DNA from: a virus
Strand: one strand, 5' to 3'
DNA: 35,276 bases
Virus record (IMG/VR): IMGVR_UViG_3300000553_000145
Span: 1-35,276 of that record
Shown here: one piece after another, positions 1 through 35,276 of the stretch
Layout: each line of letters begins with the position of its first letter
How positions within the stretch are numbered: position 1 is the first letter of the stretch
Program-made: the position numbers and the translations under genes
The notes under the pieces: model-generated
The model's input: only the letters and a program-made list of their open reading frames with translations
Databases searched by the model: none
Told to the model about the DNA's origin: nothing

Positions 1-1708
1 TAGTTGCAGCACCACCACCTCCTGCATAATAAGTTAAAACACCTGATATACCATAAGATAAACCAGAACCACCATAACCAGCATAATGTGCATCAGCATC
101 TATGCCTATCGATCCGACACCTCCACCACCTCCACCAGCATCATGTATTCCACCTAAATAATAATTACCAGATCCACCTTTATTTCCTTGACTTGTAATT
201 CCTGAAGATCCCGGACCATTATAAAAACCACCACCACCAGAACCACCAATATTAGAATTAACCTGACCACCACCATAACCACCTCCAATAGCAGTAAAAA
301 TTCCAAATACTGAATTAGTACCATTAGTTCCAAGCCCTCTACCTATACTACCTGTACCACCAGAACCAACAATAACAGCAGTACTCCCGGAAGATATTAA
401 ATAATTACTTTGATATATTAATCCACCTGCACCACCTCCACCACCTCCATTACTACTCACACTTCCTGCACCTCCTCCAGCAACTACCAGCACCTCTACA
501 TTACCAGCCATATTAGTAACAAAATTATCTGACGAATTAAAAGTGTGAATTTTATATCCATTTACAATGGTAATAACACCACCAGTAGCATTGAATTTCT
601 TTCTTGATTTGAGAGCATTGTAGTTCTGCTTAATTTCTAAAGCAGATAAAGCACGATTGAAAATTTGAACATTGGAAATTTTACCATCAAACGGATCATA
701 AGCATTTGAATTATTATAATCTCTATATCCAACATTAAATTGATTATATGTGTAAGTAGTAGATCCTGTAGTATAAAGTGTTGTTATATATGATGTTTCC
801 ACACCATTTACATATATATTTATACTACCAATATTATTCATTACAGCAGTTACATAATTCCAATTATTTAAAATTATACTATTACTATTTGTTGTTCTAT
901 ATGAATTATCAGATCCTATAGTAAATGCGAGTGAATTTCCTCCGTAAACCATAAAATACCACCCATTATTTGTATTATAATTATAACTATTTCCTACTAT
1001 AGCACCTCTACCTACACCAGGAATAGTATGAGGATATATTAAAGCACTTACAGTAAATTGTTGTCCAGTATTAATACTAGAAGATTTGGTAGCATAATTT
1101 TTAACACCATCAAATACAACACTACCATCAGAATAATCAAATGTGGTTCCACCAGTAAAAGTAAGATTGTTTCCGTTTCCAGATAAATCAGTCCAAATGA
1201 ATCCAATTTGTTCTACAATAATTTCTGATATTTCTAACCATTGCCCTATGTATCCTGCATAATCAGCATAAATACCAACCGCTGATGTTCTAGATGTAAA
1301 TGTTGTAGTATAAGTTATAGTATTTCCAGTATTAATACTAATACTACCTATCCCTAACCAGGAACCCCATTCAACTAAACTACAGACGAAATTACTCCTA
1401 TATTTAAAAGTTAATTTATACGATGTTAATTGTTGAATAGTGCAAGGAAAACGAAGCCATGTTTCACCTGTAATTGTACTTATTATTCTTTGTGCTTTAT
1501 TAGAAAACCCATTACCAGTAACTATAGTCATATATCCAACACCAGTAAAACCATCAGCCAAACCATCACTATTAGAATCTATTTCACAGTTGCCATTAGT
1601 AACTAAATTTCCATTAACAACCTCTTGATAACTTTGAATATTAATACTATCAAGCGAAAGTACAAGAGATGAATCTATCAATGATCGTGGATTACAATAT
1701 GTACCCAT
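1..1708 (-). CDS. Tail fibre/adhesin-like protein with LamG and glycine-rich domains (partial, runs off the left edge)
   Basis: Reading leftward from an ATG at 1708, the frame stays open to the window edge (569 codons), so the C-terminus is missing. The N-terminus (MGTYCNPRSLIDSSLVLSLD) matches the N-terminus of the next gene upstream, which begins MGFYRGPNLVTSGMVLSLDA; the two are tandem paralogues. The middle has a LamG/concanavalin-type fold signature (WTDLSGNGNN, VVFDGVKNYA, FDGKISNVQIFNRALSALEI). After a joining motif (QNYNALKSRKKFNATGG) comes a glycine-rich domain beginning VEVLVVAGGGAG, followed by many Gly runs, as in Gly-rich adhesin tips of phage tail fibres. Likely role: virion receptor or glycan binding. 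The domain reading is from visible motifs; the exact virion position is inferred. No Shine-Dalgarno sequence precedes the ATG; the leader is A-rich. Confidence 0.8.
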   Translation of the reverse strand, partial: MGTYCNPRSLIDSSLVLSLDSINIQSYQEVVNGNLVTNGNCEIDSNSDGLADGFTGVGYMTIVTGNGFSNKAQRIISTITGETWLRFPCTIQQLTSYKLTFKYRSNFVCSLVEWGSWLGIGSISINTGNTITYTTTFTSRTSAVGIYADYAGYIGQWLEISEIIVEQIGFIWTDLSGNGNNLTFTGGTTFDYSDGSVVFDGVKNYATKSSSINTGQQFTVSALIYPHTIPGVGRGAIVGNSYNYNTNNGWYFMVYGGNSLAFTIGSDNSYRTTNSNSIILNNWNYVTAVMNNIGSINIYVNGVETSYITTLYTTGSTTYTYNQFNVGYRDYNNSNAYDPFDGKISNVQIFNRALSALEIKQNYNALKSRKKFNATGGVITIVNGYKIHTFNSSDNFVTNMAGNVEVLVVAGGGAGSVSSNGGGGGGAGGLIYQSNYLISSGSTAVIVGSGGTGSIGRGLGTNGTNSVFGIFTAIGGGYGGGQVNSNIGGSGGGGFYNGPGSSGITSQGNKGGSGNYYLGGIHDAGGGGGGVGSIGIDADAHYAGYGGSGLSYGISGVLTYYAGGGGAAT

Positions 1709-1722
1709 TTTTTATTTATTTT

Positions 1723-3507
1723 TTACACAAATCTATGCAACAAAGCATTATAATTCTGTGATATTTCTGATAATGAAAGTGCCCTGTTATAAATTTGTAT
1801 AGTATATACAGAACCAGCAAAATAAGTTCCATTATATAATGCACCAATCGAACTAATAACACTTGTAGACTCAATTAAATAAGTTGATTGAAGTGTATTA
1901 ATAGCTTGTGTAGAATTAAGATAACAAAATTTATTTGTTCCATTCCAACCAACAGATATATTCAAATTTAGACCCAAATATGATGACACATTTACTGTTG
2001 CCCAATCAGATATATTCGTCTTTCCAAAATATAACAAATTATTATAAAAATAAACACAAAAACCATTAGTTCCTTTAGCATATAAAACCTGTGACGATGC
2101 TGGCAAAGACGCTGGTACTTTTACCCACATATTTACTGTAAAAGGAACAGATGGAAAATTCAAACTAGTAGAACTAACAATAGTTACCTGATTATTCACA
2201 CCATTAAAAACTAACGAACCTGCATTTGCACTACTATAAGTAACTCCACTTAATGTACCGTTATTTCCCTTACCAGATAAATCTGTCCATACCGTTCCAC
2301 TACCAGGATAACTTGTAGATTTACCAGCATCCAAATTCAATACCAATCCATCATTCACTATTCTTTCCTCATATCTCCATCTTAAAGAATTATAATTTTG
2401 AAGAACTTCCGAATCAGAAAGTGCTCTATTATAAACACCAACATTTGATATCTTTCCATTAAAATAATATGAAGCATATCTTGCGCCTATACTTCTATTA
2501 TAAAGATTGCCAGACCCACTAGAATTAGTTCCACTATTTTTCAATATACCATTAATATAGATTCTCTTAAAATTGCCATTTTTACTAAAAGTTCCTACAA
2601 CATTTGTCCAAGCATGTGTATTAGGTATTAATGGTGATATCGTAAGAGAAGAATTACCAACATAAAATTGAATATCAGTCGCACCATTAAAACTAATTTC
2701 CATAGCACTAGTAGGATCAGTAAATAACATTTGATAACTTGCACCAGAAACTGATCTATAAAACCAAATAGATAAAGTTCCATCATATAAATTCTGCAAT
2801 GATACTGGATTACCTAACGCTGTATAACCACTAAATCCATCAAAATATAAACTTCCAAAATAATTAGAATCGTAAGTAACATTATTAACTAAATTTCCAT
2901 TATTATTATAACTTGTTAAATCTAACCAAGCATTTGTTCCTGATCTGATAGTATTAACAAACGGAGTAACATAAGGCTTCTGCTCTACCATAAAATTATC
3001 TATAAGGAAATATCCCTGTATGGCATTTGGCGCAGTTCTTATATAAAAATCAGCCGCACCAGTACTTAATGTTAAAAAAGAATATGTAAATCTTTGCCAC
3101 GAATTATTTATACCAGTAAAATTGAAGAAACCAGACATATTAACACCAGAAAAATACGGAACAGTAGGACAACTAATGTTTTTTGCATAACAAGAAATAG
3201 TGTAATAAGTTCCACCTGTGACATTTATATCACCATCCCAAAAAGCTATATTATTAACAGTTGAATTTTTTAACCTGACACAATAATTACCTTCATAAGT
3301 TTCACCACTCCATATTTCAGCAGTACCATCTGTCTTTGCATCAAATGCCCACCCACCTATAGATCCATTTTCAAAATTTCCATTTAATCCAAATAATGAC
3401 CAATGTAAATTAGTAGTAGGCTCACCAGGAAAACTTTTTATATTACCAGCATCCAAAGATAATACCATACCACTAGTAACTAAATTCGGTCCCCTGTAAA
3501 AACCCAT
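1723..3507 (-). CDS. LamG-domain virion protein, probable tail fibre/adhesin
   Basis: 594 residues. The N-terminus (MGFYRGPNLVTSGMVLSLDA) is shared with the downstream gene and may be the virion-attachment part. Two LamG/concanavalin-like modules follow. The first, about residues 190-375, contains WLDLTSYNNNGN and GSLYFDGFSGY and ends with ISNVGVYNRALSDSEVLQNY. The second, about 380-594, contains LDAGKSTSYPGSGTVWTDLS and GSLVFNGVNNQVTI and ends IQIYNRALSLSEISQNYNA. An additional carbohydrate-binding-like beta region may fill residues 40-180. Such modules bind glycans, and in phages they sit in tail fibres or surface decorations. It ends 14 bases before the next gene's ATG, and a TATATATAAA element lies 14-23 bases upstream, so the pair is probably one late transcript. 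The receptor is unknown. Confidence 0.85.
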   Translation of the reverse strand: MGFYRGPNLVTSGMVLSLDAGNIKSFPGEPTTNLHWSLFGLNGNFENGSIGGWAFDAKTDGTAEIWSGETYEGNYCVRLKNSTVNNIAFWDGDINVTGGTYYTISCYAKNISCPTVPYFSGVNMSGFFNFTGINNSWQRFTYSFLTLSTGAADFYIRTAPNAIQGYFLIDNFMVEQKPYVTPFVNTIRSGTNAWLDLTSYNNNGNLVNNVTYDSNYFGSLYFDGFSGYTALGNPVSLQNLYDGTLSIWFYRSVSGASYQMLFTDPTSAMEISFNGATDIQFYVGNSSLTISPLIPNTHAWTNVVGTFSKNGNFKRIYINGILKNSGTNSSGSGNLYNRSIGARYASYYFNGKISNVGVYNRALSDSEVLQNYNSLRWRYEERIVNDGLVLNLDAGKSTSYPGSGTVWTDLSGKGNNGTLSGVTYSSANAGSLVFNGVNNQVTIVSSTSLNFPSVPFTVNMWVKVPASLPASSQVLYAKGTNGFCVYFYNNLLYFGKTNISDWATVNVSSYLGLNLNISVGWNGTNKFCYLNSTQAINTLQSTYLIESTSVISSIGALYNGTYFAGSVYTIQIYNRALSLSEISQNYNALLHRFV

Positions 3508-3520
3508 ACTACTTTTTATT

Positions 3521-3530
3521 TTTATATATA
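3521..3530 (-). promoter_or_regulatory. TATATATAAA late-promoter-like element
   Basis: On the minus strand this reads TATATATAAA and lies 14-23 bases before the ATG of the LamG gene. It resembles the T4 late promoter core (TATAAATA) and recurs before other late genes here. Seen in sequence; the function is inferred. Confidence 0.45.
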
Positions 3531-3555
3531 AAAATAAAAAGTTTCTAATTTTTTT

Positions 3556-5526
3556 TCATCTTTCTTTTGGATATCTCATATACTTATTGCCAAATTTCTT
3601 TCTCAGTAATTTAGTTTCCCTATTATCCTTACCCAATATATAAGCATATTTATGTTTATTTTTAGGTTTTCTAACATAACAATTATTTAAACAATCTATT
3701 GAATATTTTTTCATTTTTTCAACTATATCTGTAGGTATTTTATTCCATAAAATTTTAGTTTTTAAATTCCATTCATTACTCCAAACAATTCCATTTTTCT
3801 TTAAATATGATTTATAAAAATTTAATTTTCTAAATCCTCTATTATTAATCCAACCATTAGGGTTATTTGGATTAAAATATAATTTATCAGACCCAAAATT
3901 ATTTCCAAGATAATAAAAATTACACGCTTGATAAATAGTACCAAGTTCTTTTGCCTCAGGATCAGCATAAGCCTCAAATAACCTAAATTCCGTATTTTTA
4001 ACCATCCACTTAATTGACCACATCAATAAAGAACTTGCTAAATTTTTAGGCGTCCATGATGCACATGCACCCCTACTTATAAGTTTTTCAAGTTTATATG
4101 TATCATCACCTAGAATTTTTGAAAAAGAATTTGGTGTTGACATAATTATTACACCTGCTAATAATCCATTATAAGTTGCAATAAATCTATGTGTTGGTCT
4201 ATTTGGCATTTTACCCAACCATTCATATTTTTTAATAAAATTTACTATGTCCTTAGTTCTATAATCATCTTTTGAAACAAATTCAAAATTAAAATCAGAT
4301 ATTTTTAATATAGTATAATCAAAATCAATATTTTTAATGTCATTTTCCAATGTTTTTAATCTCAATTCATATTGCCAAGAATGTTTTTTATTATAAATAA
4401 TCGGATCTATCATCTTATTAAAAACTTCGTAATTTTTATCTATGATAAACATAAAATTATATCCTTTTTCCTTACATATCTTTTCCTTAGCTAAATTTTT
4501 ACTATAATGCTTGTTAAACCAATAAGATGATTTTATCTCAATTATTAAATTCAATTTTTTAAAATAAAAATCAGGAAAATAAGTACATTCTCTATCATTA
4601 AAAAAATATTTAATAGATTCACCTCTTTCTATTTCAATTTTATCATAATAATTATTCAAAAAATCAAATTCATATTTACCCTGATAATAAAGATTAGAAT
4701 CTTTATATTTTAAAATATAAAGTCCCTTTGTGATCATTTTTTTATATATTTTTTCGTTTTGTGCCGGATAATTCACACCATATTTTTCAAATATAATATT
4801 AGTCAATTTTTGTTTTACTATTTCATTTTGCATTGGATTTTCAAATCCAAATTTTTCTAAACAAGTTTTTTTATATTGCTCCCTATTATTATAGAATTCA
4901 TCATCATATCTCTTTCTTTTTGTGTTTGTTATTTTTTCCTTAATAAAGTTAGAACCTAATGGAGATTTAGATGAATATCTTTCCAAACATGTATTTTCAA
5001 CTTTTAATTTAATTTCTTCATTTTGTAAAGGATAATCTACACCATAATTATTATTTAATGTTATTTTTGATTTTTCTCTAAAATCTTCCGTTGACATATA
5101 CTCGTCAGAACCATACTTTTCTTTTATAGTCTTTCTTGCCTTATCCTTAATTTTTTCATTTAAAATAGAATATTCTACCCCATACCTCTCCAAATTTGTT
5201 CTTTTTGATTTTTCTTTGAACTCTTCTAATTTTAACGGATGATCAACACCATATCTCTCTAAAAAAGTTTCTTTGGATCTTACACCAGAACAATGCTTAC
5301 AATGATAAATATCATTTTTAATATTTCTTAAATAAGAAAAATAAGAAATTTGATATTCTTGCTTACAATTATCACAAGATACATCTATCTTGTGTTTAGA
5401 TGTTCTTGGTAAATCATTTACATTTATACTCACAATATCACCAGAATTTATATTATATCCCAGGTCAATATAATATCCAACGTTTTTATTCGTCACCTTT
5501 ATTTCTATTTTATCTATCAAAATCAT
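3556..5526 (-). CDS. Homing-endonuclease-like protein: zinc ribbon, KYGV repeats, PD-(D/E)XK nuclease and Mom/GNAT-like domain
   Basis: 656 residues from the ATG at 5526, chosen because MILIDKIEIKV aligns with the starts of three related proteins in this window; a start at 5550 would add 8 residues. Order: an N-terminal CxxC...CxxC zinc ribbon (CDNCKQEY...CKHCSG), about eight repeats of a roughly 23-residue unit (LERYGVDHPLKLEEFKEKSK type), then a nuclease core near residues 312-335 (PDFYF...LIIEIKSSYW), then a domain at about 425-560 with RFIATYNGLLAGVIIMS, LEKLISRGACASWTPKNLAS and EAYADPEAKELGTIYQACNF. The last part looks like the Mom-type GNAT fold (YADP...GTIYQA.NF). It is free-standing, between tail genes and gp23. 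The repeats probably contact DNA. A modification role for the last domain is only a possibility; in the related proteins here a similar fold seems to be part of the endonuclease. Confidence 0.75.
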   Translation of the reverse strand: MILIDKIEIKVTNKNVGYYIDLGYNINSGDIVSINVNDLPRTSKHKIDVSCDNCKQEYQISYFSYLRNIKNDIYHCKHCSGVRSKETFLERYGVDHPLKLEEFKEKSKRTNLERYGVEYSILNEKIKDKARKTIKEKYGSDEYMSTEDFREKSKITLNNNYGVDYPLQNEEIKLKVENTCLERYSSKSPLGSNFIKEKITNTKRKRYDDEFYNNREQYKKTCLEKFGFENPMQNEIVKQKLTNIIFEKYGVNYPAQNEKIYKKMITKGLYILKYKDSNLYYQGKYEFDFLNNYYDKIEIERGESIKYFFNDRECTYFPDFYFKKLNLIIEIKSSYWFNKHYSKNLAKEKICKEKGYNFMFIIDKNYEVFNKMIDPIIYNKKHSWQYELRLKTLENDIKNIDFDYTILKISDFNFEFVSKDDYRTKDIVNFIKKYEWLGKMPNRPTHRFIATYNGLLAGVIIMSTPNSFSKILGDDTYKLEKLISRGACASWTPKNLASSLLMWSIKWMVKNTEFRLFEAYADPEAKELGTIYQACNFYYLGNNFGSDKLYFNPNNPNGWINNRGFRKLNFYKSYLKKNGIVWSNEWNLKTKILWNKIPTDIVEKMKKYSIDCLNNCYVRKPKNKHKYAYILGKDNRETKLLRKKFGNKYMRYPKER

Positions 5527-5537
5527 ATATATTATAT

Positions 5538-5600
5538 ATATCAATAGCACAAAAGTTTATATTATTATCATTTTAATAGCACAATACATATTATTGATAT
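5538..5600 (-). repeat. Inverted repeat ATATCAATA/TATTGATAT upstream of the endonuclease gene
   Basis: ATATCAATA at 5538-5546 and its exact complement TATTGATAT at 5592-5600 flank a 45-base spacer holding two near-identical CAATAGCACAA / TAATAGCACAA words. The gene-proximal arm ends 12 bases from the ATG at 5526. It could fold in a read-through transcript and mask the start, or be a binding site. Weak evidence alone. Confidence 0.3.
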
Positions 5601-5605
5601 GTGAG

Positions 5606-5693
5606 TAAATAAAAAAGCCAAACAAAAGTTTGGCTTTTTTATTAAGAATCCTGTAAAGGTTAGATTAAAACCACACATTGAATCAGTTACTTT
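5606..5693. repeat. Copy A of an 88-base direct repeat (duplicated 3' end of gp23 plus its terminator)
   Basis: Nearly identical to 6657-6745 with a few substitutions and small indels. It contains the terminator hairpin and the last ten codons of gp23, but a small change (ACCACACATTG instead of ACACCCATTG) breaks the reading frame here. It lies just downstream of the 5695-6645 endonuclease gene, so that gene is bracketed by the two copies. Confidence 0.9.
5617..5634 (-). terminator. Intrinsic terminator after the 5695-6645 endonuclease gene (copy A)
   Basis: Stem GCCAAAC / GTTTGGC, loop AAAA, flanked by an A run on one side and a T run on the other, so it can work in both directions. Confidence 0.8.
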
Positions 5694-5694
5694 A

Positions 5695-6645
5695 TTAAAT
5701 AGGAATAAAATTTGTTGATTCCTTAATGTGTAAGAACTCCATTAATTTAATTTTAATTGTATCATTATCATAATCTTTATAAGTCAACCGAAACAAAGGT
5801 ATATTGTTATTTATACAATATCCAGTCTTTAATTTGTCTCGCAATTGTAAAATTTTAAAACCTTCTTCACCACCCCAACACATCACAGGACGAAAATGTT
5901 GTTCACCATCAAATTCAATACAAATATTCAACTCCGTTAAATAAAAATCAAAATATAATAGTGATTTATGTCTAAGATCACTAAAAGATTTCTGAGGTTT
6001 ATATTTAATGTCATATTGCTCTAAAAAACTTGTAACAATTAACTCACCTTTGGATTCTTTACAAACTGGACAACCAGCTTTAGCATGAATGTGATCACCA
6101 GGTTTTTGAAAAAATGAACCGTGCTTAGGACAAATTATTTCTACCTTAGTATATGAGTTTATATATGTAACTTTACTATAATCATATTTATTATTATGAA
6201 CTTTATTTGCCTTTTCAATAAATTTATCTAATCCTATTACTGTGAATTTTTTAGTTTTTTCTATTCCACATTTTTTACAACCAGACTTCTTAAAAAGATG
6301 TTCCATTGGCAACTCTTCAAATATACCATGAATTGGACAAATTATCTTAACCTTATTTAAATAATTTTTATAATCAGTTAGAGAATAATCATAAAAATTA
6401 TTATGAACAATATTAGCTTGTTTAACGAATTTATCAGTTGTTTTAGATTTTTTTCTTTTAGAACATTCAAAACAATCATTTCCTTTCAAATGATTTCTTG
6501 GTGTTTGTTTAAATTCTTTATGTATAGGACAAATTATGTTAACTTTTGTATCTAAATTAATATAATTAACCAAAGAATAATCAAATTTATTATTATGGAC
6601 TTTATTTGCTCTAATTACAAATTCATTTTTTGATAATTTTTTCAT
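5695..6645 (-). CDS. Free-standing homing-endonuclease-like protein with HGxF/CxxC repeats and a C-terminal PD-(D/E)XK nuclease
   Basis: 316 residues from the ATG at 6645 (MKKLSKNEFVIRANKVHNNK). The frame is open 11 codons further up, but that part would be translated from the gp23 terminator hairpin, so the internal ATG is preferred. It has three tandem units of about 60 residues: KANKVHNNKYDYSKVTY, then IICPKHGSFFQKPGDHI, then GCPVC, as in DUF723-type zinc-binding repeats. The C-terminal nuclease core has YFDFYLTELNICIEFDGEQH, matching a Vsr/DUF559-like PD-(D/E)XK fold. It lies directly after gp23 in the same orientation, separated by gp23's terminator, and is followed by a second copy of the gp23 tail and terminator. 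Its own TATATATAAT element sits just before the ATG. Probably a mobile homing gene targeting the gp23 region. Confidence 0.75.
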   Translation of the reverse strand: MKKLSKNEFVIRANKVHNNKFDYSLVNYINLDTKVNIICPIHKEFKQTPRNHLKGNDCFECSKRKKSKTTDKFVKQANIVHNNFYDYSLTDYKNYLNKVKIICPIHGIFEELPMEHLFKKSGCKKCGIEKTKKFTVIGLDKFIEKANKVHNNKYDYSKVTYINSYTKVEIICPKHGSFFQKPGDHIHAKAGCPVCKESKGELIVTSFLEQYDIKYKPQKSFSDLRHKSLLYFDFYLTELNICIEFDGEQHFRPVMCWGGEEGFKILQLRDKLKTGYCINNNIPLFRLTYKDYDNDTIKIKLMEFLHIKESTNFIPI

Positions 6646-6656
6646 ATTATATATAT

Positions 6657-6745
6657 TAAATAAAAAAAAGCCAAACAAAAGTTTGGCTTTTTTATTAAGA
6701 ATCCTGTAAAGGTTAAATTAAAACACCCATTGAATCAGTTACTTT
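6657..6745. repeat. Copy B of the direct repeat (genuine gp23 3' end and terminator)
   Basis: Covers the last ten codons and stop of gp23 and the terminator hairpin. The matching copy A is at 5606-5693, on the far side of the intervening endonuclease gene. Confidence 0.9.
6670..6687 (-). terminator. Intrinsic terminator of gp23 (copy B)
   Basis: Stem GCCAAAC / GTTTGGC with loop AAAA and T/A runs on both sides, 26 bases after the gp23 stop codon. It also lies just upstream of the endonuclease start at 6645. Confidence 0.85.
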
Positions 6746-8557
6746 GATAGTCATGAATTGCTTCCATGGAAAAAAACCAATATCAGCAACTGCATATCTT
6801 GAACGAATTAACATTCTTGGTGCCCATGTTGCTTCGGAAATTAATTGAATAGATTGTGCCATAAGGTAAGGTACGAATACTAAACCTGGTTGTTCAACGC
6901 TATTTTTTCTTCCTAAGAAAATTCTATTGTCATCCCATCTTTGATAAGGGTCAACATAGATACTAATTTGACCAACATTACCCATTGGAAATAATTGACC
7001 ATTTGAGTTTAAGTTAGCTTTAACTGGGTTAAGTGTATAACCAGCAACATCTTGAATAACAGATGCTAAGTTACCGTTTGTAACAAGGTATTGAGCTGGG
7101 CCAACACGACCTTCAGTTGCAATAAAGTTAGAAGCGTTATTGATCTTAGCAATAAGTTTTCTTTGCATTGAGTGGGTTGTTTCACCACCTGGGGTTGCAG
7201 CACCTGCTACTAAATAAGCATCAACATTATAGTCAAACTTAGATACGCCAGCGGTTTGTGGAGTTGTCCAAGCGATTCTATTTTTGTCAGCAAGTGCAGT
7301 AATTGCTGCGATAATTTGTTTAGAAATGGTTTGGGTAAGTTCATTAACCAAAACTGATTCTAATTTTTGAATAATATCCATTCCGGTTGCGGCTTTGATA
7401 TCTTCAATTTGAGTTCTCTTCAATGATGAACTAATTTCAACATCACCTACTTGAATTGTCTTTGTGAAGATGTCTGGTCCAATAACGTTTGGATACATTC
7501 TTTCGTCTTCGTCACGGGTCATTGGCTTGTTAAGATACCAACCTGCTGAGAAGCCAGGGATATGATCTTCTAACAAAGAAACTAAATTAATAGTTACCCC
7601 TGCTAAAGTAATATAAGTTGGAGCACCAGCACCTGCTGCATTTGCAATCTGCATGATAACACCACTATTTAACATATCTACGATTGAGGATGATGCTGTT
7701 GGGAAAGTATTTCTATCATCAATAAAATTCCAACCACCATTGTTAGCACCAGTGTTAAATTGACGGAAAATTCTAAACATTGGATAACCATTGATACGGC
7801 TCCAACCTAAGAATTCCATCCAACCTTCTTTAGCAACAACTGTTGAAGAAACACCTGCTAATGCTGGGTTAAAAGCCAAAATCAAAGTTGAGGAAGCTGC
7901 AGAACTACCTTTAACAAAATAATCTGATAAAGTTAAAACTGAAGTTTGACTTTGTAATGGTTGTGAGTTATTTACAAGTGTTGTACCACCTGATAAATGA
8001 ACATACATTTGTTGAGTTAAACCTCCAATTTTTTCATATGTAGGAGTACCATTAGCATCAACTGTGTTTGCCATAGCAACCTTTAATGCTGCATTTAAAG
8101 CAGTGAGACTTGTCATGTTCAATGAGAACATAATAGGTCTTTCATCTTTCAATGTTGAATCAGCTACGTTATCATATTTGAAATCTACAAATAACAAATC
8201 AACTTTTGGTGAAGAAGCAGGCTTTACAGCTACTAAATCAAGACCAATAGTTTGTGCAGCGATCTTCATTGAAACTGGAAGTAAATTCTGACCAATGTCA
8301 CCTGAACCGATGCCACCAGCTGTACCCATTCCATAATCACCCCATACTAAACCAGGAGTAGTTGAAGGCAATGCAGGTTGTACTGCACCCATACCGTTCA
8401 TTGTGCCCATTGTTGAATAAGCAACATTTTCATTCAAAGAATGCATTTCTGCATACTCAGCCATCCATTTCTGTCTGTAAGGATCGGTAACACCTAAATT
8501 CTCCAAAACAGGTTTCCATTTGTTGATGGATTTTTGTTCGTTTACTAATAAATTCAT
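6713..8557 (-). CDS. 23: Major capsid protein, T4 gp23 family
   Basis: 614 residues; T4 gp23 is about 520. The N-terminal INKWKPVLE (11-19) matches T4 gp23 (LNKWKPLLE). Residues 91-105 (NLLPVSMKIAAQTIG) followed by LDLVAVKP correspond to the T4 IPNLIAFDICGVQPM segment. The C-terminal part includes MKRTQ-like and QPGLVFVPYLMAQSIQLISE segments and ends RYAVADIGFFPWKQFMTIKV, typical of this family. A possible gp21 cleavage site, L-N-E, lies at residues 41-43 (HSLNENVAY), after a charged N-terminal part like T4's removable propeptide. The T4 order 21-(22)-23 is kept, with the protease gene directly upstream. A TATATAAG element lies 47-54 bases upstream and a strong terminator follows. The base use is less AT-rich than in neighbouring hypothetical genes, as expected for a highly expressed gene. 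Confidence 0.95.
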   Translation of the reverse strand: MNLLVNEQKSINKWKPVLENLGVTDPYRQKWMAEYAEMHSLNENVAYSTMGTMNGMGAVQPALPSTTPGLVWGDYGMGTAGGIGSGDIGQNLLPVSMKIAAQTIGLDLVAVKPASSPKVDLLFVDFKYDNVADSTLKDERPIMFSLNMTSLTALNAALKVAMANTVDANGTPTYEKIGGLTQQMYVHLSGGTTLVNNSQPLQSQTSVLTLSDYFVKGSSAASSTLILAFNPALAGVSSTVVAKEGWMEFLGWSRINGYPMFRIFRQFNTGANNGGWNFIDDRNTFPTASSSIVDMLNSGVIMQIANAAGAGAPTYITLAGVTINLVSLLEDHIPGFSAGWYLNKPMTRDEDERMYPNVIGPDIFTKTIQVGDVEISSSLKRTQIEDIKAATGMDIIQKLESVLVNELTQTISKQIIAAITALADKNRIAWTTPQTAGVSKFDYNVDAYLVAGAATPGGETTHSMQRKLIAKINNASNFIATEGRVGPAQYLVTNGNLASVIQDVAGYTLNPVKANLNSNGQLFPMGNVGQISIYVDPYQRWDDNRIFLGRKNSVEQPGLVFVPYLMAQSIQLISEATWAPRMLIRSRYAVADIGFFPWKQFMTIKVTDSMGVLI

Positions 8558-8603
8558 TTTATTTTTTTATTTTTTTAGACAAAAGTCTTAATTTTTAGTA
8601 TTC

Positions 8604-8611
8604 TTATATAT
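8604..8611 (-). promoter_or_regulatory. TATATAAG late-promoter-like element before gp23
   Basis: Minus strand TATATAAG, about 50 bases before the gp23 ATG, in the 93-base gap after the protease gene. It resembles the T4 late promoter and the other elements in this window. Confidence 0.5.
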
Positions 8612-8650
8612 TCATTAAAAAAAGTCATTTTTTTCTATTTTTGCGACCCC

Positions 8651-11026
8651 TTATGAATTTAATTTTGCAAATACTGATAAGAATGTATCTAATTGATTTT
8701 CAGTTAATTTACTGTCATCTACGATACGATTCTCTGTAATCAAAGTTTTTGAAGGTTTCTCGTTTGTAAACCTTGCTAAATCTCTAGTTTGCCAGAAACT
8801 CTCAAATTTTTGTACTGTATCAAGAGTTGGAAATAATCTTGCTGATGTAACAATTTCTTTTTGAATATTGTTATCAATTTTTTCCCAAATTGGTTTTAAT
8901 TCTGATGGCATAGCATCTAATAATAAGTCATTAAATGATTTTCTTTTTGGTGAGAGAGCTTCATTCATTATTGCAATGACTTGAGCTTCGCTTGTATATT
9001 TCCCTTCGCTTTCTTTTAACGCGATTTTTACCTTTGTTTTATCTTCATTAGGTAACGCATAATATGCAGCTTTTCTCTTTTCTGTTAAGAAAAACATGAA
9101 ATGTGGTTGATCTTCTTCTGAAGCCTTTCTTTTTTTGGTTTCTAGGATCAAAGTATTTAAATTTTCTTTTAATGAGTTTTGAATTGTGTTTAATTTACTA
9201 ACACCTAATCTAGTAATTTTAGATTCATGTACTTCAACTGGCTCTTCTTGTGTATCTAATTGTACAACAATTAAACCGTTTTGTGGGTTAGTAGCAAGTA
9301 CTTCACCTGTATTATCACCAACAGCAACAGTTTCACCAGGTGTTGGTAATCCATTACCTACGCCTTCACCTTCTGCAGGTGCAGGTTCTTCGGTTGTTGG
9401 TTGTACTGGTTCTTCGGTTGGTAATCCTGGTTGTGGTACTTCTTCACCTTCTGGTGCTTGTTCACCATCAACTGGTTGTGTTTGAACTGGAGCCTGATCA
9501 ACAGGTTGTTCAACTGGTTGTGCTGGTTGTGTTGCACCTTCTGGTTGATCTTCATAATATTGATTAATATCAATATTTTTTACTTCTTCTTCAGTGATGA
9601 ATTCAAAGTTTTCTATAAGTTTACCAGATTTTAATTGTTCGGTTAAAAGTTTAGATCTATCAATAGTTTTATCTAGACTCTCGGCAATATAATTAGTGTA
9701 TGCCATGGAATCATCTAAATTTTCAGCAATATACTCTGAATAAGAAATATTATTATCAACATGTTCAGCAATGTATTCTGAATAAGCGATATTATTATCT
9801 AAGTTTTCAGCAATATATTCTGAATAAACGATTGAATTATCAAGACTTTCAGCTAAATACTCAGAATATTCAATTGAATTATCTAAGTTTTCAGCGATAT
9901 ATTCTGAATAAGCAATCGAATTGTCTAAATTCTCAGCAATATACTCAGAATAATCAATATTCTTGTCAAGATTTTCTGCTAAATATTCTGAATATTTGAT
10001 ATTTTTATCAACATGTTCTGCGATATATTCTGAAAAATCAATATTTTTATCCAAAGTTTCAGCAATGTACTTTCCATAATCAATAGATTTGTCAAGTGTT
10101 TCTGCCAAGTATTCTGAATAACTACCTATTTTTTCAAGATTTTCAGCTAGATAATCATTATGTTTAATTAAATCAGTTGTAGTTTTTTTCAACTCAACGT
10201 TTTCATTAACAACAATCTGAAGTTTTTCAGCCAAATAATCTAAGTATTTGGTCATTTTTGTTTGAGATTCTTGCAATTTCTCATAATAACTGAGCATACT
10301 TTCTAACTTTGTGAGATCAAAATCACCTTTACCCTTAATAGCATCATTAATTGTGGTTTTGAATTTTTCGATTTCCTCTGTTAAATAATTTGAATACTCA
10401 AGCATTTGTTTTTTTGTTACAAAGTCTTCGTTCATTTGAAATAATTCATTAATTTTTGACTCATCAGATATGTCATATATCCTAAAGTTGGCACTTTCAT
10501 GGAAACCTAAACTTTCGTTCAAGGATTTAACTTCCATTCTTGCTGAACTAAAGCCAGGATCAGCAACGGCATCATAAGTAAATAATTTCTTTACAGTTAC
10601 TGTACCATCGGATTCTGTAATGCCTGCAGCACGAGATGATACAAAAATTGGACAACCATCATTTACAAGAGCTTTAGCCTCTTTACCCCAATGGGTATTA
10701 AGCAATCGAATTTCACCCTTTACTACGTTTGTTTCTTTGTAATAAAAAGCCTTTTCAATTGTGTGTGAAACTCTTGATAATGAAGTATCAAAGACATCGG
10801 GATGATCAAATTCACCATATACAACACCCAATTGTTCTTTACGAGTTAATAATTCTTGTAAATGTGGTAAAAACTTTTCAGCAGTATAGATCCTATCATT
10901 TCTATTCTTGATATTAAATTCTGTGAAGGTTCCACCTAGGATGATTGAATCTTTAGCATAAGCAGTAGATTCTTGTAGTGGTTTAAGACCGTCCATGCAA
11001 TGTTCAACAATAAGGACTGGTTTCAT
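8651..11026 (-). CDS. 21: Prohead core protease (T4 gp21 type) fused to a repeat-rich scaffold region
   Basis: 791 residues, far longer than T4 gp21 (about 210). Residues 1-175 are the protease: MKPVLIVEHCMDGL, then GGTFTEFNIKNRNDRIYTAE, GEFDHPD (candidate catalytic His75), GCPIFVSSRAAG (candidate Ser130/131) and TYDAVADPGFS (candidate Asp156), as in the S80 herpes-like serine protease fold. Residues 200-288 are helical and charged. Residues 289-470 hold about twelve 14-residue repeats (YSEYIAENLDNSIA) plus one degenerate unit; two heptads per unit would suit a coiled coil. Residues about 493-560 are a Pro/Gln/Glu linker. The C-terminal ~190 residues (KRKASEEDQPHFMFFLTEKR and onward) are a further folded part, perhaps the scaffold's capsid-binding end. 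T4 places the separate scaffold gp22 between 21 and 23; no separate gp22 is seen here, so this gene probably supplies both. The protease call is firm; the scaffold role is inferred from position and composition. Confidence 0.9.
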   Translation of the reverse strand: MKPVLIVEHCMDGLKPLQESTAYAKDSIILGGTFTEFNIKNRNDRIYTAEKFLPHLQELLTRKEQLGVVYGEFDHPDVFDTSLSRVSHTIEKAFYYKETNVVKGEIRLLNTHWGKEAKALVNDGCPIFVSSRAAGITESDGTVTVKKLFTYDAVADPGFSSARMEVKSLNESLGFHESANFRIYDISDESKINELFQMNEDFVTKKQMLEYSNYLTEEIEKFKTTINDAIKGKGDFDLTKLESMLSYYEKLQESQTKMTKYLDYLAEKLQIVVNENVELKKTTTDLIKHNDYLAENLEKIGSYSEYLAETLDKSIDYGKYIAETLDKNIDFSEYIAEHVDKNIKYSEYLAENLDKNIDYSEYIAENLDNSIAYSEYIAENLDNSIEYSEYLAESLDNSIVYSEYIAENLDNNIAYSEYIAEHVDNNISYSEYIAENLDDSMAYTNYIAESLDKTIDRSKLLTEQLKSGKLIENFEFITEEEVKNIDINQYYEDQPEGATQPAQPVEQPVDQAPVQTQPVDGEQAPEGEEVPQPGLPTEEPVQPTTEEPAPAEGEGVGNGLPTPGETVAVGDNTGEVLATNPQNGLIVVQLDTQEEPVEVHESKITRLGVSKLNTIQNSLKENLNTLILETKKRKASEEDQPHFMFFLTEKRKAAYYALPNEDKTKVKIALKESEGKYTSEAQVIAIMNEALSPKRKSFNDLLLDAMPSELKPIWEKIDNNIQKEIVTSARLFPTLDTVQKFESFWQTRDLARFTNEKPSKTLITENRIVDDSKLTENQLDTFLSVFAKLNS
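9617..10162 (-). repeat. Thirteen in-frame 42-base repeats inside the protease/scaffold gene
   Basis: Tandem 42-base units encoding 14 residues each (consensus Y-S-E-Y-I-A-E-N-L-D-N-S-I-x), residues 289-470 of the gp21-like protein. Third positions vary while the peptide stays constant, so the repeat is held by selection on protein. Each unit contains I-A-E or L-A-E. Confidence 0.9.
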
Positions 11027-11038
11027 ATTTTTAATTTT

Positions 11039-11050
11039 CTTTTATATATA
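11039..11050 (-). promoter_or_regulatory. TATATATAAAAG late-promoter-like element and conserved leader of gp21
   Basis: Minus strand TATATATAAAAG followed by an A-rich leader to the ATG at 11026. The 27-base stretch up to and including the ATG differs at only one position from the leader of the 31549-31824 gene. Confidence 0.5.
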
Positions 11051-11163
11051 ACATAAAAAATATCATTTTTTTCTATTTTTGAATAAATAAAAGGATCTCA
11101 AAAAATGAATAAATTATTGTTGAATTTGACTAAACATGGACATCAAATTTTTATATATACAAT

Positions 11164-12798
11164 ATGATTCTTGATGAAAAACTAGAAATAAAAGTAAATC
11201 CTTCTAACATAAATCATTATAAAATTTTTTATAGCAACATAAGTGTTGGAGATTTAATTTTAGTTGATGTGGAACAATTAACGAAAGGTTCCAAATATGA
11301 AATAAAAATGAGATGTGATAAATGTTATAATGAACTTTATATACCGTATAATTTTTTATACAAAACCGATTCATTACATAATTTTATTTGTAAAAAATGT
11401 AAAAGAAAAAACACCAATCAAAAAAAATATGGAGTAGATAACGTTTTTCAATTAGAAAATATTAAAAATAAATCAAAAGAAACAATAAAAAATCAATACG
11501 GAGTAGATAATGTTTCTCAATCAGATAAAATTAAAAAGAAAAAAATAAACACATTTTTAAAAAAATATGGAGTAGAATGGGGATTATCTTCAGATATAAT
11601 TAAAGAAAAATCAAAAAAAACAATTAACAAAAAATATAATGTTGATAATATATCTAAATTAGACAACATCAAAAGGAAAAAGGAAGAAACATGTTTTAAA
11701 AATCATGGTGTAGATTATATATCTCAGCATGAAAATTTCAAAAAAAATTTAGACAAATTAATTTTAAAAAAATTACAGATAAAATATAAAAATTTATTAG
11801 ATATATCTGGTGACAATTTTACATTTTTTTGTGAAAAATGCGGAAAAGAATTTGAAATTTATAAAAAATCATTTTATACTAGGCATAATCTAAATATTGG
11901 TATATGCACTTTTTGTAATCCAATAGGTTCAGTACATTCGTCTGGTTCAGAAACAATTTTATATGAATTTATTTCAAATAATATAGATAAAGTTTGTATC
12001 AGAAATGTCAAAAATATAATTCATCCTTATGAATTAGATATTTATATTCCAGAATTAAAATTATCATTTGAATTTAATGGTTTATTTTGGCACAACGAGA
12101 ATAATGTTCATAAAAATTATCATTTATATAAAACTGAAAAATGTGAAAAATTAGGAATACAATTAGTACATATTTGGGAAGATGAATGGTTATTTAAACA
12201 AGAAATAATTAAATCTATGATTTTAAATAAATTAAATAAAACTCCTAATAAAATATATGCTAGAAAATGTGAAATTAAAGAAGTATTAGATAATAATTTA
12301 ATTAGAGATTTTTTAAATCAAAATCATATACAAGGTTTTATTGGAACAAAAGTAAAATTAGGTTTATTTTATGAAAACAAATTAGTTTCTTTAATGACTT
12401 TTGGAAATCGTAGAGTTGCAATGGGTAAAAAATCAACTGAAGAATATGAATTATTAAGATTTTGTAATAAATTGAATACTAATGTTATAGGTGGTGCAAG
12501 TAAATTATTCAAATATTTCATAAATAATTATAATCCTAAGAAAATTACGACTTGTGTGGATAGATCGTTCAGTCAGGGTAAATTGTACGAAATTTTAGGA
12601 TTTAGATTACAAAGTAAGACTCAACCAAATTATTATTATATTAAAAATAAAATTAGACAGCACAGATTTAATTTTAGAAAAGATATTTTAGTTAAAGAAG
12701 GATATGATTCAACAAAAACTGAACATGAAATAATGTTAGAAAGAAAAATTTCCAGAATTTATGATTCTGGAAATTTAAAATTTATATTTAATACTTGA
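11164..12798 (+). CDS. Hef-like homing endonuclease with zinc ribbons, KYGV repeats, PD-(D/E)XK core and GNAT-like tail
   Basis: 544 residues starting MILDEKLEIKV, the same opening as three relatives in this window. A CxxC...CxxC ribbon (MRCDKCYNEL...CKKCKRK) is followed by about five repeats of the type KKYGVDNVFQLENIKNKSKE. A second ribbon follows (FFCEKCGKEF...ICTFCNPIGS). The nuclease core at about 290-312 reads ELDIYIPELKLSFEFNGLFW. The C-terminal domain (about 380-500) has KLGLFYENKLVSLMTFGNRR, YELLRFCNKLN, GGASKLFKYF and KITTCVDRSFSQGKLYEILG, a GNAT-like fold common in such phage endonucleases. Closely similar to the 13847-15421 product. It is transcribed against the surrounding late genes, starts 137 bases from the divergent gp21 start and ends 2 bases before the convergent gene's stop. 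A TTATATATACAAT element sits right before its ATG. Confidence 0.8.
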   Translation: MILDEKLEIKVNPSNINHYKIFYSNISVGDLILVDVEQLTKGSKYEIKMRCDKCYNELYIPYNFLYKTDSLHNFICKKCKRKNTNQKKYGVDNVFQLENIKNKSKETIKNQYGVDNVSQSDKIKKKKINTFLKKYGVEWGLSSDIIKEKSKKTINKKYNVDNISKLDNIKRKKEETCFKNHGVDYISQHENFKKNLDKLILKKLQIKYKNLLDISGDNFTFFCEKCGKEFEIYKKSFYTRHNLNIGICTFCNPIGSVHSSGSETILYEFISNNIDKVCIRNVKNIIHPYELDIYIPELKLSFEFNGLFWHNENNVHKNYHLYKTEKCEKLGIQLVHIWEDEWLFKQEIIKSMILNKLNKTPNKIYARKCEIKEVLDNNLIRDFLNQNHIQGFIGTKVKLGLFYENKLVSLMTFGNRRVAMGKKSTEEYELLRFCNKLNTNVIGGASKLFKYFINNYNPKKITTCVDRSFSQGKLYEILGFRLQSKTQPNYYYIKNKIRQHRFNFRKDILVKEGYDSTKTEHEIMLERKISRIYDSGNLKFIFNT

Positions 12799-12800
12799 TA

Positions 12801-13286
12801 TTAAATAGAATCTATAAAATCATCAATATTATCATCCAATTCTTTAGTTTCAATATTTTTAATTTTTTTCTTTACTGACTTTTTTTCTGTTTTTGTTTTT
12901 TCTTTAATTGATTTTAAAACTTTTTGATTTTCTAATTCGGTTTTTTTCAATTCTTCTTCAAAAGAAGAATCTTTAATTTCTTTTAAAGTTCTATCTAATC
13001 TAACATCACCAACACATATTTCACTAACTGTTTCCACAACGTCTTCTAAATTATTAGTAACTGAATCTAATTTATTTTTTTCTGTTTCTTTTATTTTAGA
13101 TTCTAAATATTCAACACTTGGAATATCTTCTGGATAGATAATTCCAGGAATTTTAAGTTTTTCAAGTTGACCATCAATAATCACTTCTAAATAATCATCT
13201 TTTCGTCCTAAATATTTTTCAACTCTAGTAACATCATTTATACCGTTGTGGAATAATATTGCAATTAATCTTTTATCTAATCCCAT
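12801..13286 (-). CDS. Hypothetical protein, charged with coiled-coil-like C-terminal half
   Basis: 161 residues, not recognised. The N-terminal third (MGLDKRLIAILFHNGINDVT, VEKYLGRKDDYLEVIIDGQL) looks globular. The C-terminal half is rich in Lys and Glu with long helical stretches (ELKKTELENQKVLKSIKEK, KKSVKKKIKNIETKELDDN) and ends acidic (NIDDFIDSI). It lies between portal and protease genes, where T4 keeps the small core genes 67 and 68. A small prohead-core protein is therefore possible, but only position and composition support that. A TATATAAA element lies 15-24 bases before its ATG. Confidence 0.65.
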   Translation of the reverse strand: MGLDKRLIAILFHNGINDVTRVEKYLGRKDDYLEVIIDGQLEKLKIPGIIYPEDIPSVEYLESKIKETEKNKLDSVTNNLEDVVETVSEICVGDVRLDRTLKEIKDSSFEEELKKTELENQKVLKSIKEKTKTEKKSVKKKIKNIETKELDDNIDDFIDSI

Positions 13287-13300
13287 ATTAAATTTTTATT

Positions 13301-13310
13301 TTTATATATT
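13301..13310 (-). promoter_or_regulatory. AATATATAAA late-promoter-like element
   Basis: Minus strand AATATATAAA, 15-24 bases before the ATG at 13286. Same class as the elements before gp20, gp21 and gp23. Confidence 0.4.
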
Positions 13311-13323
13311 AAAATAATGTGGT

Positions 13324-13749
13324 TCACAAGTTATATTTTTTAGCATCTATATAATCTTGATATTTTTCATATTCTACCATATAATGATCGTTAATTATAT
13401 TATCAATAAATTTATAAATCATATTTTCTTCGTTATCTTTTAATATAATTTCTCTATAATCTTTTGTTCTTTTCAATAAATCTGAGACAGCATCATCAAT
13501 ATCATCACCGTTATCAATCTGTAAAATATCATATAGTTCTAAAGGACTATTACCTTGCCCACTAGGATAAAAATATTCATCTATAACATCTTCAGCAAAT
13601 TTCTTTATTAATTTATCAATTATAATATCTTTATTTTTAATATTTTCATCTTTAAAAAAATGTTTTAATGATTTTTTAAATTTTTTTATTAAATGATCTG
13701 GAAAATCTATTTCAATTCTTTTTTCAAAAATTTTAAAATTAGTTATCAT
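13324..13749 (-). CDS. Hypothetical protein with F-x-x-F N-terminal motif and C-terminal AKKYNL
   Basis: 141 residues, not recognised. It starts MITNFKIFEKRIEIDFPDHL, which fits loosely the short N-terminal motif seen on several small proteins of this window. The body is acidic and probably helical (LIKKFKKSLKHFFKDENIKN, DDIDDAVSDLLKRTKDYREI). It ends YIDAKKYNL, the same ending as two genes near 32.8 kb. It sits between portal and protease genes with a TATATAA element just upstream. Possibly a virion core component; the function is unknown. Confidence 0.65.
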   Translation of the reverse strand: MITNFKIFEKRIEIDFPDHLIKKFKKSLKHFFKDENIKNKDIIIDKLIKKFAEDVIDEYFYPSGQGNSPLELYDILQIDNGDDIDDAVSDLLKRTKDYREIILKDNEENMIYKFIDNIINDHYMVEYEKYQDYIDAKKYNL

Positions 13750-13846
13750 AAAAATTATATATTTATGTTATATATTAAAATAAAATTTAAAATAATTTTA
13801 GAAGGACAACCATATTTTTTTATATATAATAACAAACAAAAAATTT

Positions 13847-15421
13847 ATGATAATAACAGAAACAATAAAATTAAAAATGAACAGTAAAACGATATCACAT
13901 TATATAGAATTGGGTTATAATGTAAATGTAAATGAAATTTACGATATAAAGGTTAGTGATTTAACAAAAGGAAGTAAAGTAGAAATAGTTGCAAAATGTG
14001 ATATATGCGGCAAAGAAAAAAATGTACCATATAGAGAATATTGTAGAAACACTTCAAAATATGATATTTTTTGTTGCTCAAATAAATGTTCAACCATTAA
14101 GAATAAAAAAACATCATTAGAAAAATATGGAGTAGATCATTTCTCCAAGACAAATGAGTTCATAGAAAAAATGGAATCAACAAATTTTAATAAATTTGGA
14201 TTTGCTTACTATGCACAAACAAAAGAATATAAAGAAATTATAAAAAATAAAAATCTTGATTATAACACAAGAATAATAAAACAAAAAGAAACTTGTTTAG
14301 AAAAATATGGAACTGAGAATTATCACCAATCGGAAGAGTATAAATCTAAAAAAAATAATATAATTAATAAATACAAAACTACAGTAACAAAAAAATTATT
14401 AAAAAAATTTTCAAATTTAATTTCAACTGATAACAAGAATTATAAATTTTTATGTGAAAAGGGACATGAATTTGAATTATCTAGAGAATTATTAAAAAAT
14501 AGGTCTAAATTAACTACTAAAATATGTACAATTTGTAATCCAATAGGTTCCTCCAAATCTGGATATGAAATACAATTATTTGAATTTATATCAAATAATA
14601 TTTCAACAGAAATATTAAAAAATAACAGAACATTTTTAGATAATAAATATGAACTGGACATTTATTTGCCTGAATTGAAATTGGCATTTGAATTTAATGG
14701 TTTATACTGGCATAATGAATTAAATAAAGAAAATAATTATCATTTAGACAAAACTGAATTATGTAAATGTAAAGGTATACAATTAATACACATATGGGAA
14801 GATGATTGGACTTATAAACAAGAAATAATTAAATCTATTATTTTGAATAAATTAAATAAAACACAAAATAAAATTTATGTCAGAAAATGTGAAATTAAAG
14901 AAATATCTGATAATAAAATGGTTAATAAATTTTTGGATGAAAATCATTTACAAGGAAGTATAAATTCATCAATTAAAATTGGATTATTTTTTAATAATGA
15001 ACTATATTCATTAATGACATTTGGAAAACAAAGAATTTCATTAGGACAAAAAAGTATAAAACACACATATGAATTATTAAGATTTTGTAACAAATTAAAT
15101 ACCAATATTGTTGGTGGTGCTTCAAAACTTTTTAATTATTTTCTCAATGTTTATAAACCTGAAAAAATAATTACTTATGCAGATAGAAGTCATTCAAATG
15201 GTGACCTATATTATAAATTAAAATTTAATTTTATTTATAACACAATTCCAAATTATTATTATATTATAGATGGTATAAGACAAAATAGATTCAGTTTCAG
15301 AAAAGATATACTAATTTTAGAAGGATATGATCCATATAAAACTGAACATCAAATAATGACAGAAAGAGGTTATTATAGGATATACGATTCAGGATCAATG
15401 AAATTTGAAATGAACCCTTAA
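13847..15421 (+). CDS. Hef-like homing endonuclease, paralogue of the 11164-12798 gene
   Basis: 524 residues, starting MIITETIKLKMNSKTISHYI. Zinc ribbon (AKCDICGKEKNVPY...CCSNKC), about three KYGV-type repeats (LEKYGVDHFSKTNEFIEKME), a second ribbon (KICTICNPIGSSKSGYEIQL), nuclease core (YELDIYLPELKLAFEFNGLY) and a C-terminal GNAT-like domain (YELLRFCNKLNTNIVGGASK, IITYADRSHSNGDLYYKLKF). Similarity to the 11164 gene is strong from the second ribbon to the end and weaker in the repeats, as expected if the repeats set DNA specificity. It is on the plus strand and its stop overlaps the convergent portal stop by 3 bases. A TTATATATAAT element lies upstream of the ATG. It probably homes near the portal gene; the target is not visible. 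Confidence 0.8.
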   Translation: MIITETIKLKMNSKTISHYIELGYNVNVNEIYDIKVSDLTKGSKVEIVAKCDICGKEKNVPYREYCRNTSKYDIFCCSNKCSTIKNKKTSLEKYGVDHFSKTNEFIEKMESTNFNKFGFAYYAQTKEYKEIIKNKNLDYNTRIIKQKETCLEKYGTENYHQSEEYKSKKNNIINKYKTTVTKKLLKKFSNLISTDNKNYKFLCEKGHEFELSRELLKNRSKLTTKICTICNPIGSSKSGYEIQLFEFISNNISTEILKNNRTFLDNKYELDIYLPELKLAFEFNGLYWHNELNKENNYHLDKTELCKCKGIQLIHIWEDDWTYKQEIIKSIILNKLNKTQNKIYVRKCEIKEISDNKMVNKFLDENHLQGSINSSIKIGLFFNNELYSLMTFGKQRISLGQKSIKHTYELLRFCNKLNTNIVGGASKLFNYFLNVYKPEKIITYADRSHSNGDLYYKLKFNFIYNTIPNYYYIIDGIRQNRFSFRKDILILEGYDPYKTEHQIMTERGYYRIYDSGSMKFEMNP

Positions 15422-17187
15422 AATTCAGATCCTCCTTGACCACCTTGTGCTCCGCCACCTTGTGCTTGTCCACCCTGTGATTGACCTTGTCCACCAGGCA
15501 TTCCACCTTGGGCTTGGCCTCCAGTAGGCATTTCACCTTGTGATCCACCAGGCATCTCACCACCCATTCCACCAGGCATTTCTTCTGGAGAACCCATTCC
15601 ACCACCAGGAGATCCCATTCCACCGCCTCCAGCACCTGATCCAGGTGCTGCAAGTCCACTCATCATTTTAAATTTATTATTTGACTCGATATCCTTATCC
15701 GTGAATTTCATTATATTACGCACAATCCACTCGATGCTCAAATATGGCTTTCCTTCAGCATCTTGTAAGTTGTTGGAGAGTGTTGAAGCGATTTCGGATC
15801 TTTTTGATAGATTATTCAAGAATTTCCATTCTTCGAATAGATCATTAGAGTTAAAAACTATTTTAATATAACTATCAAACAATTTATCGTCTTCTAGTTC
15901 AGGAAAATCCAAAACCATTTGAATCATTAAAGGTTTAACTAATATTTCTTTGAATAATGTTCTTAGTCTATTTATAAAATTTTTATATCTAATTTCATCC
16001 ATTGTGATTGATGCGGTATCGTCATAAAAATTGCCACCACCTTGGTCTTCGTCTAGTCTTGAAAATGGAAGTTTTGATGCTCTCTTTAATGTCTTATAAA
16101 ACCATTGAAGTACTTGATCTTCATTTAAGTCTGCTTGTTGTGGTTGCTCAATTGTCATTTCTGGTGTCCCTTGGTCTGATGTTGGAAACCAATAATCTTT
16201 TGAATGAGGAATTTTAGTTGAGCCATTAATATAAGGTATACCAGTTCTATCATCCCATTCAATATCTTCATGATATTCGCTCATCAATTGTGCAATTTGT
16301 TGTTCTGCTTGTTGTCTTGTCAATCCATTTACAGGAATAACAAATTTTTTATAGATGGATGCCTGATTTAGATTATACATCAATTTTGTAAATTCTAATA
16401 ATTTAAGTTGATTGTAAGGTTTAATTAAACCTTCGACATATGAAGTTTCATCGTAATCGAGATTATTAGAATATGAAATATAAATAATATTTGCATCTAG
16501 TAAAACTCTTCTTAATTGAGGAATATCTGGATTTTGAATCCAAACAACTGTACCTGAACCAGGTTCAGCGGCAACAATTAAGGTTAAAGGATCTAATAAA
16601 TTAAGACTAATAATAGTTTTTTGTTTATCATCATAAACAATTTCAAATGCTAAAAATCCATCAATTAAAAATGTTTTCATATAATTCCAAGCAGTTAAAC
16701 CATCATTAAATCCAAAAGCGTTATAAATTCTTCTAAAATTTTCTTGATATTTAACTCTAATTGATTGATCATAACTATCTGGAATGTCAGTTACTGAACA
16801 AAAATAATTATCATCATTATAATTCACACATTCCTCGGCAATTCTAATAACATAATCTTTAATTTCTTCTTTAATAGCATATTGATGTAAAATTTTTCTT
16901 TTATCTAAATATTTACGATCTAAATATGCGATTGATTTCTTTTCTAAAATTTTAGAAATAATTTTCTTCGTGAATAAATCATACATATTTGTACCGGGTT
17001 CATATAGCAAATTGCTTGTGTCCTGAAACGCACCTATCGCTTGACTATTTTTAACGACCATTTCTTGCTCGTCCATTCCAAAATTACTTAATCGTCTTAA
17101 TAATTTATTACTAAAACTTTTTCCTACATTACCTTTACCGAACTCATACATTGAATTTGGTTGATTATATCTGTTATAAGTTGCCAT
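15418..17187 (-). CDS. 20: Portal vertex protein, T4 gp20 family, with a Gly/Gln/Met-rich C-terminal tail
   Basis: 589 residues; T4 gp20 is 524. Family features seen: YNAFGFNDGLTAWNYMKTFL, GFLAFEIVYDDKQKTIISLN, LDPLTLIVA, SYVEGLIKPYNQLKLLEFT, YRxxRAPERRVF replaced here by NQASIYKKFVIPVNGLTRQQ, ending of the clip/stem region with ITMDEIRYKNFINRLRTLF and ILVKPLMIQMVLDFPELEDD. It forms the dodecameric ring for DNA entry and starts head assembly. After about residue 507 comes an unusual tail of some 80 residues composed of GGMGSP, GEMPGG and GGQAQGG units, ending GGSEF. A TATATAATA element lies 17-25 bases before the ATG. The gene is followed by the convergent endonuclease gene rather than directly by the protease. 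Confidence 0.92.
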   Translation of the reverse strand: MATYNRYNQPNSMYEFGKGNVGKSFSNKLLRRLSNFGMDEQEMVVKNSQAIGAFQDTSNLLYEPGTNMYDLFTKKIISKILEKKSIAYLDRKYLDKRKILHQYAIKEEIKDYVIRIAEECVNYNDDNYFCSVTDIPDSYDQSIRVKYQENFRRIYNAFGFNDGLTAWNYMKTFLIDGFLAFEIVYDDKQKTIISLNLLDPLTLIVAAEPGSGTVVWIQNPDIPQLRRVLLDANIIYISYSNNLDYDETSYVEGLIKPYNQLKLLEFTKLMYNLNQASIYKKFVIPVNGLTRQQAEQQIAQLMSEYHEDIEWDDRTGIPYINGSTKIPHSKDYWFPTSDQGTPEMTIEQPQQADLNEDQVLQWFYKTLKRASKLPFSRLDEDQGGGNFYDDTASITMDEIRYKNFINRLRTLFKEILVKPLMIQMVLDFPELEDDKLFDSYIKIVFNSNDLFEEWKFLNNLSKRSEIASTLSNNLQDAEGKPYLSIEWIVRNIMKFTDKDIESNNKFKMMSGLAAPGSGAGGGGMGSPGGGMGSPEEMPGGMGGEMPGGSQGEMPTGGQAQGGMPGGQGQSQGGQAQGGGAQGGQGGSEF

Positions 17188-17203
17188 TTTTTTGATTAAT
17201 TTT

Positions 17204-17212
17204 TATTATATA
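17204..17212 (-). promoter_or_regulatory. TATATAATA late-promoter-like element before gp20
   Basis: Minus strand TATATAATA, 17-25 bases before the portal ATG at 17187. Same class as before gp21 and gp23. Confidence 0.45.
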
Positions 17213-17231
17213 TTAAAATAAAGAAGCCCTG

Positions 17232-17993
17232 TTACAATTCCTCAAATAATTTTAAGTTTTGTTCAAAATTTCTCAATGCTTTGTAGAAATTTTCTACATC
17301 TTTTTCATACATTTTCAATATTTCTTCAAAGGTTTTTATTTTTTCTGAAAATTCACCCTTAAGTTTTTCGTTTTGAATATTATACAAAGTATCATACATT
17401 AATCTATTATTAATATAATATGTATCTACAAAAACAAATCGTTGTAAGATAGTGGATGATATTTCAAATATTTTTTCTATTTTTGAAATATCATAAGCAG
17501 TTATACAATAACCTTTATTACCATTTTTCTTTAAGAAATTATAAATTCCATTCACATTAAAATTAAATTCCTCTTTCACTTTACCACCGACTGAAATTTT
17601 ATTCTCATTTTTTTCATATTTGTCTTTATTAACATCAATAATAGATTCTATTAAAAATGCTTTATATTTTAATGGTAAATAATCGAAATTAACCGCATAT
17701 AAAACTCCTTTATCATTTATAATTTTTAATTGTCTTTCTAAAATACCTTTTTCATTTTTATTTTTCAACGGTTGTATAGTTAAAATAGGACACCATAACT
17801 TATTTCCATTAAAATTATATTTGATAATATAAAATTTACCTATTTGTACATTCTTTAAATTGGTTGCATGTACTTGATTGTTAGGTTTTCTTAAAATATA
17901 TGTGAACATTTCAAGTGTAGATTCAGTTCTAATGACTTTTATATTTTGAGCATATTGTCTAAAAAGTGCTCTAACTTCTTCTGTAAATTTCAT
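17232..17993 (-). CDS. Hypothetical virion protein upstream of the portal gene
   Basis: 253 residues. Not firmly recognised. The segment GKFYIIKYNFNGNKLWCPIL followed later by GVLYAVNFDYLPLKYKAFLI resembles a small structural protein of T4-like phages in which 'G.NLHYLP...R..LL' is conserved. The C-terminal 60 residues are helical (KIKTFEEILKMYEKDVENFY). It starts MKFTEEVRALFRQY. It lies between the head-completion nuclease and the portal gene, all on one strand, with 15-45 base gaps, so a late structural role is likely. A TATATATAG element sits right before its ATG. Low confidence on the exact role. Confidence 0.7.
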   Translation of the reverse strand: MKFTEEVRALFRQYAQNIKVIRTESTLEMFTYILRKPNNQVHATNLKNVQIGKFYIIKYNFNGNKLWCPILTIQPLKNKNEKGILERQLKIINDKGVLYAVNFDYLPLKYKAFLIESIIDVNKDKYEKNENKISVGGKVKEEFNFNVNGIYNFLKKNGNKGYCITAYDISKIEKIFEISSTILQRFVFVDTYYINNRLMYDTLYNIQNEKLKGEFSEKIKTFEEILKMYEKDVENFYKALRNFEQNLKLFEEL

Positions 17994-17996
17994 GAA

Positions 17997-18005
17997 CTAT
18001 ATATA
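17997..18005 (-). promoter_or_regulatory. TATATATAG element before the 17232-17993 gene
   Basis: Minus strand TATATATAG within 4-12 bases of the ATG, between this gene and the upstream head-completion gene. The short distance makes a promoter less sure than elsewhere. Confidence 0.3.
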
Positions 18006-18008
18006 AAA

Positions 18009-18515
18009 TTAGGGAATTAAACCTTTTTTTCTGAGATGGTCTTCTGTTATTATAATAAATTTGATTCCTTTTTTCTCACACCATTCTCTAGTAAATGCCC
18101 ATTTATGTAAATTCTTTTTATGAGTTCTTAAGGCGTACTCATAATTTTCTAACATTTTTAAGGTGTGTCTTTTTGGTTTCTCAGGTAAAGCGCATTCGGC
18201 TTTTGGTTTTATTTCAACCAAAATTCTTTCATATGATTCTTTATTATCATTTTTGGTCATCTCTAAATAAAAGTCTGGATAATATCTATGTGTTTCTACT
18301 TGATTCTTATCATTTGTAATTTTATAAGGAATTTCTATGCCTTCTGCACTCCATTTTCTAACATTTTCATTTAAATCACAATATCTACAAAATGCTTTTT
18401 CCCATGAACTACGATATAGTATCGGATAAGTTCCTAAATATTTTTCTGAATTTTGAATAACATAATGACCTTGCTTATATCGTCTATTCCCGATTCTTGA
18501 TCTGTTTTTCGCCAT
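18009..18515 (-). CDS. 4: Head completion nuclease, T4 gp4 (gp50) type
   Basis: 168 residues, close to T4 gp4 (150). Conserved opening YKQGHYVIQNSEKYLGTYPI followed by LYRSSWEKAFCRYCDLNENV and RKWSAEGIEIPY. The nuclease-like core is HRYYPDFYLEM (Asp) and ERILVEIKPKAE (Glu-x-Lys), a PD-(D/E)XK arrangement as in TnsA-like enzymes. In T4 this protein finishes packaged heads before tail joining. It sits in a late block between gp55 and the portal gene. The reaction it performs in the virion is not fully settled in the literature, so 'nuclease' is by fold. Confidence 0.85.
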   Translation of the reverse strand: MAKNRSRIGNRRYKQGHYVIQNSEKYLGTYPILYRSSWEKAFCRYCDLNENVRKWSAEGIEIPYKITNDKNQVETHRYYPDFYLEMTKNDNKESYERILVEIKPKAECALPEKPKRHTLKMLENYEYALRTHKKNLHKWAFTREWCEKKGIKFIIITEDHLRKKGLIP

Positions 18516-18541
18516 TTGTATTCTCCAATAATTTATTTAAT

Positions 18542-18649
18542 TTAGACTTTCCTAACTTTATTATCACCTTTATTTTCGAATTGTTCGTTCAAAAATTTGA
18601 TGCTATATAATTCTCTTGCTTTTTCAATTTTTGGATTAATATCGTTCAT
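18542..18649 (-). CDS. Possible small protein, 35 residues
   Basis: ATG at 18649, stop at 18542: MNDINPKIEKARELYSIKFL and onward, ending NKVRKV. It fits between the 90-residue gene (9 bases away) and the gp4-like gene (26 bases away) on the same strand, in an otherwise tightly packed run, and looks helical. No relative recognised; too short to be certain. Confidence 0.35.
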   Translation of the reverse strand: MNDINPKIEKARELYSIKFLNEQFENKGDNKVRKV

Positions 18650-18658
18650 ATTAGATAA

Positions 18659-18931
18659 TTATTTTTTTCTAAAAGAATTTATTAGTCTAGGATCGGGAGG
18701 TTCTTGAATTAATTTTGTATTATCTTTAACAGGAATATAATTTTTACCTTTATTAGCCAATGCTACATCATACAAATTTGGAAATCTATTATAAGCACCG
18801 AATTTCACATCTTGAAATTGAATATCTCTCACTAACATTATAAATTCTTCATCACTTCTATAAACAGAAGGTGCTGGTATAGGTGTTGATTCAATAAAAC
18901 CATCATTACGAACCCAATCTTTTAAAGCCAT
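18659..18931 (-). CDS. Hypothetical small protein in the late block
   Basis: 90 residues: MALKDWVRNDGFIESTPIPA at the start, then VYRSDEEFIMLVRDIQFQDV and RFPNLYDVALANKGKNYIPV. Not recognised. It lies 31 bases downstream of gp55 and has an A-rich leader with TATATAG (18936-18942). The position suggests a late, possibly structural protein; no fold evidence. Confidence 0.6.
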   Translation of the reverse strand: MALKDWVRNDGFIESTPIPAPSVYRSDEEFIMLVRDIQFQDVKFGAYNRFPNLYDVALANKGKNYIPVKDNTKLIQEPPDPRLINSFRKK

Positions 18932-18962
18932 ACTCTATATATTAATTTTTAAAATAAAATTG

Positions 18963-19337
18963 TTAAATATTATGTAATCCTCGCCCTTCATTTGAATGAC
19001 TTAAACTTATCATTCTTGGTGAATCTTGATTGTTCTTTTTCTGATATATAACATTTAAACCACCTGCTATACCTCGTTTACAAATTTCTGAAAAATATGG
19101 AAAAGCGGAAGAATATTTCTTTTCATTAAATCCACTCCAGTTAGATAACATCATCAAAATGCCTTGTTGCATACAATCATATTTATCATCTGGAGTTTTA
19201 TATTTTCTCTCGAATTTTTTAATCATTTCCTCTCCAATTTTAATAATCATATTTTCTGCCTTTCTAGTGAGCTTTCCGCGACCTTTTGATAAAACAACCT
19301 CGTAATAGAATTCAGTATCATCAATATATCTTGCCAT
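18963..19337 (-). CDS. 55: Late-transcription sigma factor, T4 gp55-like
   Basis: 124 residues from the ATG at 19337 (MARYIDDTEFYYEVVLSKGR). A longer reading from 19421 would overlap the upstream GIY-YIG gene, so the shorter start is chosen. The middle matches the region-2-like core of gp55: AENMIIKIGEEMIKKFERKY, then DCMQQGILMMLSNWSGFNEK, then KYSSAFPYFSEICKRGIAGG and LNVIYQKKNN (T4: [20 protein letters not shown] and QRIKKERK). gp55 directs host RNA polymerase to TATAAATA-type late promoters, which fits the many TATATAA elements here. It is shorter than T4 gp55 (185). The upstream gene ends 4 bases before it, so expression may depend on read-through from the endonuclease gene or on the AT-rich stretch between. 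Confidence 0.8.
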   Translation of the reverse strand: MARYIDDTEFYYEVVLSKGRGKLTRKAENMIIKIGEEMIKKFERKYKTPDDKYDCMQQGILMMLSNWSGFNEKKYSSAFPYFSEICKRGIAGGLNVIYQKKNNQDSPRMISLSHSNEGRGLHNI

Positions 19338-19341
19338 ATAT

Positions 19342-20373
19342 TTAATTATTTTTATAAAAATTTTTATCAATCCATTTTCTTTTTCTCGCAAATTCATATA
19401 CATTATGATTTTCTCTTGCAAATTCGGTTACATTCTTATATTTTTCAGCTTCATTTTTACATTCATCTTTGGTCCAAGTTTTTCTTAATGGTATCATATG
19501 TAAACAAATTTCATCTAGAAATTTATTCTTTTGTGCAAATTGCCACAATTTATGATTATTTATTTTAAATTCGTTTCTACTATTATATTTCAATGCTTCT
19601 TTTTTGCAATCTTCTATTGTTACATAATTATGTAAACATATCATATGGGAACATATATCATCTAGCCAGTCATTTTTTCTAGCTATATCCCAAGAATTAT
19701 GATTATTTTTTGCAAATTCGCCTCTATGTTTGTATTTAAGTGCCTCTTTTCTACATTCATCTTTAGTCCATTTTCTGTGAATTATGGTCATATGTGAACA
19801 TATTTCATCCAACCATTTATTTTTACGTGCTGAATTAGATGCTGAGTGATTATTTTTTTCAAATTCGGATCTTGTATTATATTTCGATGCCTCTTTTCTA
19901 CATTCCTCTTTATTCCATTTTATTTTTGAAGAACCAATTCCACCAGTCTTAGCAATATTTAAACACTTGAATCCATTTTCTTCTGATTTACATTTCCAAT
20001 ATTCTTCTTGTATTTTAGCATCATTCACAGGAATATAATCAGTTAATTTTTCAATAATAATAGGTTTAATTTTTGTTTTTTCTATATATGAATGTACTGT
20101 TCCTTTTTTATTTAGATGTTCACATATTCTTCTATCAAAATTGCTGGTTAATCCAACATAACAAACGTTATTTGAAAATATAATTCTATATATCAGTCTC
20201 TTATATTCATTACCTATTGGTAACATATGAGAACATATATCATCAATCCACTTATTTCTTACTGCTGCTTGGTAAGCGCCATAAGATAATTTTTTAAAAT
20301 CTTTTTTGTAATTGTACTTTAGTGCTTCTTCTTTACACTCATCTATCATCCACTTGGAATTTGCAGAATTCAT
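19342..20373 (-). CDS. GIY-YIG homing endonuclease with repeated DNA-binding modules
   Basis: 343 residues. The nuclease part is YRIIFSNNVCYVGLTSNFDR followed by RICEHL (a GIY-YIG variant: Y-R-I...C-Y-V-G, Arg in the next helix) and a later EEYW with the catalytic-type Glu, about residues 60-130. Five copies of a roughly 45-residue module surround it: one before (KWMIDECKEEALKYNYKKDF... WIDDICSHM) and four after (WTKDECRKEALKYKHRGEFA, NNHNSWDIARKNDWLDDICS). These modules probably bind DNA. The last module lacks the end of the pattern (WIDKNFYKNN). It sits 4 bases upstream of gp55 on the same strand, which makes gp55 the likely neighbourhood target. Confidence 0.85.
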   Translation of the reverse strand: MNSANSKWMIDECKEEALKYNYKKDFKKLSYGAYQAAVRNKWIDDICSHMLPIGNEYKRLIYRIIFSNNVCYVGLTSNFDRRICEHLNKKGTVHSYIEKTKIKPIIIEKLTDYIPVNDAKIQEEYWKCKSEENGFKCLNIAKTGGIGSSKIKWNKEECRKEASKYNTRSEFEKNNHSASNSARKNKWLDEICSHMTIIHRKWTKDECRKEALKYKHRGEFAKNNHNSWDIARKNDWLDDICSHMICLHNYVTIEDCKKEALKYNSRNEFKINNHKLWQFAQKNKFLDEICLHMIPLRKTWTKDECKNEAEKYKNVTEFARENHNVYEFARKRKWIDKNFYKNN

Positions 20374-20622
20374 TATTATAATATTTTTTGGGATTTGATC
20401 TAAAATGCCTATAAAATATGTATATTATGAAATTGCCTGAATTAGATAGCCTAAAAATTAGTTAATTATGTAAAATAAATAAAGTTATTGTTACTATTAT
20501 TTAGTAATGCTTATAACTGTTATAGAATAAGATAAATAAAAAGTTGATTAAAAATAGCATTCTCGAAGTAATAATTATGTATTTTTTATGGAAAGTATTG
20601 ATTTTATTATATATTTAAAACA
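20374..20622. other. AT-rich spacer upstream of the GIY-YIG gene
   Basis: About 250 bases with no convincing reading frame on either strand. It holds several TATATAT/TATAAA words and nothing that I recognise as RNA or repeat. It may carry the promoter of the GIY-YIG/gp55 pair. Confidence 0.5.
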
Positions 20623-20657
20623 CAAGAAGGGCCTTTATTTTATAAAGGCCCTTCTTG
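20623..20657 (-). terminator. Strong hairpin after the 20668-21954 gene
   Basis: Perfect 16-bp stem CAAGAAGGGCCTTTAT / ATAAAGGCCCTTCTTG with a 3-base loop, followed on the minus strand by TGTTTTAAATAT. It starts 11 bases after the gene's stop. Confidence 0.85.
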
Positions 20658-20667
20658 TAAGAAATAA

Positions 20668-21954
20668 TTATAAAATCATTCTTTTTGCTTTAACCTTATC
20701 AGCATTAACTGCCTTTAAATTTTCATATAATTCGTGTTTAGAAATTAGCAAATCATTAAATGTTTTCTTTAAATTTGTATCACTATTCACTAATTCTTCA
20801 TGTTCTTTTAACAATGCTAAGCCTTCATCAATTTGTTTGATACCTTCTTTAATTTCCATTTCTTTGTCTTCTAAGGATCTAACATGTTTCATTTCTTTTG
20901 AAAGTTTATTGTCTAAAAATTTCGTTAAATCATAATCCAATTCTTTTTGAACATCATTAATTAAATCGTTTGCTGAATTATATTCATAGAAAGCTGTACC
21001 TGTTCTAGCGTCTTTATTATAAATATACATTTTATCTTTATAATTAATAACATAACATTCTAAATGGGGATATAAAGCATTTTCTACCTTTAAAGCAATA
21101 TCTAAATCTACAAATTTGTCAATATTTTGAGCTGCTGTTTGTGATAAAACATAAAAATCTTTCTTTAACCAAGGAATAATTTTTGAATTGAATAAATTTT
21201 CTAAAGTTGTTTCTTTATCTAATTTTTCTTCATTTAAGAAAACTTCTTTGTCATTTTTTGTTGAAATACTTAAAATTAAATTTTCGTCTAGTCTAAAAGA
21301 AATCATATCATCTTTAACGTCACCTATGGTCATAACTTTTTCCAAAATTCTAAATTCTCTAATTTTATCTACATCTTTAATGTGATTTTCTAAAAGCGTT
21401 TGTTTAACTTCGTCATTATTAATTAAAAACCAACGATCTTTCATAAAAACTAAATTGCCATCTTCTGTTTTTTCTACTAACGTAAACACCTTTGAGCCTT
21501 TACCTGAATTCATTAAATTTTGTCTTTGAATAGGATTATTCATATAACCATTCAAAAATAATTTTACTTCTGGAATCCAATCATGAATAACCAATTCATT
21601 AACAATTGAGGTCATTTTTGAATCATTATCTTGAATATTAATAATATTAAGAATAGAATTCAAAGCTGGACGGTACATTTGTCCATAATTTTTTCTTTCA
21701 ATTTTTTTGTAAAGATCCTTTAAATTATAATTTATTGGATCACTTTTAATTTCGTTTTCTAATCCTTCAATTAATTTTACAACTTTAACATCCCAAGAAA
21801 GTGGTGTAAGTTTTTCTTTAATTGCGCCAACAAGTTCTTTTTCTGAAAAGTTATCATAACCATTGATAAATTTCTCAACAATTACATTCAATTCATAATC
21901 CTCAATTAATAAAGCACTTTTAAAATTAAATAAGTCATACTTTAAATTTTTCAT
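20668..21954 (-). CDS. Hypothetical protein, 428 residues, probably virion or core associated
   Basis: Not recognised. The N-terminal half is mixed alpha/beta (VEKFINGYDNFSEKELVGAI, KLTPLSWDVKVVKLIEGLEN). The central part has a beta-rich stretch (SKVFTLVEKTEDGNLVFMKD, DMISFRLDENLILSISTKND). The C-terminal ~100 residues are strongly helical and charged (LEDKEMEIKEGIKQIDEGLA, DLLISKHELYENLKAVNADK), typical of a coiled coil. It lies in the late block between gp55/GIY-YIG and the gp15-like gene, bounded by its own terminator downstream and by the gp15 terminator upstream, so it is probably a single transcription unit. A TTTATATATAA element lies about 62-73 bases upstream of the start. Function unknown. 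Confidence 0.75.
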   Translation of the reverse strand: MKNLKYDLFNFKSALLIEDYELNVIVEKFINGYDNFSEKELVGAIKEKLTPLSWDVKVVKLIEGLENEIKSDPINYNLKDLYKKIERKNYGQMYRPALNSILNIINIQDNDSKMTSIVNELVIHDWIPEVKLFLNGYMNNPIQRQNLMNSGKGSKVFTLVEKTEDGNLVFMKDRWFLINNDEVKQTLLENHIKDVDKIREFRILEKVMTIGDVKDDMISFRLDENLILSISTKNDKEVFLNEEKLDKETTLENLFNSKIIPWLKKDFYVLSQTAAQNIDKFVDLDIALKVENALYPHLECYVINYKDKMYIYNKDARTGTAFYEYNSANDLINDVQKELDYDLTKFLDNKLSKEMKHVRSLEDKEMEIKEGIKQIDEGLALLKEHEELVNSDTNLKKTFNDLLISKHELYENLKAVNADKVKAKRMIL

Positions 21955-22015
21955 GTTTCTTTTTTATTTTTTGTACTGTATCTTGCAGTTTTTTTAATTT
22001 TTTAATCTATTATGA

Positions 22016-22026
22016 AGTTATATATA
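22016..22026 (-). promoter_or_regulatory. TATATAAC-type late-promoter-like element
   Basis: Minus strand TTTATATATAA about 65 bases before the ATG at 21954, just downstream of the gp15 terminator. Position and sequence suit a promoter for the 428-residue gene. Confidence 0.4.
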
Positions 22027-22035
22027 AATAAAAAA

Positions 22036-22060
22036 AACTCATTTTTTTCAAAAATGAGTT
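22036..22060 (-). terminator. Intrinsic terminator after the gp15-like gene
   Basis: Stem AACTCATTTTT / AAAAATGAGTT with a 3-base loop, then a T run on the minus strand (complement of 22029-22036). It starts 23 bases after the stop codon at 22083. Confidence 0.85.
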
Positions 22061-22082
22061 TTCAAATAAAAAATTAAAAATA

Positions 22083-22913
22083 TTATTCCATATTATTTAT
22101 ATCATTGTTTCTATTTTGATCTTTTTCTCTTAGTATGTCTTCTTTTGATTTATTATCAATTAAATTATTATACCAGTAAGTTCTTTTTAATGTTGGAATT
22201 TTAGCACCTAACTGAGGTCTAGGAACACCCAAAAAATCCCAATCAATTTGAGAATCATTATCACACACTTCATAATCATCACTCATATTATCAAAAACAG
22301 GATAATATGTTTGTATTTCTAATGAAAATTTCATAGTAATACTACCGTCAGATGTTAAATTAATTTCTCTTGGCAATTCTATACCAGAATCAGATGGCAA
22401 TTTAAAAAACGCATCTAATTTTAATCCAAAATAACTAATATTAAAAAATCTATAATTGTATAGAACATCTAAAATTTTAGTATAGCAGGTATCTGCTTCC
22501 CATTCATTATCTAATCTAATAGTAATTTCATAATTTAATGAAATCGGAACTGCTTTAGTTCTACTAACAACTTGTCTAAATTCTTCATTAATTTTAGTTT
22601 CTTTTGATAAATATTGATTAGGGTTAGCAAACTCATCATCTCTTTGTGAGCCACCTTTAAAAGTTACGGTTCCTCTTTGTTTTTGATCAGTGTTCAACTC
22701 TACTCTAGTACTAACAGTATCATCAACAAAAGCATCTAAAATAAATCTTTCTTGTCCAGCAAATGGTGTATAAAATGGAATAATGACTCTAATTTTTTTT
22801 CCATCACTCCATCGATTTATCCATCTCACCTTAGTCGTTAAAACTTTACATAATCCAATTGTAACCATTCTAACAAAATTATCATCATAATTGTATTGTT
22901 CATCTATATTCAT
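22083..22913 (-). CDS. 15: Tail terminator / sheath-stabiliser, T4 gp15-like
   Basis: 276 residues, like T4 gp15 (272). The pattern agrees along the length: an N-terminal YNYDDNFVRMVTIGLCKVLT; VRWINRWSDGKKIRVIIPFY (T4: FIRVPITY); PISLNYEITIRLDNEWEADT (T4: PIKMIYELSIFTRYEDDM); YTKILDVLYNYRFFNISYFG (T4: VEQILPYFQPHFNTTMYE); GIELPREINLTSDGSITMKF; and SLEIQTYYPVF (T4: FEVNGWMYPPV). gp15 caps the tail tube and sheath and joins head to tail. The call rests on this pattern, not on high identity. It is the first gene of the late block, divergent from the plus-strand genes starting at 22965, with a TATATATAG element before it and a clear terminator after it. Confidence 0.68.
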   Translation of the reverse strand: MNIDEQYNYDDNFVRMVTIGLCKVLTTKVRWINRWSDGKKIRVIIPFYTPFAGQERFILDAFVDDTVSTRVELNTDQKQRGTVTFKGGSQRDDEFANPNQYLSKETKINEEFRQVVSRTKAVPISLNYEITIRLDNEWEADTCYTKILDVLYNYRFFNISYFGLKLDAFFKLPSDSGIELPREINLTSDGSITMKFSLEIQTYYPVFDNMSDDYEVCDNDSQIDWDFLGVPRPQLGAKIPTLKRTYWYNNLIDNKSKEDILREKDQNRNNDINNME

Positions 22914-22933
22914 TAAACTTTAATTATTTAATT

Positions 22934-22942
22934 CTATATATA
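22934..22942 (-). promoter_or_regulatory. TATATATAG late-promoter-like element before the gp15-like gene
   Basis: Minus strand TATATATAG, 21-29 bases before the ATG at 22913, in the 51-base divergent gap to the plus-strand gene at 22965. Confidence 0.45.
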
Positions 22943-22964
22943 ATTTTTAATCTATTCAAAAGTT

Positions 22965-23255
22965 ATGGAACAAAAAAGACAATTTATTATTATTTTAAGT
23001 AGTAAAGACCAATCTCGTTTTTATTTACAAAAAATAAAAAAAAATAGTTTAGGATATTATTTTATGAGAACAATAAATCCTAAAAAAGCTAAAATTTGGA
23101 AAATTAAAAAAAAATGTGAAACTGCAATAGATAAAATTGAAAAATTATTAGATCCAACTCAAACACATTTAAAAAAATATAAACTAGAAGTAGTAGAAAT
23201 AACTGACAATCAAACATTGAGACAATTAAAATTAAAAAAATTAAATAAAAAATGA
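22965..23255 (+). CDS. Hypothetical small basic protein
   Basis: 96 residues, very rich in Lys: MEQKRQFIIILSSKDQSRFY at the start, KAKIWKIKKKCETAIDKIEK in the middle, RQLKLKKLNKK at the end. Not recognised. It is the first of a plus-strand group leading to the gp44 gene and its stop overlaps the next start (ATGA), so the two are translationally coupled. Confidence 0.65.
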   Translation: MEQKRQFIIILSSKDQSRFYLQKIKKNSLGYYFMRTINPKKAKIWKIKKKCETAIDKIEKLLDPTQTHLKKYKLEVVEITDNQTLRQLKLKKLNKK

Positions 23256-23503
23256 TAAAAATTGGAGATAAAGTTCGGATGAGTAAAAAAAAGATTATAG
23301 GTATCGCAGGCACATATATACCAGAGTGGTACTGTAATGAAATATTTTCCATAAAAAATATACGTCTCTGTACAGGATCTTCAACAATCGTAACATTAGA
23401 CAGAAATTTACCAAATAGACATGGAAATGAAATATATATTGGATATTTAAAATCTTTACGAATACAAAGAAAAAAGAAACTTTTAAAATTAAATTCCCTA
23501 TAA
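23252..23503 (+). CDS. Hypothetical small protein
   Basis: 83 residues: MIKIGDKVRMSKKKIIGIAG at the start; the motif 'IKIGDKVR' followed by VTLDRNLPNRHGNEIYIGYL suggests a small SH3-like beta barrel. It starts inside the stop of the previous gene (ATGA). A small hairpin (TCCCTA/TAGGGA, 23495-23512) spans its stop, and a clear terminator follows at 23548. Function unknown. Confidence 0.6.
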   Translation: MIKIGDKVRMSKKKIIGIAGTYIPEWYCNEIFSIKNIRLCTGSSTIVTLDRNLPNRHGNEIYIGYLKSLRIQRKKKLLKLNSL

Positions 23504-23547
23504 TTTTAGGGACTAACAAGTCTCATTATCAATTCATAGTTGTTAAG

Positions 23548-23584
23548 GAAGACACTACTCACAAAGTAGTGTTTTCTTTTTTTA
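23548..23584 (+). terminator. Intrinsic terminator upstream of gp44
   Basis: Stem GAAGACACTACT / AGTAGTGTTTTC around a CACAA loop, followed by a T run to 23584. It ends the small-gene pair 22965-23503 and leaves gp44 to its own promoter, probably the TATATAATTAATTATATAT stretch at 23591-23609. Confidence 0.85.
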
Positions 23585-23634
23585 AACAAAATATATAATT
23601 AATTATATATTTAATTGAATCAAATATATCAATT

Positions 23635-24603
23635 ATGGCTGAATTATTAACAAATGAGATTTTTTGGTATAAATACCAACCACAAAGTTTAAAAACTATT
23701 ATCCTTCTTCCAAGAATAAGAGAACTCATCAAAGATGGATTAAAAATGAATGTTATATTTCATAGTGAAACCGCAGGTACAGGTAAAACAACTCTTGCAA
23801 AAATTTTATGTAAAAATACAGATAATATTCAATATAACGCATCAGATGATACAAGTGTTAATATTTTGAGAGATCAATTAAAAAAACATTGTAAAACCCT
23901 AAATCCATTTATGCCAAAAAATTCATTAAAAACAATATTTCTTGATGAATTCGATGGTGTATCTATTGAATATCAAAAGGCAATGAAAGGATTTTCAGAC
24001 ACTTATCATCATGTTAGATTTATTTTAACAACAAATTACATTCAAAATATTGATGAGAAAATTATTTCAAGATTTACCAAAGTTGATTTTGATCCAAAAA
24101 CTAAAGAAGAAACGGAATATCTTCAAACTATGTACTTTAAATATCTTAAAGCAATTGCTACGAAATTATCTATTACACAACCAGAATTTAAAATTACTAA
24201 TGATGAGATAAAAAAACTTATAATGCTAAGTTTTCCAGACTTAAGAAGTGCAGTACAGAAATTACAAGAAGTTTATATTGTTGGTACAGAGCAATTTAAA
24301 AATATTAATTCAAATTATGATGATATTTTTAAATTTGTTATGGATGGCAAAAATAATGTTGAAGAAAATTATGTTTATGTTATGAATAATTTTCAAGATT
24401 ATCCATTAGAATTAATGAAAGCATTAGGTCGTCCTTTATTTAGTAAATTAATGAACATTGATCATCCGAACTTAATTAAACAAGGTGCAACTTTAATTAG
24501 TTTACAAAAATCTTATAATGAAAAATATAATGATACAATAGATCCTCTTATTCATTTAATATCATATATTACTGATATAAAAGAAACATTAAAAAAACAA
24601 TAA
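23635..24603 (+). CDS. 44: Clamp loader large subunit (AAA+ ATPase), T4 gp44 family
   Basis: 322 residues (T4 gp44: 319). YKYQPQSLKTIILLPRIREL is the family opening. The Walker A is SETAGTGKTTLAK (T4: SPSPGTGKTTVAK). Walker B is TIFLDEFDGV. Sensor 1 is FILTTNYIQNIDEKIISRF, with SRF where most family members have SRC. The C-terminal collar domain follows (PDLRSAVQKLQEVYIVGTEQ). With gp62 it opens and loads the sliding clamp gp45 at replication forks. In T4, gp62 follows directly; here the next gene is a capsid-protein fragment, so gp62 must be elsewhere or missing. Preceded by a terminator and an AT-rich promoter-like stretch. Confidence 0.93.
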   Translation: MAELLTNEIFWYKYQPQSLKTIILLPRIRELIKDGLKMNVIFHSETAGTGKTTLAKILCKNTDNIQYNASDDTSVNILRDQLKKHCKTLNPFMPKNSLKTIFLDEFDGVSIEYQKAMKGFSDTYHHVRFILTTNYIQNIDEKIISRFTKVDFDPKTKEETEYLQTMYFKYLKAIATKLSITQPEFKITNDEIKKLIMLSFPDLRSAVQKLQEVYIVGTEQFKNINSNYDDIFKFVMDGKNNVEENYVYVMNNFQDYPLELMKALGRPLFSKLMNIDHPNLIKQGATLISLQKSYNEKYNDTIDPLIHLISYITDIKETLKKQ

Positions 24604-24609
24604 AAATGA

Positions 24610-25002
24610 GTGAATAAATGGGCTTCATTATTTGATACAGAATTAAGCGGAAAAACTGATTGGTTATTACAATATACCAATAATTTAAATAACTCAGGAA
24701 CTAATTTTTATAAATCAATTTCTTCCGGTTATACCGGACAAACAATATCCTCCACCAGTTTCGGTAATCAAAATTTACTTCCAGTTTCTATAAAAATAGC
24801 AGCACAAACTATTGGTATGAATCTAGTTGCAGTAAAACCTATGAGTGCACCTATCGGTAGTATATTTGGAATGGATTTTGCATATGAAACACCAGAAGAA
24901 GGAAGGAAAAAGAAACGAAAAGAAAGATTAAAAAAATTAAATAAAATTCTTAGGAAAGAGAAATTAAAATATATAGATGAAATTCTTCAAAAAATAATAT
25001 AA
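24610..25002 (+). pseudogene. Truncated major-capsid-protein-like fragment (gp23/gp24 paralogue remnant)
   Basis: 130 codons from a GTG at 24610; TGA precedes it directly in frame, and an ATG four bases earlier (24606) gives only three codons in another frame, so the original start may have been lost by a frameshift. Residues 1-9 (MNKWASLFD) parallel gp23 NKWKPVLE. Residues 54-93 align without gaps with gp23 residues 90-129 at 26 of 40 positions (QNLLPVSIKIAAQTIG, then LVAVKPMSAP). The DNA is also close there (19 of 20 bases over the QNLLPVS codons). After AYETPEEG the match stops and a short Lys-rich tail follows (RKKKRKERLKKLNKILRKEK). It sits just after gp44, far from gp23. It may be a decayed duplicate, a remnant of a vertex protein (gp24 type), or a short functional N-terminal variant. 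Confidence 0.7.
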
Positions 25003-25006
25003 TAAA

Positions 25007-25291
25007 ATGAATGACATTAAATTCTTTAAAGAAAAACAAATTAATGATTATATTTACAACAATATAAATTTAACACACACAGGAACAAATGATATTAAAT
25101 TCGGATTAAAAATGATGCTCGGTGAAGAGCCAGCAGTCAAATTTAATTATAAACCTAGTATGAAAGTTAATGAAACAACTGGAAAAGTTGAAAGATTAGA
25201 AAATGAATTAGAATCTATCGAAATCTACTATACTTATATCGGTTCAGATAACAATCAACATGCTGGGCATATGAAATATATTGTAAACTAA
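25007..25291 (+). CDS. Hypothetical small protein
   Basis: 94 residues: MNDIKFFKEKQINDYIYNNI at the start, then GTNDIKFGLKMMLGEEPAVK and ELESIEIYYTYIGSDNNQHA, mixed alpha then beta. Not recognised. It starts 4 bases after the capsid-fragment gene and ends 1 base before the convergent gene's stop. It could have been the partner of an intact predecessor of the capsid-like fragment; no direct evidence. Confidence 0.6.
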   Translation: MNDIKFFKEKQINDYIYNNINLTHTGTNDIKFGLKMMLGEEPAVKFNYKPSMKVNETTGKVERLENELESIEIYYTYIGSDNNQHAGHMKYIVN

Positions 25292-25292
25292 T

Positions 25293-25712
25293 CTATTTTT
25301 TCATAACAAATACAATATCACCATAAGCATCTGTTGTATCACCACACAACCATTCTAACTCATGTTCAACAATTAAATTTGATATTTTGCTTTTCCAAAT
25401 ATCATTAAATTGTTTAGCCGCATGTAAAGGTTGATTGTTTTTAGCATAAAATGCAATTTTTTCATAATTTTTTTCATATGAAAAGCCAGCACAGTCTATA
25501 TATCCATAAAATTCATAGAGTTTTTTAAAATTTTCAATTTTTAAATCTCTTGAAATACTTGAAGGCCAAGATTTTTCAGTATTCCACACATAATCATCAT
25601 AAATACCTAAAGTAAAAGCGACACAATTAAAATTCCAAGTAGAAACATTTATTTTATAAGGTTTTCCAATTATGTTAGGAAACCAAATTTCTAAATCTTT
25701 ATTAGTAGCCAT
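25293..25712 (-). CDS. Hypothetical protein, resembles DUF7689-type 'NCxA' proteins
   Basis: 139 residues. The core WNFNCVAFTLGIYDDYVWNT, followed by SWPSSISRD and later AGFSYEKNYEKIAFYAKNNQ and HAAKQF..IWKSKISNLIVE, resembles small proteins with an invariant Asn-Cys near the N-terminus (DUF7689-like). A conserved Cys and His would suit a papain-like or structural site, but no activity is shown. It is co-directional with the upstream 99-residue gene and overlaps it by 11 bases, so the two are coupled. Confidence 0.65.
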   Translation of the reverse strand: MATNKDLEIWFPNIIGKPYKINVSTWNFNCVAFTLGIYDDYVWNTEKSWPSSISRDLKIENFKKLYEFYGYIDCAGFSYEKNYEKIAFYAKNNQPLHAAKQFNDIWKSKISNLIVEHELEWLCGDTTDAYGDIVFVMKK

Positions 25713-26001
25713 TTTCTTTCGACCATTTTTTCCAATATAACATTCTTTCTTTTGTGTTATACTTTAAAGGATCTAAACCTTGACCAGTAATTTCAGAAAG
25801 TGCATTATCCCAAAGTATATTATTTCTATTTAATAAATATGGTATAACTTTTTCGCCGATTTGAACTATACTTCTATATGATTTTTTTTTAGAAATCATT
25901 TCTAAGTCCGGTAAATTTGTATTTTCGGATTCCTCTATCAAATTATTTATCAATAATTTATCATTATTAATAAATTCATTAAATTTATTTACTTTTGTCA
26001 T
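25702..26001 (-). CDS. Hypothetical protein with capsid-targeting-like N-terminus, paired with the NCxA gene
   Basis: 99 residues. Begins MTKVNKFNEFINNDKLLINN; FNEFIN fits the short N-terminal motif of other small proteins here. The C-terminal part (SYRSIVQIGEKVIPYLLNRN, then LWDNALSEITGQGLD) resembles a short helical-repeat sequence found in many small proteins ('GEKAIPYLL...W..AL..ITG'). It overlaps the next gene by 11 bases. Partner or inhibitor of the NCxA protein is a possible reading, inferred only from the overlap. Confidence 0.65.
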   Translation of the reverse strand: MTKVNKFNEFINNDKLLINNLIEESENTNLPDLEMISKKKSYRSIVQIGEKVIPYLLNRNNILWDNALSEITGQGLDPLKYNTKERMLYWKKWSKENGY

Positions 26002-26005
26002 ATTT

Positions 26006-27121
26006 TTATTTTATTTTATATATTATTTTTAGGAAGTCATCATAATTTTTATCAATTATATATTGAAAATTAAAACCTTCATTTAATGTTGCTTTTTCTT
26101 TTTCTATACATCTATCTTTATGTAATTCATATATGTATGTTGATTTAACTTCAACTATTAAATTATATTTCTTCAAATAAAAATCTGAAAAGTAAAATTT
26201 TTCTTTGTCTAAATACGTATATTTGATGGTCTTGCCTCTTTTTACTTCTAAATTTAATTTTTGACACAAATCTAAAAAATCTTTCTCATATGTGCCTTGA
26301 TAATTAATACCTATTTCATGCATTTTCATTTTAGGAAATTGCTTCTTATGAATTTCAAAATTTTGTGATGGAAAATCAACACCATATCTTTCATTACAAG
26401 TTATTTTAGATTTAGTTTTATATTCTTCTGTTGAGAGATATGAAGATTTACCATATCTTTTTAAACAGGTTTTAGCAACTCTATTTTGGAAATCCTTTGA
26501 TTGTGAGCAATGATCAAATCCATATTCTTTTTTATTATTTTTATTTCTTTTTATTAAAACATCCTTAGACTGTGTAGGCCACTCTACATCATTATTTTCA
26601 AAGCAAGTTTGTTTAGATTTTTCGCGATTTGTAAAATTTTCATCACCATATTTTTCTTTTTTTGTCTTTTTTGCAATATCTTTTATTTTTTCTGATTGAA
26701 AAACATTTTCAGTGCCCCAATTTTTTAAATTTGTCTCCTTTTTCTTATCTTTGATTTCTTTTGATTGTGATACATTTTCAACACCATATTTTTTTAAATT
26801 TGTTTGCTTAGATTTTTCTCTATTTGTAAAATTTTCATCACCATATTTCTGTAATTTGGTTTTTTTAGATTTTATAGTTTTACATTTTTCACAAGAATAA
26901 AAACCACCTCTTTTTACATTATTCATATATGAAATATGTTGTATAGAATTAATTGAACCACAAATATCACATTGCACATCTATTAATAATTTATAACCTT
27001 GAATTATATCCTTAGTATATATTTCCGCAAATTCTTTTAATTCAACATCATAACCAATATCATTGTAATAATTTATATTTGTTCTATTTATTTTTACTTT
27101 GATTTTTTCTGTTAGTATCAT
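26006..27121 (-). CDS. Homing-endonuclease-like protein: zinc ribbon, eight KYG repeats, PD-(D/E)XK nuclease
   Basis: 371 residues from MILTEKIKVKINRTNINYYN, matching the starts of the 5526, 11164 and 13847 proteins. Zinc ribbon VQCDICGSINSIQHISYMNN with later SCEKCKTIKS. Eight repeat units follow (LKKYGVENVSQSKEIKDKKK, KEKYGDENFTNREKSKQTC, LKRYGKSSYLSTEEYKTKSK, ...), some near-identical to each other (ENFTNREKSKQT occurs twice). The nuclease core at about residues 310-335 is FYFSDFYLKKYNLIVEVKST. It lacks the C-terminal GNAT-like domain of its relatives. It lies between the small coupled pair and the divergent RNase H gene. Mobile in origin; the target is unknown. Confidence 0.8.
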   Translation of the reverse strand: MILTEKIKVKINRTNINYYNDIGYDVELKEFAEIYTKDIIQGYKLLIDVQCDICGSINSIQHISYMNNVKRGGFYSCEKCKTIKSKKTKLQKYGDENFTNREKSKQTNLKKYGVENVSQSKEIKDKKKETNLKNWGTENVFQSEKIKDIAKKTKKEKYGDENFTNREKSKQTCFENNDVEWPTQSKDVLIKRNKNNKKEYGFDHCSQSKDFQNRVAKTCLKRYGKSSYLSTEEYKTKSKITCNERYGVDFPSQNFEIHKKQFPKMKMHEIGINYQGTYEKDFLDLCQKLNLEVKRGKTIKYTYLDKEKFYFSDFYLKKYNLIVEVKSTYIYELHKDRCIEKEKATLNEGFNFQYIIDKNYDDFLKIIYKIK

Positions 27122-27219
27122 ATCTTTTAATTATTTTTATAATTTCCATCTATAAGTAATTTAAATATCATTTTTTAAACATCTTTAATATATTATGATA
27201 TATAAAAGAAAAATAATAT

Positions 27220-28194
27220 ATGATTAACGTTAATTTGCTGGTGGATGGCAATTATTTTTTGTATCGTGCAGTCTTTATTTTACACAGATTAAAAACTCTT
27301 TATGGTGACTTGGAAACATTATTGTTAAATGACTATAACAATATTACTAACGCATACCCTTACACATTAATTTACTTTATTTCTGATAGTAAAAAAAGTT
27401 GGAGAAAAGCATATTACTCTGAGTACAAAGGTAAACGAAAAAAGGAAGAAAAAATAGATTGGGAATTTGTTTTTGATACTTTTGATAAATTTAAAGAAAA
27501 TATTAAAAGAAGACACAATTGTCTTGAATATCAAATTGACCCTTTTGAAGGTGATGATATTATTGCACACATCGTAAAAGTAACAAATAGTCAAGGTGGT
27601 TCTAATATTATTTTGTCTAATGATGGCGACCTTCATCAATTGTTAAAATTTAGCACAACCGACAATTACATCAATATGATTTACAATCATAAATTTCAAG
27701 ACGAAAGGCTTTTTGTACCTAGAAACTACAGTATATTTTTAAAGTATATTGAAGATACATCAGTTGGCGATATTTTTGATATGAACAATGATATAGATTT
27801 TATAAATTATTTTGATAAATTAACAAATAAAGCCAAAATAACACCTATAAATAATGAAGAATCTTATTTTAAAAAATTAGTTTCTGGTGATTCTGGTGAT
27901 AATATTTTAAGTGTCGTTAAATTTACGCCAGATACAAGGGGAATTGGTACTGCTGGCGCTAATACGGTTTATGCTATGTTCAAACAAAAATTTCCTGAAG
28001 AGATTGATTTTGATTCGGATGAATTTATAAAAAATTTTGTTGATATTCTTTCTATATATCGTAAAAATAAAGAACTTAACTTCAAAGAAAAAGTGGTCGA
28101 AAATATTAAATTATCTAGAAAACTAACAAGATTAGATGGTAAATATTTACCGGACGGATATGAAAAACTTCTTTATGATACAATTAAAATTTGA
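27220..28194 (+). CDS. rnh: 5' nuclease / RNase H, T4 rnh family
   Basis: 324 residues (T4 RNase H: 305). Conserved acidic sites of the FEN/5' nuclease fold are seen: VNLLVDGNYFLYRAVF (first Asp), YFISDSKKSWRKAYYSEYKG (Asp, Arg/Lys), DPFEGDDIIAHIVK (Glu-Gly-Asp-Asp), IILSNDGDLHQLL (Asp-Gly-Asp), and KLVSGDSGDNILSV (Gly-Asp-x-Gly-Asp). The enzyme removes RNA primers and 5' flaps on the lagging strand, working with the fork proteins. It lies with gp44 in the replication part of the window, on the plus strand, with a TATATAAAAGAAAA leader directly before the ATG and a terminator after it. Confidence 0.92.
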   Translation: MINVNLLVDGNYFLYRAVFILHRLKTLYGDLETLLLNDYNNITNAYPYTLIYFISDSKKSWRKAYYSEYKGKRKKEEKIDWEFVFDTFDKFKENIKRRHNCLEYQIDPFEGDDIIAHIVKVTNSQGGSNIILSNDGDLHQLLKFSTTDNYINMIYNHKFQDERLFVPRNYSIFLKYIEDTSVGDIFDMNNDIDFINYFDKLTNKAKITPINNEESYFKKLVSGDSGDNILSVVKFTPDTRGIGTAGANTVYAMFKQKFPEEIDFDSDEFIKNFVDILSIYRKNKELNFKEKVVENIKLSRKLTRLDGKYLPDGYEKLLYDTIKI

Positions 28195-28243
28195 TTTTCC
28201 TATTTTTTTATAAAGTGTGGTACTCCTCAATTTGAGCGGAGCG

Positions 28244-28273
28244 GAGCAATTTTGAAAGAAATTGCTCTTTTTT
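28244..28273 (+). terminator. Intrinsic terminator after the RNase H gene
   Basis: Stem GAGCAATTT / AAATTGCTC with a 6-base loop, then a T run. A short GAGCG-GAGCG-GAGC repeat precedes the stem. It overlaps the stop region of the convergent 28272-28595 gene. Confidence 0.85.
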
Positions 28274-28595
28274 ATTGATAGACTTTTATTTTCTTTGAAC
28301 CATTTTCAAAATGTTTATTACGAACAATTATGGTTTTATTATCTTTCTCATTATCAAAAGCAATCCAACCTTTTTTCTTCTTGTCACCATTCCAACCGAA
28401 GCCATCTAAGTTAGTATAAAGATATCCTTTTGCTTTTATTTCTGATTTACCATCTTCTGATTTAACCAATTTAAAATCAGTCACTAATGTCGTTGGACGA
28501 TCATTCAAATCTTTTATGATTATCTTATAATCTACTGTTTTAAATTTACCTTTGATTTCATTTTCAAAAACAAAGTTTTCATATTTTTTTAACAT
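28272..28595 (-). CDS. Hypothetical protein with capsid-targeting-like N-terminus
   Basis: 107 residues. Begins MLKKYENFVFENEIKGKFKT; YENFVFE fits the N-terminal motif shared with other small proteins here. The rest looks all-beta (VDYKIIIKDLNDRPTTLVTD, KAKGYLYTNLDGFGWNG, GWIAFDNEKDNKTIIVRNKH), as in a small beta sandwich. Not recognised. Starts 1 base after the previous gene's stop, so the two are probably co-translated. Confidence 0.65.
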   Translation of the reverse strand: MLKKYENFVFENEIKGKFKTVDYKIIIKDLNDRPTTLVTDFKLVKSEDGKSEIKAKGYLYTNLDGFGWNGDKKKKGWIAFDNEKDNKTIIVRNKHFENGSKKIKVYQ

Positions 28596-28596
28596 T

Positions 28597-29046
28597 TTAC
28601 AAATTATATTTATTCATTGAAGTGTATAGTTCTATTTCCTCTTGTGTTAATTTTACTACGCCCATATATTTATATCCTCTTCTATATCTAAGATCATCAA
28701 AACCTTTAAGTCTTTTGTCATGTTGCCATTCCATCCAAGACCATTCATCACTCATCCATGTATTTTTATCTTCTGATTTGAAATTTTCATTATGCCAAAT
28801 TTCTATAAAATGACTTTTACCTCGAAGCAGTAATAGAGGTCGACGGACAGCAATTAATCCTCGTCTTTTACATATTTGAATATCTAAAAAGATATCTTTT
28901 GGTGCACCAAGTTTATCAAGAGATGCTTTTATGATATCTAAATTATCAGCCTTTATTTTCCAATAATATCTACCTGATATTGGTTGTATATTTTTATCAA
29001 CACTTGCATCTCTTTCTTTTTGAAAATCTCTTTCAAATTGTTGCAT
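28597..29046 (-). CDS. Hypothetical protein ending in NKYNL
   Basis: 149 residues: MQQFERDFQKERDASVDKNI, SGRYYWKIKADNLDIIKASL, DIQICKRRGLIAVRRPLLLL, EWSWMEWQHDKRLKGF, and KLTQEEIELYTSMNKYNL at the end. Rich in Trp and Arg; not recognised. Its last codons AAATATAATTTG lie directly before the next gene's start and match the sequence context of the 'KKYNL' genes near 32.8 kb. Its own start overlaps no other gene; a terminator of the upstream gene lies 35 bases before it. Confidence 0.6.
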   Translation of the reverse strand: MQQFERDFQKERDASVDKNIQPISGRYYWKIKADNLDIIKASLDKLGAPKDIFLDIQICKRRGLIAVRRPLLLLRGKSHFIEIWHNENFKSEDKNTWMSDEWSWMEWQHDKRLKGFDDLRYRRGYKYMGVVKLTQEEIELYTSMNKYNL

Positions 29047-29081
29047 TGTTAATTCAAATAATTTATATTTTATAATGTTTA

Positions 29082-29102
29082 AAACCCTGCCCAGCCGGGT
29101 TT
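29082..29102 (-). terminator. Probable terminator of the lipoprotein-like gene
   Basis: Stem AAACCC / GGGTTT with a 9-base loop and a short T run on the minus strand. It lies in an unusually GC-rich patch. It overlaps the end of an alternative reading frame (stop at 29080). Confidence 0.6.
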
Positions 29103-29160
29103 CAGAGTTAGTTGCACGTTGGAATTGTCAAAACCATAACCGGGAATGGTAAAATCATAA

Positions 29161-29835
29161 TTAAAATTCTCCACCAGTTTTTCCTGAACCGCCCCCACCA
29201 AATTTTCCACCACCTAGTCCGTTCACACTAATAATATACAAATTTTTATTTATTTTTTCACAAATATAAGTTCCTAAATTATTATCTGTTAATTTAAATT
29301 CCTCACCTTCTGGTTTTGCATTCTTTTTATTTACTATAATATATTTAAACGGTGATGAGGAAAAAAGTCCTTTAATTTTATATGTTGTATAATTTGGTGT
29401 ATCATCATCTACTTCTAAATCGCTCATTTTAATTAAATGTGCACCCTTAAAAGGTTTAGGACTAGCATATGTACCACCGAAAGTTTTATCATAATACCAA
29501 ATAAATTTTACAACTGAAGGAATAAATAGATTATAAATTTGATGTGTTACTGTGTGTCTGTGTTTTCCACTACCATGACTTTCTGAATAACTGTGATAAG
29601 CTACCATAAAATCATCATTAACAGTTAATTTAAAAGTTTGTCCTTCAGCACATAATTCATATTCCTTAAAAGTTTGATTCCCAATCTGTTCAGTTTTATC
29701 TAATTCTGCAAAACCTTTATGTGTATCACATCCACCAAGAGCAACTGAAGCACCAAGCATCGCACCCAAAGCAGCAGTTTTAAAATTTAACTTCTCATCA
29801 ACAAATTCTTCATATTTAAGAACTTTTGTTTCCAT
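29161..29835 (-). CDS. Putative lipoprotein with a capsid-targeting-like leader
   Basis: 224 residues. Residues 1-14 (METKVLKYEEFVDE) carry the [FY]-x-E-F-x-x-E motif seen on other small proteins here. Residues 15-36 (KLNFKTAALGAMLGASVALG then GC) form a good lipoprotein signal with lipobox A-L-G-G-C (Cys36). Then come a His-rich stretch (SESHGSGKHRHTVTHQIYNL), a beta-rich body and a Gly-rich end (GGGKFGGGGSGKTGGEF). If the first 14 residues are removed by the prohead protease, the rest would begin directly with a standard type II signal peptide. Location at the inner or outer membrane of the host would follow from lipidation. An alternative frame continues past the stop (29080-29160). Function unknown; exclusion of later phages is one idea only. 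Confidence 0.7.
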   Translation of the reverse strand: METKVLKYEEFVDEKLNFKTAALGAMLGASVALGGCDTHKGFAELDKTEQIGNQTFKEYELCAEGQTFKLTVNDDFMVAYHSYSESHGSGKHRHTVTHQIYNLFIPSVVKFIWYYDKTFGGTYASPKPFKGAHLIKMSDLEVDDDTPNYTTYKIKGLFSSSPFKYIIVNKKNAKPEGEEFKLTDNNLGTYICEKINKNLYIISVNGLGGGKFGGGGSGKTGGEF

Positions 29836-29976
29836 ACAAAACCATTTTTCTTTATATATTATTTTTAATTATTCAAATTTTTACCTGACAATTTGACATA
29901 AACTTTTTGAAAAAATGTCACTAAATATCATTGGTATAAAATTTGACTATATTTAAATAAAAATAATTATAAAAAT

Positions 29977-30414
29977 ATGAACAGAAATTTAATGAAAACA
30001 GAAAACAGACCTTTCTTTGATTTAGCAAGAAGGTTTTTTAACGAAGATTTCAATTACTTCGACTCTCCATTATTTACAACAAAAAATGGTGGATTGTCAA
30101 ACATTTTAGAAAAGGAAAACGAGTATCTTATTGAACTTAGTGCGCCTGGTCTCAAAAAAGAAGATATTAAAATAGAACTAGATAATGATATTTTAAGAAT
30201 TTCTTCTGTGTACGAGGACGAAAAAGAAGAAAAAAATGATGGATATTATAGAAGAGAATTTTATAAATCTAGTTTTGAGAGAAGTTTTTTAGTACCTAAA
30301 ATTGCCGATAAAAATGCAATTTCTGCCACTATGATTGATGGTATTTTAACAGTATCAATTCCTAAATTAAAAGAAGAAAAAAAACTTAGTAATATTGAAA
30401 TCAAAATTAAATGA
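29977..30414 (+). CDS. Small heat-shock protein, Hsp20 / alpha-crystallin family
   Basis: 145 residues. The alpha-crystallin domain runs from about residue 40 to 140: EKENEYLIELSAPGLKKEDI, IELDNDILRISSVYEDEKEE, YYRREFYKSSFERSFLVPKI, ATMIDGILTVSIPKLKEEK, the final G-I-L-T-V-x-I-P being the family signature. The N-terminal arm contains FFDLARRFFNEDFNYFDSPL. It prevents aggregation of unfolded proteins; Hsp20 genes are common in T4-like cyanophages. It lies alone on the plus strand among minus-strand genes. Upstream, ATTTGAC occurs twice (29892 and 29941 regions) together with TATAAAA and an inverted TGACAT/ATGTCA, possible early promoter parts. Two terminator-like hairpins follow. Confidence 0.93.
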   Translation: MNRNLMKTENRPFFDLARRFFNEDFNYFDSPLFTTKNGGLSNILEKENEYLIELSAPGLKKEDIKIELDNDILRISSVYEDEKEEKNDGYYRREFYKSSFERSFLVPKIADKNAISATMIDGILTVSIPKLKEEKKLSNIEIKIK

Positions 30415-30446
30415 ACTACTACTACACTAAAGATGTAGTTGTTTTC
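30414..30446 (+). terminator. Hairpin after Hsp20 (ACTACA/TGTAGT)
   Basis: Stem ACTACA / TGTAGT with a 7-base loop, extended by a few outer pairs, then TTGTTTTCTT. Nearly the same sequence occurs in opposite orientation at 34567-34598. Confidence 0.55.
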
Positions 30447-30460
30447 TTACGGTATCTATA

Positions 30461-30488
30461 AAAAAAGAGCCTCACGGCTCTTTTTTTT
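30461..30488. terminator. Bidirectional terminator between Hsp20 and the 30487-31251 gene
   Basis: A6-GAGCC-TCAC-GGCTC-T8: the stem is flanked by an A run and a T run and lies between two convergent genes. Confidence 0.9.
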
Positions 30489-31251
30489 AGAAAGGCTGTT
30501 TATTTTCGCCTTTTTCAAAATCCAATTTTCTTAAATCTGGTTCTGTACCTTTTTCTTCATCAAATTTATCAACTTTAGTCATCCAATTATCAAAATCCTC
30601 AATCAAAAACTTTTCCATGATTTCTTTATATTTCTCAAAAAGAATATCTTCAATATTAAATTCTCTTTGTTCCAAGAATATATGTGAATCTGCAACATCT
30701 TCGTCGAAAACTTCAATCGGAATTCCACTTGCGTCATTGAAAAATGGTGTTGCCTTTACAATAATACCTTCTTGATCATTTGCAAATTCGAAAATTCCTT
30801 CTGATGGATCGTGAATAAATTCAAAATCACCAATTTTCTTATTTTCATTCAATTTTTTAGCAAAATAATTAAGAATTTCTGCTCTATATTGATCAGTAAT
30901 AGAATTTTCTTTAATAGATTCTCTCAAAATGAAATTGCTTCCGATTTTAATTTTAGTTAAATTATCAATCTGTTCATTCAACCAATTCATATCAAAATTT
31001 CTATATACATTTTTCTTAACCGTTTCTAAAGTAAAGGTTCTTTCTTTAATTCTAACATCATCTAATAAACCTTTAATTTTTTCGACTAATTCTTCTTTAC
31101 CATTGATATTAATATCTTTGTCTAAAGATTCTTCATTTGAAATTTTGATTGATAATGAACTTTCTATTAAAGAATAAATTTCGTTCCTTAATGAATCTTT
31201 CAATTCATATTTTGGTTTTACTTCTTCGTGTAAAGTACTAAATTTTTTCAT
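30487..31251 (-). CDS. Hypothetical acidic protein
   Basis: 254 residues, rich in Glu, Asp, Lys and Ile. Begins MKKFSTLHEEVKPKYELKDS, only loosely like the short N-terminal motif of its neighbours. A central part (GIFEFANDQEGIIVKATPFF followed by NDASGIPIEVFDEDVADSHI) could be a beta-rich domain; the flanks are helical. Not recognised. It shares its downstream terminator with Hsp20 and lies 28 bases below the 83-residue gene with the same orientation. Confidence 0.65.
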   Translation of the reverse strand: MKKFSTLHEEVKPKYELKDSLRNEIYSLIESSLSIKISNEESLDKDININGKEELVEKIKGLLDDVRIKERTFTLETVKKNVYRNFDMNWLNEQIDNLTKIKIGSNFILRESIKENSITDQYRAEILNYFAKKLNENKKIGDFEFIHDPSEGIFEFANDQEGIIVKATPFFNDASGIPIEVFDEDVADSHIFLEQREFNIEDILFEKYKEIMEKFLIEDFDNWMTKVDKFDEEKGTEPDLRKLDFEKGENKQPF

Positions 31252-31279
31252 ATTCCTATTTTATTTTTATTTTTATTTA

Positions 31280-31531
31280 TTAGTATTTATCAAGGGAACG
31301 CTGATAAGATTCACCAGCCGCAATATAATTATAAATTATTTCTGCTGCTTCTTCTGGTGAATTAGATGTAATTATATCTAAAATTCCATCATAATCATAT
31401 GTTTCACTATCATTTAAGTCTTGATCATTTAATGTTGGTCTTTCTCCTGTAACATCGTTCAATTCATCATCACTAAATCCACTATCCATTATTTCTTCAT
31501 TTAAAAATTCACCAAAATTTTTAGTTTTCAT
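31280..31531 (-). CDS. Small acidic protein with capsid-targeting-like N-terminus
   Basis: 83 residues: MKTKNFGEFLNEEIMDSGFS, then an acidic low-complexity stretch (DDELNDVTGERPTLNDQDLN) and a helical end (SPEEAAEIIYNYIAAGESYQ). FGEFLNE is one of the clearest cases of the shared N-terminal motif, and L-N-E fits the gp21 cleavage rule. Not otherwise recognised. Its ATG is 17 bases after the upstream gene's stop. Confidence 0.65.
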   Translation of the reverse strand: MKTKNFGEFLNEEIMDSGFSDDELNDVTGERPTLNDQDLNDSETYDYDGILDIITSNSPEEAAEIIYNYIAAGESYQRSLDKY

Positions 31532-31548
31532 ATTTTATTTTTATTTTT

Positions 31549-31824
31549 TTACCTGTAGGTATAACCAGTTCTCAAATCCCATCTTAAACCAGATAGTTGC
31601 ATATAATATTGATTATCAATTTGAATTGCTGGATAAGCATTTTGTAATGTAGTGCCTGTTACATATGGATATGAATATATAAGTACACCACCTACAACAG
31701 TTTTTCTTTTTATTGACCACAATGGATCTGAATCCTGTGTTCCTGCTACTGAATAGCCATAATATGTTGTTGCTGTTAGAGAATCACCATTCCAAGGATC
31801 TATTCTTTGAGGTTCTACTGCCAT
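31549..31824 (-). CDS. Small probable virion protein
   Basis: 91 residues: MAVEPQRIDPWNGDSLTATT at the start, DSDPLWSIKRKTVVGGVLIY in the middle, NQYYMQLSGLRWDLRTGYTY near the end. The 'DPLWSIKRK...GG' type segment occurs in small beta-rich virion or tail-associated phage proteins. The leader (TATATATAAAAG and the A-rich bases to the ATG) is almost identical to that of the gp21 gene, which supports late expression. Exact role unknown. Confidence 0.65.
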   Translation of the reverse strand: MAVEPQRIDPWNGDSLTATTYYGYSVAGTQDSDPLWSIKRKTVVGGVLIYSYPYVTGTTLQNAYPAIQIDNQYYMQLSGLRWDLRTGYTYR

Positions 31825-31836
31825 AATTTTAATTTT

Positions 31837-31848
31837 CTTTTATATATA
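31837..31848 (-). promoter_or_regulatory. TATATATAAAAG late-promoter-like element and conserved leader
   Basis: Minus strand TATATATAAAAG 13-24 bases before the ATG at 31824. With the following A-rich leader it matches the gp21 leader in all but one of 27 positions. Confidence 0.5.
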
Positions 31849-31881
31849 AATTTTTTAAAGTTAGATTATATATAAATAAAA

Positions 31882-31907
31882 AAAGCCAGTATTTTCATAC
31901 TGGCTTT
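31882..31907 (-). terminator. Intrinsic terminator after the 31918-32541 gene
   Basis: Stem AAAGCCAGTAT / ATACTGGCTTT with loop TTTC and a T run on the minus strand. It ends the four-gene run 33273-31918. Confidence 0.9.
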
Positions 31908-31917
31908 CTTTCTTTAA

Positions 31918-32541
31918 TTATCTGTTTTTATAATCTTCTATTCTTATTGTATGAAAATTATGGGCATTTAATAATCTAGGTATCCAAAATTTTTCATATT
32001 CATTAAATCTCACACATGCTGTTTTTATACTGGGATCTCGACCAACATTAAACCAAACCATTTCGTTTTTTGTATATTCTTTATCAATAAATATAAAATC
32101 AGTATCTTCATCATCATCAGAGTAGTGGACTATTTTAGCATCTAATATGTTTTTAATAATGTTATGTATTTGGGATTTATCGAAATCTGGATAATTTTTT
32201 TCTATAAAATAATACAATTCTATCCAATTTATAAGAACCACAGGTCCCCTTTCACTTACATCAATAGTTTTATTTAGATTTTTATTAGCATTTTTACTCC
32301 ACTCTTTTTTATCATCTTCACCTTTTTGTTTCCATTTATTAATTAAATTCTTTGTTTTCTCATCTTTCACAGGAACTTCTTTCACAGTAGATTTTTCAAT
32401 TTTTTGCTTATCCAAATTGACATTATGTGGATCATTTAAATAATCTCTTTCTTTTTTTGATAAATTTTCCAAACCTTTATCAATTAATCCATCAATTATT
32501 TCCTGATCGAATTTTTCATTAAATTCCTTATATTTTTTCAT
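31918..32541 (-). CDS. Hypothetical protein with capsid-targeting-like N-terminus
   Basis: 207 residues. Begins MKKYKEFNEKFDQEIIDGLI (YKEF motif). Residues 30-100 are charged and probably disordered or helical (KKERDYLNDPHNVNLDKQKI, KEVPVKDEKTKNLINKWKQK). The C-terminal half looks globular (PVVLINWIELYYFIEKNYPD, DTDFIFIDKEYTKNEMVWFN, ending RLLNAHNFHTIRIEDYKNR). Not recognised. Its ATG overlaps the stop of the previous gene (ATGA), directly after the AAAAAATATAACTT sequence that encodes that gene's KKYNL end. Confidence 0.65.
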   Translation of the reverse strand: MKKYKEFNEKFDQEIIDGLIDKGLENLSKKERDYLNDPHNVNLDKQKIEKSTVKEVPVKDEKTKNLINKWKQKGEDDKKEWSKNANKNLNKTIDVSERGPVVLINWIELYYFIEKNYPDFDKSQIHNIIKNILDAKIVHYSDDDEDTDFIFIDKEYTKNEMVWFNVGRDPSIKTACVRFNEYEKFWIPRLLNAHNFHTIRIEDYKNR

Positions 32542-32795
32542 AAGTTATATTTTTTTATATCTGTCGCCAATTCTGTGTCACCGGTTTCTCTGTATGCTTC
32601 CAACCAATCTTTTAATTCATTTTTTTCTTTATCTTGATAAGTCCAACTTTGTTTGAGTACTTTCCATAAAATCAGAAAATTCGTAACCATATTTATCAAA
32701 TCAAATTCTTTTTGTGATATAGTTATTATCTCATCATCATTTGGATAGCCAATTAAAGAATATGTTTTTTTAAAATCCTCATAAATTTTTATCAT
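32538..32795 (-). CDS. Small hypothetical protein ending in KKYNL
   Basis: 85 residues: MIKIYEDFKKTYSLIGYPND at the start (YEDF motif), ISQKEFDLINMVTNFLILWK in the middle, helical, and TGDTELATDIKKYNL at the end. Starts and ends with ATGA overlaps to its neighbours, so three genes are translationally coupled here. Not recognised. Confidence 0.65.
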   Translation of the reverse strand: MIKIYEDFKKTYSLIGYPNDDEIITISQKEFDLINMVTNFLILWKVLKQSWTYQDKEKNELKDWLEAYRETGDTELATDIKKYNL

Positions 32796-33043
32796 AAGTT
32801 ATATTTTTTTGCATCTAGGTATAATTCTGGATTACTTGTGTAAATTACTAATTTTTCAAAATCTTTTTGATTTAACACATAAGAGCCCATCAACGATTTA
32901 AGTTTTATCGTTTTAACTTTAACAGTACCAAACTTACCAGTACCAACAACAACTATTTCGAAGTCTATAATTTTAGATTCAATTAAACCTTCACAAAAAT
33001 TTTCATTTTCAGGCAATTTCATAAAATCATTTATATAACTCAA
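32792..33043 (-). CDS. Small hypothetical protein ending in AKKYNL
   Basis: 83 residues if read from a TTG at 33043 (reads L/MSYINDFMKLPENENFCEGL); an ATG at 33022 gives 76 residues. The AG-rich stretch before the TTG and the wish to keep the gap to the upstream gene small favour the longer form slightly; the start is open. The body is beta-rich (IIDFEIVVVGTGKFGTVKVK, TIKLKSLMGSYVLNQKDFEK) and it ends LYLDAKKYNL. Its TGA overlaps the next ATG. Not recognised. Confidence 0.6.
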   Translation of the reverse strand: MSYINDFMKLPENENFCEGLIESKIIDFEIVVVGTGKFGTVKVKTIKLKSLMGSYVLNQKDFEKLVIYTSNPELYLDAKKYNL

Positions 33044-33066
33044 TATTTCTTCTTTTTTCTTCTTTC

Positions 33067-33273
33067 TTAGTTTATTCCTTTTTTATCAAATTTAATTGAA
33101 TATTCATAATATTCTATTGTATCTGTTTTAGGAAGATCACACCAATCTGCTTCACCTACTAAATTAAAATAATCAAATAATTCTCCTTCAGTAAAAAAAT
33201 CTGGATATATAATAAAAGAATTGCAGTAAGGCTTTTGTATAGTATAATCTTCAAAAATTTTTAAATATTTCAT
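33067..33273 (-). CDS. Small hypothetical protein with MKYLKIFEDY start
   Basis: 68 residues: MKYLKIFEDYTIQKPYCNSF, then IIYPDFFTEGELFDYFNLVG and YYEYSIKFDKKGIN. The start has the I/F-x-x-F-E pattern of its neighbours. First gene of the coupled run 33273-31918; a TTTATATATAA element lies directly before the ATG. Not recognised. Confidence 0.6.
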   Translation of the reverse strand: MKYLKIFEDYTIQKPYCNSFIIYPDFFTEGELFDYFNLVGEADWCDLPKTDTIEYYEYSIKFDKKGIN

Positions 33274-33312
33274 AAATTATATATAAATAAAAAAATACAA
33301 AAAATAGTAAAA

Positions 33313-33358
33313 AAGTTGTTTTCTAAAATTTATATATACAATAAAAAGAAAACAACTT
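33313..33358 (+). promoter_or_regulatory. 12-bp inverted repeat enclosing a TATATATA element, abutting the HNH start codon
   Basis: Left arm AAGTTGTTTTCT (33313-33324), right arm AGAAAACAACTT (33347-33358), perfect complement, 22-base spacer with TATATATA (33331-33338). The right arm touches the ATG at 33359. A transcript that starts at the TATATATA element would lack the left arm; a longer one could fold and hide the start. It could also be an operator. The arms also resemble the T-rich side of nearby terminators (GTAGTTGTTTTCT). Confidence 0.6.
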
Positions 33359-34072
33359 ATGACAAAAAGAGAATGGGTAAAAATAGATAGATTATCTAAA
33401 AGAATTAAAGCAATTGAATATTTAGGTGGGAAATGTGAAAAGTGTGGTGAAACAAATATTTTTTCCTTAGAATTTCATCATAAAAATAGTTCAGAAAAAG
33501 ATGCTACAATTTGGGCGATACAAGATTGTAGATGGTCAATCATTGAAAAAGAAATTCAAAAATGTATTTTGTTATGTGGAAATTGCCATGGTAAAATACA
33601 TTCCAATGAAAATGACAGTAAATTGAAAAACAATAAAAAAATATATTTAGAATATAAGGGTATCTCTGGATGTGAAAAATGTGGGTATAATGAATGTAAT
33701 TCATCTTTAGATTTTCATCATTTAGATAAAAACGAAAAAGATTTTATGATAGGTGAAATTTATATCACTTTTAATAGTATAGAAGATCTATCTATTAAAA
33801 TTGCCGAAGAATTAAATAAATGTGTAGTCATCTGTAAAAATTGTCACAAAAAAGAACACTCCGATATTGATTTTTTTGAAAAATTCAAAATTGAAATTAT
33901 TAAAAAATCAAAAACAAAAAAAGAAGTTATGAAAAAAATAGACAGAAATAAGGTTAATGAGTTATATACAAGCGGAACAAAGCAAATAGAAATTGCAAAA
34001 TATTTTGGTGCGACAAAGGGCACAATTTCAAATATTATAAAAGAATTGAAATTAAAAAAGCCAACTAAATAG
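33359..34072 (+). CDS. Double HNH endonuclease with C-terminal helix-turn-helix
   Basis: 237 residues with two tandem HNH units. First: GGKCEKCGETNIFSLEFHHK (CxxC, His-His) and CILLCGNCHGKIHS (CxxC-H...H), residues about 22-84. Second: ISGCEKCGYNECNSSLDFHH and KCVVICKNCHKKEHS, about 100-165. A resolvase-type HTH follows (NELYTSGTKQIEIAKYFGAT, KGTISNIIKEL), residues about 195-233. Probably a free-standing homing endonuclease; two nuclease cores on one chain could cut both strands or one may be structural. It is convergent with the tmRNA gene 42 bases away. The start is set by the inverted repeat described separately. The stop lies inside the terminator stem. Confidence 0.85.
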   Translation: MTKREWVKIDRLSKRIKAIEYLGGKCEKCGETNIFSLEFHHKNSSEKDATIWAIQDCRWSIIEKEIQKCILLCGNCHGKIHSNENDSKLKNNKKIYLEYKGISGCEKCGYNECNSSLDFHHLDKNEKDFMIGEIYITFNSIEDLSIKIAEELNKCVVICKNCHKKEHSDIDFFEKFKIEIIKKSKTKKEVMKKIDRNKVNELYTSGTKQIEIAKYFGATKGTISNIIKELKLKKPTK

Positions 34073-34081
34073 TTGGCTTTT
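34056..34081 (+). terminator. Intrinsic terminator overlapping the end of the HNH gene
   Basis: Stem AAAAGCCAACT / AGTTGGCTTTT, loop AAAT; the TAG stop (34070-34072) is within it. Confidence 0.85.
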
Positions 34082-34086
34082 TATTT

Positions 34087-34109
34087 AACTTATTGATAAT
34101 CAATAAGTT
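34087..34109 (-). terminator. Palindrome after the tmRNA gene
   Basis: AACTTATTGAT A ATCAATAAGTT, directly after the tmRNA 3' end on the minus strand, followed by TAAATAAAAAG. It could terminate the tmRNA or guide 3' trimming. Confidence 0.5.
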
Positions 34110-34113
34110 AATG

Positions 34114-34479
34114 TGGAGGTGCGGGGACTCAAACCCCGGTCCAATAACGCCTTTCGGCATCTTCTACAAGTTTAGTTCTATTTTTCTAATCAGAACGAAA
34201 TAGATAATTTTTAATTGGTAATTGTCAAATCCACTAAACATTTTTGAAAGTCTCAATATAGTTTACTAAAAAGATGGTCTGGTTTTTTCTGTTTAGGCTA
34301 CGAGAACTCCACTCTCAACAACAGTTCCAGCAACTGAAAATGTTGAATTTGAAGTAACGATATGCGTATGTGCTTCGCCATTTATTGTTTGTTCCTATAA
34401 ATTTATAAAACGCCTTATTAGAAAATGCGTTACTTGCCGATAACCTCATTATACAATACTGTCAAAATCGGTCACCCCC
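34114..34479 (-). ncRNA. ssrA: Phage-encoded tmRNA (ssrA)
   Basis: 366 bases. The 5' end GGGGGTG pairs with 3' CACCTCC to form a 7-bp acceptor stem whose third pair is G-U, the alanine identity element (G3-U70). GACCGATTTTGACAG follows the 5' end, as in tmRNAs generally. The 3' part has AAACTTGTAGAAG, a hairpin ATGCCGAAAGGCGT, and a T arm GGACCGGGGTTTGAGTCCCC. The loop is TTTGAGT, where TTCGA is usual. The discriminator A is followed by CATT in the genome, so the CCA end is not fully encoded. A pseudoknot-like AACGC...GCGTT precedes the tag region. tmRNA rescues stalled ribosomes and tags the product for proteolysis; an SmpB gene is not in this window. Upstream on the minus strand, AACTATATAGTT and TTGTTAAG may be promoter parts. 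Confidence 0.92.
34293..34379 (-). other. tmRNA tag-peptide reading frame (28 codons)
   Basis: From the GGC resume codon (context AATAAATGGCGAA, as in Bacteroidota tmRNAs) the frame reads GEAHTHIVTSNSTF and continues to ESGVLVA followed by TAA. The usual Bacteroidota tag is short (GENNYALAA type, 9 residues), so this one is about three times as long and ends L-V-A instead of L-A-A. The resume codon is inferred from context; the stop and the open frame are seen. Confidence 0.75.
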
Positions 34480-34566
34480 TTATTTTAAAGAACGATAAAC
34501 TATATAGTTATAATTTTTTGTTAAGTTTTTCTATTTTTTGAAATAACATTTTTATAGAGTCCGTCA

Positions 34567-34598
34567 AAGAAAACAACTACATCTTTATTGTAGTAGTT
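34567..34598 (-). terminator. Intrinsic terminator after the 34598-34990 gene
   Basis: Minus strand GAACTACTACA-ATAAAGA-TGTAGTTGTTTTC: nine pairs with one mismatch, then a T-rich tail. The stop TGA is its first bases. Almost the same sequence follows Hsp20 at 30414-30446. Confidence 0.75.
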
Positions 34599-34990
34599 CA
34601 TTCTTCTATATGTGCCATTATTTCTGATTCTATTTCTCTGTCAGTTATATTTGGATATTTTTCTTTAATTGCTATATATAATCTATCCCTTTCAAATTTC
34701 AAATTTTCAATAGCATCATAATAAGGTTTTAAAATTTCTTGTACTTTTCTAATTTCTTTATCAAGTACATTTAATTTATTATTAAGTTCTAATGTTTTTC
34801 TGACATCATTTAAATCAGAATGAACTATTTTTTCCATTTCATTCTTTAAATCTTCAAAAACTTGCTTTTTATCATTTATAGCAGGCTCTTGTTTCAAAAT
34901 TTGCTTTAAATTTTCAATATAAGATTTTCTTAATCTTACACCATCTCTAATATATTGTTCTGCTATCATTTTTAAGTTATTTTTATTCAA
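34598..34990 (-). CDS. Hypothetical helical protein
   Basis: 130 residues, nearly all helical and coiled-coil-like: MNKNNLKMIAEQYIRDGVRL, KSYIENLKQILKQEPAINDK, KTLELNNKLNVLDKEIRKVQ, ENLKFERDRLYIAIKEKYPN, ending SEIMAHIEE. Not recognised. It follows the partial right-edge gene by 21 bases, and its stop lies in the terminator stem. Possibly a structural or scaffold-like small protein; no direct evidence. Confidence 0.65.
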   Translation of the reverse strand: MNKNNLKMIAEQYIRDGVRLRKSYIENLKQILKQEPAINDKKQVFEDLKNEMEKIVHSDLNDVRKTLELNNKLNVLDKEIRKVQEILKPYYDAIENLKFERDRLYIAIKEKYPNITDREIESEIMAHIEE

Positions 34991-35011
34991 GTTTCTATCA
35001 ATTTATCCATC

Positions 35012-35276
35012 CTAAATTTCGGTATCCTCATTCGCTTCTTTTCTTCTTTTTTCAATCATATATTTTAAATATTCATCATCATTCATTTTTATACACTTAT
35101 CTCTTTCAGGATCAGACATATATGGCTTATCAATCTCACGTTTAATTTTATACCATTCATCAATATTAAAATCTATATCTTCAATTTTTTCATTAAGACC
35201 AAATTCTTTATACTGTTGTAGCAATTCATATGCATCAAGTGGTTTTCCAGCTGGTCCAGAAAAATAATCAATTAAA
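35012..35276 (-). CDS. Hypothetical protein, C-terminal part only (runs off the right edge)
   Basis: The frame is open to the window edge (88 codons) with no ATG inside: LIDYFSGPAGKPLDAYELLQ, QYKEFGLNEKIEDIDFNIDE, then ERDKCIKMNDDEYLKYMIEK, ending RRKEANEDTEI. A TTG at 35224 could be read as a start, but the upstream codons look like protein (GKPLDAYELL), so a longer gene is preferred. Charged and probably helical. Not recognised. Confidence 0.65.
   Translation of the reverse strand, partial: LIDYFSGPAGKPLDAYELLQQYKEFGLNEKIEDIDFNIDEWYKIKREIDKPYMSDPERDKCIKMNDDEYLKYMIEKRRKEANEDTEI

What the first reader, a model, noticed from the sequence alone, without database searches (positions are those of the whole stretch)
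9617..33273. One short peptide motif shared by scaffold repeats and the N-termini of several unrelated small proteins: a possible capsid-targeting code
The gp21-like protein carries about twelve units Y-S-E-[YF]-[IL]-A-E. Small proteins elsewhere begin with similar peptides: 29835 METKVLKYEEFVDE, 31531 MKTKNFGEFLNEE, 26001 MTKVNKFNEFINND, 28595 MLKKYENFVFENE, and more loosely 32541 MKKYKEFNEKF, 32795 MIKIYEDF, 33273 MKYLKIFEDY, 13749 MITNFKIFEKR. The bodies of these proteins are unrelated. From memory, T4 internal protein III begins MKTYQEFIAEA, a leader that sends it into the prohead core and is cut by gp21 after [LI]-x-E. The match suggests a peptide code by which many small proteins enter the core by associating with like repeats in the scaffold, are trimmed by the protease and are later injected. 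If so, a large part of the 'hypothetical' genes at 28-33 kb would be virion cargo.
Basis: partly seen in the sequence, partly recalled or inferred. Interest (0 to 1): 0.82.

Follow-up and report, generated by a model that had tools for sequence, protein, structure and literature searches.

The report
Capsid-address leaders in giant phages
Many unrelated small proteins of the largest known bacterial viruses begin with one shared short peptide that looks like the tag phage T4 uses to load proteins into its head, so a large share of their unknown genes may be cargo injected into the host.

Summary
In huge-phage genomes, held-out tests find the leader on 97 of 855, 118 of 828 and 35 of 596 proteins (3 to 4 expected), the 118 in 110 body families. 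It recurs in unseen relatives (33 of 180; 88 of 478 body families). The 735-kb model, blind to T4, ranks T4's internal proteins IPI, IPII and IPIII among the top four of 222 genes; it misses Alt. In 24 proteins the leader region is a 9-45-residue extension absent from a homologue, for example a glutamyl-tRNA synthetase. Codon use points to a peptide-level signal. The proposed mirror between leader and scaffold repeats is only partly supported: it holds for one leader dialect and fails for two. Packaging, cleavage and injection were not tested. Unforeseen: lineage-specific C-terminal tags on many of the same proteins in some genomes. Verdict: most likely a massively expanded T4-type capsid-targeting system.

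The parts
8651..11026 (-). Prohead protease fused to scaffold-like repeat region and C-terminal domain (791 aa)
   Evidence: PHROG 207 head maturation protease, residues 2-278, E 4e-30; H75, S130, S131 and R132 invariant in 22 aligned sequences
9680..10396 (-). Repeat region, residues 211-449, mostly period 14, unit YSEYIAENLDNSIx
   Evidence: predicted as one long helix with a short break (238-380, 384-466), but the model is poor (mean pLDDT 50.7)
6713..8557 (-). Major capsid protein; inferred propeptide cut at LNE43|N
   Evidence: PHROG 138 major head protein E 4e-24; [LMIV]NE|N in 24 of 25 aligned capsid proteins, LYE|N in the 462-kb phage
13324..13749 (-). Leader protein MITNFKIFE (141 aa), also ends KKYNL
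   Evidence: score 11.9, threshold 8.5; C-tag
25702..26001 (-). Leader protein MTKVNKFNEFINND (99 aa)
   Evidence: score 12.8; homologue in G003 also has a leader, 13.2
28272..28595 (-). Leader protein MLKKYENFVFE (107 aa)
   Evidence: score 15.2; all 4 homologues found keep a leader with altered sequence, 15.1-16.0
29161..29835 (-). Leader protein METKVLKYEEFVDE followed by a lipoprotein-type signal (lipobox Cys36)
   Evidence: score 13.5; the only one above the leader threshold among 22 lipobox-like proteins of 3386 scanned
31280..31531 (-). Leader protein MKTKNFGEFLNE (83 aa)
   Evidence: score 13.4
31918..32541 (-). Leader protein MKKYKEFNE (207 aa)
   Evidence: score 14.3 with Met included, 3.5 without
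32538..32795 (-). Leader protein MIKIYEDF (85 aa), also ends KKYNL
   Evidence: score 9.2, the weakest of the eight; C-tag
33067..33273 (-). Leader protein MKYLKIFEDY (68 aa)
   Evidence: score 13.9
13327..13341 (-). C-terminal tag KKYNL of 13324-13749
   Evidence: clade statistics
28600..28614 (-). C-terminal tag NKYNL of 28597-29046 (a gene without a scored leader)
32541..32555 (-). C-terminal tag KKYNL of 32538-32795
32795..32809 (-). C-terminal tag KKYNL of 32792-33022 (leader score 7.8, below threshold)

Best explanation
The N-terminal peptides are capsid-targeting leaders of the T4 internal-protein kind, greatly expanded in this clade of huge phages. Shown: one shared peptide theme (lysine-rich start, two aromatics usually three apart, then often [IL]-x-E) sits on roughly 6 to 14% of proteins by held-out tests, with mostly unrelated bodies; in 24 proteins it is an extension of 9-45 residues that a homologue lacks; the phages encode a gp21-type protease. 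Inferred: the aromatic part docks the protein onto the prohead core; the protease cuts after the E; the released protein stays in the head and enters the host with the DNA as an early-acting toolkit. The 14-residue YSEYIAE units of the protease-scaffold fusion are plausibly the docking surface and further cut sites; this step is the least certain (about 0.4).
For: Held-out detection 97/855, 118/828 and 35/596 against 4.3, 4.1 and 3.0 expected. Out-of-sample: window 8/38 against 0.4, window clade 88/478 body families against 4.8, LR756504 stretch 33/180 against 1.8. Blind T4 test with the W01 model: gp61.1 17.2, IPIII 16.2, IPII 16.2, IPI 12.4, next 7.9, of 222 genes; exactly these four pass the 0.1% threshold when all three models are used (4 of 220, 0.2 expected). 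[LI]xE early in 61%, 52% and 72% of leader proteins against 21-25% of others (partly built in, since the E is in the models); the next residue is most often A, G, E, S or N in W01 leaders and I, L, N, E or F in others, a position outside the W01 model. Capsid proteins have a conserved [LMIV]NE|N in the propeptide region where T4 gp23 has FLTE|A. 24 leader proteins have a homologue lacking a 9-45-residue N-terminal extension. In five of ten chosen leader proteins a Pfam domain starts at residue 16-39. Only 2 of 114 proteins conserved in three or more of five reference phages carry it, both probable false hits by eye. Codon use near genome average in W01 and W02. T4 precedent: passages of PMC9026906 and PMC12373910.
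Against: No virion proteomics of this clade was available. Enzymes such as glutamyl-tRNA synthetase, RNA ligase and tRNA nucleotidyltransferase are unexpected capsid cargo. The dominant leader of the 635-kb phage (MK[YH]LKx[FY]NES) departs from the T4 form, and its scaffold units do not resemble it. The model does not see every packaged T4 protein: a 683-aa protein that I recall as Alt ranks 149th of 222. Other carriers of this protease family show little signal: Lak-A1 16/533 against 5.3 at 1% and 0 at 0.1%; PAU 2/262 against 2.6; PTm1 5/260 against 2.6. Some hits are probably false (an SbcC-like and an AAA protein). In 14 of 34 proteins with a shorter leaderless homologue the extra N-terminal part is over 45 residues in at least one pair, so more than a leader differs.
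Confidence: 0.76

Rival explanations
1. Leaders and scaffold repeats share only a recognition site for the same prohead protease. The likeness is substrate likeness, and no docking of leader to repeat is involved.
For: Shared [LI]-x-E; T4's capsid protein has the same string, AFGSFLTE|A, at what I recall as its cut site (sequence); repeat units match only one leader dialect.
Against: The conserved part extends upstream of any T4-type cut motif: K and two aromatics. In T4 positions 4 and 7 govern targeting and 8 and 10 processing (PMC9026906 passage). In the 462-kb phage the repeats keep [YH]-x-x-[YH] but five of nine units read by eye lack the E, contrary to expectation for pure cut sites.
Confidence: 0.25
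2. The leader sends proteins to some other place (replication compartment, membrane, a degradation or assembly partner) and is not a capsid address.
For: Carriers include metabolic and RNA enzymes useful inside the cell; a second, C-terminal tag exists.
Against: Blind match to T4's three internal proteins; end of leader fits the prohead-protease motif; leader proteins have fewer hydrophobic segments near the N-terminus, 2/404 against 50/2296, which argues against a membrane address.
Confidence: 0.14
3. Chance: AT-rich coding sequence gives many K, F, Y, I, N, E-rich N-termini.
For: G+C is 23-32% in these genomes.
Against: Shuffled N-termini and internal-Met segments of the same proteins are the controls. 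Lak-A1 at 26% G+C shows 0 of 533 hits at the 0.1% threshold.
Confidence: 0.01
4. The shared N-terminus (or C-terminus) is a DNA-level feature: dispersed repeat, recombination site or translation-start element.
For: Leader genes often lie next to each other; 15 of 22 KYNL genes of G001 have an ATG close to the stop, and the tag's leucine is TTA in 22 of 22 against 63% genome-wide; in W05 leaders use more AAG, GAG and TAC than average, and in W01 and W02 more ATA and TTA.
Against: Other codons inside leaders are close to the genome average in W01 and W02; no two of 107 and of 141 leader genes share the first 30 bases after the ATG, and 2 duplicates occur in 46 in W05. Seven of 22 KYNL genes have no adjacent ATG.
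Confidence: 0.03

Closest known systems
Capsid-targeting sequence of phage T4 internal proteins IPI, IPII, IPIII (Mullaney and Black 1996; seen only through passages of later papers)
   Same: N-terminal, about 10 residues, two aromatics three apart, [LI]-x-E at the end (not in IPI's first ten residues), unrelated bodies, phage with gp21-type protease; ranked at the top by a model that never saw T4
   Different: T4 carries three such internal proteins and related phages at least 10 reported in all (PMC12373910 passage). Here tens to over a hundred per genome, with genome-specific dialects, some carriers being conserved enzymes, and in some genomes many carriers with a C-terminal tag
T4 gp21 protease and gp22 scaffold
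   Same: Protease domain family and gene neighbourhood with portal and major capsid genes; scaffold expected, by analogy, to be cut to peptides
   Different: One fused protein; repeats of a leader-like unit that T4 gp22 lacks
Propeptides of giant-phage head proteins (phiKZ, SPN3US)
   Same: Prohead protease cutting after E, proposed targeting role (PMC5694885, PMC10052503 passages)
   Different: In SPN3US six of eight N-terminal propeptides are 111-254 residues long, and nine substrates were identified in all (PMC10052503 passage)

Membership tests
T4-type internal proteins (capsid-targeting sequence) | Shared short N-terminal peptide on otherwise unrelated proteins | tested here: met
   110 body families among 118 carriers in LR745206
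T4-type internal proteins (capsid-targeting sequence) | Peptide similar to the T4 sequence | tested here: met
   T4 IPI-III in the top four of 222 T4 genes by a model from LR756501; Alt (name recalled) not found, rank 149
T4-type internal proteins (capsid-targeting sequence) | [LI]-x-E cut motif closing the leader | tested here: met
   66 of 108, 74 of 141, 33 of 46 leader proteins against 125 of 595, 125 of 571, 111 of 450 others; so a sizeable minority lack the strict motif, and the E is partly built into the models
T4-type internal proteins (capsid-targeting sequence) | Phage encodes a gp21-type prohead protease | tested here: met
T4-type internal proteins (capsid-targeting sequence) | Leader docks on the prohead core | tested here: inconclusive
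   likeness to scaffold repeats in one dialect only
T4-type internal proteins (capsid-targeting sequence) | Present in virions, trimmed, injected | not testable with these tools
   needs mass spectrometry or a packaging assay
gp21-family prohead protease | Sequence family with conserved catalytic residues | tested here: met
   PHROG 207 E 4e-30; H75 and S130/S131 invariant in 22 aligned sequences; correspondence to T4 GELNHP and SSRGLG read by eye; that these are catalytic is recalled

The most novel reading that the evidence does not exclude
In the largest known phages a two-ended address, an N-terminal capsid-targeting leader plus in several lineages a C-terminal tag, marks 10-20% of the proteome as cargo that is loaded onto a scaffold built of tandem copies of a leader-like peptide, trimmed, and injected. 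The cargo would include tRNA and RNA repair or charging enzymes and leucine-rich-repeat proteins as well as anti-defence proteins.
Probability: 0.35. Interest if true: 0.92.

Novelty: new variant of a known kind. Interest (0 to 1): 0.78.

Why it matters
Most genes of huge phages have no known function. A readable address at the N-terminus would let one list, from sequence alone, the proteins such phages are likely to carry into the host, and the T4 precedent (IPI, IPII and IPIII each inhibit a type IV restriction enzyme; PMC12373910 passages) suggests that many are new anti-defence proteins. It also yields a sharp prediction in the best-studied phage: T4 gp61.1, a 54-aa protein annotated as hypothetical, should be a further internal protein.

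Tried and rejected
Own-pattern search of the window record: no match, uninformative. De novo motif learning inside single smaller genomes gave few held-out hits: T4 0/221, KVP40 7/332, PTm1 1/260, Lak-A1 15/534 (2.7 expected), G001 9/198, G002 2/197, G003 0/99, G006 3/122, probably because too few carriers are present to learn from; I therefore used models from the three big genomes. AlphaFold2 of the protease-scaffold fusion from 17 sequences: mean pLDDT 50.7, pTM 0.20; only the long helix is usable and no fold search was run on it. Co-variation of leader and repeat across phages: not seen, repeats stay alike in W01 and W02 while leaders change. Promoters: TATAAT upstream is commoner in leader genes of G001 (0.48 against 0.23) and W05 (0.35 against 0.23), not in W01 (0.06 against 0.11); no clear rule. 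C-terminal L..LGI in W02: 11 proteins, none with a leader, so C-tags are not always tied to leaders; GRFGL in W01 is one paralogous family. PHROGs for the eight window leader proteins: one weak hit (25702-26001, phrog_26480, E 0.0026, unknown function), seven none.

Full report
Where the window lies. The window is a 35,276-base viral record of 26.5% G+C. Among annotated phage records its protease-scaffold and capsid proteins are closest to LR756501 (735,411 bases), LR745206 (634,780), LR756502 (642,428), LR756504 (636,363) and LR756500 (462,018). The lengths of four match the 634-, 636-, 642- and 735-kb genomes of the 'Mahaphage' clade, whose hosts were predicted to be Bacteroidetes (PMC7162821, passages); that identity is my inference. 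I call them W01 (735 kb), W02 (635 kb), W03 (642 kb), W04 (636 kb) and W05 (462 kb).

The scaffold repeats. The protein at 8651-11026 joins a head maturation protease (PHROG 207, residues 2-278) to a region with a 14-residue unit, such as YSEYIAENLDNSIA, and a further C-terminal part. The same fusion with like repeats occurs in W01, W02, W03 and W04; in W05 the repeats are degenerate: of nine units read by eye all keep [YH]-x-x-[YH]-[ILV] but five lack the E. Tenacibaculum phage PTm1 and Prevotella phage Lak-A1 have long protease proteins without such repeats (by eye).

Test of the N-terminal motif. I wrote a simple gene finder (38 of 40 window calls start with ATG) and learned a 10-residue motif without supervision from residues 2-25 of the proteins. 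Log-likelihoods were 544, 803 and 350 in W01, W02 and W05 against 171-195 for shuffled N-termini and internal-Met segments. Training on half the genes and testing the other half gave 97 of 855, 118 of 828 and 35 of 596 proteins against 4.3, 4.1 and 3.0 expected; their bodies fall into 70, 110 and 25 families by BLASTP. The models read [IL]-K-K-[FY]-x-x-[FY]-x-x-E in W01, K-[YH]-[LI]-K-x-[FY]-[EN]-E-[FS] in W02 and K-Y-I-K-E-Y-[EK]-[ED]-F-[LI] in W05: one theme, three dialects.

Out-of-sample tests. Models from W01, W02 and W05 only, applied to the window's own clade (928 genes, 478 body families, one member drawn per family), hit 88 families against 4.8 expected. On 180 kb of W04, not used in training, 33 of 180 genes pass against 1.8. 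On T4 the W01 model ranks gp61.1, IPIII, IPII and IPI first to fourth of 222 genes, with the next at 7.9 against 12.4; a 683-aa protein that I recall as Alt, also a trimmed head protein, ranks 149th. KVP40 has 5 of 330 hits at the 0.1% threshold against 0.3; Lak-A1 has 16 of 533 at 1% (5.3 expected) but none at 0.1%; PAU (2 of 262) and PTm1 (5 of 260) are near the 2.6 expected at 1%.

What the leader looks like. In T4, positions 4 and 7 of the IPIII leader govern targeting and positions 8 and 10 processing (PMC9026906, passage); those are Tyr, Phe, Ile and Glu in the T4 sequence. Many huge-phage leaders carry aromatics three apart followed by [IL]-x-E. [LI]-x-E occurs early in 66 of 108, 74 of 141 and 33 of 46 leader proteins against 125 of 595, 125 of 571 and 111 of 450 others. 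Part of this is built in, because the models contain the E; the residue after it lies outside the W01 model and is most often A, G, E, S or N there, against I, L, N, E or F in other W01 proteins. In W02 the excess of S after the E is partly in the model. Of 25 aligned major capsid proteins 24 have [LMIV]NE|N near residue 43 and W05 has LYE|N; T4 gp23 has AFGSFLTE|A, which I recall as its cut site. So the clade's protease probably shares the T4 rule.

A detachable module. I scanned ten leader proteins chosen by eye with Pfam: in five a domain starts soon after the leader (glutamyl-tRNA synthetase at residue 27, tRNA nucleotidyltransferase head domain at 39, NUDIX at 25, SMODS-associated NUDIX at 16, and a DHH match at 30 that is below Pfam's cut-off); in the other five no domain was found near the N-terminus. 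Of 424 leader proteins queried, 34 have a leaderless homologue whose match begins at its own N-terminus while the leader protein has at least 9 extra residues (51 pairs, against 250 pairs where both have leaders and 215 others). In 24 proteins (33 pairs) the extra part is 9-45 residues; in 18 pairs it is longer. Examples: the synthetase (W01 against W02), leucine-rich-repeat proteins within W05, paralogues within W04. Of 245 body families found in at least two of W01, W02, W05 and the pooled window clade, the leader is in all of them in 9, some in 42, none in 194: it comes and goes. Codons in leaders are near the genome average in W01 and W02 except for more ATA and TTA; W05 leaders use more AAG, GAG and TAC than average.

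Who carries it. Of 295 proteins scoring above 11 in W01, W02 and W05, 224 were of suitable length and position; a random 140 of these matched 42 Pfam families against 100 for 140 length-matched leaderless proteins (only the first 25 families of each list are shown). Carriers are therefore mostly orphans. Named ones in the list: leucine-rich-repeat proteins (5), NUDIX (2), and one each of RNA ligase, polynucleotide 3'-phosphatase, tRNA nucleotidyltransferase and glutamyl-tRNA synthetase. Among proteins with a BLASTP match in T4, KVP40, PAU, PTm1 or Lak-A1, 13 of 335 carry it against 281 of 1943 others (P 2e-9); of 114 matched in at least three of these, 2 do, and both look like false hits.

Leader versus repeat. 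Counting internal windows above the 99.9% level of the W01 leader model, the scaffold protein ranks first in the window (7 windows) and in W02 (4), but not in W01 or W05; with the W02 and W05 models it is not among the top four in any of the four genomes. Against shuffled units, the W01 model gives P 0.003-0.06 for six of seven window, W01 and W02 units and 0.30 for the seventh, the window's YSEYIAENLDNSIA; of four W05 units two are near 0.03 and two are not significant. The W02 and W05 models give nothing below 0.07. So the mirror is real for one dialect and not seen for the others. Protein W01 619760-620383 is separate from the fusion and has three such units.

Unexpected: tags at the other end. 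In G001, 22 of 197 genes end in KYNL (0.008 expected), with 22 different bodies; 14 of 35 leader genes have it against 8 of 162 others (P 3e-7). In G006 the ending is KFN[LI] (12 proteins, 11 with leader). W05 has 7 proteins ending G[FL][FLI]DN, 6 with leader, in 5 body families. The window has 4 of 38. The KYN[LIF] ending is rare in G002 (2 of 195) and absent from most of the short contigs. In W01 the string DPYG[ED][ED] occurs 106 times in 91 proteins; DPYGEE is in 39 of 149 leader proteins and 52 of 705 others (P 1e-9). Codons in the G001 tag follow genome use for K, Y and N, but leucine is TTA in 22 of 22 (63% genome-wide) and 15 of 22 have an ATG close to the stop, so overlap with the next gene's start explains part of it. 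W02's L..LGI ending is on 11 proteins without leaders, so the link is not universal.

Literature. The listings of searches show no paper that by title or start of abstract describes such leaders in huge phages. Of papers I read only passages of seven (PMC3012670, PMC9026906, PMC7162821, PMC10052503, PMC5694885, PMC9391042, PMC12373910); most subscription journals are not held, so absence from print is not established. T-even internal-protein genes have been found by their signal before (PMC12373910, passage), so the idea is known and the scale and setting appear new.

Judgement. I hold it about 0.76 likely that these are capsid-targeting leaders, about 0.4 that the repeats are their dock. The trimming, packaging and injection steps are inferred from T4.

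Noticed in passing
window 13327-13341, 28600-28614, 32541-32555, 32795-32809; G001 (22 genes), G006 (12 genes): Lineage-specific C-terminal tag KYNL or KFN[LI] on many unrelated small proteins, mostly ones with the N-terminal leader. K, Y and N codons follow genome use, but leucine is always TTA in G001, so a DNA-level part is possible.
   Followed up: partly
LR756501 (W01), 106 sites in 91 proteins: Short motif DPYG[ED][ED], in most printed cases followed by x-W, scattered through 91 of 856 called proteins, with 49 different coding 18-mers; not found in W02, W05, G001 or G002.
   Followed up: partly
T4 NC_000866 18966-19130: T4 gp61.1 (54 aa, hypothetical) has a full capsid-targeting-like N-terminus MKTFKEFIKED and ranks above IPI-III. 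It lies beside 61.2, an inhibitor of DarT toxins (PMC9391042 passage). The two searches naming it listed no paper with the term, but listed only 10 papers each.
   Followed up: partly
window 29161-29835: The leader precedes a lipoprotein-type signal with Cys36; removal after Glu14 would leave a signal of usual length. Single case.
   Followed up: partly
window 24610-25002: A 130-aa protein repeats, by eye, a stretch of the major capsid protein (NQNLLPVS.KIAAQTIG.) with a lysine-rich tail; its body family has the same size as the capsid's, though it is not among direct capsid matches at 1e-10. Partial capsid-like proteins were matched in W01 (188 aa) and G001 (153 aa).
   Followed up: no
window 3556-5526, 5695-6645, 11164-12798, 13847-15421, 26006-27121: Five members of one large family (body family of 56 in the pooled contigs), endonuclease-like by eye and not searched, several lying among the head genes and two on the opposite strand.
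   Followed up: no
LR756501 619760-620383: A 207-aa protein outside the fusion has three scaffold-type units after a glycine-serine-rich stretch and ends near DPYGEEDW.
   Followed up: no
LR745206 (W02): 11 proteins of 10 body families end in L..LGI; none has the leader, a possible second class of C-terminal mark.
   Followed up: no

Follow-up and report, generated by a model that had tools for sequence, protein, structure and literature searches.

Phage structural proteins, the capsid protein included, rank among the main triggers of bacterial anti-phage immunity. Hosts sense capsid-type proteins, as is evident from the Gol region of the T4 major capsid protein gp23, which binds EF-Tu and switches on the Lit protease (PMC3014915), and from CapRel, which is triggered by phage capsid proteins (PMC9712102). 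The function of the capsid targeting sequence (CTS) has been described for the internal proteins of the T4 head (PMC9026906).

Here we describe a short gene derived from gp23 that lies beside a replication gene in a 35,276-nucleotide IMG/VR record (IMGVR_UViG_3300000553_000145). This whole stretch, hereafter the window, is a small part of its phage's genome, and its ORFs were called mechanically. The window's own major capsid gene encodes a full-length gp23 of 614 aa (6713-8557, minus strand), which along its whole length shares 57% identity with gp23 of the 735 kb genome LR756501 (W02); identity with gp23 of three genomes of 635-642 kb is 47-50%. The phage thus belongs with the "Mahaphage" genomes of about 634-735 kb, which are giant T4-like phages; the predicted hosts of this clade in the huge-phage survey are Bacteroidetes (PMC7162821). 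Literature searches returned no account of capsid-fragment genes or of the C-terminal tags described below.

A conserved, fast-evolving gene for a gp23-derived chimera

The short gp23-like gene (24610-25002, plus strand, 130 aa) starts 6 bp after the stop codon of a gp44-type clamp loader gene (23635-24603, plus strand), its upstream neighbour throughout the clade. Downstream follows a conserved 94-aa ORF (25007-25291, plus strand; LGEEPxxxFxYxxxxxINETT) without a match in Pfam or PHROG. The gene begins with a GTG immediately 3' of an in-frame TGA, and the ATG just upstream (24606-24608, plus strand), the "dead" ATG of the preliminary description, is out of frame and opens only MSE*. Most relatives start from ATG, L202 from GTG, and G002 and L226 from TTG.

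Residues 54-93 of the product align without gaps to residues 90-129 of the window's own gp23 with 26 of 40 positions identical, exactly as first reported, while shuffled fragments score 13 or less. The DNA is close as well, with 83 of 120 nucleotides identical in the matched stretch (29, 33 and 21 at the three codon positions). Codon choice agrees at 14 of the 26 shared residues and differs at the other 12, so the likeness to gp23 is maintained at the protein level. Within the window's own record, the fragment retrieves gp23 (E 2e-13); Pfam Gp23 (PF07068) is matched at E 2.6e-6, above the gathering score and over profile positions 4-49 of 376 only, and the PHROG 138 major head protein at E 8e-7. 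Pfam and PHROG thus point alike to gp23, and the supposed derivation from a capsid gene, of the gp23 type, is upheld. A DNA-level search of phage records with the fragment gave no match. At 130 aa, with a gp23 part of only about 50 aa, the product is not a full-length shell subunit of the HK97 fold. The early impression that the KPMSAPIG stretch is nearer to the T4 type than to the phage's own gp23 was borne out: here most family members match the capsid protein of Rhodothermus phage RM378 or of another T4-like phage at least as well as their own gp23.

An alignment of the family resolves five modules: S1, S2, a 39-aa insert, S3 and a basic tail. S1 is a start resembling the gp23 propeptide (KW...LEGL), present in many members and missing or degenerate in several (G001, L219, L226); the window ORF has the NKW motif of the propeptide that was noted initially. 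S2 (24769-24819, plus strand; QNLLPVSIKIAAQTIGM; family sequence LLPIAMRISAQTIG) is identical to the window's own gp23 at 15 of 17 positions. S3 (24823-24885, plus strand; LVAVKPMSAPIGSIFGMDFAY; family sequence LVSVQPLSAPTGQLFYMDFKY) aligns with the part of gp23 in which the T4 Gol region lies. Part of the mature shell in gp23, S2-S3 is retained by nearly all family members and aligns with T4 gp23 at about 90-131, a putative Gol-equivalent stretch. It is unbroken in the window ORF; in 14 relatives it is broken by the insert (GGWxxSKxQQLKEDRLNKLRKLxGxEPNVxLPDDExxxG), which enters at the S2/S3 junction (24820-24822, plus strand) and is absent from the window ORF and G001. Mean pairwise identity is highest in S3 (0.61) and the insert (0.60) and lowest in the linker (0.20) and tail (0.27). 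Searches of Pfam, PHROG, PDB sequences and Foldseek matched the insert to no known domain. AlphaFold models only the insert of relative L203 with confidence (pLDDT >90); in the window ORF the gp23 part has no predicted structure and the tail forms one helix (residues 96-129). This basic tail (24889-24999, plus strand) is the Lys-rich tail recognized earlier, and it contains a C-terminal tag, RxxKLxx[LI]. The gene thus encodes a chimera: a propeptide-like start, the surroundings of the Gol region of gp23, a tagged basic helix and, in most relatives, an insert placed exactly within the gp23 stretch.

To place the gene in its clade, we scanned IMG/VR with the 94-aa ORF (27 loci) and with gp44 (80 loci), some contigs appearing in both sets. 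In most distinct clade contigs, the slot between gp44 and the 94-aa ORF is filled by a short ORF resembling gp23, about 80-206 aa long; G005 (L223) lacks it, and in L246/L247 it is frameshifted. Similar genes occur away from this slot, at another locus, in LR745206 (W01; 291407-291880) and LR756502 (W04; 315773-316270), and there too a homologue of the 94-aa ORF follows shortly after. The 94-aa ORF is thus a companion of the capsid fragment at two different loci. In the pair L210/L211, dS is 0.01 for the fragment and 0 for the 94-aa ORF against 0.58 for gp44; fragment and 94-aa ORF can therefore travel as a block. Seven window ORFs (3556-5550, 5695-6678, 11164-12798, 13847-15421, 19342-20373, 26006-27121 and 33359-34072) resemble homing or HNH-type endonucleases, and several of them adjoin head genes. 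The only one searched, 5695-6678, matches an HNH endonuclease (PHROG 559).

Leaving out the near-identical pair L210/L211, dN/dS of the fragment between relatives is 0.18-0.61, compared with 0.05-0.16 for gp44 and the 94-aa ORF, and the excess of synonymous over non-synonymous change in the fragment is significant (p 7e-12 to 2e-2). The fragment is under purifying selection yet evolves faster than its neighbours. The preliminary description suggested that it may be a truncated remnant. "Truncated" holds, with about 50 aa of gp23 present, whereas "remnant" does not: relatives have this short gene at the equivalent position, mostly intact and with a similar tail. Pure decay is disfavoured by this dN/dS range and by the mostly intact copies in a conserved slot, unlike the unconstrained, scattered and disabled copies of a pseudogene. 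The suggested origin from a gp24-type vertex protein is not supported either, because the fragment is nearer to T4 gp23 (E 4e-4) than to T4 gp24 (E 0.43), a gp23 paralogue with the full-length fold. No second full-length gp23- or gp24-like protein was found in four complete relatives by a type of search that recovers gp24 in T4. The missing C-terminal part of gp23, sought across the 35-kb window, is not there; separate small ORFs with C-terminal gp23 pieces occur in G001 (33551-34012) and G002 (21007-21839). In summary, the short gene is a conserved, maintained and fast-evolving accessory gene encoding a gp23-derived chimera, and we are highly confident that this gp23-mimic gene is real and maintained.

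Dispersed head-protein fragments and C-terminal tags

We compared profiles of 93 core protein families (W01-W04) with the small ORFs of eleven related genomes and contigs (E <=1e-3), a census that recognizes only well-conserved source segments. It returned 57 partial matches, against none with reversed ORFs. Pieces of gp23 account for 25 of the 57, where 0.9 would be expected by length (p 6e-30); other sources include the portal (7) and the prohead protease/scaffold (5). Some fragment ORFs join several pieces, at times permuted. In LR756501, ORF 48028-48549 runs through portal residues 62-90, 278-332 and then 259-285, and ORF 276342-276932 joins gp23 residues 2-99 and 346-381; permuted pieces in LR745206 (291877-292131) were found by reading the sequence. 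No extra gp23 piece was found in Lak-C1 (540 kb). Two further small ORFs (L210:4929-5150 and L222:4850-5053) consist of a scaffold repeat, YSEYIAENLDK, followed by an RxxKL tag, and a 70-aa ORF in G002 (L063:12053-12265) has a DNA-polymerase-like motif, YDFASLYPNQM, ahead of the tag, with a weak core-family match (E 4.5e-4).

The tag itself was scored with a simple pattern set after inspection (R..[KR][LI]..[LI] within the last 22 residues). It occurs in 74 of 612 small ORFs of the clade, where shuffles predict 5.5, and in 128/750, 99/743 and 124/778 small ORFs of W01, W03 and W04, respectively; where enriched, it marks about 12-17% of small proteins. Large ORFs carry it at chance level (0-3 per genome or group). 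In the window, two unrelated small ORFs on the plus strand just upstream of gp44 bear the same tag (22965-23255, TLRQLKLKKLNKK; 23252-23503, LRIQRKKKLLKLNSL). LR756501 shows no excess of RxxKLxx[LI]; unlike the tag of its relatives, DPYGEExW ends 38 of its ORFs (L066-L102, e.g. 11314-11850, 145582-146127 and 499642-501699), some of which derive from capsid or scaffold proteins. The RxxKLxx[LI] tag is absent from the stretches of T4, LR756500 and Lak-C1 and from the distant T4-like contigs that were scanned (1/427); Lak-C1 recodes TAG, which makes its ORF calls imperfect.

Between W01 and W04, orthologous ORFs have the tag in common much more often than chance predicts (p 1e-15). Codons at the tags vary near the genome background and, in LR756501, freely among synonymous codons, which refutes a cause at the DNA level such as a shared promoter, ribosome-binding site or repeat; such a cause is also rejected because large proteins are tagged no more than by chance though their downstream genes would need the same signals. 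Head-protein fragments carry their own phage's tag more often (15/37) than other small ORFs do (444/3585; p 2e-5). The tag is also found on ordinary enzymes, a DNA methylase and GrpE, and is therefore a general mark rather than one specific to mimics. Borne in lineage-specific form by dozens to more than 100 small proteins per genome, such tags could reveal a megaphage protein-sorting system.

A second ending in the clade, [KN][YF]N[LIV], occurs on 67 ORFs, most of them with a start like the T4 CTS. In the window, ORFs ending KKYNL or KFNI lie at 13324-13749, 28597-29046, 32538-32795 and 32792-33043, most beginning with MKYLKxFE, like the T4 capsid targeting sequence. These ORFs possibly form a large set of head-packaged proteins.

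Candidate roles of the gene product

The short gene product is probably a capsid look-alike inside the infected cell. We tentatively propose that it works as a decoy, a capsid mimic that occupies the partners of nascent gp23. Judging only from its position, the gene would be read with the replication genes and ahead of the late gp23. A mimic made before gp23 fits a gene that shares its strand and surroundings with replication genes, with the head genes on the opposite strand; against this timing, the gene sits at another locus in LR745206 and LR756502. An unfolded piece of gp23 would serve as a linear mimic that presumably binds, and so occupies, recognizers of nascent gp23. Candidate targets are host alarm proteins (Lit/EF-Tu, CapRel or ones of a similar kind) or folding and assembly partners. 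Linear mimicry suits the data better than a capsid building block because the pieces are short and sometimes permuted and because AlphaFold leaves the gp23 part unfolded. Insert and tag may change or redirect what the mimic binds, and mini-genes from other parts of gp23, the portal and the prohead protease/scaffold could play the same role for other exposed head segments. In favour of the proposal are also the widely filled slot, the selection on the gene, the excess of head-protein fragments, the conservation of insert and S3, and the sensing of capsid proteins by hosts. Against it, most members have their Gol-like core interrupted by the insert, possibly at the cost of binding; the tag is shared with ordinary enzymes; and the absence from G005 and the frameshift in L246/L247 mark the gene as accessory.

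A broader version of the decoy proposal is more doubtful. It holds that a dispersed repertoire of mini-genes from the phage's own head proteins (capsid, portal, protease/scaffold), at times with permuted pieces, often lineage-tagged and with the tag read by a phage-encoded receptor, could form a peptide-mimic system against bacterial sensors of structural proteins.

The main rival, which we consider unlikely, is a head-targeted internal protein: a small, basic product would enter the prohead by means of its propeptide-like start, much as the CTS admits T4 internal proteins, and would later leave the head together with the DNA. The N-terminal KW..L segment aligned to the gp23 propeptide in many members points this way, as do the basic tail or insert, the CTS-like start of the nearest T4 parallel (gene 61.1, below) and the MKYLKxFE-like starts of many window ORFs. 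Such targeting is hard to square with a family in which the N-terminal segment is missing or degenerate in G001, L219 and L226 while S2-S3 is near-universal, and only 1 of the 74 tagged ORFs has a CTS-like start. Were this rival correct, the significance would lie in a new route for loading proteins into heads.

We regard interference with rival phages, in which a partial capsid protein poisons the head assembly of co-infecting T4-like phages, as improbable. Its chance comes from the likeness of S3, in most of the family, and of S2, in some members, to other T4-like capsid proteins (RM378, L003), which equals or exceeds that to their own gp23; moreover, the fragment sources are head-assembly proteins. 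Many pieces are nevertheless too short or too permuted for co-assembly, and self-poisoning would be expected because S2 of the window ORF is nearly identical to its own gp23.

It is very improbable that a duplicated capsid or vertex gene is decaying here and that what is left of it persists by chance. In-frame internal deletions (e.g. LR756501, 276342-276932), the GTG start next to an out-of-frame ATG and the frameshift in L246/L247 would suit it, but purifying selection, a slot conserved across many contigs, a conserved 39-aa insert and phage-specific tags on the fragments all speak against it. Least credible of all is an origin as co-converted exon pieces or donor cassettes left behind by homing endonucleases or recombination. 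The nearby endonuclease genes and the mobile block in L210/L211 might point to it, but coding constraint persists in the fragments. Moreover, gp23 is about 74-84% identical between related phages of the clade, and the fragments lie further than this from the gp23 of their own phage, so they are not converted donors.

Comparison with T4 gene 61.1 and other known systems

Several known systems share features with the short gp23-like gene. T4 alt.-1/alt.-2 (annotated as an old partial duplication) are likewise a partial copy of a virion-protein gene kept as small ORFs; unlike the fragment, they stem from a single tandem duplication, are untagged and belong to no dispersed set. The T4 internal proteins IPI-IPIII resemble the family in being small, basic and poorly conserved (PMC9026906), but they carry a CTS where most family members have gp23 sequence instead. 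The window ORF, too, has only the propeptide NKW motif and no start of the MKxYxxFxE type. The Gol region is matched by S2-S3, which align with the T4 gp23 stretch that includes it (PMC3014915); in T4 it lies within full-length gp23, whereas here it forms a separate gene and is mostly interrupted by the insert.

The nearest parallel comes from T4 itself. A search of the T4 genome with its gp23 finds gp23, gp24 and gene 61.1, a hypothetical protein of 54 aa (NP_049649; MKTFKEFIKEDMVAGDSGGNPENISIGTTSGAVVNKGPEQIPKKKKEESKEKEE) whose gene adjoins the primase gene 61 (NC_000866 18966-19130; L325:2967-3131). Residues 2-38 of 61.1 are 46% identical to gp23 residues 57-93 over 37 aa (pairwise E 6e-9), and the protein is built from a CTS-like start (MKTFKEFIKE), a segment of the gp23 arm and a C-terminus rich in Lys. 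Many T4-like phages have relatives of 61.1, and the annotation of some names a capsid domain. Gene 61.1 looks like an unnoticed parallel of the short gp23-like gene, being a small ORF beside a replication gene with a gp23 N-terminal arm segment and a Lys-rich tail. It differs in using gp23 57-93 rather than the Gol stretch, in its CTS-like start, in its lack of the insert and in its locus; the fragment has another neighbour than gene 61 and falls outside the 61.1 family. Because the gp23 segment differs, 61.1 is a parallel and not an orthologue. Together with 61.1, the conserved genes built from pieces of capsid, portal and scaffold proteins, which belong to the largest phages known, offer a directly testable candidate for counter-defence by self-mimicry.
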